A stretch of 64,000 nt of DNA from Pseudomonas sp. A34-9 (GTDB lineage: Bacteria > Pseudomonadota > Gammaproteobacteria > Pseudomonadales > Pseudomonadaceae): NCBI RefSeq assembly GCF_029543085.1, contig NZ_CP119967.1:3808501-3872500 (forward strand), given 5' to 3'. The position numbers and the translations under genes are program-made. This document shows, one piece after another, positions 1 through 64,000 of the stretch. The notes beneath the pieces are model-generated. The model was not told the origin of the DNA, searched no databases, and worked only from the letters and a program-made list of their open reading frames with translations. Within the stretch, counting starts at the first letter, position 1; every line of letters begins with the position of its first letter.

Positions 1-1
1 C

Positions 2-2383
2 GACGCCGTCTGGGACTGGGACCTGAAAACCAACCAGATCCTCTGGAGCGACGCATTGCAGCAGGCGTATGGCTATGCCTCGGCAGCCATCGAACCCACG
101 TGTGACTGGCGGTTTGCGCAGATCCACCCGCAGGATCGTGCGCGGGTCGAAACCTCGATTCGGGCTGCGATTGATGGCGCCGGTACGACCTGGAGCGCTG
201 AGTACCGCTTCCTCTGCCACGATGGTTCATACGCCGAAGTGCTTGACCGCGGACATCTGATCCGCAATACCGATGGCAAGGCCGAACGCATGATCGGTGC
301 CATGCTTGACCTGACCCGCTTGCGCAGCGCCGAAACGGCACTGCGCCAGAGTGAAGAGCGCTTCAGCACCATTCTGGAAACCATCGAGGCGGCGTTTGCC
401 ATCGTCCAAGTCAAATTCGACGCCGACGACCACCCCATCGACTATTGCTTTGTCGAGGCCAACCCGGCATTCGAGCGCCAGGCCGGGGTCAACCTGCGGG
501 GCAAGTGGGTCACCGAGTTTGCGCCCAACCTGGAGAAATTCTGGTTCGAGACCTACGGCCATGTGGCCAAGACCGGCGAGCCGGCCAACTTCGAGAACTA
601 CGCCAATACCTTCGAACGCTGGTTCGATGTGCGCGCCGTGCGCGTCGGTGACCCGGCCGATCGGCAGATCGCGATTTTCTTCAGCGATGTCACCGAGCGC
701 CGCGACGCGCAGGAGCGTTTACGCATCAGCGAGGCGGTGGCCAGGGAGAACATCGAACGCGTGCAGCTGGCCCTTGCCGCTGGCGCCATTATCGGTACCT
801 GGCATTGGCACCTGCCCAGCGATCGCATCAGCGTCGATGAAGCTTTCGCTCGGGTGATCGACCTCGACCCCGCCTGGGGGCTCGACGGTCTGAGCCTGGA
901 ACAAGTGGTGATGACCGTTCACCCGGACGACCGGGAGGGGCTGACCGCCGCCATCAACGAAGTCAGAGCCCGCGGCGGGGCCTATTCGCACCAGTACCGG
1001 GTGCGCGGCGCGGATGGCAAATACACCTGGATTGAAGCGAACGGCCGCGTCGAGTGCGCCGAAGACGGCACACCTTTACGCTTTCCCGGCGTGCTTATCG
1101 ATGTCGAAGACCGGCGCAACGTCGAAGCCGAGCGCGACCGGGTCACTGTCGCGTTAAAAGCCCTCAACGACACGCTGGAACAACGGGTCTCGGCGCGAAC
1201 AGCAGACCTGATGCAAGCCGAAGAAAAGCTGCGGCAATCGCAGAAAATGGAAGCGGTCGGACAACTCACCGGGGGTCTGGCCCATGACTTCAACAACCTG
1301 CTGGCGGGTATCTGCGCATCCCTTGAGCTGATGGACAAACGCATCGCCCAAGGGCGTCTGAGCGACATCGACAAATACATGCTGATCGCACAAGACGCCG
1401 CCAAACGCGCGACGGCCCTGACCCACCGTCTGCTGGCATTCTCCCGACGCCAGACACTCGATCCACGGCCAACTGAAGTCAACGCGCTGATCGCCGGCAT
1501 GACCGAACTGAGCCAGCGCACCGTCGGCCCGAGCATTCGCTTGAAGACGGTCATCGCCGCCGATCTTTGGCCGGCACTGGTCGATGCCAGTCAACTGGAA
1601 AACGCCCTGCTTAACCTGTGCATCAACGCCCGCGATGCGATGCCCGATGGTGGCAGCATTGCCGTCGAGACCGCCAATCGCACCCTGGAGGCTGACTCGG
1701 CGCGGGCATTGGACATGCCAGTGGGGCAATACCTGTGTTTGTCTGTCACAGACACTGGCACGGGGATGAGCGCAGAGGTAATCGCCAAGGCTTTCGATCC
1801 GTTCTTCACCACCAAGCCACTGGGCCAGGGCACCGGGCTGGGACTTTCGATGATTTATGGTTTCACCAAGCAATCCGGCGGACAGGTACGAGTGCAATCG
1901 ACGGTGGGTCAAGGCACCACCATTTGCATTTACTTGCCGCGCCACCGGGGCGAAACGCCGCGCAGTCACGATGATGCGCAAAGCCTGACAACGCCGCATG
2001 CCAAGGCCGGCGAGACCATCCTGATCGTCGACGACGAACCCACCGTCAGGACACTGCTCAAAGATGTGCTGAGCGACCTCGGCTTCAACCTGCTCGAGGC
2101 GGCCGACAGTGTTGAAGGACTGGAGGTATTGCGCTCCAGCGCACATATCGATTTGCTCATCACCGATGTCGGCTTGCCCGGCGGCATGAACGGTCGGCAA
2201 CTGGCTGATGCCGGCAGGCAGATCAGGCCGAAACTGAAGACGTTGTTTATTACCGGCTACGCGGAAAGCTCGGTGATCGGCAACGGTCAACTCGGCCCGG
2301 GCATGCAAGTACTGACGAAACCCTTTGTCGTCGACACGCTGGTGTCACGCGTCAGTGGCCTGCTGTCCATCGACGTCGAGTAG
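2..2383 (+). CDS. hybrid sensor histidine kinase (PAS-PAS-PAS-HisKA-HATPase-REC), 5' end cut by window
   Basis: Signal-transducing histidine kinase with a fused receiver domain. The frame is open from the first bases of the window and reads as the core of a PAS fold before the first ATG at 56, so the true start lies upstream. Two further PAS segments follow, each opening with a typical helix (one begins QSEERFSTILE), then a coiled-coil linker. The HisKA box holds the phospho-acceptor His at 1283-1285 in the HDFNN context. The ATPase shows the N box (NARDAMPDGG), DTGTGMS and GQGTGLGLS. A C-terminal receiver carries DDE near its start and the phospho-Asp (codon 2165-2167) in ITDVGLPGG. No output domain follows, so signal transfer to a separate partner is inferred. 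The last 39 bases overlap the convergent diguanylate cyclase gene. Stimulus unknown. Confidence 0.93.
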   Translation, partial: DAVWDWDLKTNQILWSDALQQAYGYASAAIEPTCDWRFAQIHPQDRARVETSIRAAIDGAGTTWSAEYRFLCHDGSYAEVLDRGHLIRNTDGKAERMIGAMLDLTRLRSAETALRQSEERFSTILETIEAAFAIVQVKFDADDHPIDYCFVEANPAFERQAGVNLRGKWVTEFAPNLEKFWFETYGHVAKTGEPANFENYANTFERWFDVRAVRVGDPADRQIAIFFSDVTERRDAQERLRISEAVARENIERVQLALAAGAIIGTWHWHLPSDRISVDEAFARVIDLDPAWGLDGLSLEQVVMTVHPDDREGLTAAINEVRARGGAYSHQYRVRGADGKYTWIEANGRVECAEDGTPLRFPGVLIDVEDRRNVEAERDRVTVALKALNDTLEQRVSARTADLMQAEEKLRQSQKMEAVGQLTGGLAHDFNNLLAGICASLELMDKRIAQGRLSDIDKYMLIAQDAAKRATALTHRLLAFSRRQTLDPRPTEVNALIAGMTELSQRTVGPSIRLKTVIAADLWPALVDASQLENALLNLCINARDAMPDGGSIAVETANRTLEADSARALDMPVGQYLCLSVTDTGTGMSAEVIAKAFDPFFTTKPLGQGTGLGLSMIYGFTKQSGGQVRVQSTVGQGTTICIYLPRHRGETPRSHDDAQSLTTPHAKAGETILIVDDEPTVRTLLKDVLSDLGFNLLEAADSVEGLEVLRSSAHIDLLITDVGLPGGMNGRQLADAGRQIRPKLKTLFITGYAESSVIGNGQLGPGMQVLTKPFVVDTLVSRVSGLLSIDVE

Positions 2384-3892
2384 GCGCTGCGCCCGGGATG
2401 CCATGAACCGGTTGCGCCCGGCGGTCTTCGCTTGATACAGCGCCTGATCGGCTGACTCGATCAAACCGTGCACAGGGTCCAGGTGGGAACCGCGCGCGGC
2501 GGCGATGCCGATACTCAGGCTCACGCGGGCCACGGGACTGGTGGGGTGGGCAATGTTTGCTTGCTGTAAACGCTCAATGATCATCTGCGCCACCACGGCG
2601 GCACCGTCGATGCCGGTGTCGGGCATGATGACCGCGAACTCTTCGCCGCCGTAACGCGCGACCAGGTCTGACGGTCGCCGCACACACTCATCCAGCACGG
2701 TAGCGACGGCTTGCAGACAGGCGTCGCCGGCCACGTGCCCGAGCGCATCATTGAAGCGTTTGAAATAGTCGATATCGATCATCAGCAACGCCAGTGACGA
2801 GCCGTCGCGCCTTGCCCGCAGCGCCTCTGTGGCCAGGGTCTGGTCGAAGCAGCGCCGATTCGCCAGACCGGTCAGCGCATCCTTCATGGCCAACAGTTCC
2901 AGTTGCCGATTGGAGCCGAGCAACTGCTGCTGAGCGATGCGCAGTTCGCCTTCCACCTGGGTCCGGCGCCGGATGTCGAGGATCAAGAACCAGCCGATCA
3001 GGCCGGTGAGCCCCAACAACCCCGCCACTACCACCGCCGACAGCAGTGCCTCGGTTCGCCACGCCGTGAGCGCTTCACGCTTGCCGATGGCGACCGTGGT
3101 AATCAGTGGCAATTTTTCACTTTTGCGGAAGGCGTAGAGGCGTTCGACGCCATCCAGGCTGGAGGTATAAGACGCGGTGCCGACCGATTGATCGACCAGG
3201 TACTTGGCGTAAATCGGCGACTTGGAAAAGTTGCGGCCCATGTCCTGCTCGCGGAAGGGATAGCGCACCAGCAACGTGCCGTCGGTATACGACAAGCCGA
3301 TGGCCCCGTCCTGGCCGATGTCGAGTTTGCCGAACAGACGCAAAAAGTTTTCCACGCCCAGGGTCACGGCCACGACCCCGGCAAACTCGCCGCGATCGTC
3401 ATTGAAACGGCGGCTGACGGTGATCACCCATTCCTGATTGGAACGGCTGCGGATGGGCGGCCCGATAAAGGGTTCGCGGCTCGCATCGTCGCGATGATGA
3501 ACGAAATAGGCCCGATCACTGCTGTTGGCGCCCACCGGGATCGGCCGGTTCGACGACATCAGCCAGTGGCCATGGCGGTCATAGATGGTAATACCGCTCA
3601 GCTGTGGCATCAGCGGTTGCTGGCGGTTGATCAATGCACTCAGGCGCTGGATCTGCGCGGGGCCACTGCCTTCGGTTTCCAGGCGTTCGACCAGTCCGAG
3701 CAACAGCAGCGAACTTTGCCGGACGATGCCCTCGGAATAGGTCTCGAGTGCCTGGGTCAGGTTCAACCCGTGCACGTTGACCTCTTCCAGCGCGCGATCG
3801 CGCGAAGACAGGACTTTCCAGATGGTCAGCGACGCCAGAGAGCAGCCGATGACCAGCAGCAAGAGGATGACGAGGTGGGTATCACGCTTCAC
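2345..3892 (-). CDS. membrane diguanylate cyclase with periplasmic Cache-type sensor
   Basis: Predicted c-di-GMP synthase, 515 aa. A transmembrane helix at about residues 7-27 is followed by a roughly 250-residue periplasmic region resembling a double-Cache sensor. A second membrane helix lies near 280-305, then a short linker and a C-terminal GGDEF domain. The active-site motif is GGEEF (residues 415-419), and a product-inhibition I-site RPSD sits five residues upstream at 406-409, so both catalysis and feedback look intact. The start is GTG; no better in-frame start is evident. The 3' end overlaps the convergent hybrid kinase gene by 39 bp. Role in biofilm or motility control is family knowledge; the ligand is unknown. 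Confidence 0.93.
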   Translation of the reverse strand: MKRDTHLVILLLLVIGCSLASLTIWKVLSSRDRALEEVNVHGLNLTQALETYSEGIVRQSSLLLLGLVERLETEGSGPAQIQRLSALINRQQPLMPQLSGITIYDRHGHWLMSSNRPIPVGANSSDRAYFVHHRDDASREPFIGPPIRSRSNQEWVITVSRRFNDDRGEFAGVVAVTLGVENFLRLFGKLDIGQDGAIGLSYTDGTLLVRYPFREQDMGRNFSKSPIYAKYLVDQSVGTASYTSSLDGVERLYAFRKSEKLPLITTVAIGKREALTAWRTEALLSAVVVAGLLGLTGLIGWFLILDIRRRTQVEGELRIAQQQLLGSNRQLELLAMKDALTGLANRRCFDQTLATEALRARRDGSSLALLMIDIDYFKRFNDALGHVAGDACLQAVATVLDECVRRPSDLVARYGGEEFAVIMPDTGIDGAAVVAQMIIERLQQANIAHPTSPVARVSLSIGIAAARGSHLDPVHGLIESADQALYQAKTAGRNRFMASRAQRLLDVDGQQATDA

Positions 3893-4157
3893 GAAAGTAC
3901 CTTTTGGAAAGTCCGGTTTCCCGTTCCGGCCGTTACTGACTCAAGGCAATAACAACGGTCGTATGTCCTCGACTGGCGCAAGGATACAAGTAGCGCGTTG
4001 AACGCGCAGCAATCGCGTGACGGAACGTCGTTTTCAGGCCCTGGGCGTTGTTTCGTAGCGACATGGCGGCGGCCTGCAACTAATATTCACGGCTGAAGGT
4101 CATTAGGATTGCTGAGGTTGAATCCATCCGCAGACCTCGAACATTGAAGACACTGCC

Positions 4158-5408
4158 GTGGCCGCTGATCTCGACCGCCGAAACAACCTGTCTCTGGACA
4201 GCCTGAACTTTTTCCTCGCTGACGTGCGCGACGGCCTCGGCCCCTATCTGGCCATTTACCTGTTGGCGGTGCATCACTGGGAGCCGGCCAGCATTGGCCT
4301 GGTGATGACCATTGCCGGGGTCGCCGCGCTGATCACCCAGACCCCCGCCGGCGCCTGGGTCGACAACAGCCGGCGCAAACGTGCGTTGATTGCGATCGCC
4401 GCGCTGCTGGTGACCGGCAGTTGCCTGCTGCTGCCGTTCGTGACGTCCTTCACTTGGGTGGCGTTGACGCAAACCCTGAGTGCGATGGCCGCCTCGATAT
4501 TCGCCCCGGCCATTTGTGCGATTACCCTGGGCATGACCGGGCCGCGAGCGTTTACGCGACGAACCGGCCGCAACGAAACCTTCAATCATGCCGGCAATGC
4601 CTGCGCCGCCCTGCTGGCCGGGGTGTTCGCTTATCTGTTCGGCCCGGTGGCGGTGTTCTATCTGATGGCAGCCATGGCGCTGGCCAGCGTCATCGCCATT
4701 GCCTGCGTTTCGCCGCAAGCCATTAATCATGATCTGGCCCGCGGACTCGATCCCGCCGACGCCGGTCACCGCCAGCCTTCCGGTTTATCCGTGTTGCTCG
4801 GCAACCGACCGCTGCTGCTGTTCGCCATTTGCTGTGCGCTGTTCCACCTCGCCAATGCGGCGATGTTGCCGCTGGTGAGTCAAAAACTCGCGCAAGCCAA
4901 TTTGCAGATGGCCACCCCGCTGACCTCCGCCTGCATCGTGGCGGCGCAGTTGGTCATGGTGCCGGCGGCATTACTGGTCGGGGCCAAAGCCGATCTGTGG
5001 GGACGCAAACCGCTACTGCTGGCCGGTTTTCTGATCCTGCCGGTGCGCGGCGTGCTCTATACGCTGTCGGACGATGCCTATTGGCTGGTCGCGGTGCAGA
5101 TGCTCGACGGCGTTGGCGCGGGTCTGTTCGGCGCCTTGTTTCCGATCATGGTCAAAGACCTCACCCAAGGCACCGGACACTTCAACGTCAGCCTCGGCGC
5201 ACTGACGACGGCCTTCGGGCTGGGCGCGGCGCTGAGCAACGGCCTCGCCGGGTTCGTGGTGCAGGAGGCCGGTTACAGCGCGGCGTTTCTGACCCTGGCC
5301 GGTATTGCGGCCGTGGCGGTTGTCCTGCTGGGGCTCGGGGTGCCGGAAACCCAGCACAGTGGTCGTCAGGCTGAAACCGGGGTGGTCGAGGCCGCAGCAG
5401 AATCCTGA
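4158..5408 (+). CDS. MFS family transporter
   Basis: Secondary transporter of the major facilitator superfamily, 416 aa, with roughly twelve hydrophobic segments spread along the protein. A typical MFS loop follows the second helix (AGAWVDNSRRKRALI) and a related one comes mid-protein (GAKADLWGRKPLLLAG). Substrate cannot be told from sequence. The start used is GTG at 4158, with no upstream in-frame ATG; the protein then begins with a short basic segment before the first helix, which suits an MFS N-terminus. It stands alone: the upstream diguanylate cyclase is divergent, with 265 bp between, and a bidirectional terminator follows. Confidence 0.85.
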   Translation: MAADLDRRNNLSLDSLNFFLADVRDGLGPYLAIYLLAVHHWEPASIGLVMTIAGVAALITQTPAGAWVDNSRRKRALIAIAALLVTGSCLLLPFVTSFTWVALTQTLSAMAASIFAPAICAITLGMTGPRAFTRRTGRNETFNHAGNACAALLAGVFAYLFGPVAVFYLMAAMALASVIAIACVSPQAINHDLARGLDPADAGHRQPSGLSVLLGNRPLLLFAICCALFHLANAAMLPLVSQKLAQANLQMATPLTSACIVAAQLVMVPAALLVGAKADLWGRKPLLLAGFLILPVRGVLYTLSDDAYWLVAVQMLDGVGAGLFGALFPIMVKDLTQGTGHFNVSLGALTTAFGLGAALSNGLAGFVVQEAGYSAAFLTLAGIAAVAVVLLGLGVPETQHSGRQAETGVVEAAAES

Positions 5409-5447
5409 ACGTAACCTGCGGTTAAGCCTTAATGTGCAGACACGACA

Positions 5448-5480
5448 AAAGCCTGCTTTTCAGGGCAGGCTTTGCTTTTC
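5448..5480. terminator. bidirectional Rho-independent terminator between MFS gene and ycaC
   Basis: Perfect 9-bp stem AAAGCCTGC/GCAGGCTTT (5448-5456 and 5465-5473) around an 8-base loop, with T-rich sequence on the right and an A-run on the left. It can end the rightward MFS transcript and the leftward ycaC transcript, whose stop codon is at 5493. Confidence 0.8.
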
Positions 5481-5492
5481 GCTCACGTCGGC

Positions 5493-6125
5493 TTACTTCT
5501 GCTGAGCGGTCAGCGCCGAGTAGCTGTTCATCAGGTTGCGGTAGTTGGGGATTCGCTGCGACAGCAAGTTACCCAGCCCTTCAATGTCGTTGCGCCAGTC
5601 GCGGTGCAGCTCACAGGCCACCGAGAACCAGTTCATCATCTGTGCGCCGGCCTGGGTCATGCGGCTCCACGCAGCTTGTTGCACGGTGGTGTTGAAGGTG
5701 CCGGAGGCGTCAGTCACCACAAACACATCAAACCCTTCCGCCAGTGCCGACAAGGTCGGGAACGCTACGCAGACATCCGTCACTACACCGGCAATGATGA
5801 TTTGCTTGCGGCCGGTGGCTTTGATCGCCTTCACAAAATCTTCGTTGTCCCAGGCGTTGATCTGACCAGGACGAGCGATGTACGGCGCGTCCGGGAACAT
5901 CTCTTTCAGTTCTGGTACCAGCGGGCCGTTCGGGCCTTGTTCGAAACTGGTGGTGAGGATGGTCGGCAGTTCGAAGAACTTGGCCAGATCGGCCAGGGCC
6001 AGCACGTTGTTCTTGAATTCGTTGGGCGAGAAGTCCTGTACCAGAGAAATCAGACCGGTCTGGTGATCGACCAGCAGCACAATGGCGTCGTCTTTGTTCA
6101 GGCGGTTGTAGGTTGGAGTGGTCAT
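5493..6125 (-). CDS. ycaC: YcaC-type isochorismatase-fold hydrolase
   Basis: Cytoplasmic cysteine hydrolase of the isochorismatase/nicotinamidase fold, 210 aa. It closely matches what I know of E. coli YcaC along its whole length, including the stretches FKNNVLAL, INAWDNEDFVKA and VACELHRDWRND. Candidate catalytic residues are Asp20 (LLVDHQ), Arg85 (IARPG) and Cys119 (VVTDVCVAF). The physiological substrate of YcaC proteins is unsettled. The ATG at 6125 is preceded by AAGGGA at about 8 nt. It is a single-gene unit ending at the shared terminator. Confidence 0.92.
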   Translation of the reverse strand: MTTPTYNRLNKDDAIVLLVDHQTGLISLVQDFSPNEFKNNVLALADLAKFFELPTILTTSFEQGPNGPLVPELKEMFPDAPYIARPGQINAWDNEDFVKAIKATGRKQIIIAGVVTDVCVAFPTLSALAEGFDVFVVTDASGTFNTTVQQAAWSRMTQAGAQMMNWFSVACELHRDWRNDIEGLGNLLSQRIPNYRNLMNSYSALTAQQK

Positions 6126-6296
6126 GGCGTGCGTCCCTTATCAATGTTGGATTTGTTATTGCGTTCAAGTTGGGTACAGATTACTGACGCATCGAAAAGG
6201 GATAAATCGGTTGAAACGCGTTTAACCGTCAACCTGAACAGGACAATTACGCGATGACGTTCTCGTTGTTGCCAGATTTAAGCCAGCACAATCAGG

Positions 6297-6312
6297 GTTA
6301 TTAGCTAATAAC
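6297..6312. promoter_or_regulatory. 16-bp perfect palindrome in the ycaC/luxR divergent intergenic region
   Basis: The 318-bp gap 6126-6443 separates ycaC (leftward) from the luxR-type gene (rightward) and holds no convincing gene. It contains the perfect palindrome GTTATTAGCTAATAAC, about 130 bp upstream of the regulator's ATG and 170 bp from ycaC. Its position and symmetry suit an operator for a dimeric regulator; which one is unknown. AT-rich sequence just downstream (6313-6355) could hold a promoter. Confidence 0.35.
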
Positions 6313-6443
6313 ACCTTCATTAAACAGTCGCTCAAACGTTGTACTAGGATAGGATCCAAGTCTGCGGTATTTCGTCGACCAAGGAGATCGTCGACAGGGC
6401 AGCAGACGTTTTTGAATTAACGCCTCTCAGGGATGACACGCAT

Positions 6444-7190
6444 ATGAATTCACACTTGTTCCCCCACATCGGCAAGGTCATCGCCAGCACCGGCAGCCGG
6501 CACTTCCCGCGCATGCTGCATGACCTGATCCTGACGCAACTGGCAGTAGACGCCACGCACATCCGGCAGATGCGTGTCGAACCGGTGGGCCGCGCATCGA
6601 GTCGCCATGAGCCGGAGCCGCTGAAAGAGCCGGCCCTGCTCGCCGAAACGGTGTTTTCCGAACACAGTGCGGCGGCCCACCATTTACAGAATCCGCCAGC
6701 CGCGACCAGCGCAGACGCCTCGCAACTGCACCTGACCCGGCGCAAGGACGGCTACCGCTACGTGATTTCGGTGTACCGCAACGGCGAGTCGCAGCGCTTT
6801 TCCGCGCAGGAGCGCAGCCTGTTGCAGGACATTTCCCCAGTGCTGCTGCCGATGGTGGAAAAACACATCAACGCCCTGCAACCAGCCACTCCTGATCCGC
6901 AAACCCCGTCCGAAGCAGCCGAAGGTAATGGCCTGGAAACATTGCGCCTGCGCTTCGACGAACGCCTGGTGCAACTGGGGCTGAGCCTGTCGAACCGCGA
7001 AACCGAAGTGTGCGTCGGCCTGCTCGCCGGCCGCACGGCGCCGGAACTGGCTGAACAGTTGGCGTTGAAGGTCAACACCGTGGAGAGCTATCTGAAACGG
7101 GCGGCGATCAAGCTGGGCATCAGCGGGCGGCATTCGTTGATGCGCTGGATGTATTCGCCGTTGGAGACGTCGGCGTCGAGTGCGGCGTGA
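6444..7190 (+). CDS. LuxR-type transcriptional regulator, far-side regulator of the lipopeptide locus
   Basis: DNA-binding regulator, 248 aa. The C-terminal 60 residues are a LuxR/GerE helix-turn-helix (NRETEVCVGLLAG, then VNTVESYLKRAAIKLG). The N-terminal part does not look like an acyl-homoserine-lactone-binding domain. It resembles the regulator at 51145-52002: both begin with an aromatic-rich segment ending IASTG and share the ...YVISVYR / CVISFYR core. Such orphan LuxR-type proteins flank lipopeptide NRPS clusters in fluorescent pseudomonads and activate them (ViscAR/ViscBCR, ArfF; family knowledge). Here it points towards macB but is separated from it by DUF6124-like genes and an IS element. 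The ATG is preceded by AGGGA about 10 nt upstream. Confidence 0.88.
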   Translation: MNSHLFPHIGKVIASTGSRHFPRMLHDLILTQLAVDATHIRQMRVEPVGRASSRHEPEPLKEPALLAETVFSEHSAAAHHLQNPPAATSADASQLHLTRRKDGYRYVISVYRNGESQRFSAQERSLLQDISPVLLPMVEKHINALQPATPDPQTPSEAAEGNGLETLRLRFDERLVQLGLSLSNRETEVCVGLLAGRTAPELAEQLALKVNTVESYLKRAAIKLGISGRHSLMRWMYSPLETSASSAA

Positions 7191-7220
7191 TACGCAGGGA
7201 TTAGCGAGGACTTCGGTTTT

Positions 7221-7443
7221 TGCGGTGTGCCCGTGAGATTCCCCCCTCACCCCAGCCCTCTCCCCCAAGGGGGGCGAGGGGGAAAGGGAGCCGATCTCGG
7301 TTGGGTTCGAGCCTGAGTTTGCCTTGGGAGCCGAATTTATTGCTGTTCAAAACCTGAGTTCGACTCGGTATCCCGCGTCGGCGTATCTCCAGCAAACACT
7401 GCGGTCAGTCCCCTCTCCCACTGGGAGAGGGTTAGGGTGAGGG
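7221..7443. repeat. MITE-like repeat, copy 1
   Basis: About 200-220 bp, nearly identical to the interrupted copy ending at 10024. Its ends are inverted: CCCTCACCCCAGCCCTCTCC on the left and GGGAGAGGGTTAGGGTGAGG on the right, where the latter's complement reads CCTCACCCTAACCCTCTCCC. There is no coding capacity between them. The right end supplies the stop codon of the small gene at 7432-7713. Confidence 0.75.
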
Positions 7444-7713
7444 CAATCCCACGGCATGATCCAATGCCTGATTCACCGCCAATTTCCCCAACATCACCAC
7501 TTGCGCAATACCCAGCAGGGTCTGGCGATTGGGCCCCTCCAGCATCCCGGCAAAATCAGCAAGCATGACCGAGGCGGATGCCAGCGATTCACAGGCGTTT
7601 GCCAGCAGGGATTCGGTATCGGTTTGCGGGTTGACCCGGAACATAGCGTTGGGCGTATAGGGCTTGGCCATGATGTTGGCCGCAGTAACCGGCGGATCGG
7701 GTGTCTTGGACAT
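7432..7713 (-). CDS. DUF6124/DUF3077-like small protein, 3' end inside a MITE
   Basis: Protein of 93 aa with no assigned function. Its C-terminal 60 residues parallel those of the upstream neighbour (TESLLANACESLASAS... against DETLLVEAYESLSSAS..., both ending in a VVMLGKLAV/VIMLSELVV helix and LD(H/N)), so the two are tandem paralogues 59 bp apart. Family naming rests on recall of short Pseudomonas proteins of the DUF6124/DUF3077 type. The last codons (LPSP-stop) are read from the terminal inverted repeat of MITE copy 1, so the original C-terminus may have been replaced. Confidence 0.75.
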   Translation of the reverse strand: MSKTPDPPVTAANIMAKPYTPNAMFRVNPQTDTESLLANACESLASASVMLADFAGMLEGPNRQTLLGIAQVVMLGKLAVNQALDHAVGLPSP

Positions 7714-7737
7714 AAGCTCAAACTCCTTCTGCGCAGC

Positions 7738-7755
7738 GAGGGAGCAGGCTCCCTC
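7738..7755. repeat. short REP-like hairpin between the two DUF6124-like genes
   Basis: Perfect 8-bp inverted repeat GAGGGAGC/GCTCCCTC with a 2-base centre. It lies in the 59-bp gap between the paralogous genes and resembles half of a Pseudomonas REP element. It has no T-run, so it is not a classical terminator. Confidence 0.5.
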
Positions 7756-7772
7756 ACGCGGCCGTTTCGCAG

Positions 7773-8138
7773 TTAGTTGGGCAAGCGCCGGTTGTCGAGG
7801 ACGCGACTCACCACCAATTCACTCAACATGATCACCTGTTGCAGGATCAGCATTTTCTTGCGGTGAGGGCTGTCGATCGAGTCGGCAAGGTCGCGGGCCA
7901 TGTCACTGGCCGAGGACAGCGATTCGTAGGCTTCAACGAGCAGGGTTTCGTCGTCGACGGTAGGGTCGATCAGGTAGATCTTGCCGGTTTTGCGGGTGGG
8001 CTTTGAGGTTTTGAGCGCGGAAGGATTGAGGTAGAAACTGATCGCTCGTTCTGTGGCCTCTTTGATGTTTTGAGGTTCGAGGGCGGCGTCGTAGGGGATT
8101 GGATCGGTGTCCGGAGGGTTCGGCGTGGCTTTGAACAT
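7773..8138 (-). CDS. DUF6124-like small protein
   Basis: Protein of 121 aa, unknown function. The N-terminus MFKATPNPPDTDP is characteristic of a family of small Pseudomonas proteins (DUF6124, from memory). The C-terminal half is a predicted helical pair shared with the neighbour at 7432-7713. The ATG at 8138 is preceded by a long untranslated leader rich in hairpins (8165-8370). No signal peptide or membrane segment is evident. Likely co-transcribed with its paralogue. Confidence 0.8.
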   Translation of the reverse strand: MFKATPNPPDTDPIPYDAALEPQNIKEATERAISFYLNPSALKTSKPTRKTGKIYLIDPTVDDETLLVEAYESLSSASDMARDLADSIDSPHRKKMLILQQVIMLSELVVSRVLDNRRLPN

Positions 8139-8164
8139 AGATAAAGTCTCGTATCGAAATTAAC

Positions 8165-8370
8165 TGGAGCCATCACTTTCGCTACCAAACGAAGGTGGTG
8201 GCCATGCGCGGGTTGGTAGACCGGTCGATACGGAAACCCGGCGCTCATGAATGAGCCCCACGCATGTCCACCATATAAAACGCAGCCGCAAAAAAGAGAC
8301 TGCATAAGGTGGCGCCATACGGCGGTACCGAAGCGGGCTACCAAACCCGATCACTGATTTGCAGTGACAG
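8165..8370 (-). promoter_or_regulatory. candidate structured leader RNA upstream of the DUF6124-like gene
   Basis: The 433-bp gap 8139-8571 has no convincing gene. Read on the minus strand it holds a chain of inverted repeats: TCACTG/CAGTGA with a 5-base loop (8351-8367), CGGG/CCCG (8334-8349), GCTCAT/ATGAGC with a 2-base loop (8243-8256) and CTACCAA/TTGGTAG closing a larger loop (8182-8219). The unpaired word TTTGGTAG recurs. All lie within 230 bp of the start codon at 8138. I recall similar sequence ahead of DUF3077/DUF6124-type genes in other pseudomonads. A 93-codon frame also crosses it (8160-8441). Nothing recognisable was seen in 8371-8540. Confidence 0.4.
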
Positions 8371-8620
8371 GCAAACGATATATCCCGACCCATAGCCGCG
8401 TAAGCCGGCGGATTCTGGCGTACGCGTAGGTAACGACGCAAGGTGTTGTAGGCGGTATGACGTAACGGTTCGTGTAATTTAAACGCGCTTACGATTCTGA
8501 GTTTATTGATGGAAATTCCGGGTGGCGGTGGTTCCAGTTTTGCGCTGTGTCAGTGGGATTCCCCCCTCACCTGATCTGGTCAAACGATACTGGACACAGT
8601 TATAGGGTTTTGTTCATTTC

Positions 8621-9502
8621 TCATGCCGCCAGGGCCTCCATGGCTACCGGAGTCCTATAACCGTTGTGGCTGTGCAGCCTGATCCGATTGTAATAGTGGG
8701 TCAGGTAGCGCAACACATCGGTACTGGCTTCGTCTTCGTTTCGGTAGCCGGCCTTGGGTATCCATTCAGATTTCAAACTGCCAAAGAAACGTTCCATCGG
8801 AGCGTTATCCCAGCAGTTTCCCCGTCGACTCATGCTTTGTTTTATCCGCATGTCCGACAACGTTTCACGGAACATTTTGCTGCTGTAATGACAGCCCTGA
8901 TCCGAATGGAACATTAAGTTTTCAGGCCGTCCTCGCGACTCGAAAGCCACCTTCAAGGCTTGACAGGTTAGTGCTGAATCCGGGCTTCGGGACATCGCCC
9001 AGCCGACGATGCGTCGGGCATGCAGATCAAGTACCGCAGCCAGATAAACCCAGTAAGTACCCGCCCAGATGTAAGTCACGTCGCCACACCACACTTGATT
9101 GGGCGCCTCGACGTTGAATTTACGCTCCAAATGGTTAGGGGCGTATTGAGCCTCCGCGCCGCTGGGTTTGTAACGATGCCTGCGCCGTTGCTGGCTCTTT
9201 AATCCAATTTCGCGCATCAGGCTACGAGCCATGTAGCGACCTACAGACTCCTTTTCGTTACGCAACGCCTCTGACAGGCCTCGCGCGCCCATCGAACCGC
9301 GACTTTGCTGATGCAGTTCAACAGCCTTGATCTTGAGGCGATCGCGTTCAACATCAACTTTTGTGCCCTGTTTCAACCGGTCGTAATAACTGCTGCGGTT
9401 GATTCCAAACACACCGCACAACTCGGTTCTTGGATATAGCTCGCTTAACTCCTCGACCAGCCTTATCGATCGAGGGAATCCGACATCAAGAGAGCTGTAG
9501 CC
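8621..9502 (-). CDS. IS3-family transposase OrfB (DDE integrase core), made by -1 frameshift
   Basis: Catalytic half of the transposase, with an rve-type DDE core: Asp in VWCGDVTYI, Asp in FHSDQGCHYS and Glu in APMERFFGSLKSE. The frame continues upstream of TTG 9421 with typical OrfB sequence (RLVEELSELYPRTELCGVFG) up to the slippery AAAAAAG at 9502-9508, and has no ATG. It is therefore expected mainly as an OrfAB fusion by programmed -1 frameshift. No internal stop was seen, so it may be active. Confidence 0.88.
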   Translation of the reverse strand, partial: GYSSLDVGFPRSIRLVEELSELYPRTELCGVFGINRSSYYDRLKQGTKVDVERDRLKIKAVELHQQSRGSMGARGLSEALRNEKESVGRYMARSLMREIGLKSQQRRRHRYKPSGAEAQYAPNHLERKFNVEAPNQVWCGDVTYIWAGTYWVYLAAVLDLHARRIVGWAMSRSPDSALTCQALKVAFESRGRPENLMFHSDQGCHYSSKMFRETLSDMRIKQSMSRRGNCWDNAPMERFFGSLKSEWIPKAGYRNEDEASTDVLRYLTHYYNRIRLHSHNGYRTPVAMEALAA

Positions 9503-9762
9503 TTTTTTAAGATTTCTTTCTCACGCTCAATCCGTCGGATTTTTGCTTCCAGTTCCTGAATGCGTTGTTGATCGGGTGTCATGGCTTTGGATCTTTCGGG
9601 CGTCTTGCCGTTGCGCTCCTGGCGCAACTGCTCAACCCAGCGGCGCAGAGCGGTCGGGCCCACCCCCATCGCTTCGCAGGCCTCACTTACTGAATAATCT
9701 TTATCCAGTACCAAGCAAGCCGCGTCCCGTTTGAAATCTGTCGAAAAGTACCGTCTAGTCAA
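9463..9762 (-). CDS. IS3-family transposase OrfA (helix-turn-helix)
   Basis: DNA-binding half of the transposase, 99 aa, HTH_Tnp_1 type: TDFKRDAACLVLDKDYSVSE, then a recognition helix around VGPTALRRWVEQLR, then a leucine-zipper-like helix ending ILKKATALL. The start is TTG, preceded by GAGGTG at about 6 nt. The frameshift heptamer lies near its 3' end. Confidence 0.88.
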   Translation of the reverse strand: MTRRYFSTDFKRDAACLVLDKDYSVSEACEAMGVGPTALRRWVEQLRQERNGKTPERSKAMTPDQQRIQELEAKIRRIEREKEILKKATALLMSDSLDR

Positions 9763-10032
9763 AATTACACCTCGTCGTTGGGCGTAGATTACGCCCTTCA
9801 GGGGTGTCCAGAATCATTAAGCCAGATCAACCCCAGCCCTCTCCCCCCAAGGGGGGCGAGGGGGAAAGGGAGCCGATCTCGGTTGGGTTCGAGCCGGAGT
9901 TTGCCTTGGGAGCCGATTTATTTGCTGTTCAAAACCTGAGTTCGACTCGGTATCCCACGTCGGCGTATCTCCAGCAAACACTGCGGTCAGTCCCCTCTCC
10001 CACTGGGAGAGGGTTAGGGTGAGGGGCCGTTT

Positions 10033-11997
10033 TCAATCTCGCGCCAACGCCTCAATCGGATCAAGCCGCGAAGCATTCCGCGCCGGCACAAAGCCAAACA
10101 CAATCCCGATCAACGTCGAGCACACCACTGCCGTCAGCACCGAGGCCAGCGAAAACACCATCTCCCACTCCTTGATAAACACCGAAAACAAATGCCCGAT
10201 GGCATACGACAGTGAGATCCCGATCGCCCCGCCCAACAAACAAACCATCACCGCCTCCACCAAAAACTGCTGACGAATGTCCGACTGCCGTGCCCCCACC
10301 GCCATACGAATGCCGATCTCGCGAGTCCGTTCGGTCACTGACACCAGCATGATGTTCATCACCCCGATACCACCAACCACCAAAGAAATCACCGCAATCA
10401 GCGACAGCAGCAACGCCAGCGAGCGGCTGGTTTTCTGCACGGTCTGCAAGACGCTGTCGAGGTTGTTGGTGAAGAAGTCCTTGGTGCCGTGGCGTTGCAG
10501 CAACAGTTGGGTGACATGCGCTTCCACCACTTTGCTCGGCTGGCCGTCCTTCATGCGCACGCTGATGCTGTCCAGATAACGCTGGCCCAACACCCGCCCG
10601 GCCGCTGTTTCATAAGGCACCCAGACGTTGAGGGTCTTGCCTGAAGCAAACAGGCTTTTATCCTCAGCGGCCACGCCGATCACCGTACACGGCAAGTTGC
10701 CGATCAGGATCACCTGGCCCAACGGGTCGACATCCTGGCCGAACAGGCGCTGACGGGTGTTGTGATCGATGACCACCACCTGTGCCTGGCGCCGTGCATC
10801 GCTTGTGCTGAATGGAATACCGGCGGCCATTTTGATCCCGCGCACTTTGAAGTACTGATCGCTGACGCCATTGACCTGCGCATCCAGGTCGATATTGCGG
10901 TAGCGCAGCAACAGGCTGCGGCCGATCATCGGCGTGGCGCTGTCGACGTAATACAACTGATTCAGCGCGGTGACATCGTCAGGCGTCAGGGTTTCGATGG
11001 CGGCGGCACGCTTGTCTCCGTAACTGCTGCCGGGATAGACATCGATGGTATTGCTGCCAATGGCCGCGATGTCCTTGAGCACGTAGTTCTTCGCGCCCTC
11101 GCCGACCGCCGAAATCGACACCACCGAAGTGATGCCGATGACGATGCCGAGCATGGTCAGCAAGGTACGCATGCGGTGCGAGATCAACGCCACCCAGGCC
11201 ATGGCAAACGCCTCTTTGAACAAACCGAGGCTGGCCACCAGGCGCCGTGACGCAGGCGCTTTCGGTGCCACCGGCTCTTCGCTGAGCAGCTGCGTGGTGT
11301 CGCGTTCGTTCGCACGGTCGCTGAGGATTTCGCCGTCGCTGACTTCGATGATGCGCTCGGCATTGGCGGCGACTTTCGGGTCGTGGGTCACCAGAATCAC
11401 CGTGTGCCCCGCCGCGTGCAGCTCCAGCAGGATGCGCATCACCTCTTTGCCACTGGCGGTGTCGAGGGCGCCGGTCGGCTCGTCGGCGAGGATCACTTCG
11501 CCGCCGTTCATCAAGGCCCGGGCGATACTCACCCGTTGCTGCTGACCGCCGGAGAGCTGGCTCGGCCGATGCGTCAGGTGTCCTTCCAGACCCAGTCGCG
11601 CCAATAACTCGCGGGCGCGGGCATGGCGCTGAAGCTGCGGTGTGCCGGCGTAAATCGCCGGCATCTCGACGTTGTGCATCGCGCTCAGATGCGGTAGCAG
11701 GTGATAACGCTGAAAGATGAAACCAAAGTAGTCACGGCGCAGCTCAGCCAGCGCCTGATTGTCCAGATCGCGGGTTTCCTGGCCGTTGATCTTGTAACTG
11801 CCGGCGGTGGCGTAATCGAGGCAACCGAGAATGTTCATCAGCGTCGATTTGCCAGAACCCGAGGCGCCGATGATCGCCACCATTTCCCCGGCATGGATCG
11901 TCAGGTTAATGTTTTTCAGCGCGAGAAATTCGCGGTCGCCAGCGGTGAAGCTGCGGGTAATGCCGGTGAGCTGTAACAGTGGCTCAGTCATGCTCAT
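10033..11997 (-). CDS. macB: MacB-type ABC exporter (ATPase-permease fusion)
   Basis: Inner-membrane component of a tripartite exporter, 654 aa, a normal MacB length. The N-terminal ATPase has Walker A GASGSGKST (residues 44-52), signature LSGGQQQR and Walker B VILADEPTGALD. One membrane helix (about 275-297) follows, then a large periplasmic domain and three C-terminal helices with the VTERTREIGIRMAVGAR motif. Its ATG overlaps the macA stop by 4 bases (ATGA), so the two are translationally coupled. In lipopeptide clusters of fluorescent pseudomonads this pair (arfD/arfE-type) follows the last NRPS gene and helps secrete the peptide; that role is inferred here. Confidence 0.95.
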   Translation of the reverse strand: MSMTEPLLQLTGITRSFTAGDREFLALKNINLTIHAGEMVAIIGASGSGKSTLMNILGCLDYATAGSYKINGQETRDLDNQALAELRRDYFGFIFQRYHLLPHLSAMHNVEMPAIYAGTPQLQRHARARELLARLGLEGHLTHRPSQLSGGQQQRVSIARALMNGGEVILADEPTGALDTASGKEVMRILLELHAAGHTVILVTHDPKVAANAERIIEVSDGEILSDRANERDTTQLLSEEPVAPKAPASRRLVASLGLFKEAFAMAWVALISHRMRTLLTMLGIVIGITSVVSISAVGEGAKNYVLKDIAAIGSNTIDVYPGSSYGDKRAAAIETLTPDDVTALNQLYYVDSATPMIGRSLLLRYRNIDLDAQVNGVSDQYFKVRGIKMAAGIPFSTSDARRQAQVVVIDHNTRQRLFGQDVDPLGQVILIGNLPCTVIGVAAEDKSLFASGKTLNVWVPYETAAGRVLGQRYLDSISVRMKDGQPSKVVEAHVTQLLLQRHGTKDFFTNNLDSVLQTVQKTSRSLALLLSLIAVISLVVGGIGVMNIMLVSVTERTREIGIRMAVGARQSDIRQQFLVEAVMVCLLGGAIGISLSYAIGHLFSVFIKEWEMVFSLASVLTAVVCSTLIGIVFGFVPARNASRLDPIEALARD

Positions 11998-13142
11998 GTC
12001 CCCGCCACGTTCGTTACAGGGTCACCGATCACCACGCGATCACCTTCCGCCAGGCCGTCATTGATCTGCACTTTGACGTTGTTGTTGATCCCGGTCTGCA
12101 CATTGCGCGACTGCGCGTGGCCTTTGGCGTCCAGCACCCGTACCGGAAAACTGCCATCGGCGTTGCGCGGGCCGAGCGCCGCCACGGGTACCGTCAGCAC
12201 TGACTTGGCAGTGTCGAGGACGATGCGCACCTGCGCCGTCATCGAAATGCGCAGGCGATGGTCGGGATTGGGAACCTCGAACAACGCGTTGTAGAACACC
12301 GCGCTGTTCTGCTTCGGCGTGCCGGCGGGCGGTGTTTCGAGGAAGTTTTGCGGCGCCGGTTCTGTGCCGCGCAGCTTGCCGTAATAACGTTTGTCCTCGC
12401 CGAGAATGGTGAAGTACACCTCCTGCCCCGGGGCAATGTGAATCACATCGGCTTCGGAGACTTGCGCCTTGACCGTCATGGTGTCCAGATCCGCCAGTTT
12501 CAGCAGGATCGGCGCCAGTTGGTTGGCGATCACCGTCTGGCCTTCTTGAGTGACCACGCCGACCACATCGCCATCGATCGGCGCGACAATCCGCGTGTAC
12601 GCCAGATTGACCTTGGCCGTGTCGATCTGGATATGCGCACTTTTGATCTGCGCATCCAGCGACATCAGGTTGGCCTGCTGCACCTGATAATCCGACTCGG
12701 CGGTTTCGAAATCCTGGCGCGAGATCGACGCGTCGTCCTGCAAGTTCTTGTAGCGCTCGTAAATGGCTTTGGTCTGCCTCAGTTGAGCCTGCGTGGCGCG
12801 CTTTTGCGCTTGCAGGTTTTCCTCATCGACCTGGGCCTGACGCAGGGTGTTCTGCAATACCAGCGGATCGATTTCCGCCAGCCACTGCCCTTTCTTCACC
12901 TTGTCGCCGACCTTGACCTTGAGCGACTTCAATTGCCCGGACACTTGCGCGCCGACGTCCACTTGTTTGATGCCTTCGAGCAACCCGGTGGCCAGCACCG
13001 CGTTTTCGATGTCACTGCGCTCAACCGGCGCGGTCAGGTACTGCGGCGCCTCGGCCGGTGCCTGCACCGCGTAGAACGCCAATCCCGCTACGGCCACAAA
13101 CGCCAAACCCATACCGACTTTGCGCAACTTCGACTTTTCCAT
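11994..13142 (-). CDS. macA: MacA-type periplasmic adaptor (membrane fusion protein)
   Basis: Adaptor linking MacB to an outer-membrane channel, 382 aa from the ATG at 13142. The frame extends to a TTG at 13154, but the ATG gives a normal MEKSKLRKVG start. An N-terminal membrane anchor (residues 12-29) is followed by a split biotinyl-lipoyl domain (VGAQVSGQLKSLKVKVGD ... IVAPIDGDVVGVV), a helical hairpin between the halves, and the beta-barrel region. It lies 66 bp downstream of the last NRPS gene, with a strong hairpin between, and overlaps macB by 4 bp. A matching outer-membrane protein is encoded at 52036-53430, at the other end of the cluster. Confidence 0.94.
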   Translation of the reverse strand: MEKSKLRKVGMGLAFVAVAGLAFYAVQAPAEAPQYLTAPVERSDIENAVLATGLLEGIKQVDVGAQVSGQLKSLKVKVGDKVKKGQWLAEIDPLVLQNTLRQAQVDEENLQAQKRATQAQLRQTKAIYERYKNLQDDASISRQDFETAESDYQVQQANLMSLDAQIKSAHIQIDTAKVNLAYTRIVAPIDGDVVGVVTQEGQTVIANQLAPILLKLADLDTMTVKAQVSEADVIHIAPGQEVYFTILGEDKRYYGKLRGTEPAPQNFLETPPAGTPKQNSAVFYNALFEVPNPDHRLRISMTAQVRIVLDTAKSVLTVPVAALGPRNADGSFPVRVLDAKGHAQSRNVQTGINNNVKVQINDGLAEGDRVVIGDPVTNVAGT

Positions 13143-13168
13143 AAATGACCACAAGTCCGTTCAGGGGT

Positions 13169-13191
13169 GAGCCCGGCCAGCGGCCGGGCTC
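13169..13191. repeat. strong intercistronic hairpin between NRPS C and macA
   Basis: Perfect 10-bp GC-rich stem GAGCCCGGCC/GGCCGGGCTC with a 3-base loop in the 66-bp gap. No T-run follows on the minus strand, so it is unlikely to be a full terminator. It could stabilise mRNA ends or reduce read-through into macAB. Confidence 0.6.
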
Positions 13192-13208
13192 TGGTAGATA
13201 AACAACAA

Positions 13209-16200
13209 TCAGGACAACACTTGGCCGGCCGGCACTTTCAGGCCGTCATGCCACCACGCCGCGAGACTGAAGACGTTGGGCGCCTTGAGAATCGTGAAGT
13301 GGTTACCCGGCCCGTACCACACCGCCAGATCCGCCACCTGGCGCTGCCAGCCTTCAACCATCGCCGCTTGCTCGCGCTGATTGCCCCACGCATCCAGCGT
13401 CGGGTCATCGACCAGCGCCAGCCGCACCGGCCCGGTGTAGGCCAGTGCCGGTTGATAGACCGTGCGCAGTGCGGTGGCGAAGGTGCGGACCGGGCCGTGC
13501 ATCGCATCCGCCGCGGCACGCTCCGACAGCACACCGGCGTGCACCATCCCGGCATGCAGCAAGCGCATTTGCGTAGCGTCATCAGCGTCGGCGAACACCT
13601 GCGGATCAATCTCCAGGGACTTGCCACTGGACAGTTGCAGGGTGTCGATCAGGCGCTCCAGCGCCGCCGTGCCGGTGTATGGTTTGCCTGCCGTGCCGTT
13701 GCCGCCCGGCGCTTCGCTGTCGATCAACGTCAACGACGCCACCTCGCGCCCGACCGCTTGCAACTGCGCCGCCATGGCATGCGCCACCCAACCGCCAAAG
13801 GAATGGCCGATCAGGTGCACCGGGCCTTGCGGGTAAGCCTGCGCGATGGCTTGCAGGTAGAACGCAGCAGCGGCTTCGACCTGACTGTGCGGCACACTGC
13901 TGCCGTCCAGCCCGCGCGGTTGCAGACCGATGATCGGCCACTCCGGGCCAATCGCTTCGGTCAGATGAATGAACCCGGTGACGCTGTCACCTGCCCCCGG
14001 CACGCAGAAAATCGGCGCATGACCCAGTTGTCCGCTCTGGATCGTCAGTAGTGGCTGATACACCGCCGTGACGGGCGTCACCACAGCCTCAAGTGCCTGA
14101 GTGATGGCTTGCCCCAACGCCTGAATATGCGGGGTTTTCATCATGCTGCGGTGATCCCCGGGAATATCGATGCACTGCAACAGACGACTGTCGAAGCGCT
14201 CCTCCCAACCGCGCGTAGGGCTTGGCACAGACTGCCCGTCCATAAGCGCCTGAGCGCGGAACAGATGAATCGTCTGGCTCGCCGGGCTGACCCGGTAATG
14301 TGCCAAGGCCAGGCGGTGCGCCGCCTCACGATCGAAGTAATGCCAGGCATCGGCCGCGCTGACCGTGGCCAGTTCCGGATCGGTCAGTTGCTGATCCTGG
14401 CAACGCTGGAACAGCGCGTGGAAATCCAATCGTTCGATTTCGGCTTCCAATGCCTGCACGGCCGCCAACGCGGCGGCACCTTCGGCACCCAGCATCAGCG
14501 AACGCCCCCGGCAATGCCCGAGCAACTGGCGCTTGTCGAGATCCTTGCCGCTCCACATCGCTTTGTCCTGAGCCAGTGAGTTGGGCGCGTAGCTGTCGAG
14601 CATGCCGATGAAGTCCACCGGTTGGTCCTGACCCAGCAATTGCTGGGCAACTTCATGCGCCAGCACCCCGCCAAACGACCAGCCCGCCAGACGATACGGC
14701 CCCTGTGGCTGCACCGTACGAATGATCCCGGCCATCCGCGTGGCCATGCATTCAATGGTGCGTAGCTGTGGCTGCCCCAGCGGCACGCCGGGCAGGCCAT
14801 AGATCGCAAACTCGCCGCCAATGTGCTGCGCCAGCGTCGGGAAATACACGTCGCGACCACTGAATTCATGCACCAGGAACAGCGGCGTACCGATATCCCC
14901 GGCACGCACCACGACCAGCCCCTCCGGCAGTCCGGCGATGTCGTCCCGAGCGAGCAACGCCGCCGTCGACTCGATGCTCGGGTGCTGGAACAATTCGGCC
15001 AGTGACACCTGCATTCCGCCGCGCTGCAGCAGATTGACCAGCCGCACCGCGAGCAACGAATGTCCGCCCAACTCGAAGAAGTTGTCGTGACGACCGACCT
15101 GCTCGACGCCGAGCACGTCCGCCCAGATCCGCGCCATGGCGGTTTCCACCTCGCCTTGCGGCGCCGCATAAGGACGGTTGATCACCGCGTCGGCACCCGG
15201 CTCCGGCAAGGCCTTGCGGTCGACCTTGTCGTTGGGGGTCAGCGGCAATGCGTCGAGCAACACGTAGGCGCCGGGCACCATGTACTCCGGCAAACGCTCG
15301 AGCACATGCGCACGCAAAACCTCCAGGTTTGGCGTTTCGATCCCTGCACGCAACGTGTACCAGGCCACCAGGCGTTCATCGCGCACCATCACCACCGCTT
15401 CGCGGAGCGCCGGATGTTCGATCAGCCGCGCTTCGATTTCGCCCGGTTCCAGGCGCAAGCCGCGCAGCTTGATCTGGAAGTCGTTGCGTCCGAGGAATTC
15501 CAGATCGCCGTCGTTGTTGTAGCGCGCCAGATCGCCGGTGCGGTACAGCCGATCACCCGTCACGAACGGGCTGTCGATGAAACGCTCGGCCTGCATCTCC
15601 GGCAGTCCGTGATAACCGCGCGCCACACCCACACCGCCGATGTGCAACTGGCCGCTGACACCCTGCGGCACCGGTTGATCGTAAGCATCGAGGACGTACA
15701 GGCGCGTGTTACTCAGCGCCTTGCCGATCGGCACCACGTTGTGTGGCACCGGCTGATCCGGTTCAAGCGTCCAGCCGGTGCTGTCGACCGTGGTTTCGGT
15801 CGGGCCGTAAACGTTGTGCAAACGCACCCACGGCAGACGGTCACGCACTTGGCGCGCCAGCGCTGCGCTGAGTTCGCCGCCACCGTTGAGCACATCGGTC
15901 AGGCTGGTGCACTGGCTGACATCGACCTGTTCGATGAAGTCCTGCAGCAGCGCCGGCACGAACTTGACCACCGTCACTTGGTGCTCGCGAATCGCCTGCA
16001 CCACATAGGCCGAATCGCGGTTGCCATCGGGCCGCGCCAATACCAGACGCAGACCGGAACACAGCGGCCAGAAGATCTCCCACACCGAACTGTCGAAACT
16101 GAACGGGGCCTTTTGCAGCAAGGCACCATGCTCGGTCGGCGCGCTGATCTGCGAGCCCCAATGCACCATGTTGCAGGCGCTGCGATGCTCGATCATCACG

Positions 16201-19200
16201 CCTTTCGGCAGGCCGGTAGAGCCGGAGGTGTAGATCATGTAGGCCAGGTTCGCGGCGCTCAGGCCCGGCACCTGCGGATCGTGATCGGGTAGCTGTTGCC
16301 AATGACCTTGATCAAGGTCGATCAACGTCGTTGCAGGCACGGCGAACAGCGAACGCGTCGCCGCCTGCACCAGCACCGCGACCGGCGCGCTGTCCTTGAG
16401 CATGTAGGCCAGACGTTCCGCCGGGTACCCCGGATCCAGCGGCACATACGCCCCGCCCGCTTTGAGAATACCCAGCAGACCGACCACCAGATCCAGCCCG
16501 CGCTCGACGCAAATCGCCACGCGTGAATCCGGCTGAACACCCTGTTCGCGCAAGTGATGGGCCAGTTGGTTGGCCCGCGCATTGAGTTCGCGATAGGTGA
16601 GGCACCCGTCCTCGGACTGCACGGCGATGGCCTCGGGTTTGACCCGCACCTGCGCCTCGAACAAACGGTGCAACGGCTGTTCCAGCGCGCAATCGACGTC
16701 GCTGGCATTGAAATCGCTCAGCAGACGCTGACGTTCGTCCTGCGCCAGCAACGGCACCTGCTCCAGCAGCGTGTGTTCATCGCTCACCAACGCAGCCAGC
16801 AAGCGCTGGAAGTAGCCGACAAAACGCCGCACCGTCGACTCATCGAACAACGCTGTGGCATAACGCAGCGAGCCGCGAACGCCATCGGCGCTATCGCCGA
16901 GACTCAGCGACAGGTCGAACTTCACAAAAGGACTTTCCCCCGCCACGCCTTCCAGGGTCAGGTCACCGAGTTGCAGGCTCGGGCCATCATTGTTGTCCCA
17001 GCTCAGCATTGTCTGGAACAACGCGCTGTGGGCCAGACTGCGCAGCGGTTTGCAGATCTCCACCACGTGCTCGAACGGCAAATCCTGATGCGCCTGCGCC
17101 GCCAGGGTTTGCGCCTTGACCCGCGCCAGCAACGCCTCACCGCTGAGTGCGCCTGACGTGTCGATGCGCAGGGCCAGGGTGTTGACGAACATACCGATCA
17201 AGCCTTCGATCTCGGCACGGGTGCGGTTGGCCACCGGCGAGCCGACGACCACGTCGGTCTGGCCGGACAAGCGACTGAGCAACATCGCCCATGCGCTGAG
17301 GATCACCATGTAAGGCGTCACAGCGCGACGTTGGCACAGCGCTTTCAACCCGCGACTCAGCGGCGCGCCCAGCACCACCTCGACATGGCTGCCGGCAAAG
17401 TTCTGTTGCGCCGGACGCGGGCGATCGGTTGGCAGGCTCAGCAACGCCGGCGCTCCGGCCAGGGTCTGCTGCCAGTAATCGCTCTGGCGTTGCAGCACCT
17501 CGCCACTGAGCCAACGGCGTTGCCACACCGCGTAGTCGCTGTACTGCAGCGTCAGCGCTGGCAGCGGGTCTTGCTGGTCATGGCTGAAGGCTTGATACAG
17601 CGCCGCCAACTCACGAGTCAGCACCCCCATCGACCAGCCATCAGAGATGATGTGGTGCAGCGTCAGCAACAGCACGTGGTGATCGTCGGCCAGACGCACC
17701 AGACGTCCGCGAATCAGCGAATCGCGAGCAAGATTGAACGGTGCGCCGGCTTGCTCCTCGATCAGCCCACGCAAGGCGTTATCGGCCTGCGGGTGCTGGC
17801 GCAAATCTTCAACCTGCAGTAACAGCGCGGCCTCGGCCGGCACGATCAGCACCTGCGCTTGCTCGTCGATCTGAGTGAAGCGGCTGCGCAGGGTTTCGTG
17901 GCGCTCGACAATGCGCGCCAGTGCCCGTTGCAGCGCGTCTTCATCCAGCCGCCCGCGCAGACGCAGGCCCAGCGGGATGTTGTACGCCGTGTTGCCACCG
18001 TCCATTTGCGCCAGGAACCACAGGCGCTGTTGCGCAAACGACAGCGGCAGCGCTTGATCTCGCGGTGCCGGCAGAATCTCCGGCAAGGTGCTGCGCGCGG
18101 CCTGGCTCAACACTTGCGCCACGGCCGCCAGTTCCGGGTTGGCGAACAGCTCGGCCAGGGTCAGCTCGACGTCCAGCTGTTGGCGGACCTGCGACAGCAT
18201 GCGCATCGCCAGCAACGAATGCCCGCCCAACTCGAAGAAATTATCGTGTCGGCCGACCTGCTCGACCTGCAACAACCCGGCCCAGATGCGCGCCAGGTTT
18301 TCCTCCAGCGCTGTGGCCGGTGCCACATAAACCCGACTGAGCATGGCAGCTTGTGTCGGTGCCGGCAGCGCCTTGCGGTCGATCTTGCCGTTGTTGTTCA
18401 GCGGCAACGCTTCCAGTTGCACCCATGCCGTCGGCACCATGTACTCCGGCAAGCGCGCCGACAGTTGGGCGTGCAATTCGCTGCTGTCCAGTTGCCCCTC
18501 GTGCGCGGTGTAATAGGCGACCAGCCGCGTGGCCTCCTGAGCGTCGCGGCGCGCCAGCACCACGGCCTCCTTGATCCCCGCGCAGTTGAGCAAGCGGTTT
18601 TCGATTTCTCCCAGTTCGATGCGGAAACCACGGATTTTCACCTGATCGTCGTTGCGACCGATGCAATCGAGTTGCCCCGGCGCCAGCCAGCGCGCGAGGT
18701 CGCCGGTGCGGTACAACAACGCGCCGGGTTTATCGCTGAACGGATCACAGAGGAATTTCTCAGCGGTCAGATCGGCCCGGTTCAGATAACCCAGCGCCAC
18801 GCCCTGCCCGCCGATATACAGCTCGCCGGTTACGCCCATCGGCAGCGGTTGCTGATGCGCATCGAGTACGTAGACCTGGGTGTTGGAAATCGGTCCACCG
18901 ATCGGCACGCTCTCGGCGTTTTCCGCCACCTCTTGCACTTCGAAGGTTGTCGCGTAGGTGGTGGTTTCGGTCGGGCCGTAGCAATGCACGACACGCAGCG
19001 CCGGCGCTGCGGCCAGCAGCGTGCGGAACGCCGCCGGATCACCGCGCTCGCCACCGCAGAGCAGAATGCGCAGGCCCTTGAGCGCCTGCGGGATGAGTTG
19101 CACGTACTGGTTGAACAGCGCGGTGGTGACGAACAGGATCGTTGCGCCGGTGCTGCTCAGTTCACGGCCGAAGGCATTCGGATCGAGCAGGGTCTGATGG

Positions 19201-22200
19201 TCGATGATCACCACGCGACCGCCGTTGAGCAACGGCCCCCAGATGTCCATGGTGCTGGCGTCGAACGCCGGGTTCGAGGCGAAGACCACACGATCCTGCG
19301 CATTGAAATCGGCGTAACCGTTATTCAGCACCAAACGGCCGATGCCACGGTGCGGCACCATCACCCCTTTCGGCGTGCCGGTGGAGCCGGAGGTGTACAT
19401 GATGTACGCCAGCGCCTCGGAAGACTGCACCAGGTTAGGGTTGTGCGTGGGTTGATCGCTGAGTTTCAGCCTGTCCAGATCGATACGCGGCGCGGCGTAA
19501 TCGATGACTTCGCCGCTCAGGGTCAGCAGCGCGGCCGCCCGACAGTCCTCGACCATGAACGCCTGACGCTCGCTCGGCGCATGGATGTCCAGCGGCACAT
19601 AGGCCGCCGCGCACTTGGCAATCGCCAGTTGCGCCACCAGCAGTTCCAGCGAGCGTGGCAGCAGGATCGCCACGTGATCCCCCGGTTGCACGCCTTGGCC
19701 GATCAGGTGATGAGCCAGGCGATTGGCCTGCGCGTTCAGTTCGAAATAACTCAGCGATTGCGCGCCATGCACCGCCGCCACAGCCTTTGGATGCGCCGCC
19801 GCTTGTTGCTGGAAAATCCCGTGCACGGTCAGGGTCTGCGGGTAATCACGCGCGGTGGCGTTGAACTCGACGAGCAAGCGCTGACGTTCCTCCGCCGCCA
19901 GTAACGGCACGTGTTCGAGTACCGCGCGATCATCGCTGACCATCGCCTGCAACAGACGCTGGAAATAGCCGACAAAGCGGCGGACGGTCGATTCGTCGAA
20001 CAGCGCCGTGGCGTAGTTCAGCGAGCCGCGAATCACGCCGTTGACCTCGCCCAATGTCAGCGTCAGATCGAACTTGGCGACCTCGTCCGCGCCGGCCACC
20101 GCTTCCAGTGTCAGCTCGCCCAGCGCCAGTTGCGGCCCAATGTGACTGTCCCAGCTCAGAGTGGTCTGGAACAACGGGCTGTGCGCCAGGCTGCGCGCCG
20201 GTCGGGTGATTTCCACCACTTGCTCGAACGGCAGATCCTGATGCGCCTGCGCCTCCAGTGTCCGCGCCTTGACCCGTGCCAGCAGCGTTTCGACACTCGG
20301 CTCGCCCGAGGTATCGATGCGCAGCGCCAGGGTGTTGACGAACATGCCGATCAACCCTTCGATTTCAGCGCGGGTACGGTTGGCCACCGGCGAACCGATC
20401 ACCACATCGGTTTGCCCGGACAGACGACTCATCAGCAGTGCCCAAGCGCTCGTCATGGTCATGAACAGGGTCACGCCGTGACGTTGGCTCAAGGCCTTGA
20501 GCCCCGCGCTCAAGCGCTGGTCCAGCAGCACTTCGACGTTGCCGCCGGTGTAATCCTGTTGTGCCGGTCGCGGGCGATCGGTGGGCAGCGTCAACAAGGC
20601 CGGCGCACCGTCAAGGGTTTGCTGCCAGTACTCGCTTTGCCGCTGCAGCACCTCCCCGCTGAGCCAGCGTCGTTGCCACACCGCGTAATCGCCGTATTGC
20701 AACGTCAGCGCCGGCAGCGGATCGGGCTGCCCCTGGCTGAACGCCTGATACAACGCCATCAACTCGCGGGTCAGCACGCCCATCGACCAGCCGTCAGCAA
20801 CGATGTGATGCACGGTCAGCAACAGCACATGGTGATCGTCGGCCAAACGCACCAGTCGCCCGCGAATCAGCGAATCATTCTGCAGATCAAACGCTGTCGA
20901 GGCTTCCTGCGCCATTAATACTTGCAAGGTGTGCTCGGCGTGCGGCTGTTGGCGCAGATCGTCTACGCGCAGCAGCAAACCGCTGTCGACCGGGGCAATC
21001 GACACCTGCGCAGTGTCGTCGAGGCGGATGAAACGGCTGCGCAGGGTTTCGTGGCGCGCGATGATCCGCGCCAGCGCCGATTGCAGCGCGTCGACGTCGA
21101 GCAGACCGCGCAGGCGCAAACCGACAGGAATGTTGTACGCCGAGTTGCCACCCGTCATCTGCGCGAGGAACCACAGGCGTTGTTGGGCGAAGGACATCGG
21201 CAAAGCTTGATCTCGCGGTGCCGGCAAAATGTCCGCAAGCGTGCTACGCCCGGCACGATTCAATACTTCAGCGACTGCGCTCAATTGCGCATCGGCAAAC
21301 AGATCACTCAGCGCCAGTTCGACGCCGAGGCGCTGACGGATCAGCGAAACCATGCGCATCGCCAACAGCGAATGACCGCCGAGTTCGAAGAAGTGGTCAT
21401 GACGGCCGACCTGCCCGACTTGCAGGACTTCGGCCCAGATCTGCGCCAGTGCGATTTCCTGCTCACCTTGTGGCGCGACATATTCGCGGGTCGGCAGCGC
21501 GACCAGATCCGGTTTCGGCAACGCCTTGCGGTCGACCTTGCCATTGGCAGTCAGCGGCAACGCCTCGAGCCTGACAAACGCCGCCGGCACCATGTAATCC
21601 GGCAACTGCGTCAACAGCTGTGCGCGCAACTCGCCGACCACCAGCGGCTCGGCCTCAACCTGTTCGGTGAAGTACGCCACCAGTCGCGGTTGGCCGGGTT
21701 CGTCTTCACGGGCCAGCAATACGGCTTCCTTGACCCCGGGGAGCTGATTGAGCCGGGTCTCGATTTCACCCAGCTCAATGCGCATCCCACGGATTTTCAC
21801 CTGGTCGTCGTTACGTCCCAGATAGTCGAGCGTGCCGTCTTCGCGCCAACGGGCAAGGTCACCGGTGCGGTACATGCGCGCATTGGCCGTGGTGCTGAAC
21901 GGGTCGCGCAGGAAGCGCTCGGCGGTCAGGTCGGCGCGGTTCAGATAACCCCGGGCCACACCGGCCCCGCCCACGTACAACTCGCCCATGACGCCCATCG
22001 GCACCGGCCTTTGCTGCTCGTCGAGCACATAAACCGCCGCGTTCGCCACCGGTTTGCCGATGTGCAACGCCGCACCGACTTCAATGCGGCCCGACGTGGC
22101 GACCACAGTGGCCTCGGTCGGGCCGTAGTTGTTGATCACCGCAAAGCGCTGCTCGCGGCTGAACTGACGCAGGCGATCGCCACCGATCAACAGAGTGCGC

Positions 22201-25200
22201 AAGGTTGGATGATCAAGGTTCTGGTTAAGTGCGTATTCGGCGACCGGTGTCGGCAAAAAGCTCACGTCCAGCGGTTGCGCGCGCCACCAGTCGAGCAACC
22301 CATCAATGTCTTCGACGCCGTCATGGGTCGGTGCCAGGTGCAAGGTCGCGCCCGCGCACAGGGCCGGCCAGACTTCCCACGCCATCGCATCGAAGCCAAA
22401 CCCGGCAAGGCTTGAGGTGTGGCTGCCGGCGCGTAAATCGAACGCTTCACAGTGCCAGTCGACCAGATTGGACAACGTCTGATGCTCGACCATGACCCCT
22501 TTGGGCAGACCGGTCGAACCCGAGGTGTAGATCACATAGGCGAGGTGCGCAGCGGTCAAGCCCGGCACCGCCGGGTTGTGCTGCGCCTGCGCCGGCCATG
22601 CGCACAGATCGACATCGATCACTGGCACGCTCAGTTGCGGCAGTCGCTCATGCAGATCGCTTTGAGTGAGCACCGCGACCGGTGCGCTGTCGCTCAGCAA
22701 ATAACTGATCCGTTCGGCGGGATGCGCCGGGTCAACCGGCACATAGCCGGCGCCAGCCTTGAGTATGGCGACCAGCCCGACCAACGTGTCCAGACCACGA
22801 CGGGCAACGATGGCCACGCGGTCATCGGCTTTTACCCCGATGGCGATCAAGTGATGCGCCAACGCATTGGCCTGGCGATTGAGCTGCAAGTACGTCAGGG
22901 GCTGCGCGGCAAACAGCGCAGCCACGGCTTGCGGACGCGCAGCGACCTGCGCCTCGAAGCGCTGCGCAATCGTCAGCCCACGCGGGTAGTCAGCCTTGGT
23001 CGCGTTGAAGCCCGCCAGCAACTGTTCACGCTCGTGCACCGGCAGGATCGACAACCGATCAAAACCCACATGCGGCGTGTGCTCCAGCGTATCAAGCAAC
23101 ACGCACAACGCAGCCTGCATGTACCCGCAGATACGCTGCGCATCAATGCCGGCCCCGGCCAATACTTTCAGGCTGAAACCTTCACCGAGATCGTCAACGC
23201 TGAGGGTCAGGCGATAGTTGGTGTGCTCCTCGGCCTCGAGCAATTGCATGCCCTGCCACGCGGTTTGCACCTCGGCGGATACCGGCCCGGCCGGGGCGCT
23301 GTGACGGTAATTGAGCAATGTGCTGAACAGCGGCGTGCCCGATGGCATCGCGCTGCACTGTTGCACCTGCGCCAGTTGCGCATGCTCATGAGCGAGTAGC
23401 TGACTCAGGCGTTCATGGGTGGCCAGCGCCGCCCCTTTGACGCTGTGTGCATTGAGTTCAATGCACAACGGCAAGGTGTTGATGAACACACCGAGTGCCC
23501 GCTCCGAGCCTTCACCGCCCTGCAATCGGCCGAGCAACACCGTGCCAAACACCACGGCATCGCGCCCGGACAACTGCCCCAAAACTTGCGCCCAGGCGAG
23601 GTGCATCAGGCTGGCGGCGCTGACACCCAGGCGCCGCGCCTGCTGACGGATGTCGCGGCTCAGACCGAGGTCGAGGGTCAACCGCGCCTGCTCAGCCAGC
23701 CCCTCCTGTGCCGGGGCCTGGCCGTACGGCAAGGTTGGCTCATCGACGTCGCCGAGCATGTCGCGGAAGAAGCTTTCATGCTGCTCATCGCTCATACCGG
23801 CCAGTGTCTGCGCGACGTAATGCCTGTACGGCACCGACTCGGGGAGACGTTGCGGCTGGCCGCTGAGGAAGGCCTGCATTTCGTGTTGCAGCACTTCCAG
23901 CGCGACGTGGTCCATCACCAAATGATGGAACAGCAGCAACGCGACAACCCGCTGATTGACTGCGTCCCACGCGTGGACCACGCGCATCAGCGGCGCCTGA
24001 TTGACGGCCATGCGGTAACGGCCGGCATCGAAGCGAGCGCGCAACTGCGCCAATGCATCGCCGTTCACGTCCTCCAGCGCAATACCTTCGCAGAACAGCG
24101 AGGCCTGGCGCCAAACCACTTGCACCGGGTCTGCGAGGCCTTCCCAGAACAGCGAGGTGCGCAGAATGTCGTGGCGCTGAATGACCTTCTGCAACGCCTC
24201 TGTGAAGGCGTTCAGACGTTGTTCATCGGCAAACGCAAACTGTGCCTGCAACACGTAGGGGTCGCCCTGACCAGCCGCCAGGTGATGGAACAGAATGCCC
24301 GTCTGCAACGGCGCCAGCGGATAAATGTCCTGCACATTAGCCGTGCCGCCGGGGATGCTGGCGACGATGCGGTCAAGGGTCGCTTGATCGAGCGTCACCA
24401 GTGGCAGCAGTTCCGGCGTGATACGCGTGCAGTCAGGCGTAATGCGATTGGCCGGGACTTCGGCTTGCGGCTCGCCACCGGCGGCCGCCGCCAACGCGGC
24501 GAGCGTCGGCTGGTTGAACAGCACGCGAATGTCGGCGCTGAGGCCGGCACGACGCATTTTCGCCAGCAGATTTACTGCCAGCAACGAGTGGCCGCCCAGC
24601 TCAAAGAAGTGGTCGTGTCGCCCTACCCGTTCCACGTTGAGCAATTCGGCCCAGAGCGCAGCGAGGAGGATTTCCACTTCGCCGACCGGCGCCTCGTACT
24701 CACGCGCGGCCAATGCCGCCAGATCCGGCGCCGGCAGCGCCTTGCGCTCGAGTTTGCCGTTAGCACTCAGCGGCAATCCATCGAGATGCACGAACACGGC
24801 AGGGACCATGTAGTCCGGCAGGTGCTCCAGCAAATGGCTGCGCAGCGTTTCGATGTCCGACCGCTCCCCGGTGTAATACGCGACCAGACGCTTATCGCCG
24901 GGCACGTCCTCGCGGGCCAGCACCACCGCTTCCTGCACCCCCTCGATCTGGGTAAGGCGTGCCTGGATTTCACCCAGTTCGATGCGCAAGCCACGGATTT
25001 TCACCTGGTCGTCATTGCGGCCCAAGTATTCGATGTTGCCGTCGGCCAGATAGCGGGCGACGTCGCCGGTGCGGTACATACGGCCATTGGCCTGGAACGG
25101 ATCATTGAGAAAGCGTTCGGCGCTCAGCTCGGGCCGATTGAGGTAACCACGGGCCACCTGCACGCCACCGATGTACAACTCACCGACAACGCCTTGCGGC

Positions 25201-28200
25201 ACCGGTTGTTGTTGGCCATCGAGGATGTACATGCGGGTGTTGGCGATCGGTTTGCCGATCGGCGTGTTGTCCGCGGTTTGCTCCAGCGGCCCGGCGCAAT
25301 TCCACGCGGTCACGTCGACGGCGGCTTCCGTCGGGCCATAGAGGTTGTGCAACTCACTGCCCGGCAATTGCCGTTTGAACCGCCGCACCAGACTGCCCGG
25401 CAACGCTTCACCGCTGCACATCACCTGACGTAGTTCCGAGCAACGCCGGGTGTCGCCATGGGCAAGGAACACGTCGAGCATCGACGGTACAAAGTGCAGC
25501 GTGGTAATCCGTTCTTGCTCGATGATTTCGCTGAGATACAGCGGGTCCTTGTGCCCACCGGGCTGCGCCATGACCAGACGTGCGCCGGTCATCAGCGGCC
25601 AGAAAAACTCCCACACCGACACGTCAAAACTGAACGGAGTCTTCTGCAACACCGTGTCCGCCGCTGTCAGTGGATAGGCGTCCTGCATCCACAGCAAGCG
25701 GTTGACTACTGCGGTGTGTTCGTTGATCACGCCTTTTGGCTGGCCGGTCGAACCGGAGGTGTAGATCACGTAGGCCGTGTGCTGCGGGGTCAACTCGGCG
25801 GTGGACAAAGGGTCGCTCGGCAGCGACTGCCAGTGCGCCTGATCGAGATTGATCAGCGGCACGGTGACGTCACCGAGCAGCCCGCCAGTGGAACCTTGCA
25901 CGAGCACCGCCAGCGGCGCGCTGTCGTCCAGCATGTAGGCCAGACGCTCCAGTGGATACGTCGGGTCCAGGGGCACGTAACCGCCGCCGGCCTTGAGGAT
26001 CGCCAGCAGGCCGACAACCATGTCCAGACCGCGCTCGACGCAAATCGCCACCCGTGAATCCGCCTGCACGCCCAAGCCACGCAAGTGCCGCGCCAATTGG
26101 CTGGCCTTGGCGTCCAGTTCAGCATAGGTCAAGCGCTGCTCACCGGCGACCACCGCCGGAGCCTGTGGCGTGCGCGCCACTTGCGCCTCGAACAGACCGT
26201 GGAGGGTCTGCTCAAGGTTGTAATCCACAGCCGTGGCATTGAAATCATTCAGCAGCCGCTGTTGTTCGTCCTCTGCCAGTAGCGGTGCGTGTTCCAGCAC
26301 CGTTTGATCATTGGCGACCATCGCCTGCAACAGACGCTCGAAATAGCCGGCGAAACGCAGCACCGTCGCTTCGTCAAACAGTGCCGTGGCGTACTCCAGC
26401 GAACCACGAATCACACCGTTGGACTCGGCCAGGTTCAGCGACACATCGAACTTGGCGAAGTGACTCGGCTCCGCCACGCCTTCCAGGGTCAAATCACCGA
26501 GGGCCAGCGCCGGGCCTTGCAGACCGTCCCAACTGAGCAACGTCTGGAACACCGGGCTGTGCGCCAGACTGCGCGGTGGCCGGATGATTTCCACCACCTG
26601 CTCGAACGGCAGATCCTGATGGGCCTGGGCTTGCAGCGTCAGGGCCTTTACCCGCGCCAGCAGCGCTTCGCTGCTCAACTCGCCCGAGGTATCGATACGC
26701 AAGGCCAGGGTGTTGACGAACATGCCGATCAAGCCTTCGATCTCGGCACGGGTGCGGTTGGCTACGGGCGAACCGATCACCACCTCCGACTGACCGGACA
26801 AACGACTGAGCAGCATCGCCCAGGCGCTCATCAACGTCATGTACAGCGTCACGCCGTGACGCTGGCCCAGCGCCCTGAGCCCGGCACTCAAGCGTTCATC
26901 GAGCACCACGTCGACGCTGCTGCCGGCGTAATCCTGCTGCGCCGGTCGTGCACGATCGGTCGGTAACATCAACAACGCCGGAGCGCCGGCCAGGGTCTGC
27001 TGCCAGTATTCACTTTGGCGCTGCAGCACCTCGCCGCTCAGCCAGCGCCGCTGCCACACCGCGTAATCAGTGTATTGCAGCGCCAGCGGCGGCAGTGGAT
27101 CAGGCTGGCCATGACTGAAGGCCTGATACAACGCCATCAGTTCGCGGGTCAGAACCCCCATCGACCAGCCGTCAGAGATGATGTGGTGCAGGGTCAGCAA
27201 CAGCACGTGATGATCGTCGGCGAGCCGCACCAACCGACCGCGAATCAGCGCATCGTCCTGCAAGTCGAACGGCCCGGACGCTTCGCCCTGAATCAGCGCC
27301 TGCAAGGTTTCGTCGGGTTGCGGGTGCTGGCGCAGGTCTTCGACGCGCAGCAGCAGACCGCTGTCGACCGGCGCGATCAGCACTTGCGCCTGGTCATTGA
27401 ACTGGGCGAAACGGCTGCGCAGCGTTTCATGCCGCGCGACGATGCGCGCCAAGGCTTGCTGCAGGGCCGGTTCATTCAACTGGCCACGCAGGCGCAACCC
27501 GATGGGAATGTTGTACGCGGTGTTGGCACCTTCCATTTGCGCGAGAAACCACAAACGTTGCTGGGCGAACGACAGCGGCAAGGCACCGTCACGGGCCACC
27601 GCGACAATTTCCGGTTGCGTGCTGCGCCCGGCCTGCGCCACCGCCTCGGCGACCGCTGCCAGTTCGGCGTTCGCAAACAGATCGCCCAGCGCCAGTTCCA
27701 CACCAAGACGCTGGCGAACCTGCGACACCATGCGCATGGCCAACAGTGAATGGCCACCGAGTTCGAAGAAATGGTCCTGACGCCCGACCCGCTCCACTTG
27801 CAGCACTTGCGCCCAGATCTGCGCCAGGGCGCTTTCGAGTTCGTTGTGCGGCGCCTCGTATTCGCGAGTGAACAGCGCCGCACGCTCGGGTTTCGGCAAG
27901 GCCTTGCGGTCGACCTTGCCATTGGCGGTCAACGGCAGTGCGGCGAGTCTGACGAAGGCCACCGGCACCATGTAATCCGGTAACTGGGTCAACAGGTGCG
28001 CGCGCAACTCGGCCACCGCCAGTGGTTCGACCTGACTCTGCTCGGTGAAATAGGCCACCAGGCGCGGTTGCCCGGGTTCATCTTCGCGCGCCAGCAGCAC
28101 GGCTTCCTGGATGCCGGGCAACTGGTTGAGGCGGGTTTCGATTTCGCCAAGTTCGATACGTACGCCACGGATTTTCACCTGATCGTCGTTACGCCCCAGG

Positions 28201-31043
28201 TACTCGATCGTACCGTCGGCGCGCCAGCGGGCGAGGTCGCCGGTGCGGTACATGCGCGGGTTCGGCAAGGAGCTGAACGGATCGTGAAGGAAGCGCTCGG
28301 CGCTCAGATCGGCGCGGTGCAAATAACCGCGCGCCACCCCGGCGCCGCCGACATACAACTCGCCCATGACGCCAATCGGCACCGGACGCTGCTGTTCATC
28401 GAGCAGGTACACCGTGGCGTTGGTCACCGGTTTACCGATGTGCAAGGCGTCGCCCGCCTCGATACGCCCAGAGGTCGCGACCACGGTGGCTTCGGTCGGG
28501 CCGTAGTTGTTGATCACCTCGAATTGCTGGTTGCGGCTGAACTGGCGCAAGCGGTCGCCACCGATCAGCAGTGTGCGCAAGGTCGGGTGCTCGAGGTTTT
28601 GGCTGAAGGCATATTCGGCCACGGGTGTCGGCAGGAAACTCACGTCCAGTGGCTGCGCGCGCCACCAGTCGAGCAGCGCATCGATGTCCTCGCTGCCGTC
28701 GTGAGTCGGTGCCAGGTGCAGGGTCGCGCCGGCACACAACGCCGGCCAGACCTCCCACGCCATGGCGTCGAAACCGAACCCGGCAAGGCTTGAGGTGTGG
28801 CGGCCGGCGCACAGGTCGAACGCGCTGCAGTGCCAGTCGACCAGATTCGACAAGGTGCGGTGTTCGACCATCACGCCTTTGGGCAGGCCGGTGGAACCGG
28901 AGGTGTAGATCACGTAGGCCAGATGCGCGGCGCTCAAGCCTGCTACCTGCGGGTCAAGGGTCTCGCTGAGCGGCCAGGTCAGCGGGTCGAGATCGATCAC
29001 CGGCACGTCCAGCGCCGGCAAGCGCTCACGCAGATTATTCTGGGTGAGTACGGCCACGGGGGCGCTGTCGCTGAGCAAGTAGTGCAGACGCTCGGCCGGG
29101 TGCGCCGGGTCGACCGGTACATAACCGGCGCCCGCCTTCAAAATGGCGACCAGCCCGACCAGGGTGTCGAGGCCACGCCGGGCGACGATGGCGACGCGAT
29201 CGTCAGGCTTCACCCCCAGCGCAATCAAATGATGGGCCAAGGCGTTGGCATGCCGGTTGAGCCCGGCATAACTCAGTTGCTCACCGAGGTATTGCGCGGC
29301 CACGGCTTCGGGCCGCTGCGCCACTTGCGCCTCGAAGCGCTGGGCAATGGTCAGCGTCGCCGGGAAGTCGGCGTGACTGGCATTGAACGTCAGCAACACC
29401 TGCTCGCGCTCTGCCGCCGGCAGCATCGGCAATTGGTTGAGCGCGGTATCGGGCGCCTGCTCCAGCGCCAACACCAAACTATCGAGGGCGCAATGCAAGT
29501 AATCGCAGATGCGCTGTGGATCGACCTCGGTGGTGGCCAGCAATGTCAGGCTGAACGCCTCGCCGAAATCATCGACGCTCAGGGTCAGCGGATAGTTGGT
29601 GCGTTCTTCGGAGCTGAGGGTACTGATGCCTTCCCAGGCGGCCAGGGTCTCGGCACTCGCCGTCGCCGCAGTGTGGCTGTGTCGGTAGTTGAGCAAGGCA
29701 CTGAACAACGGCGTCGGTGCGACTACGCCGCTGCAACGTTGGGCCAACGCCAGCGGCGCATGTTCGTGACGCATCAACGTGGTCAGACCTTTGTGCGTCG
29801 CCTCCACCGCCGCACGCACGCCCTGCGCATCGACATCGACCCGCAGCGGCAAGGTGTTGATGAAAATCCCCAGCGCCCGTTCGGTGGCTTCGGCGCCCTG
29901 CATGCGCCCCATCAGCACCGTACCGAAGACCACATTCTGCTTGCCGGTGAGCACGGCCAGTACCTGCGCCCAGCCCAGATGAAACAGGCTCGCGGCACTC
30001 ACGCCAAGTTGCCGCGCCTGTGTGCGCAGACGCTGACCGAGCAGCGCATTGACCGGCAGGCTCAGCTCGGCGATGCCGAGGCCGTCGCCCTGCACATCCT
30101 GCAAACCGTAGGGCAGCGTCGGCTCGGCAATGTCACCGAGCATCTCGCGGAAAAACTCCTCGTGCTCGGCTTCGCTGATGCCCAGCCGCGCTTGTGCGAC
30201 GTAATTGCGAAACGGCACCGGTCGACCGAGCGCTTGATCCTGGCCGGTGAGGCAGGCGAGCAGTTCGTGACGCACGACGTCCAGCGCCGAGTGGTCCAGT
30301 GCCATGTGATGGAACAGCAACGTCGCGACCACCCGCTGACCGGCCTCATCCCACGCGTAGGCCAGACGCATCATCGGTGCGCACCGTACGTCCAGACGAA
30401 AATGCCGCGCATCGAAACGCTCGTGCAACAGGCTCAACACATCGTTTTCGCTGTCGTGCACCACGACTTCTTCCATCGGCAGTTGCGCTTGACGCCAGAC
30501 CATTTGCAGCGGCACGTCCAGCCCTTCCCAATGCACCGCTGTGCGCAGGATGTCGTGGCGATCAATAACCTTTTGCAACGCCTGAGCGAACGCGTGCAGA
30601 CGCTCACGGCTGCTGAACGCAAAGTACGATTGCATGACGTACGGATCGCCCTGCTCGTTGCTCGCATGGTGGTAAAGGATGCCTTCCTGCAACGGCGCCA
30701 GGGGATAGATGTCCTGCACATTGGCGGCGCCGCCCGGTACGTCGGCGATCAAACGGTCAAGGGTCGGCTGATCCACCTCGGCCAGGGTCACCATCGCTGG
30801 CGTGATGTGCGTGCAGCCGGGAAGAATGCCGTTGGCCGGAACATCGATCTGGCCAACGCGGCTGGCCGAGTATTGCCCGGACTTGATCAGTTCGATCAGC
30901 GCCGGCTTGTGTTCGCGCAGCGCCGCCAGCAATGCCGGATCGCTCAACGCCTGCTTGTTGCCATTGACGCGTAATTGCTCATCGGTCACGGCCAGCTGAA
31001 TGTCTTTTGTCTTCAGGGTTGCCAACAGTTCGAGCACATTCAC
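13209..31043 (-). CDS. lipopeptide NRPS C: modules 7-11 (Leu, Ser, Leu, Ile, Asp) plus tandem thioesterases
   Basis: Final synthetase of the lipopeptide line, 5944 aa. It starts at GTG 31043, overlapping the NRPS B stop (GTGA). An N-terminal TubC-like docking segment (residues 1-55) is followed by five C-A-T modules. Carrier serines are at residues 1099, 2153, 3225, 4276 and 5329; A-domain TSGSTG cores are near 717, 1764, 2843, 3886 and 4940. Codes read by alignment to GrsA: DAWFLGNVV (Leu7), DVWHMSLVD (Ser8), DAWFLGNVV (Leu9), DAMFLGCTY (Ile10), DSWKLGVVD (Asp11), each with the invariant Lys assumed. C domains 7 and 9 are dual epimerization/condensation type (HHxxxxxGD: HHASNEQGD, HHLAAGQGD). 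C domains 8, 10 and 11 are LCL type (FAQQRLWFLAQM, HHIxxDGWS). Two thioesterases close the protein (GWSFGG, Ser5456; GHSFGG, Ser5748), each with downstream Asp and His, for cyclising release and probably proofreading. Confidence 0.97.
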   Translation of the reverse strand: MNVLELLATLKTKDIQLAVTDEQLRVNGNKQALSDPALLAALREHKPALIELIKSGQYSASRVGQIDVPANGILPGCTHITPAMVTLAEVDQPTLDRLIADVPGGAANVQDIYPLAPLQEGILYHHASNEQGDPYVMQSYFAFSSRERLHAFAQALQKVIDRHDILRTAVHWEGLDVPLQMVWRQAQLPMEEVVVHDSENDVLSLLHERFDARHFRLDVRCAPMMRLAYAWDEAGQRVVATLLFHHMALDHSALDVVRHELLACLTGQDQALGRPVPFRNYVAQARLGISEAEHEEFFREMLGDIAEPTLPYGLQDVQGDGLGIAELSLPVNALLGQRLRTQARQLGVSAASLFHLGWAQVLAVLTGKQNVVFGTVLMGRMQGAEATERALGIFINTLPLRVDVDAQGVRAAVEATHKGLTTLMRHEHAPLALAQRCSGVVAPTPLFSALLNYRHSHTAATASAETLAAWEGISTLSSEERTNYPLTLSVDDFGEAFSLTLLATTEVDPQRICDYLHCALDSLVLALEQAPDTALNQLPMLPAAEREQVLLTFNASHADFPATLTIAQRFEAQVAQRPEAVAAQYLGEQLSYAGLNRHANALAHHLIALGVKPDDRVAIVARRGLDTLVGLVAILKAGAGYVPVDPAHPAERLHYLLSDSAPVAVLTQNNLRERLPALDVPVIDLDPLTWPLSETLDPQVAGLSAAHLAYVIYTSGSTGLPKGVMVEHRTLSNLVDWHCSAFDLCAGRHTSSLAGFGFDAMAWEVWPALCAGATLHLAPTHDGSEDIDALLDWWRAQPLDVSFLPTPVAEYAFSQNLEHPTLRTLLIGGDRLRQFSRNQQFEVINNYGPTEATVVATSGRIEAGDALHIGKPVTNATVYLLDEQQRPVPIGVMGELYVGGAGVARGYLHRADLSAERFLHDPFSSLPNPRMYRTGDLARWRADGTIEYLGRNDDQVKIRGVRIELGEIETRLNQLPGIQEAVLLAREDEPGQPRLVAYFTEQSQVEPLAVAELRAHLLTQLPDYMVPVAFVRLAALPLTANGKVDRKALPKPERAALFTREYEAPHNELESALAQIWAQVLQVERVGRQDHFFELGGHSLLAMRMVSQVRQRLGVELALGDLFANAELAAVAEAVAQAGRSTQPEIVAVARDGALPLSFAQQRLWFLAQMEGANTAYNIPIGLRLRGQLNEPALQQALARIVARHETLRSRFAQFNDQAQVLIAPVDSGLLLRVEDLRQHPQPDETLQALIQGEASGPFDLQDDALIRGRLVRLADDHHVLLLTLHHIISDGWSMGVLTRELMALYQAFSHGQPDPLPPLALQYTDYAVWQRRWLSGEVLQRQSEYWQQTLAGAPALLMLPTDRARPAQQDYAGSSVDVVLDERLSAGLRALGQRHGVTLYMTLMSAWAMLLSRLSGQSEVVIGSPVANRTRAEIEGLIGMFVNTLALRIDTSGELSSEALLARVKALTLQAQAHQDLPFEQVVEIIRPPRSLAHSPVFQTLLSWDGLQGPALALGDLTLEGVAEPSHFAKFDVSLNLAESNGVIRGSLEYATALFDEATVLRFAGYFERLLQAMVANDQTVLEHAPLLAEDEQQRLLNDFNATAVDYNLEQTLHGLFEAQVARTPQAPAVVAGEQRLTYAELDAKASQLARHLRGLGVQADSRVAICVERGLDMVVGLLAILKAGGGYVPLDPTYPLERLAYMLDDSAPLAVLVQGSTGGLLGDVTVPLINLDQAHWQSLPSDPLSTAELTPQHTAYVIYTSGSTGQPKGVINEHTAVVNRLLWMQDAYPLTAADTVLQKTPFSFDVSVWEFFWPLMTGARLVMAQPGGHKDPLYLSEIIEQERITTLHFVPSMLDVFLAHGDTRRCSELRQVMCSGEALPGSLVRRFKRQLPGSELHNLYGPTEAAVDVTAWNCAGPLEQTADNTPIGKPIANTRMYILDGQQQPVPQGVVGELYIGGVQVARGYLNRPELSAERFLNDPFQANGRMYRTGDVARYLADGNIEYLGRNDDQVKIRGLRIELGEIQARLTQIEGVQEAVVLAREDVPGDKRLVAYYTGERSDIETLRSHLLEHLPDYMVPAVFVHLDGLPLSANGKLERKALPAPDLAALAAREYEAPVGEVEILLAALWAELLNVERVGRHDHFFELGGHSLLAVNLLAKMRRAGLSADIRVLFNQPTLAALAAAAGGEPQAEVPANRITPDCTRITPELLPLVTLDQATLDRIVASIPGGTANVQDIYPLAPLQTGILFHHLAAGQGDPYVLQAQFAFADEQRLNAFTEALQKVIQRHDILRTSLFWEGLADPVQVVWRQASLFCEGIALEDVNGDALAQLRARFDAGRYRMAVNQAPLMRVVHAWDAVNQRVVALLLFHHLVMDHVALEVLQHEMQAFLSGQPQRLPESVPYRHYVAQTLAGMSDEQHESFFRDMLGDVDEPTLPYGQAPAQEGLAEQARLTLDLGLSRDIRQQARRLGVSAASLMHLAWAQVLGQLSGRDAVVFGTVLLGRLQGGEGSERALGVFINTLPLCIELNAHSVKGAALATHERLSQLLAHEHAQLAQVQQCSAMPSGTPLFSTLLNYRHSAPAGPVSAEVQTAWQGMQLLEAEEHTNYRLTLSVDDLGEGFSLKVLAGAGIDAQRICGYMQAALCVLLDTLEHTPHVGFDRLSILPVHEREQLLAGFNATKADYPRGLTIAQRFEAQVAARPQAVAALFAAQPLTYLQLNRQANALAHHLIAIGVKADDRVAIVARRGLDTLVGLVAILKAGAGYVPVDPAHPAERISYLLSDSAPVAVLTQSDLHERLPQLSVPVIDVDLCAWPAQAQHNPAVPGLTAAHLAYVIYTSGSTGLPKGVMVEHQTLSNLVDWHCEAFDLRAGSHTSSLAGFGFDAMAWEVWPALCAGATLHLAPTHDGVEDIDGLLDWWRAQPLDVSFLPTPVAEYALNQNLDHPTLRTLLIGGDRLRQFSREQRFAVINNYGPTEATVVATSGRIEVGAALHIGKPVANAAVYVLDEQQRPVPMGVMGELYVGGAGVARGYLNRADLTAERFLRDPFSTTANARMYRTGDLARWREDGTLDYLGRNDDQVKIRGMRIELGEIETRLNQLPGVKEAVLLAREDEPGQPRLVAYFTEQVEAEPLVVGELRAQLLTQLPDYMVPAAFVRLEALPLTANGKVDRKALPKPDLVALPTREYVAPQGEQEIALAQIWAEVLQVGQVGRHDHFFELGGHSLLAMRMVSLIRQRLGVELALSDLFADAQLSAVAEVLNRAGRSTLADILPAPRDQALPMSFAQQRLWFLAQMTGGNSAYNIPVGLRLRGLLDVDALQSALARIIARHETLRSRFIRLDDTAQVSIAPVDSGLLLRVDDLRQQPHAEHTLQVLMAQEASTAFDLQNDSLIRGRLVRLADDHHVLLLTVHHIVADGWSMGVLTRELMALYQAFSQGQPDPLPALTLQYGDYAVWQRRWLSGEVLQRQSEYWQQTLDGAPALLTLPTDRPRPAQQDYTGGNVEVLLDQRLSAGLKALSQRHGVTLFMTMTSAWALLMSRLSGQTDVVIGSPVANRTRAEIEGLIGMFVNTLALRIDTSGEPSVETLLARVKARTLEAQAHQDLPFEQVVEITRPARSLAHSPLFQTTLSWDSHIGPQLALGELTLEAVAGADEVAKFDLTLTLGEVNGVIRGSLNYATALFDESTVRRFVGYFQRLLQAMVSDDRAVLEHVPLLAAEERQRLLVEFNATARDYPQTLTVHGIFQQQAAAHPKAVAAVHGAQSLSYFELNAQANRLAHHLIGQGVQPGDHVAILLPRSLELLVAQLAIAKCAAAYVPLDIHAPSERQAFMVEDCRAAALLTLSGEVIDYAAPRIDLDRLKLSDQPTHNPNLVQSSEALAYIMYTSGSTGTPKGVMVPHRGIGRLVLNNGYADFNAQDRVVFASNPAFDASTMDIWGPLLNGGRVVIIDHQTLLDPNAFGRELSSTGATILFVTTALFNQYVQLIPQALKGLRILLCGGERGDPAAFRTLLAAAPALRVVHCYGPTETTTYATTFEVQEVAENAESVPIGGPISNTQVYVLDAHQQPLPMGVTGELYIGGQGVALGYLNRADLTAEKFLCDPFSDKPGALLYRTGDLARWLAPGQLDCIGRNDDQVKIRGFRIELGEIENRLLNCAGIKEAVVLARRDAQEATRLVAYYTAHEGQLDSSELHAQLSARLPEYMVPTAWVQLEALPLNNNGKIDRKALPAPTQAAMLSRVYVAPATALEENLARIWAGLLQVEQVGRHDNFFELGGHSLLAMRMLSQVRQQLDVELTLAELFANPELAAVAQVLSQAARSTLPEILPAPRDQALPLSFAQQRLWFLAQMDGGNTAYNIPLGLRLRGRLDEDALQRALARIVERHETLRSRFTQIDEQAQVLIVPAEAALLLQVEDLRQHPQADNALRGLIEEQAGAPFNLARDSLIRGRLVRLADDHHVLLLTLHHIISDGWSMGVLTRELAALYQAFSHDQQDPLPALTLQYSDYAVWQRRWLSGEVLQRQSDYWQQTLAGAPALLSLPTDRPRPAQQNFAGSHVEVVLGAPLSRGLKALCQRRAVTPYMVILSAWAMLLSRLSGQTDVVVGSPVANRTRAEIEGLIGMFVNTLALRIDTSGALSGEALLARVKAQTLAAQAHQDLPFEHVVEICKPLRSLAHSALFQTMLSWDNNDGPSLQLGDLTLEGVAGESPFVKFDLSLSLGDSADGVRGSLRYATALFDESTVRRFVGYFQRLLAALVSDEHTLLEQVPLLAQDERQRLLSDFNASDVDCALEQPLHRLFEAQVRVKPEAIAVQSEDGCLTYRELNARANQLAHHLREQGVQPDSRVAICVERGLDLVVGLLGILKAGGAYVPLDPGYPAERLAYMLKDSAPVAVLVQAATRSLFAVPATTLIDLDQGHWQQLPDHDPQVPGLSAANLAYMIYTSGSTGLPKGVMIEHRSACNMVHWGSQISAPTEHGALLQKAPFSFDSSVWEIFWPLCSGLRLVLARPDGNRDSAYVVQAIREHQVTVVKFVPALLQDFIEQVDVSQCTSLTDVLNGGGELSAALARQVRDRLPWVRLHNVYGPTETTVDSTGWTLEPDQPVPHNVVPIGKALSNTRLYVLDAYDQPVPQGVSGQLHIGGVGVARGYHGLPEMQAERFIDSPFVTGDRLYRTGDLARYNNDGDLEFLGRNDFQIKLRGLRLEPGEIEARLIEHPALREAVVMVRDERLVAWYTLRAGIETPNLEVLRAHVLERLPEYMVPGAYVLLDALPLTPNDKVDRKALPEPGADAVINRPYAAPQGEVETAMARIWADVLGVEQVGRHDNFFELGGHSLLAVRLVNLLQRGGMQVSLAELFQHPSIESTAALLARDDIAGLPEGLVVVRAGDIGTPLFLVHEFSGRDVYFPTLAQHIGGEFAIYGLPGVPLGQPQLRTIECMATRMAGIIRTVQPQGPYRLAGWSFGGVLAHEVAQQLLGQDQPVDFIGMLDSYAPNSLAQDKAMWSGKDLDKRQLLGHCRGRSLMLGAEGAAALAAVQALEAEIERLDFHALFQRCQDQQLTDPELATVSAADAWHYFDREAAHRLALAHYRVSPASQTIHLFRAQALMDGQSVPSPTRGWEERFDSRLLQCIDIPGDHRSMMKTPHIQALGQAITQALEAVVTPVTAVYQPLLTIQSGQLGHAPIFCVPGAGDSVTGFIHLTEAIGPEWPIIGLQPRGLDGSSVPHSQVEAAAAFYLQAIAQAYPQGPVHLIGHSFGGWVAHAMAAQLQAVGREVASLTLIDSEAPGGNGTAGKPYTGTAALERLIDTLQLSSGKSLEIDPQVFADADDATQMRLLHAGMVHAGVLSERAAADAMHGPVRTFATALRTVYQPALAYTGPVRLALVDDPTLDAWGNQREQAAMVEGWQRQVADLAVWYGPGNHFTILKAPNVFSLAAWWHDGLKVPAGQVLS

Positions 31044-34000
31044 AGGACGATCTCCATTCTTTCCGTAATTGCGGCGTAGCCGGCCAGGGTCGGCTGTTCG
31101 AACAGCGCCCTGACATCGGCTTCCATGCCTTCCTGACGTAACCGGCCGATGAGGCTGACCGCCAGTAATGAGTGACCACCCAACTCAAAGAAGTGGTCGT
31201 GGCGCCCTACCCGTTCGACATTGAGCAGTTCGGCCCAGAGCCGTGCGAGGGTGATTTCGACGTCGCCGACCGGGGCTTCGTATTCGCGTGTTTTCAGCGA
31301 TTGCTGATCCGGCGCCGGCAGTGCCTTACGGTCGAGTTTGCCGTTGGGGCTCAGCGGCAAAGCGTCGAGATGCACGAACACGGCGGGCACCATGTAGTCC
31401 GGCAAGTGTTCGAGCAAATGCCTGCGCAGCAGGTCGATTTCCAGGCGCTCGCCGGTGTAATACGCGACCAGACGCTTGTCGCCGGCCACCTCTTCGCGGG
31501 CGACTACCACGGCTTCCTGCACACCTTCGATCTGAGCCAGGCGTGCCTGAATTTCGCCCAGTTCAATACGCAGACCGCGGATTTTCACCTGATCGTCGTT
31601 ACGGCCCAGGTACTCGATGTTGCCGTCCGGCCGATACCGCGCGACGTCACCGGTGCGGTACATGCGCCCGCCAGGCTGGAACGGATCGTTGAGGAAGCGC
31701 TCGGCACTCAGCTCAGGTCGGTTCAGATAACCGCGCGCCACCTGCACGCCAGCGATGTACAACTCGCCGATCACGCCTTGTGGCACCGGCTGTTGTTGCG
31801 CATCGAGGATGTACATCCGGGTGTTGGCGATCGGTTTGCCGATTGGCGTGTTGTCCGGCGTCTGCTCGATGGAGCCGGCGCAATCCCACGCGGTGACGTC
31901 GACGGCCGCTTCGGTCGGGCCATACAGGTTGTGCAAAGCGCTGCCCGGCAGTTGCAGTTTGAAGCGCCGCACCAGACTGCCCGGCAACGCCTCGCCGCTG
32001 CACATGACCTGACGCAAGCCGTCGCAGCGTGTGATGTCACTGTTGGCGAGAAACACATCGAGCATCGACGGCACAAAGTGCAACGTGGTGATGCGTTCGG
32101 CCTCGATGACGTCCGTGAGGTATTGCGGATCCTTGTGCCCGCCGGGTCGCGCCATGACCAGTCGCGCACCGGTCATCAGCGGCCAGAAAAACTCCCACAC
32201 CGAGACGTCGAAGCTGAATGGGGTTTTCTGCAATACCGAATCGGCAGCGCTCAGGCGATAGGCGTCTTGCATCCACAGCAAGCGGTTGACCACAGCGGCA
32301 TGCTCGTTGACCACGCCTTTGGGCTGGCCGGTCGAGCCGGAGGTGTAGATCACGTACGCGCTGTGCCGGGGCGTCAGCGCCGGCACTTGCGGATTATCGG
32401 CAGACCAGGATTGCCAAGTGTTCTGGTCGAGATCGACCAGCGGTGTCGTGATGTCCCCCAGCACCGTGCGGGTCGCCCCGTGCACCAGCACCACGGCCGG
32501 GGCGCTGTCCTCGAGCATGTAAGCGAGGCGCTCCGGCGGATAGGCCGGGTCGAGCGGCACATAAGCGGCGCCGGCCTTGTTGATCGCCAGCAGGCCGATG
32601 ACCATTTCCAGGCTGCGTTCGACGCAGATCGCCACCCGTGAATCCACCTGCACACCGAGGCTGATCAAGTGCCGGGCCAAGCGGTTGGCGCGCTCGTTCA
32701 ACTGCGTGTAGCTCAATGCCTGCTCGCCGGCGAAGACGGCCACAGCGTCTGGCGTACACCGCACCTGCGCTTCGAACAAGCCGTGCAGGGTCTGCTGCAG
32801 GTCGTACTCGACGTCGGTGTCGTTGAGGCCGAACACCAACGCCTGTCGCTCCTCGGCTGGCAACACCGCCAGACGATTCAACGGTTGCTGTGGTGTCTGC
32901 TCCAATGCCTCAGCCAGCGCAACCAGCGCGTTCTGCATGAACTGGCCGATGCGTGCTGCGCCGATGCGCGACGGGGTCATCACCGTCAGTTGGAAGCCAC
33001 TGCCCAGATCGTCGACGTTGAGGGTCAACGGGTAATTGGTGCGCTCCTCGCCGGCCAGGGATTCGATGCCCTGCCAGGATTCACGCTTGATATCTTGCTG
33101 GGCCTCACTGTCGCTGTGCCGGTAGTTGAGCATCGCGCTGAACAACGGCGACGGCGCCGCGACACCGCTGCAACGCTGGGCCAGCGCCAGCGAAGCATGT
33201 TCGTGCGCCAACAGCGCACTTAGCCGCGCATGGGTCGCCTTGACCCCGGCGCGCACGCTGCTTTCGTCAACATCCACGCGCAATGGCAAGGTGTTGATGA
33301 ACATGCCCAACCCGCGATCCGCGCCCGCCCCGCCCTGCATGCGGCCAAGCAGCACCGTGCCGAAAACCACCCGTTCCTGGCCGGACGTTGCTGCCAGCAC
33401 CCGCGCCCAGGCGAGATGGAACAGACTGGCGACGCTGACACCGAGCAATCGCGCCTGACTGCGCAGGCGCTGCGCCACCACGGCGGGCAGCGGCTGGCAG
33501 ACCTCCTCGATGTCATTACCGTCGCCCTGCACATCCTGCAGGCCGAACGGCAGTGTCGGTTCGTCGATGTCGCCGAGCATCTCGCGGAAGAAAGCTTCGT
33601 GCTCTTGGTCGCTGACACCAAGACGAGTCTGCGCCACATAATTGCGGTACGGCACAGCGGCCACCGGCAATCGTTCATCGCCGCGCAAAATGGCCTGCAT
33701 TTCTTCGCTCACCACTGCCAGTGCGGTGTGGTCCATGGCGATGTGGTGGAACAACAGCATGGCAACCACGCGCTGCTGGTCCGGATCGAGGGCATACACC
33801 AGACGCAGCAGCGGTGCCTGATCCAGGTCCATTCGCCAGTGCCGCGCATCGAAGCGCGCACGCAACTGATCGATGGCTTCACCCTGCGCAGGCTCCAGCG
33901 CCACGACCTGTATCGGCAACTGCGCGCGACGCCAGACCACCTGCACCGGTGCCGCGAGCCCTTGCCAGGCGATGGACGTGCGCAAGATGTCGTGGCGCGT

Positions 34001-37000
34001 CATGACCTGACGCAGCGCCGCCGCGAACGCTTGAAAACGTTCAATACTGTCGAACGCCAGACACGATTGCAGCAGGTACGGATCGCCCTTCGCCGCGCTA
34101 AGGTGGTGATACAAAATCCCTTCCTGCAACGGCGCCAGCGGATAAATATCCTGCACGTTGGCCGCGCCACCCGGCACCGTGGCGACGATGCGCTCGATGC
34201 CGGCCTGATCCAGCTGCACCAGCGGCAGCATGTCCGGGGTGATGTGCGTGCAATCGGCCGCAATCAGGTTGTCCGGCACTGCAACCTCACGACCGCTGCC
34301 CACCGCCGCAGCGAGTGCGGCCAACGTCGGCTGGCTGAACAGCACACGCACATCGGTGCTCAGATCGACCTGACGCATGCGTTCGATCAGCGTCACCGCC
34401 AGCAATGAATGCCCACCCAGTTCGAAGAAGTTGTCGTGACGGCCGACCTGTTCAACGTTCAAGACGTCAGACCAGATCTGCGCCAGCGCGATTTCCACGG
34501 TGCCTTGCGGTGCGGCATATTCGCGGCTCAGCCACGCCGTTTGATCCGGCTCCGGCAACGCCTTGCGGTCGAGTTTGCCGTTGGCAGTCAGCGGCAGAGC
34601 TTGCAGGCGCACGTAGGCGGCAGGCACCAGGGCTTGCGGCAACTGCGCTTGCAGATGACGGCGCAAGTCCTCGATGTCGACGTTCAGGCGTTCGGTAAAC
34701 CACGCCAGCAACTGGCCGTCGCGAACCAGCACCACGCAATCCTGCACGGCCTCGTGACCGCTCAGCGCCGCTTCGATTTCCCCCAGTTCGATGCGCACGC
34801 CGCGCAGTTTGACCTGATCATCGTTGCGCCCCAGGTATTCGATGCTGCCGTCAGCGAGCCAGCGTGCGAGGTCACCGGTGCGGTACATGCGCGCCTGCGG
34901 TTCGTCGCTGAACGGGTCGTCGAGGAAACGTTCGGCAGTCAGCTCGGGGCGATGCAGATAACCGCGCGCCACACCGGCACCGCCGACATACAATTCGCCA
35001 GCGACGCCGACCGGTACGGGTCGTTGCTGATCGTCGAGCAGGTAAATCTTCGCGTTGGCCATCGGCCGGCCGATGTGCAGCACCTGCCCGGCCTCGACCG
35101 CGCCGGAGGTGGCAACCACCGTGGCTTCGGTCGGGCCATAGTTATTGATCACCGCGAAAGTCTGCTCGCGGGGGAACTGGCGCAATTTGTCGCCACCGAT
35201 CAACAGCGTGCGCAAGGTCGGGTGCCCGAGGTCGCGACTGAACGCATATTCGGCCACCGGCGTCGGCAGGAAGCTCACCTGCAACGGCTGCGCGCGCCAC
35301 CATTGCAGCAATTCGTCGAGGTGCTCGTTGCGCACCGATTCCGGTGGCAGGTGCAGGGTCGCGCCGACGCACAGCGCCGGCCAGACCTCCCATGCCATGG
35401 CATCGAAACCGCAGCCGGCGACGCTCGACGTGTGGCTGCCGGCGCGCAGGTCAAAGGCCTCGCAGTGCCAGTGCACAAGGTTCTCCAGCGTCGCGTGTTC
35501 GACCATCACGCCTTTCGGCTGGCCGGTGGAGCCGGAGGTGTAGATCACATAGGCCAGATGCGCCGGGGTCAGCGCCGACAGTTGCGGATTGCTGTCGGAC
35601 AGCTGTTGCCAGGTGGGATTGTCCAGATCAATCAGCGGCACAGCGCCGAGCAAATCAGCCGTCGCAGCCTGCGCCAGCACCGCCATCGGCGCGCTGTCCT
35701 GCAACAGATAAGCGATGCGTTCTGCCGGGTATGCCGGATCGACCGGCACATAACCGGCGCCAGCCTTGAGGATCGCCAGTATCGCGACGAGCATGTCCGG
35801 GCTGCGGCGCAGGCACACGGCGATGCGGTCATCGGGCTGCACGCCGAGCCCGAGCAAGTGATGGGCCAGGCGATTGGCGCGCTGATTGAGCTGAGCGTAG
35901 GTCAACTGCTGCGCGGCCTGAATCACCGCCAGCGCATCCGGCTGCTGCTCGGCTTGAGCCTCGACCAAGCGGTGAATCGTTGCGCCACGCGGATAGGCCG
36001 CCGAATGCGGGTTGAAGCCGACCAGCAAGTGCTCGTAATCCGCCACCGAAAGCACCGGCAACCGGTTGAGCGGACGTTGCGGTGCCTGTTCCAGCGCCGT
36101 CACCAGATGTTCGAGCGCGGTGTGCATGTAACTGCAGAGGCGCTGTGCACCGATCTCGGCGAGCGCCAGCACGTTCAGGGCAAAACCTTCGCCCAGATCA
36201 TCCACCGACAAGGTCAACGGATAATTGCTGCGCTCCTCGCCACCGAGCATGCGCACGCCCTGCCAGATCCCCTGGCCGTCGTGTGGCTGCTGTTCGGCGG
36301 CACTGTGTCGATAGTTGAGCAACGCGCTGAACAACGGCGCGGTACCGACCATGGCGCTGCACCGCTGGGCCAGCGCCAAGGAGGCGTGTTCGTGGCCGAG
36401 CAGCGCCGTCAGCCGCGCATGGGTGGTTTTCACCCCGGCGCGCACGCCTTCAGCGAGATCAACCCGCAGCGGCAAAGTATTGATGAACACCCCGAGGGTG
36501 CGGTCGGCACCCTCACCGCCCTGCATCCGCCCCATCAACACAGTGCCGAAGACCACCTCGCGGCGGCCGCAGACCACGCCCAGCACCTGCGCCCAGGCCA
36601 TGTGCATCAAGCTTGCCGGGCTGACGCCCAACTGCCTGGACTGTTCCCGCACACGCAGATTGAGCGCGGCATCCACCGGTTGCAGCGCTTCTTCGATGCC
36701 ACGCCCGTCGCCCTGCACATCCTGCAGACCGAAGGGCAAGGTCGGCTCGTCGATATCACCAAGCATCTCGCGGAAGAACGCTTCGTGCTCCTGCTCATCG
36801 GCGCCCAGGCGGGCCTGCGCCACGTAATTGCGGTAAGGCATCGGCGGCGTCAGCGTGTCGAGCTGATCGAACATCAACCCGTGCATTTCCCGACCGATCA
36901 CCTCCATGGCGGTGTGATCGAGAATCGAATGATGGAACAGCACGATGGCGACGACTTGCTGTTGCAACGGATCCTCGGCGTAGACCATGCGGATCAACGG

Positions 37001-40000
37001 TGCCTGATTCAGGTCGAGGCGGTAATGCCGTGCATCGAAACGTGCGTGCAACTGTTCGAGGATGTCGCCATCGCGAGCCTCCAGCGGCACCTGCTGCACA
37101 ACCATCTGCGCCTCGCGCCAGACCACTTGCTGCGGGCTGGGCAAGCCTTCCCAGACCACGCTGGTGCGCAGAATGTCGTGACGGGCGATGACTTGCTGCA
37201 AGTGTGCGGCGAAGGTCTGTAAACGTTCGAGGCTGTCGAAGGCCAGACGTGATTGCAGCAGGTACGGATCGCCCTGCGCGGCGCTCAGATGGTGATAAAG
37301 AATGCCTTCCTGCAACGGTGCCAGCGGATAGATATCCTGCACATTGGCGGCGCCGCCGGGCACGGTGGCGACGATGCGTTCGATGCTGGCCTGATCCAGT
37401 GTGGTCAGGGTCAGCATGTCGGGAGTGATGTGCGTGCACCCGATCGGAATCAGATTGGCCGGCACCTCGATTTCCCGGCCACTGCCCAAGGCGCGCGCCA
37501 AAGCGGCCAGGCTCGGCTGATTGAACAGCACCCGCACATCGGCGCTCAGACCGACCTGACGCATGCGCTCGATCAGGCTCACCGCCAACAGCGAATGGCC
37601 GCCCAGTTCGAAGAAATTATCGTGACGGCCGATCTGTTCGATGTTCAGTACATCGGCCCAGATCTGCGCCAGCGCGACCTCGACCGGTCCTTGCGGCGCT
37701 GCATATTCACGGCTGAGCCAGGCATCCTGATCCGGTTCGGGCAAGGCCTTGCGGTCGAGTTTGCCGTGGGCGGTCAGCGGCAGGCTGTCCAGGCGCACGT
37801 AGGCAGCCGGCACCAAGGTGTCCGGCAGCCGCGCTTGCAGATGGCGGTGCAAGTCGCCGATCTCGACCGATTCGATGGCGATGAACCACGCCACCAGACG
37901 TCCGTCACGCACCAACACCACGCATTCGCGGACCGCGTCATGAGCGCTCAACGCGGCTTCGATTTCGCCGAGTTCAATACGCACGCCGCGCAGTTTCACC
38001 TGATCATCGTTGCGCCCCAGGTATTCAATATTGCCGTCGGCCATCCAGCGTGCGAGGTCGCCGGTGCGGTACATCCGTGCGTGCGGCTCGTCGCTGAACG
38101 GGTCGTCGAGGAACTGTGTCGCGGTCAGTTCCGGACGATTCAGATAACCGCGCGCAACCCCGGCGCCGCCGACATACAACTCACCCTGCACACCGGTCGG
38201 CACTGGCTGCTGTTGACGGTCCAGCAGATAGACCTTGGCATTGGCAATCGGCCGGCCAATGTGCAGCGCCCGCCCGGGTTCGATGCGCCCCGACGTCGCC
38301 ACCACCGTGGCTTCGGTCGGGCCGTAGTTGTTAATCACGGCGAACGTCTGCTCACGCGGGAACTGACGCAACCTGTCGCCCCCGATCAGCAGCGTGCGCA
38401 GGGTCGGATGGCCCAGTTCACGGCTGAACGCGTATTCGGCCACCGGGGTCGGCAGAAAGCTCACCTGCAACGGCTGCGCGCGCCACCACTCGAGCAGTTC
38501 ATCGAGGTGTTCGTTGCCGATCGAGGACGGAGGCAGATGCACGCTCGCACCGACGCACAGCGCGGGCCAGACTTCCCAGGCCATGGCATCGAAGCCGCAA
38601 CCGGCGACGCTGGCGGTGTGGCTGCCGGCGTGCAAATCAAACGCTTCGGCGTGCCAGTGCACGAGGTTTTCCAGAGTACGGTGTTCGACCATTACGCCTT
38701 TCGGCTGACCGGTAGAACCCGAGGTGTAGATCACGTAAGCCAGATTCGCCGGGGTCAGGCCTGGCAGCAGCGGATTGTCCTCAGGCAAGCGCCGCCAGTC
38801 GCTGGCCTCCAGATCAATCACCGGTACCGCGCCGAGCAGGTCGCGCGTCGACGCCTGCGCCAGCACGGCGATCGGGTCGCTGTCCTGCAACAGGTAGGCG
38901 ATGCGCTCTGGCGGATAATCCGCATCGATCGGCACATAACCCGCGCCGGCCTTGAGAATCGCCAACAGCGCAACGAGCATGTCCGGGCCCCGACGCAGGC
39001 AAATCGCGACACGGTCATCGGTTTGTACACCGAGGCCGATCAAGTGATGCGCGAGGCGATTGGCGCGTTGATTGAGTTCGCGGTAGCTGAGCTGTTGCTC
39101 GCCCTGCGCCACCGCCAGCGCCTCGGGATGGGCCAGGACTTGCGCTTCGAACAAGCGCTGCACGGTTTGCGCAGGCGGGTATTGACGACCGCTGATATTG
39201 AAGCCGACCAGCACCCGCTGCCGTTCGCCCGGCGACACGATCGTCAGTTGCTGCAACGGCGCCGTCGGGGTGTACTCCAGCGCCGTGACCAGACTGTGCA
39301 AGGCGGTTTGCAAGTAGTCGCAGACCCGTGCGCCATCCACCTGCGGCACGGCTTGCACGCTCAAGCGGAAACCGTCGCCGAGATCGTCGACGCTGACCAC
39401 CAACGGATAGTTACTGCGCTCGCGGGAACTGAGAATCTGCACCCCGTCCCACATGACAGCGGCGGATTGCGGGGCACTGTGACGGTAGTTGAGCAAGGTG
39501 CTGAACAGCGCCTGCGCACCGGCGACACCGCTGCAACGCTGGGCCAGCGCCAGCGAGGCTTGCTCATGGCCAAGCAACTGCGCGAGGCGCGCATGGGTCG
39601 CACGCACGCCGCTTTCTACCGATTGCACATCGACGCTCACGCGCAGCGGCAAGGTGTTGATGAACATGCCCAACGCCCGATCAGCGCCTTCTCCACCTTG
39701 CATGCGCCCGAGCAAAACGGTGCCGAACACGACGTCTTGCTGGCCCGACACCTGCGCCAGCACCTGCGCCCAGGCCTGGTGCACCAGACTCGCCACGCTG
39801 ACTCCCAGTCGCCGGGCCTGCTCGCGCAGACGTTGGCCGAGGCCGGCATCGAGGTCTGAATGGCTGTCGAGGATGTCGCTGCCGTCGCCGTGCACGTCCT
39901 GCAAACCGAAGGCCACGGTCGGCTCGTCAATGTCGGCGAGCATCTCGCGGAAAAACGCCTCATGCGCCTGATCATCGACGCCGAGCCGCGCCTGCGCGAC

Positions 40001-43000
40001 AAAGTGGCGGTATTGCACCGGCGGCGGCAAATCGCTGCTGCGGCCAAGCATGACGTCGTTCATTTCCGCGACCAGCACGTCCAGTGCGGTGTGATCGAGG
40101 ACGATATGGTGGAGTAGCAGAATGCCGATCCAGCGCTGGTGCGGCTGATCTTCGGTGTAGACAAAGCGCATCAGCGGCGCGCGATTGAGGTCGAGGCGAT
40201 AGTGCCGTGGATCGAAACGCGCCTGCATCTGCTCCAGCACGTCGCCGTCGAGCTCATCGGCGTCGACGCGTTCCAGCGCCAGTGGCGCTTCACGCCACAC
40301 GACTTGCACCGCCTCTTCGAGCCCGGCCCAGACGATGCCGGTGCGCAGAATGTCATGGCGCTGGATAACGCCGTTGAGGGCGCCGACGAAGGTTTTGATC
40401 TGCGCCAGACCCTCGAAGGCAAATTGCGCCTGCAACACATACGGATCACCGGCGCTGGTCGCCAGATGGTGATAGAGAATCCCCGCCTGCAACGGCGCCA
40501 GGCCATAGATGTCCTGCACATTGGCGATGCCGCCTGGCACGCTGGCAACCACGCGGTCGATCTCGGCTTGATCGAGACTGGCCAGCGGCAACATGGCCGG
40601 GGTAATGCGCGTGCAACCCGGTTCGATCAGGTTGTCCGGCACGATGATGGAGCGTTCGCTGCTCAAGCTCGCCGCCAGCGCCGCCACACTTGGCTGACCG
40701 AACAGCACGCGCACGTCACAGTGCAAATCCTGTTGGCGCATGCGTTCGATCAGTTTCACCGCCAGTAGCGAATGACCGCCAAGTTCGAAGAAGTTGTCAT
40801 GGCGGCCGACCTGCTCAACGCCCAGCAATGTCTGCCAGAGTCCGGCAATCAGGGTTTCCACGGCACCGACCGGCGCTTCGAAACCCCGACGGGCGAAGGC
40901 CTCGCTGTCCGGTGCCGGCAAGGCTTTGCGGTCGAGCTTGCCGTTGGCGGTCAATGGCAATGCCTCAAGGCGCACGAAAGCGCTCGGCACCATGTACTCA
41001 GCCAGCGAAACCAGCAGTTGATCGCGCAGTTGCGCCACATCCGGTGCGGCGCCTTCGTCGGCCAGCCAGTACGCGACCAGACGCTGGTCACCGGGGCTGT
41101 CCTCACGGGCGATCACCACGGCCTCGCGCACGCCTTCGCAGGCGGACAGGCGCGCTTCGATTTCACCCAGTTCGATACGGAAACCGCGAATTTTCACTTG
41201 GTCGTCGTTGCGACCGAGGTATTCAAGGCTGCCATCTGCGGCCCAGCGTGCGAGGTCGCCGGTTTTATACAAACGCGTCTCGGCGTTTTCGTCGAACGGA
41301 TCATTGATAAAGCGCTCGGCCGTCAGCGCTTCGCGATTCAGATAGCCACGAGCCACGCCGGCGCCACCCACGTACAACTCGCCAATCACGCCGACCGGAA
41401 CCGGTTCACGCTGGGCATCGAGGACATACAGTTGCAGGTCGGGAATGCGCACACCAATCGGGCTGACGCCGACCAATTGCGCGTCGGCAGCTTGCAGCGG
41501 TCGATACGTCACGTGCACCGTGGTTTCGGTGATGCCGTACATGTTCACCAGCCGCGTTCCGGCATTGCCAACCCGCGCATACCACGGCTTGAGCAGTCCC
41601 GGCTCCAGCGCTTCGCCACCGAAAACCACTTCGCGCAGGGAGTGCTGCAACGTGCTGCGACCCTGCGCGGCGATCAGTTGACGGAACGCGCTCGGCGTCT
41701 GGTTGAGCACGGTCACGCCGGTCTGGCAGAGCAATGCATAGCAGTCGTCCGGCGAGCGGCTGACGGCTTGCGGGATCAGCAACAATTGCCCGCCGAACGC
41801 CAGCGCCGCCCAGATTTCCCACACCGAGAAGTCGAACGCGAAGGAATGGAACAGCACCCCGATGTCCTGTTGGTTGAACTGGAACCAGTCATCGGTGGCA
41901 GAAAACAAACGTACAACGTTACGGTGCTCGACCATCACGCCTTTGGGCAAACCGGTGGAGCCGGAGGTGTAGATGACGTACGCCAGATGCGCCGGGGTCA
42001 GTTCGGGGATCTGCGGATTGCTGTCGAGTTCGGCCTTGAGGTGGCCGCTGTCGAGGTCGATTTGCGGTACAGCGAGATCAGCCAGACGATCGCGCGTCGC
42101 CGCTTGCATGAGCACCGCCACCGGGGCGCTGTCCTGCAAGGTGAAGGCGATTCTGTCCAGCGGATAGGCCGGATCGATGGGCACGTAACCGGCGCCAGCC
42201 TTGAGCACACCGAGCAGGCCGATGATCATGTGCGGGCCACGTTCGACGCAGATCGCCACGCGGTCATCGGGGCGAATGTTCAGCGCCAGCAGATGGTGGG
42301 CGAGCTGGTTGGCGCGGCGGTTGAGTTCACTGTAACTGAGTGTCTGCCCTTCGAAAATCAACGCCGTGGCGTCAGGTCGGGCCTGTGCATGGGCTTCGAA
42401 TTGCTGGTGGATCAGCGCGGTTGCAGGGAACTGCGCCACCGGCAGATTCGTGCCGTGCAGCAGTTGTTCGCGTTCGCTGGCCGGAAGGATTGTCAGGTTT
42501 TGCAGAGCCACATCAGCGCTGGATTGCAGGGCCGCCGCCAGACTTTCCAGCGCCGTGTTCAGGTACGCGGCCATGCGCTCGGGGCCGAGTGCAGCATCCG
42601 CCAGCGCGGTGATGCGCAAGTCTTCGCCGAGGTCATCGATATTGATCGTCAGCGGGTAGTTGGTGCGCTCGCGGGCGCCGAGCACCTGCACACCGGGGGC
42701 AATATCGACGACGTCAGCGACTTCTTCGACGCTGCTGTGTCGGTAGTTGAGGATCGCGCTGAACAGCGGCGTCGGCACCGCGACGGCGCTGCAGCGTTGG
42801 GCCAGGGCCAGCGAAGCCTGCTCGTGCGCCAGTAACGTGGTCAGTCGCCGATGAGTCGTCAGCACACCCGCGCGCACGCTTTGCTCGCCGACATCAACGC
42901 GCAGCGGCAAGGTATTGATAAACATCCCCAGCGCCTGCTCACCGCCCTCGCCCGCGTCCATCCGCCCCAGCAATACGGTGCCGAATACCACCGCCGTGCG

Positions 43001-44056
43001 CCCCGACAATTGCCCCAGTACCCGCGCCAGCGCCAGGTGCGTCAGGCTCGCGACACTCACGCCCGCCTGCCGCGCCTGCTCGCGCAGCTGCCGGCTCAAG
43101 CGACTGTCGAGCATCAACGAGGCTTCCTCGATGGCGTGGCCGTCGCCCTGTACATCCTGCAAACCACACGGCAGCGTCGGCTCGTCGATATCGGCGAGCA
43201 TGTCGCGGAAAAACGCCTCCTGCGCCTGCTCATTGCCGGCACTGCGCGCCTTGGCCAAGTGATCGCGATACGGCACCGCCGCAGGCACTTGCGCGGTCTG
43301 CCCGAGCAGACAGGCCTGAATTTCCCGACGCAGCACGTCCAGCGCCACGTGATCCATGATCATGTGATGAAACAGCAACAGCGCGACTACGCGGCCCTGA
43401 GCGGGATCCTGCGCGTAGACCACGCGCAGCAACGGCGCGTGCTGCATGTCGAGACGAAAGTACTGAGGGTCGTGGCGTTCGAGCAGTTGGGTGAGTACGT
43501 CAGCGCTGTAGTCCACGGTCACTTCCTGACACACCAGCGGCGCCTCGCGCCACACCACCTGTACGGCTTCGTCGAGGTATTCCCAGACGAACGAGGTGCG
43601 CAGAATGTCGTGACGTTTGACCACCCAGCGCAGCGCGTCGGCGAAAGCGTCCAGCCGTTGCTGGCTGTCGAACACAAAGCGCGCCTGCGAGATGTAAGGG
43701 TCACCGGCAGCGGCCGAGAGATGGTGATAAAGCATGCCTTCCTGCAACGCGGACAGCGGATAAATGTCCTGTACGTTGGCCGCGCCACCCGGCACCGTGG
43801 CGACGATACGGTCGAGGGCATCCTGTTGCAGATTCACCAGCGGCAGCATGTCCGGGGTGATGCGAAAGGCCGGGCTCAGCCAGTCACCGCCGTGCTCAGC
43901 GACCAGTTCCAGCAATTGCGCCTTGTGCGCCGCGAGGCTGTCCCACAACGCGTCATCCAGCGCGTCGTCGCTGCCCAGAATGACCAGGTCTTCATCTTCC
44001 TGTTGAAGGCGGATCGCATGGGTCGAAATAACAGCCATCAGTTCGCTGAAATGCAT
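31040..44056 (-). CDS. lipopeptide NRPS B: modules 3-6 (Thr, Leu, Leu, Ser)
   Basis: Middle synthetase, 4338 aa, four C-A-T modules behind a TubC-like N-terminal docking segment (residues 1-60). Carrier serines are at residues 1096, 2155, 3217 and 4296; A-domain TSGSTG cores are near 700, 1780, 2842 and 3907. Codes: DFWNVGMVH (Thr3), DAWFLGNVV (Leu4), DAWFLGNVV (Leu5), DVWHMSLVD (Ser6). All four condensation domains begin PGGxANVQDIY and carry the HHLxxxxGD signature of dual epimerization/condensation domains, so residues 2-5 of the peptide should be D. There are no separate epimerization domains and no thioesterase. The Thr3 side chain is the expected lactone acceptor (family knowledge). The ATG at 44056 lies 254 bp after NRPS A, a gap filled by a REPIN-like repeat; the stop overlaps NRPS C by 4 bp. 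Confidence 0.97.
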   Translation of the reverse strand: MHFSELMAVISTHAIRLQQEDEDLVILGSDDALDDALWDSLAAHKAQLLELVAEHGGDWLSPAFRITPDMLPLVNLQQDALDRIVATVPGGAANVQDIYPLSALQEGMLYHHLSAAAGDPYISQARFVFDSQQRLDAFADALRWVVKRHDILRTSFVWEYLDEAVQVVWREAPLVCQEVTVDYSADVLTQLLERHDPQYFRLDMQHAPLLRVVYAQDPAQGRVVALLLFHHMIMDHVALDVLRREIQACLLGQTAQVPAAVPYRDHLAKARSAGNEQAQEAFFRDMLADIDEPTLPCGLQDVQGDGHAIEEASLMLDSRLSRQLREQARQAGVSVASLTHLALARVLGQLSGRTAVVFGTVLLGRMDAGEGGEQALGMFINTLPLRVDVGEQSVRAGVLTTHRRLTTLLAHEQASLALAQRCSAVAVPTPLFSAILNYRHSSVEEVADVVDIAPGVQVLGARERTNYPLTINIDDLGEDLRITALADAALGPERMAAYLNTALESLAAALQSSADVALQNLTILPASEREQLLHGTNLPVAQFPATALIHQQFEAHAQARPDATALIFEGQTLSYSELNRRANQLAHHLLALNIRPDDRVAICVERGPHMIIGLLGVLKAGAGYVPIDPAYPLDRIAFTLQDSAPVAVLMQAATRDRLADLAVPQIDLDSGHLKAELDSNPQIPELTPAHLAYVIYTSGSTGLPKGVMVEHRNVVRLFSATDDWFQFNQQDIGVLFHSFAFDFSVWEIWAALAFGGQLLLIPQAVSRSPDDCYALLCQTGVTVLNQTPSAFRQLIAAQGRSTLQHSLREVVFGGEALEPGLLKPWYARVGNAGTRLVNMYGITETTVHVTYRPLQAADAQLVGVSPIGVRIPDLQLYVLDAQREPVPVGVIGELYVGGAGVARGYLNREALTAERFINDPFDENAETRLYKTGDLARWAADGSLEYLGRNDDQVKIRGFRIELGEIEARLSACEGVREAVVIAREDSPGDQRLVAYWLADEGAAPDVAQLRDQLLVSLAEYMVPSAFVRLEALPLTANGKLDRKALPAPDSEAFARRGFEAPVGAVETLIAGLWQTLLGVEQVGRHDNFFELGGHSLLAVKLIERMRQQDLHCDVRVLFGQPSVAALAASLSSERSIIVPDNLIEPGCTRITPAMLPLASLDQAEIDRVVASVPGGIANVQDIYGLAPLQAGILYHHLATSAGDPYVLQAQFAFEGLAQIKTFVGALNGVIQRHDILRTGIVWAGLEEAVQVVWREAPLALERVDADELDGDVLEQMQARFDPRHYRLDLNRAPLMRFVYTEDQPHQRWIGILLLHHIVLDHTALDVLVAEMNDVMLGRSSDLPPPVQYRHFVAQARLGVDDQAHEAFFREMLADIDEPTVAFGLQDVHGDGSDILDSHSDLDAGLGQRLREQARRLGVSVASLVHQAWAQVLAQVSGQQDVVFGTVLLGRMQGGEGADRALGMFINTLPLRVSVDVQSVESGVRATHARLAQLLGHEQASLALAQRCSGVAGAQALFSTLLNYRHSAPQSAAVMWDGVQILSSRERSNYPLVVSVDDLGDGFRLSVQAVPQVDGARVCDYLQTALHSLVTALEYTPTAPLQQLTIVSPGERQRVLVGFNISGRQYPPAQTVQRLFEAQVLAHPEALAVAQGEQQLSYRELNQRANRLAHHLIGLGVQTDDRVAICLRRGPDMLVALLAILKAGAGYVPIDADYPPERIAYLLQDSDPIAVLAQASTRDLLGAVPVIDLEASDWRRLPEDNPLLPGLTPANLAYVIYTSGSTGQPKGVMVEHRTLENLVHWHAEAFDLHAGSHTASVAGCGFDAMAWEVWPALCVGASVHLPPSSIGNEHLDELLEWWRAQPLQVSFLPTPVAEYAFSRELGHPTLRTLLIGGDRLRQFPREQTFAVINNYGPTEATVVATSGRIEPGRALHIGRPIANAKVYLLDRQQQPVPTGVQGELYVGGAGVARGYLNRPELTATQFLDDPFSDEPHARMYRTGDLARWMADGNIEYLGRNDDQVKLRGVRIELGEIEAALSAHDAVRECVVLVRDGRLVAWFIAIESVEIGDLHRHLQARLPDTLVPAAYVRLDSLPLTAHGKLDRKALPEPDQDAWLSREYAAPQGPVEVALAQIWADVLNIEQIGRHDNFFELGGHSLLAVSLIERMRQVGLSADVRVLFNQPSLAALARALGSGREIEVPANLIPIGCTHITPDMLTLTTLDQASIERIVATVPGGAANVQDIYPLAPLQEGILYHHLSAAQGDPYLLQSRLAFDSLERLQTFAAHLQQVIARHDILRTSVVWEGLPSPQQVVWREAQMVVQQVPLEARDGDILEQLHARFDARHYRLDLNQAPLIRMVYAEDPLQQQVVAIVLFHHSILDHTAMEVIGREMHGLMFDQLDTLTPPMPYRNYVAQARLGADEQEHEAFFREMLGDIDEPTLPFGLQDVQGDGRGIEEALQPVDAALNLRVREQSRQLGVSPASLMHMAWAQVLGVVCGRREVVFGTVLMGRMQGGEGADRTLGVFINTLPLRVDLAEGVRAGVKTTHARLTALLGHEHASLALAQRCSAMVGTAPLFSALLNYRHSAAEQQPHDGQGIWQGVRMLGGEERSNYPLTLSVDDLGEGFALNVLALAEIGAQRLCSYMHTALEHLVTALEQAPQRPLNRLPVLSVADYEHLLVGFNPHSAAYPRGATIHRLVEAQAEQQPDALAVIQAAQQLTYAQLNQRANRLAHHLLGLGVQPDDRIAVCLRRSPDMLVAILAILKAGAGYVPVDPAYPAERIAYLLQDSAPMAVLAQAATADLLGAVPLIDLDNPTWQQLSDSNPQLSALTPAHLAYVIYTSGSTGQPKGVMVEHATLENLVHWHCEAFDLRAGSHTSSVAGCGFDAMAWEVWPALCVGATLHLPPESVRNEHLDELLQWWRAQPLQVSFLPTPVAEYAFSRDLGHPTLRTLLIGGDKLRQFPREQTFAVINNYGPTEATVVATSGAVEAGQVLHIGRPMANAKIYLLDDQQRPVPVGVAGELYVGGAGVARGYLHRPELTAERFLDDPFSDEPQARMYRTGDLARWLADGSIEYLGRNDDQVKLRGVRIELGEIEAALSGHEAVQDCVVLVRDGQLLAWFTERLNVDIEDLRRHLQAQLPQALVPAAYVRLQALPLTANGKLDRKALPEPDQTAWLSREYAAPQGTVEIALAQIWSDVLNVEQVGRHDNFFELGGHSLLAVTLIERMRQVDLSTDVRVLFSQPTLAALAAAVGSGREVAVPDNLIAADCTHITPDMLPLVQLDQAGIERIVATVPGGAANVQDIYPLAPLQEGILYHHLSAAKGDPYLLQSCLAFDSIERFQAFAAALRQVMTRHDILRTSIAWQGLAAPVQVVWRRAQLPIQVVALEPAQGEAIDQLRARFDARHWRMDLDQAPLLRLVYALDPDQQRVVAMLLFHHIAMDHTALAVVSEEMQAILRGDERLPVAAVPYRNYVAQTRLGVSDQEHEAFFREMLGDIDEPTLPFGLQDVQGDGNDIEEVCQPLPAVVAQRLRSQARLLGVSVASLFHLAWARVLAATSGQERVVFGTVLLGRMQGGAGADRGLGMFINTLPLRVDVDESSVRAGVKATHARLSALLAHEHASLALAQRCSGVAAPSPLFSAMLNYRHSDSEAQQDIKRESWQGIESLAGEERTNYPLTLNVDDLGSGFQLTVMTPSRIGAARIGQFMQNALVALAEALEQTPQQPLNRLAVLPAEERQALVFGLNDTDVEYDLQQTLHGLFEAQVRCTPDAVAVFAGEQALSYTQLNERANRLARHLISLGVQVDSRVAICVERSLEMVIGLLAINKAGAAYVPLDPAYPPERLAYMLEDSAPAVVLVHGATRTVLGDITTPLVDLDQNTWQSWSADNPQVPALTPRHSAYVIYTSGSTGQPKGVVNEHAAVVNRLLWMQDAYRLSAADSVLQKTPFSFDVSVWEFFWPLMTGARLVMARPGGHKDPQYLTDVIEAERITTLHFVPSMLDVFLANSDITRCDGLRQVMCSGEALPGSLVRRFKLQLPGSALHNLYGPTEAAVDVTAWDCAGSIEQTPDNTPIGKPIANTRMYILDAQQQPVPQGVIGELYIAGVQVARGYLNRPELSAERFLNDPFQPGGRMYRTGDVARYRPDGNIEYLGRNDDQVKIRGLRIELGEIQARLAQIEGVQEAVVVAREEVAGDKRLVAYYTGERLEIDLLRRHLLEHLPDYMVPAVFVHLDALPLSPNGKLDRKALPAPDQQSLKTREYEAPVGDVEITLARLWAELLNVERVGRHDHFFELGGHSLLAVSLIGRLRQEGMEADVRALFEQPTLAGYAAITERMEIVL

Positions 44057-44205
44057 GAGGTAACCTGCTGTAAATACGGAAAAAAGGAGCGCGCAGCAGC
44101 GAGTCCGTGCACGCGGCGCGCAGCCTGGAAAAACTAAAACATCGGGGCGTGGGTGTCTGACATGGGAAGCGGGGACAAGCCGCCGGCTTGAGCACAGCAG
44201 TCCCC

Positions 44206-44294
44206 CTGTACAGGAACTGCCGAAGGCTGCGATCTGTTGATCTTGCTTTTAAAAACAGGATCAACAGATCGCAGCCTTCGGCAGCTCCTACAGG
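44206..44294. repeat. REPIN-like inverted repeat between NRPS A and NRPS B
   Basis: Long imperfect hairpin with arms of about 36 bases: CAGGAACTGCCGAAGGCTGC... on the left and the complement ...GCAGCCTTCGGCAGCTCCTA on the right, around an AT-rich centre (TTGCTTTTAAAAAC). It shares its arm sequence with the repeats at 56624-56719 and 59177-59254. It occupies a third of the 254-bp gap between the first two synthetase genes, which would otherwise form one transcript with NRPS C. Confidence 0.8.
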
Positions 44295-44310
44295 CAGGGT
44301 TCGTTCGCCG

Positions 44311-47300
44311 TCAGAGCCGGCGTTTGCGACTGAGGCTCGGGATGGTGGTCTGGGCGATCTCGACGTGCTTCGCCTGCCGCGAGGTCTGTGCCGCCAGCGC
44401 TGCCAGTGTCGGCTCGCTGAACAGCGTCCGCGCATCGACATGCAGCCCGGCCAGACGCATGCGCGCGACCAGGCTGACCGCCAACAGCGAATGCCCGCCC
44501 AGTTCGAAGAAGTTGTCGTGGCGCCCGACCTGCTCGACCTTGAGCACCTGCGCCCAGATCTGCGCCAAGGCATTTTCCACGTCGCCTTCGGGCGCCTCGT
44601 AAGGACGACTGAGCAGTGCCTCCGCCCCCGGTTCCGGCAATGCCTTGCGGTCGATTTTGTCGTTGGGCGTCAACGGCAACGCCGCCAGCATCACGTAGGC
44701 GCCGGGCACCATGAACTCCGGCAACTGCGCCAACACATGCTTACGCAACGCCTCCAGCGTCGGTTCAGGCGACTCGGCACGCACGCTGTAATAAGCCACC
44801 AGCCGCTCATCGCGCACCAGCACCACCGCCTCGCGGATGGCCGGGTGTTCAAGCAGGCGCGCTTCAATCTCGCCCAGCTCAAGGCGAACCCCGCGCAACT
44901 TGACCTGAAAGTCGTTGCGACCGAGAAATTCGAGATTGCCGTCAGCGCCGTAACGCACCAGATCGCCGGTGCGATACAAGCGATCGCCGGCCACGAACGG
45001 ACTGTCGATAAAGCGTTCGGCCTGCAGTTGCGGCAGTCCCAAATAGCCCCGCGCCACGCCCACCCCGCCAATGTGCAAATGACCACTGACGCCAAACGGC
45101 ACCGGTTGATCGCCGGCATCGAGGACATACAGCCGCGTGTTGCTCAGGGCCTTGCCGATCGGCACCAGCGTCTGCGGCACCGGTTCGCCGGGCTCCAGAG
45201 TCCAGCCGCTGCTGTCGACCGTGGTTTCGGTCGGCCCATAGACGTTGTGCAGGCGCACCCATGGCAGGCGCTCGCGCACTTGCCGGGCCAGGGCGACGGT
45301 CAACTCGCCGCCACCGTTGAGCACGTCGGTGAGGCTGGTGCACTGGCTGACATCGTCTTGTTCGATGAATTGCTGCAACAACGCCGGTACGAACTTGACC
45401 ACGGTAATGTTCTGCTCGCGGATCACTTGCGTCACGTACGCCGAATCGCGGTTGCCATCGGCCCGCGCCAGGACCAGGCGCATGCCTGAGCAGAGTGGCC
45501 AGAAGATCTCCCACACCGAACTGTCGAAACTGTACGGCGCCTTTTGCAGCAACGCCCCGTGTTCCGTCGGCGGCGCCAGTTGCGACCCCCAGTGCACCAT
45601 GTTGCAGGCGCTGCGGTGCTCGATCATTACGCCTTTCGGCGTGCCGGTAGAGCCGGAGGTGTAGATCATGTAGGCCAGATTCGCCGCGTCGAGGCCCGGT
45701 ACCTGCGGATTGTCGTGGGGATGGTCCTGCCAGGCACCGAGGTCGAGATCGATCAGCGGCACGCCGGGTTCGCCGAGCAGATCGCGCGTTGCCGCATGCA
45801 CCAGCAGCGCGACCGGTGCGCTGTCCTGCAACATGTAGTTCAGCCGTTGCAGCGGATAATCCGGATCGAGCGGCACATAAGCACCGCCCGCCTTGAGAAT
45901 CCCCAGCAGACCGATCACCAACTCAGGCCCGCGCTCGACGCAGATCGCCACCCGCGAATCCGGCTGCACGCCCAGCCCGCGCAGATGATGGGCCAAGCGG
46001 TTGGCCTGCGCGTTCAACTCGCCATAGGTCAAGCGTTGCTCGGCGAACTGCACGGCGATGGCATCCGGCTTACTCCGAACCTGTTGCTCGAACAAAGAGT
46101 GAAGCGGCCGGTCCATCGGACAGTCGACTGCTGTGGCATTGAACTCGATCAGCAGCCGTTGCAGCTCCTCTGCCGGCAACAATGGCAGACGATTCAACGG
46201 CCGTTGCGGCGTGGTTTCCAGCGCCTCGACCAAACCGCTCAAGGCCGCTTGCACGTAGCCGCCAATCCGCTGCGCACCAATGCTCGACAAGGTTCTGGTG
46301 GTCAGACGCAAGCCTGTGCCGAGGTCATCGACACTCAGGGTAAACGGGTAATTGGTGCGCTCCTCATTGGCCAGAGTCTCGATGCCTTCCCAGGTTTGCC
46401 GAGAGTGCTTTTGCTCGACGTCATCGCTGTGCCGATAGTTGAGCAAGGCGCTGAACAGCGGCGCCGGTGCGGCGACGCCACTGCAACGTTGAGCCAGTGC
46501 CAAAGAGGCGTGTTCATGGGCGAGCAAAGCGGTCAGGCGCGCATGGGTGGACTTCACCGCGGTACGGGCGCCCTCGCTCACATCGACCCGCAGCGGCAAC
46601 GTGTTGATGAACACCCCCAGCGCCCGGTCGGCACCCGCGCCGCCCTGCATGCGCCCCATCAACACCGTGCCGAACACCACGCTTTGCTGGCCGGATGTCG
46701 CCGCCAACACTTGCGCCCAGGCGAGGTGGATCAGGCTGGCAACACTCACACCCGCCAGGCGTGCCTGCTGTTGCAGGCGCTGATAGAGATTGGGTGCCAC
46801 CGCTTGCCCGGCTTCTTCAATATTGCTGCCATCGCCCTGCACATTCTGCAAAGCGAATGGCAACGTCGGCTCGTCGATGTCGCCGAGCATCTGGCGAAAG
46901 AACGCTTCATGCTCTTGTTCACTGACACCCAATCGCGTTTGCGCCACATAGTTGCGATACGGCACCGACGCCGCCAGCGGTTCGGTGCACCCCGACAGGC
47001 TGGCGTGGATTTCTTCGCGCATGGCCTCCAGCGCAATGTGATCCATCGCCAGGTGATGGAACAGCAAGATGCCGACCACCCGGTTATGCGCAGGGTCACG
47101 GGCGAACATCAGGCGCAGCAGCGGTGCCTGACTGACATCGAGGCGATAGCGCCGCGCATCGAAACGCTGGTGCAATTGATCGATGACCGCGCCGTGGGCA
47201 GGGTCCAGTTCGACCTCCTGCACCGGCAGAATCGCCGCGCGCCACACCACTTGCACGGGTGAAGGCAGCCCTTCCCAGACCACCGCCGTGCGCAGGATGT

Positions 47301-50300
47301 CGTGCCGCGCCATGACCCGACGCAGCGCAGCGGCGAAGGCCTCGACCCGTTCGAGGCTGTCGAACGCCAGCGCGGATTGCAGCAGATACGGATCGCCCTG
47401 CGCAGCGGTGATGTGGTGATAGAGAATGCCTTCCTGCAACGGCGCCAAGGGGTAGATGTCCTGCACATTGGCGGCCCCGCCCGGCACCGTCGCGACGATA
47501 CGGTCGATCATCGCTTGTTCCAGTTGCACCAGTGGCAGCAGGTCAGGCGTGATGTACGTGCAATCGACCGGAATGCGGTTGGCCGGCACCTCGACTTCGC
47601 GGCCGCTACCTTCCGCCGCTGCCAGCGCAGCCAGTGTCGGTTGGCTGAACAGCACCCGAACATCGCTGTTCATTCCGATCTGGCGCATACGTTCAATCAG
47701 GCCAACCGCCAACAACGAGTGACCGCCCAGCTCAAAGAAATGGTCGTGACGCCCTACCCGTTCAACCTGCAATACCTCGGCCCAGATCTGCGCCAACGCG
47801 ATTTCGACGTCACCTTGCGGCGCCTCGTATTGACGACGGATCAACGCTTCCGGCCCCGGTGCCGGCAACGCCTGGCGATCAAGCTTGCCGTTGGCGGTCA
47901 ACGGCAAGGATGTCAGGCGCACGTAGGCGCTCGGCAGCATGGCGCTGGTCAGCCGGGTTTTCAGGTGTGCGTGCAAAAGGTTGATTTCCACTGGCTCGCG
48001 CTCGGTAAACCACGCCAACAGTTGACCGTCGCGCACCAGCGCAACCGCTTCCTGTACGGCCGCGTGGCTGGCGAGTGCGGCTTCGATTTCACCGAGTTCA
48101 ACGCGTACGCCGCGGATTTTCACTTGATCGTCGTTACGCCCCAGATACTCCAGATTGCCGTCGGCACGCCAGCGCGCAAGGTCGCCGGTGCGGTACATCC
48201 GGGCCTCCGATTCGGCGCTGAACGGATCGCACATGAAGCGCTCGGCCGTCAAATCCGCACGGTTCAGGTAACCACGAGCGACACCGCTCCCACCAACGTA
48301 CAACTCACCGCTCACCCCGATCGGTACGGGGCGCTGTTGCTCATCGAGCAGGTACACCGTCGCGTTGCTCACCGGTTTACCGATGTGCAACGCCTGCCCG
48401 GCCTCGATCTGGCCGCAGGTGGCGACGACGGTGGCTTCTGTCGGGCCGTAGTTATTGATCACCGCGAAAGATTGCTGCTGGCTGAACTGGCGCAGGCGAT
48501 CGCCGCCAATCAACAGTACGCGCAACGTCGGGTGTTCGAGCTGCTTGCTGAAGGCGTACTCGGCAATCGGCGTCGGCAGGAAGCTGACCTCCAGCGGTTG
48601 CGCGCACCACCAGTCGAGCAAGCCGTCAATGTCTTCGCTGTCACCGCCGCTGGGCGCCAGGTGCACGGTTGCACCCACGCACAGCGCCGGCCAGATTTCC
48701 CAGGCCATCGCGTCAAAGCCGAACCCGGCGAGACTTGACGTGTGACTGCCGGCACGCAGATCGAAGGCAGCACAGTGCCAATCGATCAGATTGCCCAGCG
48801 TGCGATGTTCAACCATCACGCCCTTGGGCAGGCCGGTGGAACCGGAGGTGTAGATCACATAGGCAAGGTTCGTCGGTGTCAGTGCCGACACCTGCGGCGC
48901 AGTGTCCGGGCTGAGTGGCCAGCTGCGCCGATCCAGTTCAATCACCGGCATCAGCAACGCCGGCAAACGCCCGCGCACAGCGCTTTGCGTCAGCACTGCC
49001 ACTGGCGCGCTGTCTGCCAGCAGGTAGTTCAGGCGCTCTTGCGGGGCGGCCGGATCAAGCGGCACATAAGCTGCGCCGGCCTTGAGCGTGGCGAGCAGAC
49101 CGACCAGGGTGTCGAGCCCGCGCCGGGCAACAATCGCGACGCGATCATCCGGGCGCACCCCGAGTGCGATGAGGTGATGAGCCAAGGCGTTGGCTTGCTG
49201 ATCGAGCTCGCCGTAGCTCAGGGATTGTCCGCCGTGAATCGCCGCCAGTGCGTCCGATTGGCGTGCCGCGCGGGCCTCGAAACGCTGAGGCACGGTCAAC
49301 GCCTGCGGATAATCCACACGGGTAGCGTTCCAGTGTTGCAGCCGCGCGGTATCCATCGCCGAGTGCAAACTGAACTCCATCACCGGCAGGTCAGGACTTT
49401 CCAGCCCCTGCTCGAGTATCAAGAGCAGCCGTTGAGAAAACGCCTCGATTTCACCGGTCTCGAAATAGCTCGGCGAGTAGGCTATGTGCAGCCAGGCATT
49501 TTCCTCGAATCGGTTGCTGCGCAGATAAATGGCCAGTGGTGAGGCTTCCTGATGATTGGAGACCTTGACCACGTGACCATGCGCGCCGCCATAAATATGC
49601 GCCTGATCATCTTGTTCGTAAGAGACGGTCACCTCAAACAGTTGCGCGCGGTCCTCACGCAGCAATCCGAGGGCGCGGTTCATTTCACTCAGGGGAAACC
49701 GCTGATGCCGGAAGTTCTCTTTCAACTCATCGCGAACCGCGCTGACCAACGCGCTGAACGTGAGTTCGCGACCAAAACCCATGCGTACCGCACTGACCTG
49801 AGTGAACAACCCAACCGTGGATTTGAATCGAGCGCCGGACCGATTGAGGATCGGCAACCCGACCACCCATTCGTCCCGCTGCGCGGTACGGCTGAAATAC
49901 ACATGAAGCGCCGCCAGCAGCACATGAAACGCCGAGGCGCCAAGCCCTTGGCCGAGCTGCTTCATTCGCTCATGCAACAGCGCCGGGAATGTGTTGGCCA
50001 CGATCTGACTGGACGGCGCGTTCGCCGCGAATCGCTCCTGGTAACGCGGCACCAGCAGCGGTTCAGGCAGTTGACGATATTTGCCCAGCCAGAAAGCGCG
50101 ATCCTGCGCATAACGAGGCGACTGGTAATAACGCGCATTGTCCTCGATGAAATCGACGTAGGACGGTGCTGTATCGGGTAATGGCTGATCAGCGGCCAGG
50201 GCGTTGTAGATCCCGGCCAATGACTTGAGCATTTCGGAGAAGCCCCAACCGTCGACGATCAGGTGGTGAGCCAGAATCGAGAACCAATGACGATCGTCAT

Positions 50301-50721
50301 CAAGCCGGATCAGCAAAAAACGAAACAATGGTCCGCCATCCAGCGCGAACGTCTGATCGATGCGCTCCTGAATCAATGCTCGCGCTGCCGCAACCGGTTC
50401 AGCGTGGCCGCAAACGTCATAAGTCATCAACGGCCCGTGCATCGATGACGCAAAACGTTGCCAGGGCAGCCCGTCCGCCCCCTCCGCCGGTAACAGTTCG
50501 ATGCGCATCGCGTCGTGCAGACTCACCAAGTGTATGAGCGCCGCCTGCATCCGTGCCGGCTCCAGCGACCCGGTCAGCTCCATATACCCACCGATGTTGT
50601 ACAACGGCGAATCACCACGACTCAGTTGATCCAGCCAGATGTCCAGTTGCGCAGCGGTCAGGGGAAACGTCGCGGGTGCAGCGGACGGCATGTCCACCGT
50701 TGGGGCAAAAATAGGCGGCAT
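44311..50721 (-). CDS. lipopeptide NRPS A: starter C domain, modules 1-2 (Leu, Asp)
   Basis: Initiating synthetase, 2136 aa. The first condensation domain (residues about 20-450, HHLIVDGWG) differs from all the others and matches the lipo-initiation (C-starter) type that N-acylates residue 1, usually with a 3-hydroxy fatty acid. Module 1: A domain with TSGSTG near 624 and code DAWFLGNVV (Leu); carrier Ser1002. Module 2: dual epimerization/condensation domain (PGGAANVQDIY, HHITAAQGD), A domain with core near 1688 and code DSWKLGVVD, carrier Ser2078. The module 2 code is not the textbook Asp code but is identical to that of module 11. Both positions are Asp in the arthrofactin/amphisin family, so Asp is inferred. 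The ATG is preceded by AAGGA at 5-6 nt. It is divergent from the luxR gene at 51145. Confidence 0.97.
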   Translation of the reverse strand: MPPIFAPTVDMPSAAPATFPLTAAQLDIWLDQLSRGDSPLYNIGGYMELTGSLEPARMQAALIHLVSLHDAMRIELLPAEGADGLPWQRFASSMHGPLMTYDVCGHAEPVAAARALIQERIDQTFALDGGPLFRFLLIRLDDDRHWFSILAHHLIVDGWGFSEMLKSLAGIYNALAADQPLPDTAPSYVDFIEDNARYYQSPRYAQDRAFWLGKYRQLPEPLLVPRYQERFAANAPSSQIVANTFPALLHERMKQLGQGLGASAFHVLLAALHVYFSRTAQRDEWVVGLPILNRSGARFKSTVGLFTQVSAVRMGFGRELTFSALVSAVRDELKENFRHQRFPLSEMNRALGLLREDRAQLFEVTVSYEQDDQAHIYGGAHGHVVKVSNHQEASPLAIYLRSNRFEENAWLHIAYSPSYFETGEIEAFSQRLLLILEQGLESPDLPVMEFSLHSAMDTARLQHWNATRVDYPQALTVPQRFEARAARQSDALAAIHGGQSLSYGELDQQANALAHHLIALGVRPDDRVAIVARRGLDTLVGLLATLKAGAAYVPLDPAAPQERLNYLLADSAPVAVLTQSAVRGRLPALLMPVIELDRRSWPLSPDTAPQVSALTPTNLAYVIYTSGSTGLPKGVMVEHRTLGNLIDWHCAAFDLRAGSHTSSLAGFGFDAMAWEIWPALCVGATVHLAPSGGDSEDIDGLLDWWCAQPLEVSFLPTPIAEYAFSKQLEHPTLRVLLIGGDRLRQFSQQQSFAVINNYGPTEATVVATCGQIEAGQALHIGKPVSNATVYLLDEQQRPVPIGVSGELYVGGSGVARGYLNRADLTAERFMCDPFSAESEARMYRTGDLARWRADGNLEYLGRNDDQVKIRGVRVELGEIEAALASHAAVQEAVALVRDGQLLAWFTEREPVEINLLHAHLKTRLTSAMLPSAYVRLTSLPLTANGKLDRQALPAPGPEALIRRQYEAPQGDVEIALAQIWAEVLQVERVGRHDHFFELGGHSLLAVGLIERMRQIGMNSDVRVLFSQPTLAALAAAEGSGREVEVPANRIPVDCTYITPDLLPLVQLEQAMIDRIVATVPGGAANVQDIYPLAPLQEGILYHHITAAQGDPYLLQSALAFDSLERVEAFAAALRRVMARHDILRTAVVWEGLPSPVQVVWRAAILPVQEVELDPAHGAVIDQLHQRFDARRYRLDVSQAPLLRLMFARDPAHNRVVGILLFHHLAMDHIALEAMREEIHASLSGCTEPLAASVPYRNYVAQTRLGVSEQEHEAFFRQMLGDIDEPTLPFALQNVQGDGSNIEEAGQAVAPNLYQRLQQQARLAGVSVASLIHLAWAQVLAATSGQQSVVFGTVLMGRMQGGAGADRALGVFINTLPLRVDVSEGARTAVKSTHARLTALLAHEHASLALAQRCSGVAAPAPLFSALLNYRHSDDVEQKHSRQTWEGIETLANEERTNYPFTLSVDDLGTGLRLTTRTLSSIGAQRIGGYVQAALSGLVEALETTPQRPLNRLPLLPAEELQRLLIEFNATAVDCPMDRPLHSLFEQQVRSKPDAIAVQFAEQRLTYGELNAQANRLAHHLRGLGVQPDSRVAICVERGPELVIGLLGILKAGGAYVPLDPDYPLQRLNYMLQDSAPVALLVHAATRDLLGEPGVPLIDLDLGAWQDHPHDNPQVPGLDAANLAYMIYTSGSTGTPKGVMIEHRSACNMVHWGSQLAPPTEHGALLQKAPYSFDSSVWEIFWPLCSGMRLVLARADGNRDSAYVTQVIREQNITVVKFVPALLQQFIEQDDVSQCTSLTDVLNGGGELTVALARQVRERLPWVRLHNVYGPTETTVDSSGWTLEPGEPVPQTLVPIGKALSNTRLYVLDAGDQPVPFGVSGHLHIGGVGVARGYLGLPQLQAERFIDSPFVAGDRLYRTGDLVRYGADGNLEFLGRNDFQVKLRGVRLELGEIEARLLEHPAIREAVVLVRDERLVAYYSVRAESPEPTLEALRKHVLAQLPEFMVPGAYVMLAALPLTPNDKIDRKALPEPGAEALLSRPYEAPEGDVENALAQIWAQVLKVEQVGRHDNFFELGGHSLLAVSLVARMRLAGLHVDARTLFSEPTLAALAAQTSRQAKHVEIAQTTIPSLSRKRRL

Positions 50722-51144
50722 AAGGTCCTTCTCATGTAATTTTGCCGGTATTCAAGCATCGGCCCTTGCACCGACATGACACCTGAAACCCGGACATTCA
50801 TCACGCGCCCCCCCGCCCGCAGGAGCGCAAAGACACGAATCATGCAGGCACTGTCTAAAACTTCGGAGAGGAAATACTGAAAAGCTTGTAGGAAAAAAAC
50901 CACTTAGCAGCGCCGCCATTTACCCCAACGCTACTGACCAGAAATCACCATCGCCCGGGTTTCCGGGGTTTGAGAGTGACTGGACAGTCACTCAAGCCGC
51001 TGCGTCTGTGCTCAGCGCCGTCAGAACCCCGGCGCCAACATTCAGAAATAGTGGCACTTTGTGTCCCTGTTTTCCCCTACAGACGTAGGACAAATCCATA
51101 GGCTTAAATCCCGCTCCAGTTCATGTTCAAGGAGAAATGACTGC
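50722..51144. promoter_or_regulatory. divergent control region between NRPS A and luxR
   Basis: About 420 bp without a convincing gene, expected to hold the NRPS promoter (leftward) and the luxR/nodT promoter (rightward). The part nearest NRPS A carries only the ribosome site AAGGA. A T-rich/A-rich block lies at 50879-50910. The main recognisable element is the dyad at 50974-50993. AAGGAG at 51129-51134 is the likely ribosome site for the luxR start. Confidence 0.6.
50974..50993. promoter_or_regulatory. 20-bp dyad, candidate operator for the cluster's LuxR-type regulator
   Basis: Palindrome GAGTGACTGGACAGTCACTC: two perfect 9-bp arms with a 2-base centre. It lies about 250 bp upstream of NRPS A and 150 bp upstream of luxR, inside the divergent region. 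Length and symmetry resemble lux-box-type operators bound by LuxR-family dimers; the assignment is inference. Confidence 0.45.
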
Positions 51145-52002
51145 GTGGGCGGCTTTTACAGAGACGGCAGACGATTCAGTGATGGCTCTGAACCAGGGAT
51201 GAAGGATATGAATCTGACCGGCAGTATTCGTAACATGGAAAACCCGCATTTCTACTGGCAACTGGGAGAGCTGATAGCCAGCACCGGCGATGATCACTTC
51301 GCCACGAACATGTTCCAGTTGGTCGACACGCTGGTGCCGGTCAACCGGGTAGATCTCAGTGAGTGGACGCTGGATGAGCGTCAGGCGAGCGTGGTCGATA
51401 TCAAACCGTTGGGCAGCGCCGGTCTGGCGCAGACGTGTACGCCAGCCGATCCGCTGGAAAGTCCCGATGATCATCCGTTGCTGCAAAAAATGATCGAGAT
51501 GAATGACTCACTGTTGATTCAACTCAGAGCCTCGCTGCAACCTCGTCACCCGCAACACAGCGCTCATCAATGCAATCTGGTGTCGCGCACGTCCAATCGC
51601 CGCTGCGTCATTTCTTTTTACCGACCGAGTACTCAACGGGTGTTTTCCCTGCCCGAACTGTCGTTTCTCAAGCGCCTGTCCGACACCTTGCTGCCGCTGA
51701 TCGAACGCCACGCGCAAATCAGCCGGCAAATCCTCGCCAGACAACCGCGCCAGCCCTTGGCCGAACTGGATCAGGCACCGTTGGCGCAGGTGTTCGATGA
51801 ACGCTTGGCGATCAGCGACATCGCCCTGTCGGTGCGCGAAAAAGAAGTCTGTCTGGGCCTGTTGACCGGCGGCACCGTGCCGCAAATGGCGGAAAGGCTG
51901 CGGGTCAAAACCAGCTCGATCGAGACGTATCTCAAACGCGCCACGGCCAAACTCGGGGTCAGTGGCCGCCACGGTCTGGCGAAATGGATGGCCGGGGCCT
52001 GA
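51145..52002 (+). CDS. LuxR-type transcriptional regulator adjacent to the NRPS operon
   Basis: Likely activator of the lipopeptide genes. The C-terminal LuxR/GerE helix-turn-helix reads VREKEVCLGLLTGGTVPQMAE, then SSIETYLKRATAKLGVSGRH. The N-terminal region is not of the AHL-binding type and parallels the regulator at 6444-7190. Start choice is uncertain. GTG 51145 has the best ribosome site (AAGGAG about 10 nt upstream). ATG 51199, 51208 or 51235 would give proteins 18, 21 or 30 residues shorter; those at 51208 and 51235 better match the length of the other regulator. The still longer frame from 51061 is poor protein sequence. The nodT gene follows after 33 bp on the same strand, suggesting one operon. 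Confidence 0.85.
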   Translation: MGGFYRDGRRFSDGSEPGMKDMNLTGSIRNMENPHFYWQLGELIASTGDDHFATNMFQLVDTLVPVNRVDLSEWTLDERQASVVDIKPLGSAGLAQTCTPADPLESPDDHPLLQKMIEMNDSLLIQLRASLQPRHPQHSAHQCNLVSRTSNRRCVISFYRPSTQRVFSLPELSFLKRLSDTLLPLIERHAQISRQILARQPRQPLAELDQAPLAQVFDERLAISDIALSVREKEVCLGLLTGGTVPQMAERLRVKTSSIETYLKRATAKLGVSGRHGLAKWMAGA

Positions 52003-52035
52003 GCAAAACGCTGTTTTAATGCATGAGGCAGTTCG

Positions 52036-53430
52036 ATGTTGACGTTGCGACTTTCTTTGCTGTCCATGGCGATGCTGATGGGCGGTTGTTCATTGATTCC
52101 CGACTATCAGCGGCCTGCTTCACCCACCGCCGCGCAGTATCCGACAGCGACACAGGCGGCCACGAGCAGCGAGGACTGGCGCACGCTGTTCAACGATCCG
52201 GCGCTGCAACAACTGATTGCAAGCGCGCTGGTCAACAACCGCGACCTGCGCGTGGCGGCGCTGAACGTCGAAGCCTTCCAGGCGCAGTACCGCATTCAGC
52301 GCGCCGACCTGCTGCCGGCGGTGTCGGCCAACGCCAATGAACTGCGCCAACGCATGCCGCCGAGCGTGACCCAGGGCAAAGCGCTGATCAACTCGACGTA
52401 CTCGGTCAACCTTGGCATCAGCGCCTATGAGCTGGATTTCTTTGGCCGCGTGCGCAGCCTCAGCGAGCAGGCCTTGCAAACCTGGCTGGCCACCGATCAG
52501 GCGCGGCGCAGCGCGCAGTTGAGTCTGGTGGCCAACGTCGCCAACGCTTACCTGACCTGGCGCGCCGATCAGGAGCTGCTCGAGCTGACCCGCGAGACCC
52601 TCGCCGCCGATGAGCAGAGCCTGCACCTGACCACCCGCAACCGCGAGGCCGGCAAATCGTCGGCGCTGGAACAGGCGCAAGCGAAGACCAGCGTCGACAG
52701 CTCACGGGCCAATCTGGCGCGCTACCAGCGGCAGGTCGCGCAGGACTTGAACAGCCTGACCTTGCTGGTCGGCGCCCCCGTGCCGGACGCCCTGCCCGCC
52801 CGTCCGCTGTCCAGCGATCTGGTGCAGCAACTGCCCGCCGGGTTGCCGTCTGATCTGCTGCAGCGTCGGCCGGACATCCTGCAGGCCGAGTACAAACTCA
52901 AAGCCGCCAACGCCAACATCGGCGCCGCACGGGCAGCGTTTTTCCCCAGTGTCAGCCTGACCGCCAATGCCGGCACGTCGAGCCGCGATTTGTCAGGCTT
53001 GTTCGGCGGCGGCTCTGGCGCCTGGACCTTTCAGCCGCAGATCAGCCTGCCGATCTTCAATGCCGGCAGCCTGCGCGCGAGCCTGGATTATTCGAAGTTG
53101 CAGAAAGACGTCGCAGTGGCCGAATACGAAAAATCGATTCAAACGGCGTTTCAGGAAGTCGCCGACGGGCTCGCGGCGCGCGCCACCTATCAGCAGCAGT
53201 TGCAGGCGCAGCGTGATCTGGTCGCGGCCACGCAGACCTATTACAACCTGGCGCAGAACCGTTACAAGAACGGTGTCGACAGCAGCCTGACGTTCCTCGA
53301 TGCGCAGCGTTCACTGTTCAGTTCGCAGCAAGGGCTGATCACCGATCGCCTCGCGCAACTGGTCGCCGAGGTCAATCTGTACACCGCGCTGGGTGGCGGC
53401 TGGAACGCAGATGGGCCTGGTGTGCAATAA
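52036..53430 (+). CDS. NodT/OprM-family outer-membrane efflux lipoprotein
   Basis: Outer-membrane channel of a tripartite exporter, 464 aa. The signal peptide ends in a lipobox (LMGGC, Cys18), so it is a lipoprotein. Two outer-membrane efflux repeats follow, recognised by [23 protein letters not shown] and later [28 protein letters not shown], plus a C-terminal coiled part ending LYTALGGGW. The ATG has a GAGG at about 8 nt. It lies next to the divergent luxR/NRPS control region and probably serves with the MacAB pair encoded 40 kb away at the other end of the cluster, as in related lipopeptide loci (inference). Confidence 0.93.
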
Positions 53431-53585
53431 GGCCCCCGTCATTTTTTCTTACACCTTTTGTCGCCCTGCGACACCCTGTCAGCCGATCAAAAACCGACTC
53501 GCCGGTTCAGTTTGGTATCATGCGCCGCTTTACGGTTAACCCCCCGCCAGTCGTGCTGACTGACGGGCTGAAAAGGCGGTATTAG

Positions 53586-54191
53586 ATGACGGCTTTGTTG
53601 ACTCGCCGCAAGGTGCTTGCGGGAATGGGCGTGCTCGGGCTGGGCCTGCTCGCCGGCTGCGACACCCGCGGCCAACTGTCGTACAAGTACGGCAAGGATC
53701 TGAGTAACAAGATCATGGGGCGCACCTTCAAGCTGAAGAACACCGATGGCGAAACCATGACGCTGTCGAGCTTTCGCGGCATGATGCCGATGGTGTTCTT
53801 CGGCTTCACCCAGTGCCCGGCAGTCTGCCCGACCACCCTGGCCCGCGCGGCGAAAATCAAGAAGCTGATGGGCGCCGATGGCGATCGCTTGCAGGTGATC
53901 TTCATCACCCTCGATCCCGAGCGCGACACCCCGGAAATCCTCGACGCCTACATGAAAGCCTTCGACCCGACGTTCGTTGCGCTGTACGGCACGCTTGAGG
54001 AAACCCAGGCCACCGCCAAGGAATTCGACGTGTTCTACGAGAAAGTCCCGGCCGGCGACACGTACACCATCTCGCATACCGCCACCAGTTACGTTTACGA
54101 CTCCAACGGCGGCTTGCGCCTGGGTCTGTCCACCTCGCTTTCGGCAGAACAATGCACGGAAGATTTGCTTACTGTTATGGAGGTTTGCTGA
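53586..54191 (+). CDS. SCO1/SenC/PrrC-family copper chaperone, membrane-anchored lipoprotein
   Basis: Thioredoxin-fold protein that helps load copper into the CuA site of cytochrome oxidase (family role), 201 aa. The CxxxC pair is Cys77/Cys81 (QCPAVCP) and the third copper ligand is His164 (SHTATSYV). The N-terminus is a lipoprotein signal with Cys25 in LLAGC. It is preceded by TRRKVLAG, a possible but weak twin-arginine motif. Its stop overlaps the start of the PCuAC gene (TGATG), so the two form a translationally coupled copper-delivery pair. Confidence 0.93.
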   Translation: MTALLTRRKVLAGMGVLGLGLLAGCDTRGQLSYKYGKDLSNKIMGRTFKLKNTDGETMTLSSFRGMMPMVFFGFTQCPAVCPTTLARAAKIKKLMGADGDRLQVIFITLDPERDTPEILDAYMKAFDPTFVALYGTLEETQATAKEFDVFYEKVPAGDTYTISHTATSYVYDSNGGLRLGLSTSLSAEQCTEDLLTVMEVC

Positions 54192-54670
54192 TGCAACCTG
54201 TTTTGAACCACATCAAACGCGCTGTCATCGGTCTGTCGCTGCTGGGCCTGGCGTTCCAGGTATCCGCGCAGACCAAAGTCGATGACGCCTGGGTGCGTGC
54301 CACCGTGCCGACCCAATCCGCCAGCGGCGCATTCATGACCCTCACCGCCGACAGCGACAGCAAGTTGCTCAGCGTCGCAACGCCCGTGGCCAAAGACGTG
54401 CAGATCCACGAAATGACCATGAAGAACGACGTCATGAGCATGGGCCCGGTGAAGTTCGTCGAGCTGCCGGCGGGCAAAGCCGTCAAGCTTGATCCGAACG
54501 GCTACCACGTGATGCTGATGGGCCTGACCGGTCAGTTGAAAGAAGGCGAAACCGTACCGCTGACCCTGACCGTGGAAAACGCCAAGGGCGAGAAAGAAAC
54601 CATCGAAGTGAAAGCGCCGGTTCGCGCGCTGACCAACATGGAAGGTCACGATCACAGCAAAATGCATTGA
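54191..54670 (+). CDS. PCuAC-family periplasmic copper chaperone
   Basis: Periplasmic Cu(I) carrier, 159 aa, acting with SCO1 in CuA assembly. Signal peptide about residues 1-26 (ends SAQ). The family motif is perfect: His73-X10-Met84-X21-His106-X-Met108. A further metal-binding tail GHDHSKMH ends the protein. The start is ATG 54191, because GGAGG lies 7 nt upstream and it overlaps the previous stop by one base; the longer frame from 54152 runs back into the SCO gene. A strong terminator follows. Confidence 0.94.
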   Translation: MQPVLNHIKRAVIGLSLLGLAFQVSAQTKVDDAWVRATVPTQSASGAFMTLTADSDSKLLSVATPVAKDVQIHEMTMKNDVMSMGPVKFVELPAGKAVKLDPNGYHVMLMGLTGQLKEGETVPLTLTVENAKGEKETIEVKAPVRALTNMEGHDHSKMH

Positions 54671-54687
54671 TCTGACTGAGCGGTAAT

Positions 54688-54729
54688 AAAAAAGGGGCGG
54701 CCTGATCGATGATCAGGCCGCCCCTTTTT
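54688..54729. terminator. Rho-independent terminator after the copper-chaperone operon
   Basis: Perfect 14-bp stem (54694-54707 with 54711-54724, GGGGCGGCCTGATC and its complement), 3-base loop, flanked by an A-run and T5. Confidence 0.93.
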
Positions 54730-54833
54730 CCGGCATGAATCTGTTCGAGGTTAACAGCCAGATGGAAAGCGTGCTTTACATCGGACAAATCTTCGTTAAC
54801 CATGTAAAGGGTCTTTTACATAGGAAGTGAAGA

Positions 54834-55208
54834 ATGAACCGGTACTACCTCGAATTGGGCGCTGCATTAATCATCTACATGCTGGTGCTGACAGTTTCAT
54901 TGATTGCCTCGCAATACCTGATGGACGCCCCCATCGTGCTGCGCTCGGCCGTCGCACTGACGCCGGTCATTCCGGCGGGACTGATGTGCTGGGCCATCGT
55001 GCGCAATATGCGGTGCATGGACGAAATGCACCTGCGCATCCAGTTCGAAGCCTTGGGGTTTGCCTTCGCCGCCTCGGCACTGTTGACCTTCAGCTACGGT
55101 TTTCTGGAAAACGTTGGCGCTCCGCATATTCCATGGACGTGTGTGTGGCCGGTGATGGGGCTGATGTGGATTGTCGGCCTGCAAATTGCGCGACGCCGAT
55201 ACCAATGA
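54834..55208 (+). CDS. small integral membrane protein of unknown function
   Basis: 124 aa with four hydrophobic segments (about residues 8-28, 33-55, 72-92, 100-118) and short polar loops; no catalytic motif seen. The ATG follows AGGAAGTGAAGA. Its stop overlaps the start of the XRE regulator gene (ATGA), so the two are translationally coupled. Membrane protein plus small XRE-regulator pairs of this kind are widespread but poorly characterised. Confidence 0.85.
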   Translation: MNRYYLELGAALIIYMLVLTVSLIASQYLMDAPIVLRSAVALTPVIPAGLMCWAIVRNMRCMDEMHLRIQFEALGFAFAASALLTFSYGFLENVGAPHIPWTCVWPVMGLMWIVGLQIARRRYQ

Positions 55209-55402
55209 AAAACCGTCTCAAGGAATTGCGCGCCGAGCGCAAGTGGTCGCAGGTTGATCTGGCCGAACGCCTGAACGTGTCGCGTCAGACCATCAACGCG
55301 ATTGAAAACGAACGCTACGATCCGAGCCTGCCCTTGGCGTTTCAGATTGCCCGGGCGTTCGAGATGCCGATTGAGAGCATTTTTGATGATGGCGAACGTT
55401 GA
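55205..55402 (+). CDS. small XRE/Cro-type helix-turn-helix regulator
   Basis: 65 aa, almost entirely one Cro/CI-type HTH: LKELRAERKWSQVDLAERLN, then VSRQTINAIENERYDPSL and a C-terminal helix ending ESIF. Such YozG-like single-domain repressors often control their own operon. It overlaps the membrane-protein gene by 4 bases and ends just before a terminator. Confidence 0.9.
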   Translation: MKNRLKELRAERKWSQVDLAERLNVSRQTINAIENERYDPSLPLAFQIARAFEMPIESIFDDGER

Positions 55403-55404
55403 AT

Positions 55405-55437
55405 GAAAAAAGGGGCAACAGACGTTGCCCCTTTTTT
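55405..55437. terminator. bidirectional Rho-independent terminator
   Basis: Stem GGGGCAAC/GTTGCCCC (55412-55419, 55424-55431) with loop AGAC, A-run on the left and T6 on the right. It serves the XRE gene and the convergent binding-protein gene, whose stop is at 55439-55441. Confidence 0.92.
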
Positions 55438-55438
55438 A

Positions 55439-56455
55439 TCAACTCCCCGCGCCGCCATGCGCCTCTTCAAAGAAGTAATCCTTCCAGCTGTCGGCCTTGT
55501 TCTTCAGCACGCCCAGCTCCTGCAATTTTTCGGCGTAGATAAAGGTGCGCTGCGGCACCACAGTGAAATCGATTTCCGGGTCTTTGACGATTTGCTCGAC
55601 CAGGGCCAGCGGCAGCTTCGACTGCTCGACACGAATGTAGGCCTGAGCCGCCGCCGGTTTGTCAGCCTTGATGATTTTCTCGGCCTCGGCCAGCGCGGCA
55701 TAGAACGCCTTGTAGGTTTTCGGGTTTTCGTCGTGGAATTTTTCCGTGGTGTAGAGCACGTTGAACGTCGCCTGACCACCGAGGATGTCGTAGGAACTCA
55801 GGACTTTGTGCACGTTGGGATTCTGCAGCGCCTGGTACTGGAACGGCGGGCTGGAGAAGTGCGAGTTGATTTCCGAGCCACCGGCAATCAGCGCCGCCGT
55901 CGCATCGGGGTGCGGCAGGCTGACTGAGATGTCGTCGAATTTCTTGTACTGCGCGTCACCGAATTCCTTGGCGGTTTCGATCTGCAAGGTGCGCGACTGG
56001 AAGCCGACACCGGCGGCCGGCACAGCAATCCGGTCTTTGTCGGTGAAGTCCTTGAGCGTCTTGATGTTCGGGTTGTTGGTCAGCAAATAGTTGGGCATCG
56101 AACCCAGTGCGGCGATGGCTTTGACGTTCTGCTTGCCTTTGGTGCGATCCCACACGGTGAGCATCGGTGGCACGCCGGCGGAAACCACATCCAGCGAACC
56201 GGTCAGCAGCGCTTCGTTCATCGCGGTGGCGCCGGAAATACTGTTCCAGTCGACCTTGATGTCGAGGCCCTGCTCCTTGCCGTGTTTTTCGATGAGGTTC
56301 TGATCGCGCACCACATCGAGAATCAGGTAGCCGATGCCGAATTGCTGGGCAATGCTGATCTTGCCTTCGGCCTGAGCACCGGTGCTGAACAACGCACTGG
56401 CCGCCAGGGAAGCGGCCAACAGAGTCAGCGCGGAACGTTTGAACGGTGTGGCCAT
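55439..56455 (-). CDS. NitT/TauT-type ABC transporter substrate-binding protein
   Basis: Periplasmic solute-binding protein, 338 aa, with a Sec signal peptide ending AQA (about residue 29) and an NMT1/SsuA-like fold: ISIAQQFGIGYLILDVV, GATAMNEALLTGSLDVVSAGVPP, then KDFTDKDRIAVPAAG. Family members bind sulfonates, nitrate, taurine or aromatic acids; which one cannot be read here. No permease or ATPase gene is adjacent, so it is an orphan or works with a distant transporter. GAGG lies about 6 nt before the ATG. Confidence 0.9.
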   Translation of the reverse strand: MATPFKRSALTLLAASLAASALFSTGAQAEGKISIAQQFGIGYLILDVVRDQNLIEKHGKEQGLDIKVDWNSISGATAMNEALLTGSLDVVSAGVPPMLTVWDRTKGKQNVKAIAALGSMPNYLLTNNPNIKTLKDFTDKDRIAVPAAGVGFQSRTLQIETAKEFGDAQYKKFDDISVSLPHPDATAALIAGGSEINSHFSSPPFQYQALQNPNVHKVLSSYDILGGQATFNVLYTTEKFHDENPKTYKAFYAALAEAEKIIKADKPAAAQAYIRVEQSKLPLALVEQIVKDPEIDFTVVPQRTFIYAEKLQELGVLKNKADSWKDYFFEEAHGGAGS

Positions 56456-56623
56456 GACAACCTCGCAGCAGGGGGTAGTGTGCTGAAAGGGCTGACTTTA
56501 TCGCTATAAAAAACAGAAATTAAATACCTTTATTGCATATCGATAGCACGGAGACGCCTGGCGATGTCGACAAAGGGTGTGACGATCAGACCGTAGGGCA
56601 TGAGTTTGGGCCTGCACAAATCA

Positions 56624-56719
56624 GATGTAGGAGCTGTCGAGTGAAACGAGGCTGCGATCTTTTGATTCCGGGTTTCGATAACAAAATCAAAAGATCGCGG
56701 CGTGCCGCAGCTCCTACAT
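56624..56719. repeat. REPIN-like inverted repeat
   Basis: Arms ATGTAGGAGCTG...GCTGCGATCTTTTGATT and AATCAAAAGATCGC...GCAGCTCCTACAT around a 17-base centre; the left arm has a short insertion (GTGAAACGA). It lies in the 501-bp gap 56456-56956. The rest of that gap holds an AT-rich stretch (56508-56545), likely the binding-protein promoter, and no recognisable gene. Confidence 0.8.
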
Positions 56720-56956
56720 TGGAATTCGATGATGGCCTGGCGGGTTAAACAGCCTGAAACAATAAATCCGCCGGCCGCAATATCGTCGATTGCCGTGCCA
56801 CGCGAGAGCCGGTCAGCGCTGCAGACATGCCGACACCTTCAGAGGCCGCCGCGCCGGCACATCAGTTGCGCGTTTAAAAGGGCGATCAGACAGCCCACGC
56901 TTGGTATCATCGCGCACACTTTTATGACGTTTTAATGGCTGGAAGGTGTTTTTTTT

Positions 56957-59167
56957 GTGAGCGCTCTTTTTAACCGGTTGCGGCAGCCGTATGCCCGCCT
57001 CTTTTCGCTGATTTTGCTGGTACTGGTTGTGCCTGTATGCCTGCGTGCGGCATTGGGCTGGTCGGCACCGCTGGGCTATTTGTCGGATCTGGCCATTGGC
57101 AGCCTGTTGGTGGTGTTGCTGCATCGCCGCGCGTGGTGGCTGGCCCTGCCGGTGTTGCTGTTCTGGGGATTGCTGGCGGTGGCGACCGCTGAGCTGGTCA
57201 GCGCCGTCGGTCGTCTGCCGACACCTGCGGATATTCATTACCTGATCGACCCGCAGTTCGTGGAGAACTCCACGGGGGGTGGGCTGGCGCACCCGGCGTT
57301 GGGTGTCACCTTGCTGCTGGCTCTGTTGTTCTGGTTGCTGGCCCAGTTCGCTGGCCGCTCCATGCCGCGTCCGCCCCTGCCCCGCGCGGTCTGGGGCGCG
57401 CCGCTGGTCCTCTTCGCCGCGCACTGGGGCGCGCAAAACCTGTGGCCGAGCGAAGAAGATCCGTGGCGCCAGTACAACCTGCCGCACCAGTTGCTGACCA
57501 CCGAAGTGGCCGATTTGCAGATTCAGGCCGAGGAATGGCTGGACGGCGATGTCGAAGAACCCGCACCGGCCATGGCCGGACTCACCGACGTCGACCTCAA
57601 CGGGCAGAAATTGCTGGCCGCACCGGGTCAGGCGCGCAACGTGCTGATCATCGCCCTGGAAGGCATTCCCGGCGCTTACATCCGCGCCAACCGTGAGGCC
57701 ATCGGCAGCCACTATCAGGAAGACCTGATGCCCAACCTCAGCCGCTGGGCCGAACGCGGCATGAACACCCCGGATTACGTTTTGCATACGCACCAGACCA
57801 TTCGCGGTCTGTACGCCATGCTTTGCGGTGACTACGACAAACTCAACAACGGCACGCCCAAAGGCGTGGAGATGCTCACCCTCAACGAGCGCAATCAGGC
57901 CTGCCTGCCGGCGCAACTGCGTGAACACGGCTTCAGTACGCACTATTTGCAAGGTGCCGGCCTGCGTTTCATGGCCAAAGACAAGATCATGCCGCACATC
58001 GGTTTCGATGCGACTCATGGTCTGGAATGGTTTACCAACAGCAACTACCTGGAATTCCCGTGGGGCAAGGATGACAAGGCGTTTTTCGAAGGCGCGCTGG
58101 ACTATGTCGGCCAACTGAAAAAGCACAAACAGCCGTGGATGTTGACGCTGCTGACCGTCGGCACCCATCAGCCCTACTCCGCGCCCGAGGAATACCTGGA
58201 GCGTTACGAAACGCCGAAACAGGCCGCCGTCGGTTATCTCGACGATGCGCTGCAGCAGTTCCTCAGCGGCCTCGAACGCCAAGGCGTTCTGAAAGACACG
58301 CTGGTGGTGATCACCTCGGATGAATCCCACGGCATCGACGGTGTGCGCCTGGCTTCATCGTGGGGTTTCAATCTGACCCTGGCGCCGGAGCATGAACAAC
58401 TGCCACGGCTCAACAAAGGCGTGTATGGCCACGTCGATCTGAGCACCTCGATCCTCGACTATTTCGATCTGCCGGTACCTTCCGCGTTGAGCGGCCGTTC
58501 GCTGTTTCGTGACTACGACAGCGGCCGCGAAATCATGTCGTTCACCAACGGCAAGCTGCGTTATCACAACGGTCAGGGGATCTTCTCCGAGTGCGACATG
58601 CCGCGTCGCTGCCGCTATTACGAAAGCGCCGGCTTCATCGCCGAAAGCGCCACGTACAAAGGCAACTACAGCGGCCACCCGGCCCGACAGATCGCTGCGC
58701 GCGCCAATGCTCTGGACCTGTCGCTGCTGCGCACGCCGCTCAATCATCGCTACCAGTTCGGCAGCACCAACGTCATCCCCCTGCAGGCGCAAATCAAGGA
58801 TGACTGGGCCGACAACCTGATTGGCGCGCAGTACCTGGAAATGCCCAAAGGCTCGCATACCCGCGTGCGCCTGACCGTGCGCTCGGTCGATCCGCAGCAG
58901 GCCGCGTACATTCAGCTCAAGGCCAAGGAGTTTGAACAAGACGTGCAGATCGGCCTGCCACAGGAGATGGTGGCCACCGCCGACCAGCCGCTGGAAATGA
59001 ACTTCAGCTTCGACAACCCGCAAGAGCGCAAAGCGTTTTCTTTCCATTTGCTGGGTTACGGCCTGGGCGCCGTTGAAGTGACGGATTTCAGTGTGATCAC
59101 TGAATTGCCGGGGCAAGACGATATCCTTGACGACGTGCCGGATGACGACACCGCCCAATCCACCTGA
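56957..59167 (+). CDS. LTA-synthase-like membrane phosphotransferase (alkaline phosphatase superfamily)
   Basis: 736 aa. About five N-terminal membrane helices (residues 15-150) are followed by a large periplasmic sulfatase-fold domain. Candidate active-site residues: Glu235 (IIALEGIPG), nucleophile Thr281 (HTHQTIRGL), and Asp455/His458 (TSDESHG). A 130-residue extension follows the enzyme domain. In Gram-positives this family polymerises lipoteichoic acid; in Gram-negatives relatives modify envelope glycans with glycerol phosphate or phosphoethanolamine (OpgB-like roles). The exact reaction is unknown. The start is GTG 56957 after AAGG about 11 nt upstream. Confidence 0.88.
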   Translation: MSALFNRLRQPYARLFSLILLVLVVPVCLRAALGWSAPLGYLSDLAIGSLLVVLLHRRAWWLALPVLLFWGLLAVATAELVSAVGRLPTPADIHYLIDPQFVENSTGGGLAHPALGVTLLLALLFWLLAQFAGRSMPRPPLPRAVWGAPLVLFAAHWGAQNLWPSEEDPWRQYNLPHQLLTTEVADLQIQAEEWLDGDVEEPAPAMAGLTDVDLNGQKLLAAPGQARNVLIIALEGIPGAYIRANREAIGSHYQEDLMPNLSRWAERGMNTPDYVLHTHQTIRGLYAMLCGDYDKLNNGTPKGVEMLTLNERNQACLPAQLREHGFSTHYLQGAGLRFMAKDKIMPHIGFDATHGLEWFTNSNYLEFPWGKDDKAFFEGALDYVGQLKKHKQPWMLTLLTVGTHQPYSAPEEYLERYETPKQAAVGYLDDALQQFLSGLERQGVLKDTLVVITSDESHGIDGVRLASSWGFNLTLAPEHEQLPRLNKGVYGHVDLSTSILDYFDLPVPSALSGRSLFRDYDSGREIMSFTNGKLRYHNGQGIFSECDMPRRCRYYESAGFIAESATYKGNYSGHPARQIAARANALDLSLLRTPLNHRYQFGSTNVIPLQAQIKDDWADNLIGAQYLEMPKGSHTRVRLTVRSVDPQQAAYIQLKAKEFEQDVQIGLPQEMVATADQPLEMNFSFDNPQERKAFSFHLLGYGLGAVEVTDFSVITELPGQDDILDDVPDDDTAQST

Positions 59168-59176
59168 TCACGCCCG

Positions 59177-59254
59177 TGTAGGAGCTGCCGCAGGCTGCGA
59201 TCTTTTGCTTTTAAAATAGAGATCAAAAGATCGCAGCCTGCAGCAGTTCCTACA
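59177..59254. repeat. REPIN-like inverted repeat between convergent genes
   Basis: Arms TGTAGGAGCTGCCGCAGGCT... and the near-complement ...AGCCTGCAGCAGTTCCTACA, about 31 bases each, centre AT-rich. It fills the 104-bp gap between the LTA-synthase-like gene (stop 59167) and the TonB receptor gene (stop 59272), where it could also act as a bidirectional transcription barrier. Confidence 0.82.
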
Positions 59255-59271
59255 GTGGGAATCAGTGATTA

Positions 59272-61308
59272 TCAAAACGTCGTGCGCAACCCGACCTGAA
59301 TGCTGCGCCCTTCTGCTGGCGCAATGTCGCGCAGGATCGAACTGGCATAACGCACGGTTTGATTCGTCAGGTTCTCGGCATTGACGAAGGCCAGCCATTT
59401 GCTCTGGCCGACGTCGAAGTGATAGCCCACATTGGCGCCCAGCGTGGTGTAACCGTCAGTGCTGCTTTCATTGTCCGGCACGCGATGTTGTGAACTGGCG
59501 TGTTCGACATCAATGCGCGCCTGCCACTTGTCCAGTTCCCACAGCAGCCCGGTGTTGAGCCGCAGCGGCGCGATGCGTGGCAAGTCTTCGCCGGTGTCGA
59601 GGTTCTTCGCTCGGGTGTAATCGCCGGACACTTCCAGGGCAAATTTGCCGTAGGCGCTTTCGCCGAGTTTCCAGTGATCCTGGGCTTCAATGCCGCTGAA
59701 GCGCGCACGCACACCGGAATAGGTGTACTCAGGAATGCCACCGGCGTCCTCCTCGCCCTCGTCATTCAGCGTTCGGCCCGTGCCAAGCAAGCCGATGTAA
59801 TTGGAGAAGTGGCTGTAGAACACACCCACACTGCCCTTGTGCGTGCCGTTGTCAAAACGCAATGCCAGGTCGCTGGACACAGCTTTTTCTTTCGACAACC
59901 CGGCATCGCCGACTTCATAGGTGCCGGTCGCCACGTGGGCACCGTTGGCGTACAACTCGTAGAACGTCGGTGCGCGCTCGGTGTAGCCCAGCGTCGCGGC
60001 CACCGACCAGATCGGCGTCAGGGTGTACACCGCGCCAGAGGAAAGACTGCCAGCGGTGAAATGGCTGGAGCGGTCGGCGCTGGCGAAGCGCTCGTTACCC
60101 TTGGCGTCCGGGTCGACCGTGGTGTGCTCAAGCCGTCCGCCGAGGGTGAACAGCAGTCGGTCGGTGGCCTGCAGCTCTTCAAGAATGAACAACGCAGCGG
60201 CATCGGTATCGGTCTGTGGCACAAACGCCTCTTCGCCGAGTGCCGAGAACTCGTTGCGGCTGACCTGCGCACCGATCACCCCGTTGAACGGCCCCAACGG
60301 CTGGTGACGCGCCTCGACCCGTGCCTCGTAACCTTTGTTCTTGAACGTCGTGCCGACCTCGCCGCCTTCGATTTCGCGATGTTCGTAATCGGTGTAACCG
60401 GCATCCAGTTTGATCGAACTGAACGGCCCGTCGAGATTGCGCATCTCGGAGGCGAACGCGTAGTGCTCCTGCTGCATGCGGATGCGCACGTCTTCTTCAG
60501 CAGGCGAACCGTAGTTGGAATCGTAGTTGCTGTAGGACAGGCCGGCGTATCCGTCATCCCAGGTGTACGACCCGCCGACCGCGCCGCCGTCCTGCCGCCC
60601 ATCGCTGTTGGCCAGGCGATGTTTGTTCGAATCGCCGTCGTCGTTTGCGCGTTCGCGGCTGGTTTTTGCGTAACCGGGGATTTTCAGATCATTGAACTCG
60701 CGGGCGCTGGCATCCAGGTGCAAGGCGAATTGTCCGTTACCGGCCTCGAGCTTGCCGGCACTGCTGCGCGTGGTGTCGGCACCGCCGTAGCGCAACTCAC
60801 CGGCCCCATGAATACCGTCGATGGCCTCAGTAGGAATGCGGTTATCGAAGGTGTTGACCACACCGCCAATGGCACTGCCACCGTACAGCAGAGCCGCCGG
60901 GCCACGGACGATTTCAATGCGCTCGACGTTGACCGGATCCAGCGGCACCGCGTGATCGTAAGACAGCGACGAGGCATCCAGCGCGCCGACGCCGTTGCGC
61001 AAGATGCGGATGCGGTCACCGTCCTGGCCGCGAATGATCGGCCGGCTCGCACCCGGGCCGAAGTACGACGACGACACACCGGGTTGCTTGTTCAGGGTTT
61101 CTCCCAGGCTGCCCTTCTGTTGGAACGTGAGGTCATCGCCGCTGAGCACGGTCGAGGGCGAAGCGAGGGTCTGGCTGCCGAGCGGATTGCCGGTGATGAC
61201 TTGTGGTTGCAGTTCCAGGGTGTCGGCGGCGAACACCGGCGATGCCAAAAGCAGCGCGGCGGCCAACGGATTGAGGCGTCGTTGCAGGGGATTAGAACGG
61301 GCAGGCAT
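59272..61308 (-). CDS. TonB-dependent outer-membrane receptor, ZnuD-like (zinc)
   Basis: 678 aa: signal peptide (to about residue 28), plug domain (VLSGDDLTFQQKGSLGETL, IRGQDGDRIRILRNGVG, RGPAALLYGGSAIGGVVN) and a 22-strand-type barrel ending in a C-terminal Phe. The polar stretch after the plug (TSRERANDDGDSNKHRLANS) and the overall layout resemble ZnuD-type zinc receptors. That assignment is supported mainly by the Zur-box palindrome 85 bp upstream. Import of zinc or a zinc complex is inferred; no partner transport genes are adjacent. Confidence 0.9.
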   Translation of the reverse strand: MPARSNPLQRRLNPLAAALLLASPVFAADTLELQPQVITGNPLGSQTLASPSTVLSGDDLTFQQKGSLGETLNKQPGVSSSYFGPGASRPIIRGQDGDRIRILRNGVGALDASSLSYDHAVPLDPVNVERIEIVRGPAALLYGGSAIGGVVNTFDNRIPTEAIDGIHGAGELRYGGADTTRSSAGKLEAGNGQFALHLDASAREFNDLKIPGYAKTSRERANDDGDSNKHRLANSDGRQDGGAVGGSYTWDDGYAGLSYSNYDSNYGSPAEEDVRIRMQQEHYAFASEMRNLDGPFSSIKLDAGYTDYEHREIEGGEVGTTFKNKGYEARVEARHQPLGPFNGVIGAQVSRNEFSALGEEAFVPQTDTDAAALFILEELQATDRLLFTLGGRLEHTTVDPDAKGNERFASADRSSHFTAGSLSSGAVYTLTPIWSVAATLGYTERAPTFYELYANGAHVATGTYEVGDAGLSKEKAVSSDLALRFDNGTHKGSVGVFYSHFSNYIGLLGTGRTLNDEGEEDAGGIPEYTYSGVRARFSGIEAQDHWKLGESAYGKFALEVSGDYTRAKNLDTGEDLPRIAPLRLNTGLLWELDKWQARIDVEHASSQHRVPDNESSTDGYTTLGANVGYHFDVGQSKWLAFVNAENLTNQTVRYASSILRDIAPAEGRSIQVGLRTTF

Positions 61309-61392
61309 TGCAGAATTTCCGTGCGCTGAAAGGTGAAGATCGCTGCCAGCATGTGCAAATAACGCAGGCAGAAAGAGGATGAAACGAATTTA

Positions 61393-61409
61393 ATGTTATA
61401 CAATAACAT
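61393..61409. promoter_or_regulatory. Zur-box-like operator upstream of the TonB receptor
   Basis: Perfect 7-3-7 palindrome ATGTTAT-ACA-ATAACAT, fitting the known GTTATA(n)TATAAC type of Zur (zinc uptake regulator) site. It lies 85 bp from the receptor start and 234 bp from katG, in the 334-bp divergent gap 61309-61642. The rest of the gap holds an AT-rich patch around 61410-61450 and no gene. Confidence 0.7.
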
Positions 61410-61561
61410 TTCTTTATGTCATCCCGATCTTCACTTTTATTTTTTTGCAGAGGCTCAACAACGCCTGTTTCAAGCAGGCAGCCGCTATCGGCTCATCCGT
61501 GAAGTGCCAAGAAAAACCCTGCAAGACTTTGTCTATCAGCGCCCAATAGTCGGCCTATTAG

Positions 61562-63913
<2,352 letters not shown>

Positions 63914-63925
63914 TTTTCGGCAAAT

Positions 63926-63958
63926 AAAAACGCCGCATGGGTTAATGCGGCGTTTTTT
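63926..63958 (+). terminator. Rho-independent terminator after katG
   Basis: Stem AAAACGCCGCAT/ATGCGGCGTTTT (63927-63938, 63945-63956) with loop GGGTTA and a following T-run. The last 42 bases of the window hold no recognisable feature. Confidence 0.93.
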
Positions 63959-64000
63959 GTGCGTACGGTTTGGGGTTTATGGTGATGCGTAAATCCTACC

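Follow-up and report, generated by a model that had tools for sequence, protein, structure and literature searches.

A mosaic amphisin-family synthetase cluster predicted to make the lokisin/anikasin peptide in Pseudomonas sp. A34-9

Three nonribosomal peptide synthetase (NRPS) genes of the lokA, lokB, and lokC types lie on the minus strand of the window, a 64,000-nucleotide stretch of the Pseudomonas sp. A34-9 genome (NZ_CP119967.1, positions 3,808,501 to 3,872,500), within which all coordinates are given here. The lokA-type gene (44311..50721) is an open frame of 2136 aa with the arrangement Cstart-A1(Leu)-T1-C2(dual)-A2(Asp)-T2; the lokB-type gene (31040..44056; 4338 aa) carries modules 3 to 6, assigned as Thr-Leu-Leu-Ser, with dual C/E domains throughout; and the lokC-type gene (13209..31043; 5944 aa) carries modules 7 to 11 (Leu-Ser-Leu-Ile-Asp), each gene being assigned from Pfam, motifs, and adenylation codes. 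LokC ends in tandem thioesterase (TE) domains (13212..14921, minus strand), identified by Pfam and by the serine motifs GWSFG (residue 5454) and GHSFG (residue 5746). The three frames have no internal stops, and lokB and lokC share 4 bases where they meet. The N-terminal segment of LokB, ahead of C3, resembles a docking segment.

An earlier note on this DNA had counted 11 A domains and 11 carriers in three colinear proteins, and the motifs and Pfam searches bear this out: A3 motifs (YTSGSTGxPK) and LGGHSL carrier motifs each number 11, distributed 2+4+5. Pfam recovered two C/A/T sets in LokA and four in LokB, with E-values of 2.3e-18 or lower, and four C, four A, and four T domains with two thioesterase stretches in the last 4745 of the 5944 aa of LokC; module 7 precedes the part of LokC scanned and is assigned from motifs and from a Condensation hit when the genome was searched. 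The NCBIfam names attached to the NRPS proteins (SolG, MxcG, and others) were read as module-level likeness only. A gap of 254 bp (44057..44310) separates lokA from lokB; an untranslated gap of 150 to 300 bp has been reported at this position in trigenic clusters (PMC9948697). A 193-aa ORF spans the gap (43992-44573).

Downstream of the NRPS genes are a pleA/macA-type membrane fusion protein (11994..13154, minus strand), a pleB/macB-type ABC exporter (10033..11997, minus strand), and a LuxR-family regulator (6444..7190, plus strand). Upstream are a second LuxR-family regulator (51061..52002, plus strand; start codon uncertain) and an outer-membrane efflux protein in the lokT position (52036..53430, plus strand). 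These regulator and transporter neighbours agree with the published lokisin locus. The locus has the plan of the amphisin family (11:9 lipopeptides), with eleven modules arranged 2+4+5 in one trigenic cluster, a tandem TE, and LuxR, MacAB, and outer-membrane efflux protein (OEP) genes on its flanks.

Adenylation codes were extracted at positions that we take to be those of GrsA numbering. Position 278 of the Leu domains was placed by motif, giving F; blind MAFFT placement gave S because of a one-residue gap. DAWFLGNVVK is found in modules 1, 4, 5, 7, and 9, DSWKLGVVDK in modules 2 and 11, DFWNVGMVHK in module 3, DAMFLGCTYK in module 10, and DVWHMSLVDK, a published Ser code (PMC12283262), in modules 6 and 8. 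Together the genes predict the peptide Leu-Asp-Thr-Leu-Leu-Ser-Leu-Ser-Leu-Ile-Asp, the residue order put forward in the earlier note, including its choice of Ser8 over Gln8 and Leu9 over Ile9. The codes contain the amphisin-family frame Leu1-Asp2-Thr3-x-Leu5-x-Leu7, with a hydroxy amino acid at position 3. DSWKLGVVDK occupies module 11 in both A34-9 and the anikasin producer P. fluorescens HKI0770, and is the module 2 code in 19 of 19 panel lines; the milkisin producer P. crudilactis UCMA 17988 has DGWKFGVVDK at module 11 (Glu11). This comparison points to Asp, not Glu, as the last residue in A34-9. Over the whole set, the codes of HKI0770 equal those of A34-9 at all 11 modules except for a single I/V change in that for Thr; UCMA 17988 differs at modules 8 and 11 and by the same I/V change. 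By code and by these comparisons, the cluster carries the lokisin/anikasin marks Ser8, Leu9, and Asp11, and neither the Gln8 and Glu11 of tensin and milkisin nor, by code and segment tree, the Ile9 of arthrofactin.

The C domains form three classes. Two of these have several members, which are 53 to 70% identical in one and 72 to 77% in the other; between classes, identity does not exceed 26%. The C domains follow the amphisin-family pattern: a C-starter at module 1, which confirms that domain in LokA and stands in a class of its own, dual C/E domains at modules 2 to 7 and 9, and LCL domains at modules 8, 10, and 11. These classes predict D residues at positions 1 to 6 and 8 and L residues at positions 7, 9, 10, and 11, which equals the published lokisin pattern (D1-D6, L7, D8, L9-L11).

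The prediction separates the two products named earlier, lokisin and pholipeptin, whose residue sequences are identical by name. Codes and predicted configuration support the first; the published configuration of the second (L-Asp2, L-Thr3, D-Leu7, D-Leu9, D-Asp11; table in PMC3039948) would call for LCL domains at modules 3 and 4, with dual domains at modules 8 and 10, and because the encoded types are reversed we exclude pholipeptin, to which we give scarcely any credence. A tensin- or amphisin-type peptide (Gln8 and/or Glu11) is very improbable, even though Gln8 codes are found in strains closely related by rpoD (Irchel 3H7 at 99%; EA105, HKI0874, UCMA 17988, G071, and others at 98%): module 8 of A34-9 has DVWHMSLVDK rather than DAWQFGVVDK, and module 11 has DSWKLGVVDK rather than DGWKFGVVDK. 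The arthrofactin synthetase has the same 2+4+5 plan but Ile9 in place of Leu9, and the arthrofactin code set is present in genome G307; module 9 of A34-9, however, carries a Leu code, groups with Leu9 domains, and is well removed from the Ile9 domains found in G307, G353, EA105, and 3H7, so that arthrofactin too has almost no claim. Codes or C-domain types thus rule against pholipeptin, arthrofactin, tensin/milkisin, and amphisin. The earlier note had the family right but left out anikasin, the HKI0770 product, whose residue sequence is reported to be that of lokisin (PMC6636606).

The anikasin synthetase of HKI0770 shares the eleven codes (the Thr I/V change apart) and the module plan with A34-9, and its nucleotide identity to A34-9 is 90.0% in lokB and 87.7% in lokC but only 81.2% in lokA; it differs in type at the C-starter/A1, module 7, and module 9. 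The milkisin synthetase of UCMA 17988 is 89.6% identical in lokB at the nucleotide level and about 90% in modules 7 and 9; unlike A34-9, it has the Gln8 and Glu11 codes, and it diverges in lokC blocks 2 and 4, described below. Two lokisin clusters, one from Pseudomonas sp. COR10 and one from P. koreensis S150, were compared by description and have the same peptide prediction and gene order as A34-9; in S150 the order is OEP-LuxR-A-B-C-MacA-MacB, and the three NRPS genes are within ten bases of those of A34-9 in length. COR10 is only 76 to 88% identical to HKI0770 (PMC6636606), and may therefore belong to the P. parakoreensis type (BML-PP030), whose nucleotide identity to A34-9 is 75.8% in lokA, 80.3% in lokB, and 82.0% in lokC. 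The idea, suggested by gene order, that A34-9 is of the COR10/S150 sequence type found no support, since the likely kin of those clusters, the P. parakoreensis line, is only 76 to 82% identical; A34-9 is nearer in sequence to HKI0770 and the tensin-type lines.

Within lokC (minus strand), four blocks of differing affinity were distinguished, with edges resolved to about 40 to 200 residues only. Block 1 (27102..30824; about residues 74-1314) runs from module 7 to the first half of C8 and is of the milkisin/tensin-lineage type, unlike HKI0770. Block 2 (23634..27101; about residues 1315-2470), comprising the second half of C8, A8 (Ser), T8, and the first half of C9, is of the HKI0770 (anikasin) type. 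Block 3 (20484..23633; about residues 2471-3520), from the second half of C9 through A9 (Leu) and T9 to the first half of C10, is again of the milkisin/tensin-lineage type, its right edge falling between residues 3318 and 3522. Block 4 (13446..20483; about residues 3521-5866) contains the rest of C10, modules 10 and 11, and most of the TE pair, and is of the HKI0770 type, parts of module 10 not being decisive. The switches fall inside C domains. Parent-informative sites gave excursions of 597 to 694, against at most 159 in shuffled data (4 parent pairs, 2000 shuffles each).

LokA carries a divergent initiation unit (residues 1 to about 950; 47872..50721, minus strand). Its C-starter (residues 1 to about 490) is nearest to that of genome G353 and to the lokA-type proteins of Pseudomonas sp. 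Seg1 and P. baetica; the segment tree and AU test support its assignment to a rare third lineage, apparently from outside the local lines, and among the panel's local lines only A34-9 has this swap. The adjoining A1 core likewise departs from the local lines; for this core alone (segment S2), local grouping was not rejected (AU p 0.365), and the tree places A34-9 beside Koreensis-type lines (94), not beside G353. Neither result supports a joint origin of A1 and the C-starter in the G353 lineage.

In segment trees A34-9 changes clade by segment, the C-starter and all four lokC blocks being supported at SH-aLRT 94 to 100; in the A9 block tree, its placement within the tensin-type clade was weak (11 to 70). 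AU tests of the initiation unit and the lokC blocks, with groups named after the trees had been seen, rejected the alternative grouping in five of six cases, and grouping of A34-9 with G353 in lokB was also rejected. When HKI0770 was compared by shuffle tests with each of four other lines, the signal was weak or absent in lokA (315, 1330, 16, and 204 of 2000 shuffles reached the observed value) and lokB (1108, 329, 562, and 10 of 2000), and an HKI0770-versus-tensin mosaic is therefore claimed for neither. The AU results and the segment trees both support reading lokC as a mosaic of milkisin/tensin-type (modules 7 and 9) and anikasin-type (module 8; modules 10-11-TE) blocks. The distinction of Asp11 from Glu11 and the mosaic are additions of the present analysis.

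Such a patchwork could also reflect uneven rates, or ancestral variants kept in different lineages. In favour of this, donor and recipient cannot be told apart, and at least two allelic classes of lokC blocks occur across the panel. The same lines, however, switch from about 88-99% to about 45-89% identity and back within a few 40-codon windows, and retained variants of neighbouring blocks would still require a crossover to combine in one gene; we consider this explanation improbable. Slightly less probable still, judged from sequence alone, is an assembly artefact. NRPS modules are repeats, and the C-starter swap is unique to A34-9 among the local lines; but the genome is one 6.54 Mb contig, the frames are intact, and the lokC block types recur in the same order in TH43, a separate assembly.

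We conclude, with a probability of about 0.88, that this is an amphisin-family cluster for the lokisin/anikasin peptide, encoded by a mosaic line with exchanged blocks. The LokA C-starter would attach a 3-hydroxy fatty acid to Leu1, the eleven modules would extend the chain to the predicted sequence, and the dual C/E domains would convert residues 1 to 6 and 8 to D. Closure of the lactone from Asp11 to Thr3 (a nine-residue ring) would fall to the tandem TE, and the MacAB-type pump and its outer-membrane partner would probably export the lipopeptide. With a 3-OH-C10 tail, the calculated [M+H]+ is 1354.81. When A34-9 is set against tensin/milkisin-type lines from its close relatives, the exchanged pieces would be the Ser8 unit and the module 10-11-TE block, their edges lying within C domains; the C-starter would have entered lokA from outside the local lines.

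The peptide, an antifungal with soap-like properties, is already known; the interest lies in the apparent patchwork build of the enzyme. In a natural and apparently intact line, NRPS modules seem to have recombined within C domains and close to the A1/T1 border and to have left the peptide unchanged, and other exchanges alter it (Gln8/Ser8, Glu11/Asp11). Swaps of the A core have been reported elsewhere as the rule, and units cut in mid-C domain would differ from it. Lokisin codes occur in 6 of the 19 panel lines, in four block combinations (A34-9; TH43; the HKI0770/p11.F9/CROZ group; P. parakoreensis BML-PP030). It is possible, though we would put it at a little under even odds, that selection has held one lipopeptide constant as its synthetase was repeatedly rebuilt by natural exchange of half C-A-T-half C units, and that the foreign C-starter of A34-9 may shift the acyl tail. 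Amphisin synthetases are said to evolve in step with their host species, an NRPS concatenate being congruent with rpoD (PMC9948697); the A34-9 mosaic would qualify that statement, because a concatenate averages over blocks of conflicting history. The A34-9 line would also serve as a natural experiment on whether the fatty acid is set by the C-starter.

Three large nonribosomal peptide synthetase (NRPS) frames lie on the minus strand of the window: lokA (50721-44311, an open frame of 2136 aa), lokB (44056-31040, 4338 aa), and lokC (31043-13209, 5944 aa). Motif counts placed adenylation (A) and carrier domains as 2+4+5 across the three frames, with internal stops absent, and two C-terminal thioesterase (TE) serine motifs were found by motif search. 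Pfam was concordant for lokA and lokB, scanned whole, and for lokC over its last 4745 of 5944 residues; the module count and coordinates in the earlier note, made from the sequence alone, were correct. The lokA-lokB gap (44057-44310) holds an inverted repeat which we take to resemble a Pseudomonas REP element. At 254 bp, the gap is consistent with the 150-300 bp reported for trigenic clusters (PMC9948697).

Downstream of the NRPS genes are pleA/macA (11994-13154) and pleB/macB (10033-11997), and upstream are genes for a LuxR regulator, an outer-membrane efflux protein, SCO and PCu(A)C proteins, and a substrate-binding protein. P. koreensis S150 has its lokisin genes in the same order, and in that strain mutation of lokA abolished activity against R. 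solani and sharply lowered activity against P. nicotianae; a second LuxR gene of the window (6444-7190) is missing from the S150 locus table (PMC7520995). An IS3-type transposase pair (8621-9762; orfA 9463-9762, orfB 8621-9421 with an rve domain) sits between pleB and the downstream LuxR gene. Its DNA had no match in any of 25 loci compared, 11 of which show both pleB and the downstream LuxR gene, so the pair is probably a recent insertion. Two adjacent DUF6124 genes (7432-7713 and 7773-8138) adjoin the cluster; among the loci compared, both had full-length matches only in CROZ-RG-20F-R04-15 (CROZ) and EA105, with partial matches in others. Further NRPS condensation (C) domains of the same genome, at G000:C1:2242805-2267343 and 4504205-4513309, probably belong to the pyoverdine system.

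The 11 adenylation codes, read after one code position had been set by motif, give the module order Leu, Asp, Thr, Leu, Leu, Ser, Leu, Ser, Leu, Ile, Asp, as in the earlier note; the module 3 code is taken to specify Thr. For comparison we used 19 clusters, an uneven sample consisting of whatever the searches returned: the window, HKI0770 (the anikasin producer), p11.F9, CROZ, TH43, UCMA 17988 (the milkisin producer), HKI0874, 28B5, AKS31, EA105, BML-PP030, RIT288, GM80, Irchel 3H7, DTU12.3, and genomes G071, G029, G353, and G307. TH15 (G009; L107, L108) was left out: decay or sequencing error has split both lokA and lokC in that assembly, with neighbors intact. DAWFLGNVVK and DAMFLGCTYK are among the commonest Leu/Ile/Val codes in a published compilation, and DVWHMSLVDK is a Ser code there; the Asp code was looked for there and not found (PMC12283262). 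The Asp reading of DSWKLGVVDK comes instead from comparison. This code occupies module 2 in all 19 intact panel clusters, and Asp2 is common to arthrofactin, amphisin, lokisin, pholipeptin, and tensin (PMC3039948) and to milkisin (PMC5985324). It is also the module 11 code of HKI0770, and the anikasin made by that strain reportedly shares its residue sequence with lokisin (PMC6636606). UCMA 17988, with DAWQFGVVDK at module 8 and DGWKFGVVDK at module 11, makes milkisin, reported with Gln8 and Glu11 (PMC5985324). We accordingly call residue 11 of the predicted peptide Asp, with the caveat that the A domains arthrofactin A11 and stechlisin A2 reportedly accept both acids (PMC9948697).

Lokisin/anikasin codes occur in 6 of the 19 clusters (the window, HKI0770, p11.F9, CROZ, TH43, and BML-PP030). 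Eight carry Gln8-Leu9 with DGWKFGVVDK at module 11, two (EA105 and 3H7) Gln8-Ile9 with DGWKFGVVDK, one (RIT288) Gln8-Leu9 with DNWKLGMVDK at module 11, one (G307) the arthrofactin set, Ser8-Ile9 with DSWKLGVVDK, and one (G353) a Val-like code at module 4 with Gln8-Ile9. The RIT288 code (L025/L122-L123) differs from the Asp and Glu codes elsewhere in the panel. The G353 cluster (L091, L092), which also has DAMFLGCTFK at module 10, is possibly oakridgin-like or else an unnamed family member.

The 11 C domains fall into three classes, C1, C2-C7 with C9, and C8, C10, and C11, with 53-70% identity within the second class, 72-77% within the third, and at most 26% between classes. The second class has an extended HHxxxxxGD motif close to the domain start, and the third an HHxxxDG form with SFAQQRLW. 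From these classes and motifs, residues 1-6 and 8 are predicted to be D, and residues 7, 9, 10, and 11 L. Dual-domain predictions reportedly agree with measured configurations in the Amphisin group, although lokisin stereochemistry is called incomplete (PMC9431178). The predicted pattern is exactly that tabulated for lokisin, D at 1-6 and 8 and L at 7, 9, 10, and 11; pholipeptin is tabulated with L2, L3, D7, D9, and D11 (PMC3039948). The earlier note had proposed lokisin or pholipeptin: lokisin stands, on codes and configuration, and pholipeptin as published is excluded because its configuration contradicts the encoded C-domain pattern. Lokisin and anikasin, which may be one compound (PMC6636606), are indistinguishable from the window sequence. 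We have high confidence that the predicted product is a known compound.

In a sliding scan of lokC (40-codon windows; the highest identity among eight tensin-code, Gln8 lines set beside the highest among HKI0770, p11.F9, and CROZ), the gene resolved into four blocks. Residues ∼74-1194 were tensin-type (86-97%, versus 62-89% for the HKI0770 group); ∼1354-2431 matched the HKI0770 group (88-99%, versus 45-86%), except at scan position 1434, where tensin types were higher; ∼2511-3500 were again tensin-type (89-98%, versus 61-93%); and ∼3572-5846 again matched the HKI0770 group (87-100%, versus 62-96%), with scan positions 3811, 3891-4131, 4291, and 5687 indecisive. AKS31, one of the eight tensin-code lines, has the HKI0770 type in module 7. 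By segmentation of parent-informative sites, lokC changes type at about residues 1314, 2470, and 3318-3522 (after subtracting 47 to allow for the longer open frame), each time within a condensation domain (C8, C9, and C10). Four parent pairs gave cumulative excursions of 597 to 694, whereas the largest value reached in 2000 shuffles per pair was 159. By sliding scan and shuffles, lokB and the second lokA module were ∼90% alike across the local group of close relatives, with mosaic signal weak or absent.

Eight segments were treed separately by a quick method with SH-aLRT support, and AU tests forced the window into alternative groups; these were picked after the trees were seen, and the p-values are descriptive. 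For module 7, the window paired with 3H7 (94) within a clade formed by the tensin types together with TH43 (99; forced with the HKI0770 group, p 5e-6). The A8 block joined HKI0770 and p11.F9 (100; forced with the tensin group, p 6e-41). The A9 block fell among the tensin types, in a clade that includes TH43 and RIT288 (97) and in which the branches around the window have support of 11-70 (forced with the HKI0770 group, p 2e-23). The block of module 10-TE joined HKI0770, p11.F9, and CROZ (100; forced with the tensin group, p 3e-142), and forcing lokB with G353 gave p 9e-8. At rpoD (1845 bp), the host shares 99% identity with Irchel 3H7 and 98% with ten other lines, including HKI0770, EA105, UCMA 17988, and HKI0874; the host therefore lies among lines of several code sets.

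The initiation unit of lokA is divergent from the local lines. DNA for LokA residues 1 to ∼950 (C-starter domain and A1) is only 58-85% identical to the eight local lines compared, versus 82-97% from ∼990 to the end. The C-starter paired with G353 (100; forced with the local group, p 0.0065), with 81-85% identity to ∼residue 390 and then 76%. C-starter DNA matched 12 of 398 genus genomes at E ≤ 1e-150, its own included, with G353 at 83% and the remaining ten at 71-74%. Among the best 120 of 378 protein matches to LokA 1-450, three besides its own reached 84-85% (Pseudomonas sp. Seg1, P. baetica, and one ENA entry) and the others at most 70%; past residue 990 the identity of these three with the window is 47-90%, versus 87-100% for HKI0770. 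Upstream, from ∼-330 to -150, some local lines are nearer (best 83-90% per scan window) than G353 (58-78%); from -500 to -390 the local lines are all alike, G353 too. The C-starter thus has one border close to the start codon and a second before or near the A1/T1 (carrier) junction. A G353-like A1 core was unsupported: its tree sets the window beside Koreensis-type lines (94), and forcing the window into the local group is not rejected by AU (p 0.365).

Duplication and deletion of modules and a recombinational switch between Gln and Ser have been discussed for the amphisin family, and trees of the NRPS concatenate and rpoD are stated to agree closely (PMC9948697). The block-level mosaic of these genes was not found in the main-text passages of that paper, and we do not claim novelty. 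Natural NRPS exchange is reported mainly as A-core swaps, the virginiafactin C-A exchange being an exception (PMC8097286). At modules 7 and 9 it is the HKI0770 group rather than the window whose alleles the trees relate to the P. parakoreensis type, so differences there may reflect exchanges on the HKI0770 side. The window and TH43 can be viewed as tensin-type frames that carry a Ser8 unit and an Asp11-TE block, and the tensin lines can equally be viewed as the reverse; the synthetase is a patchwork line in a known family.
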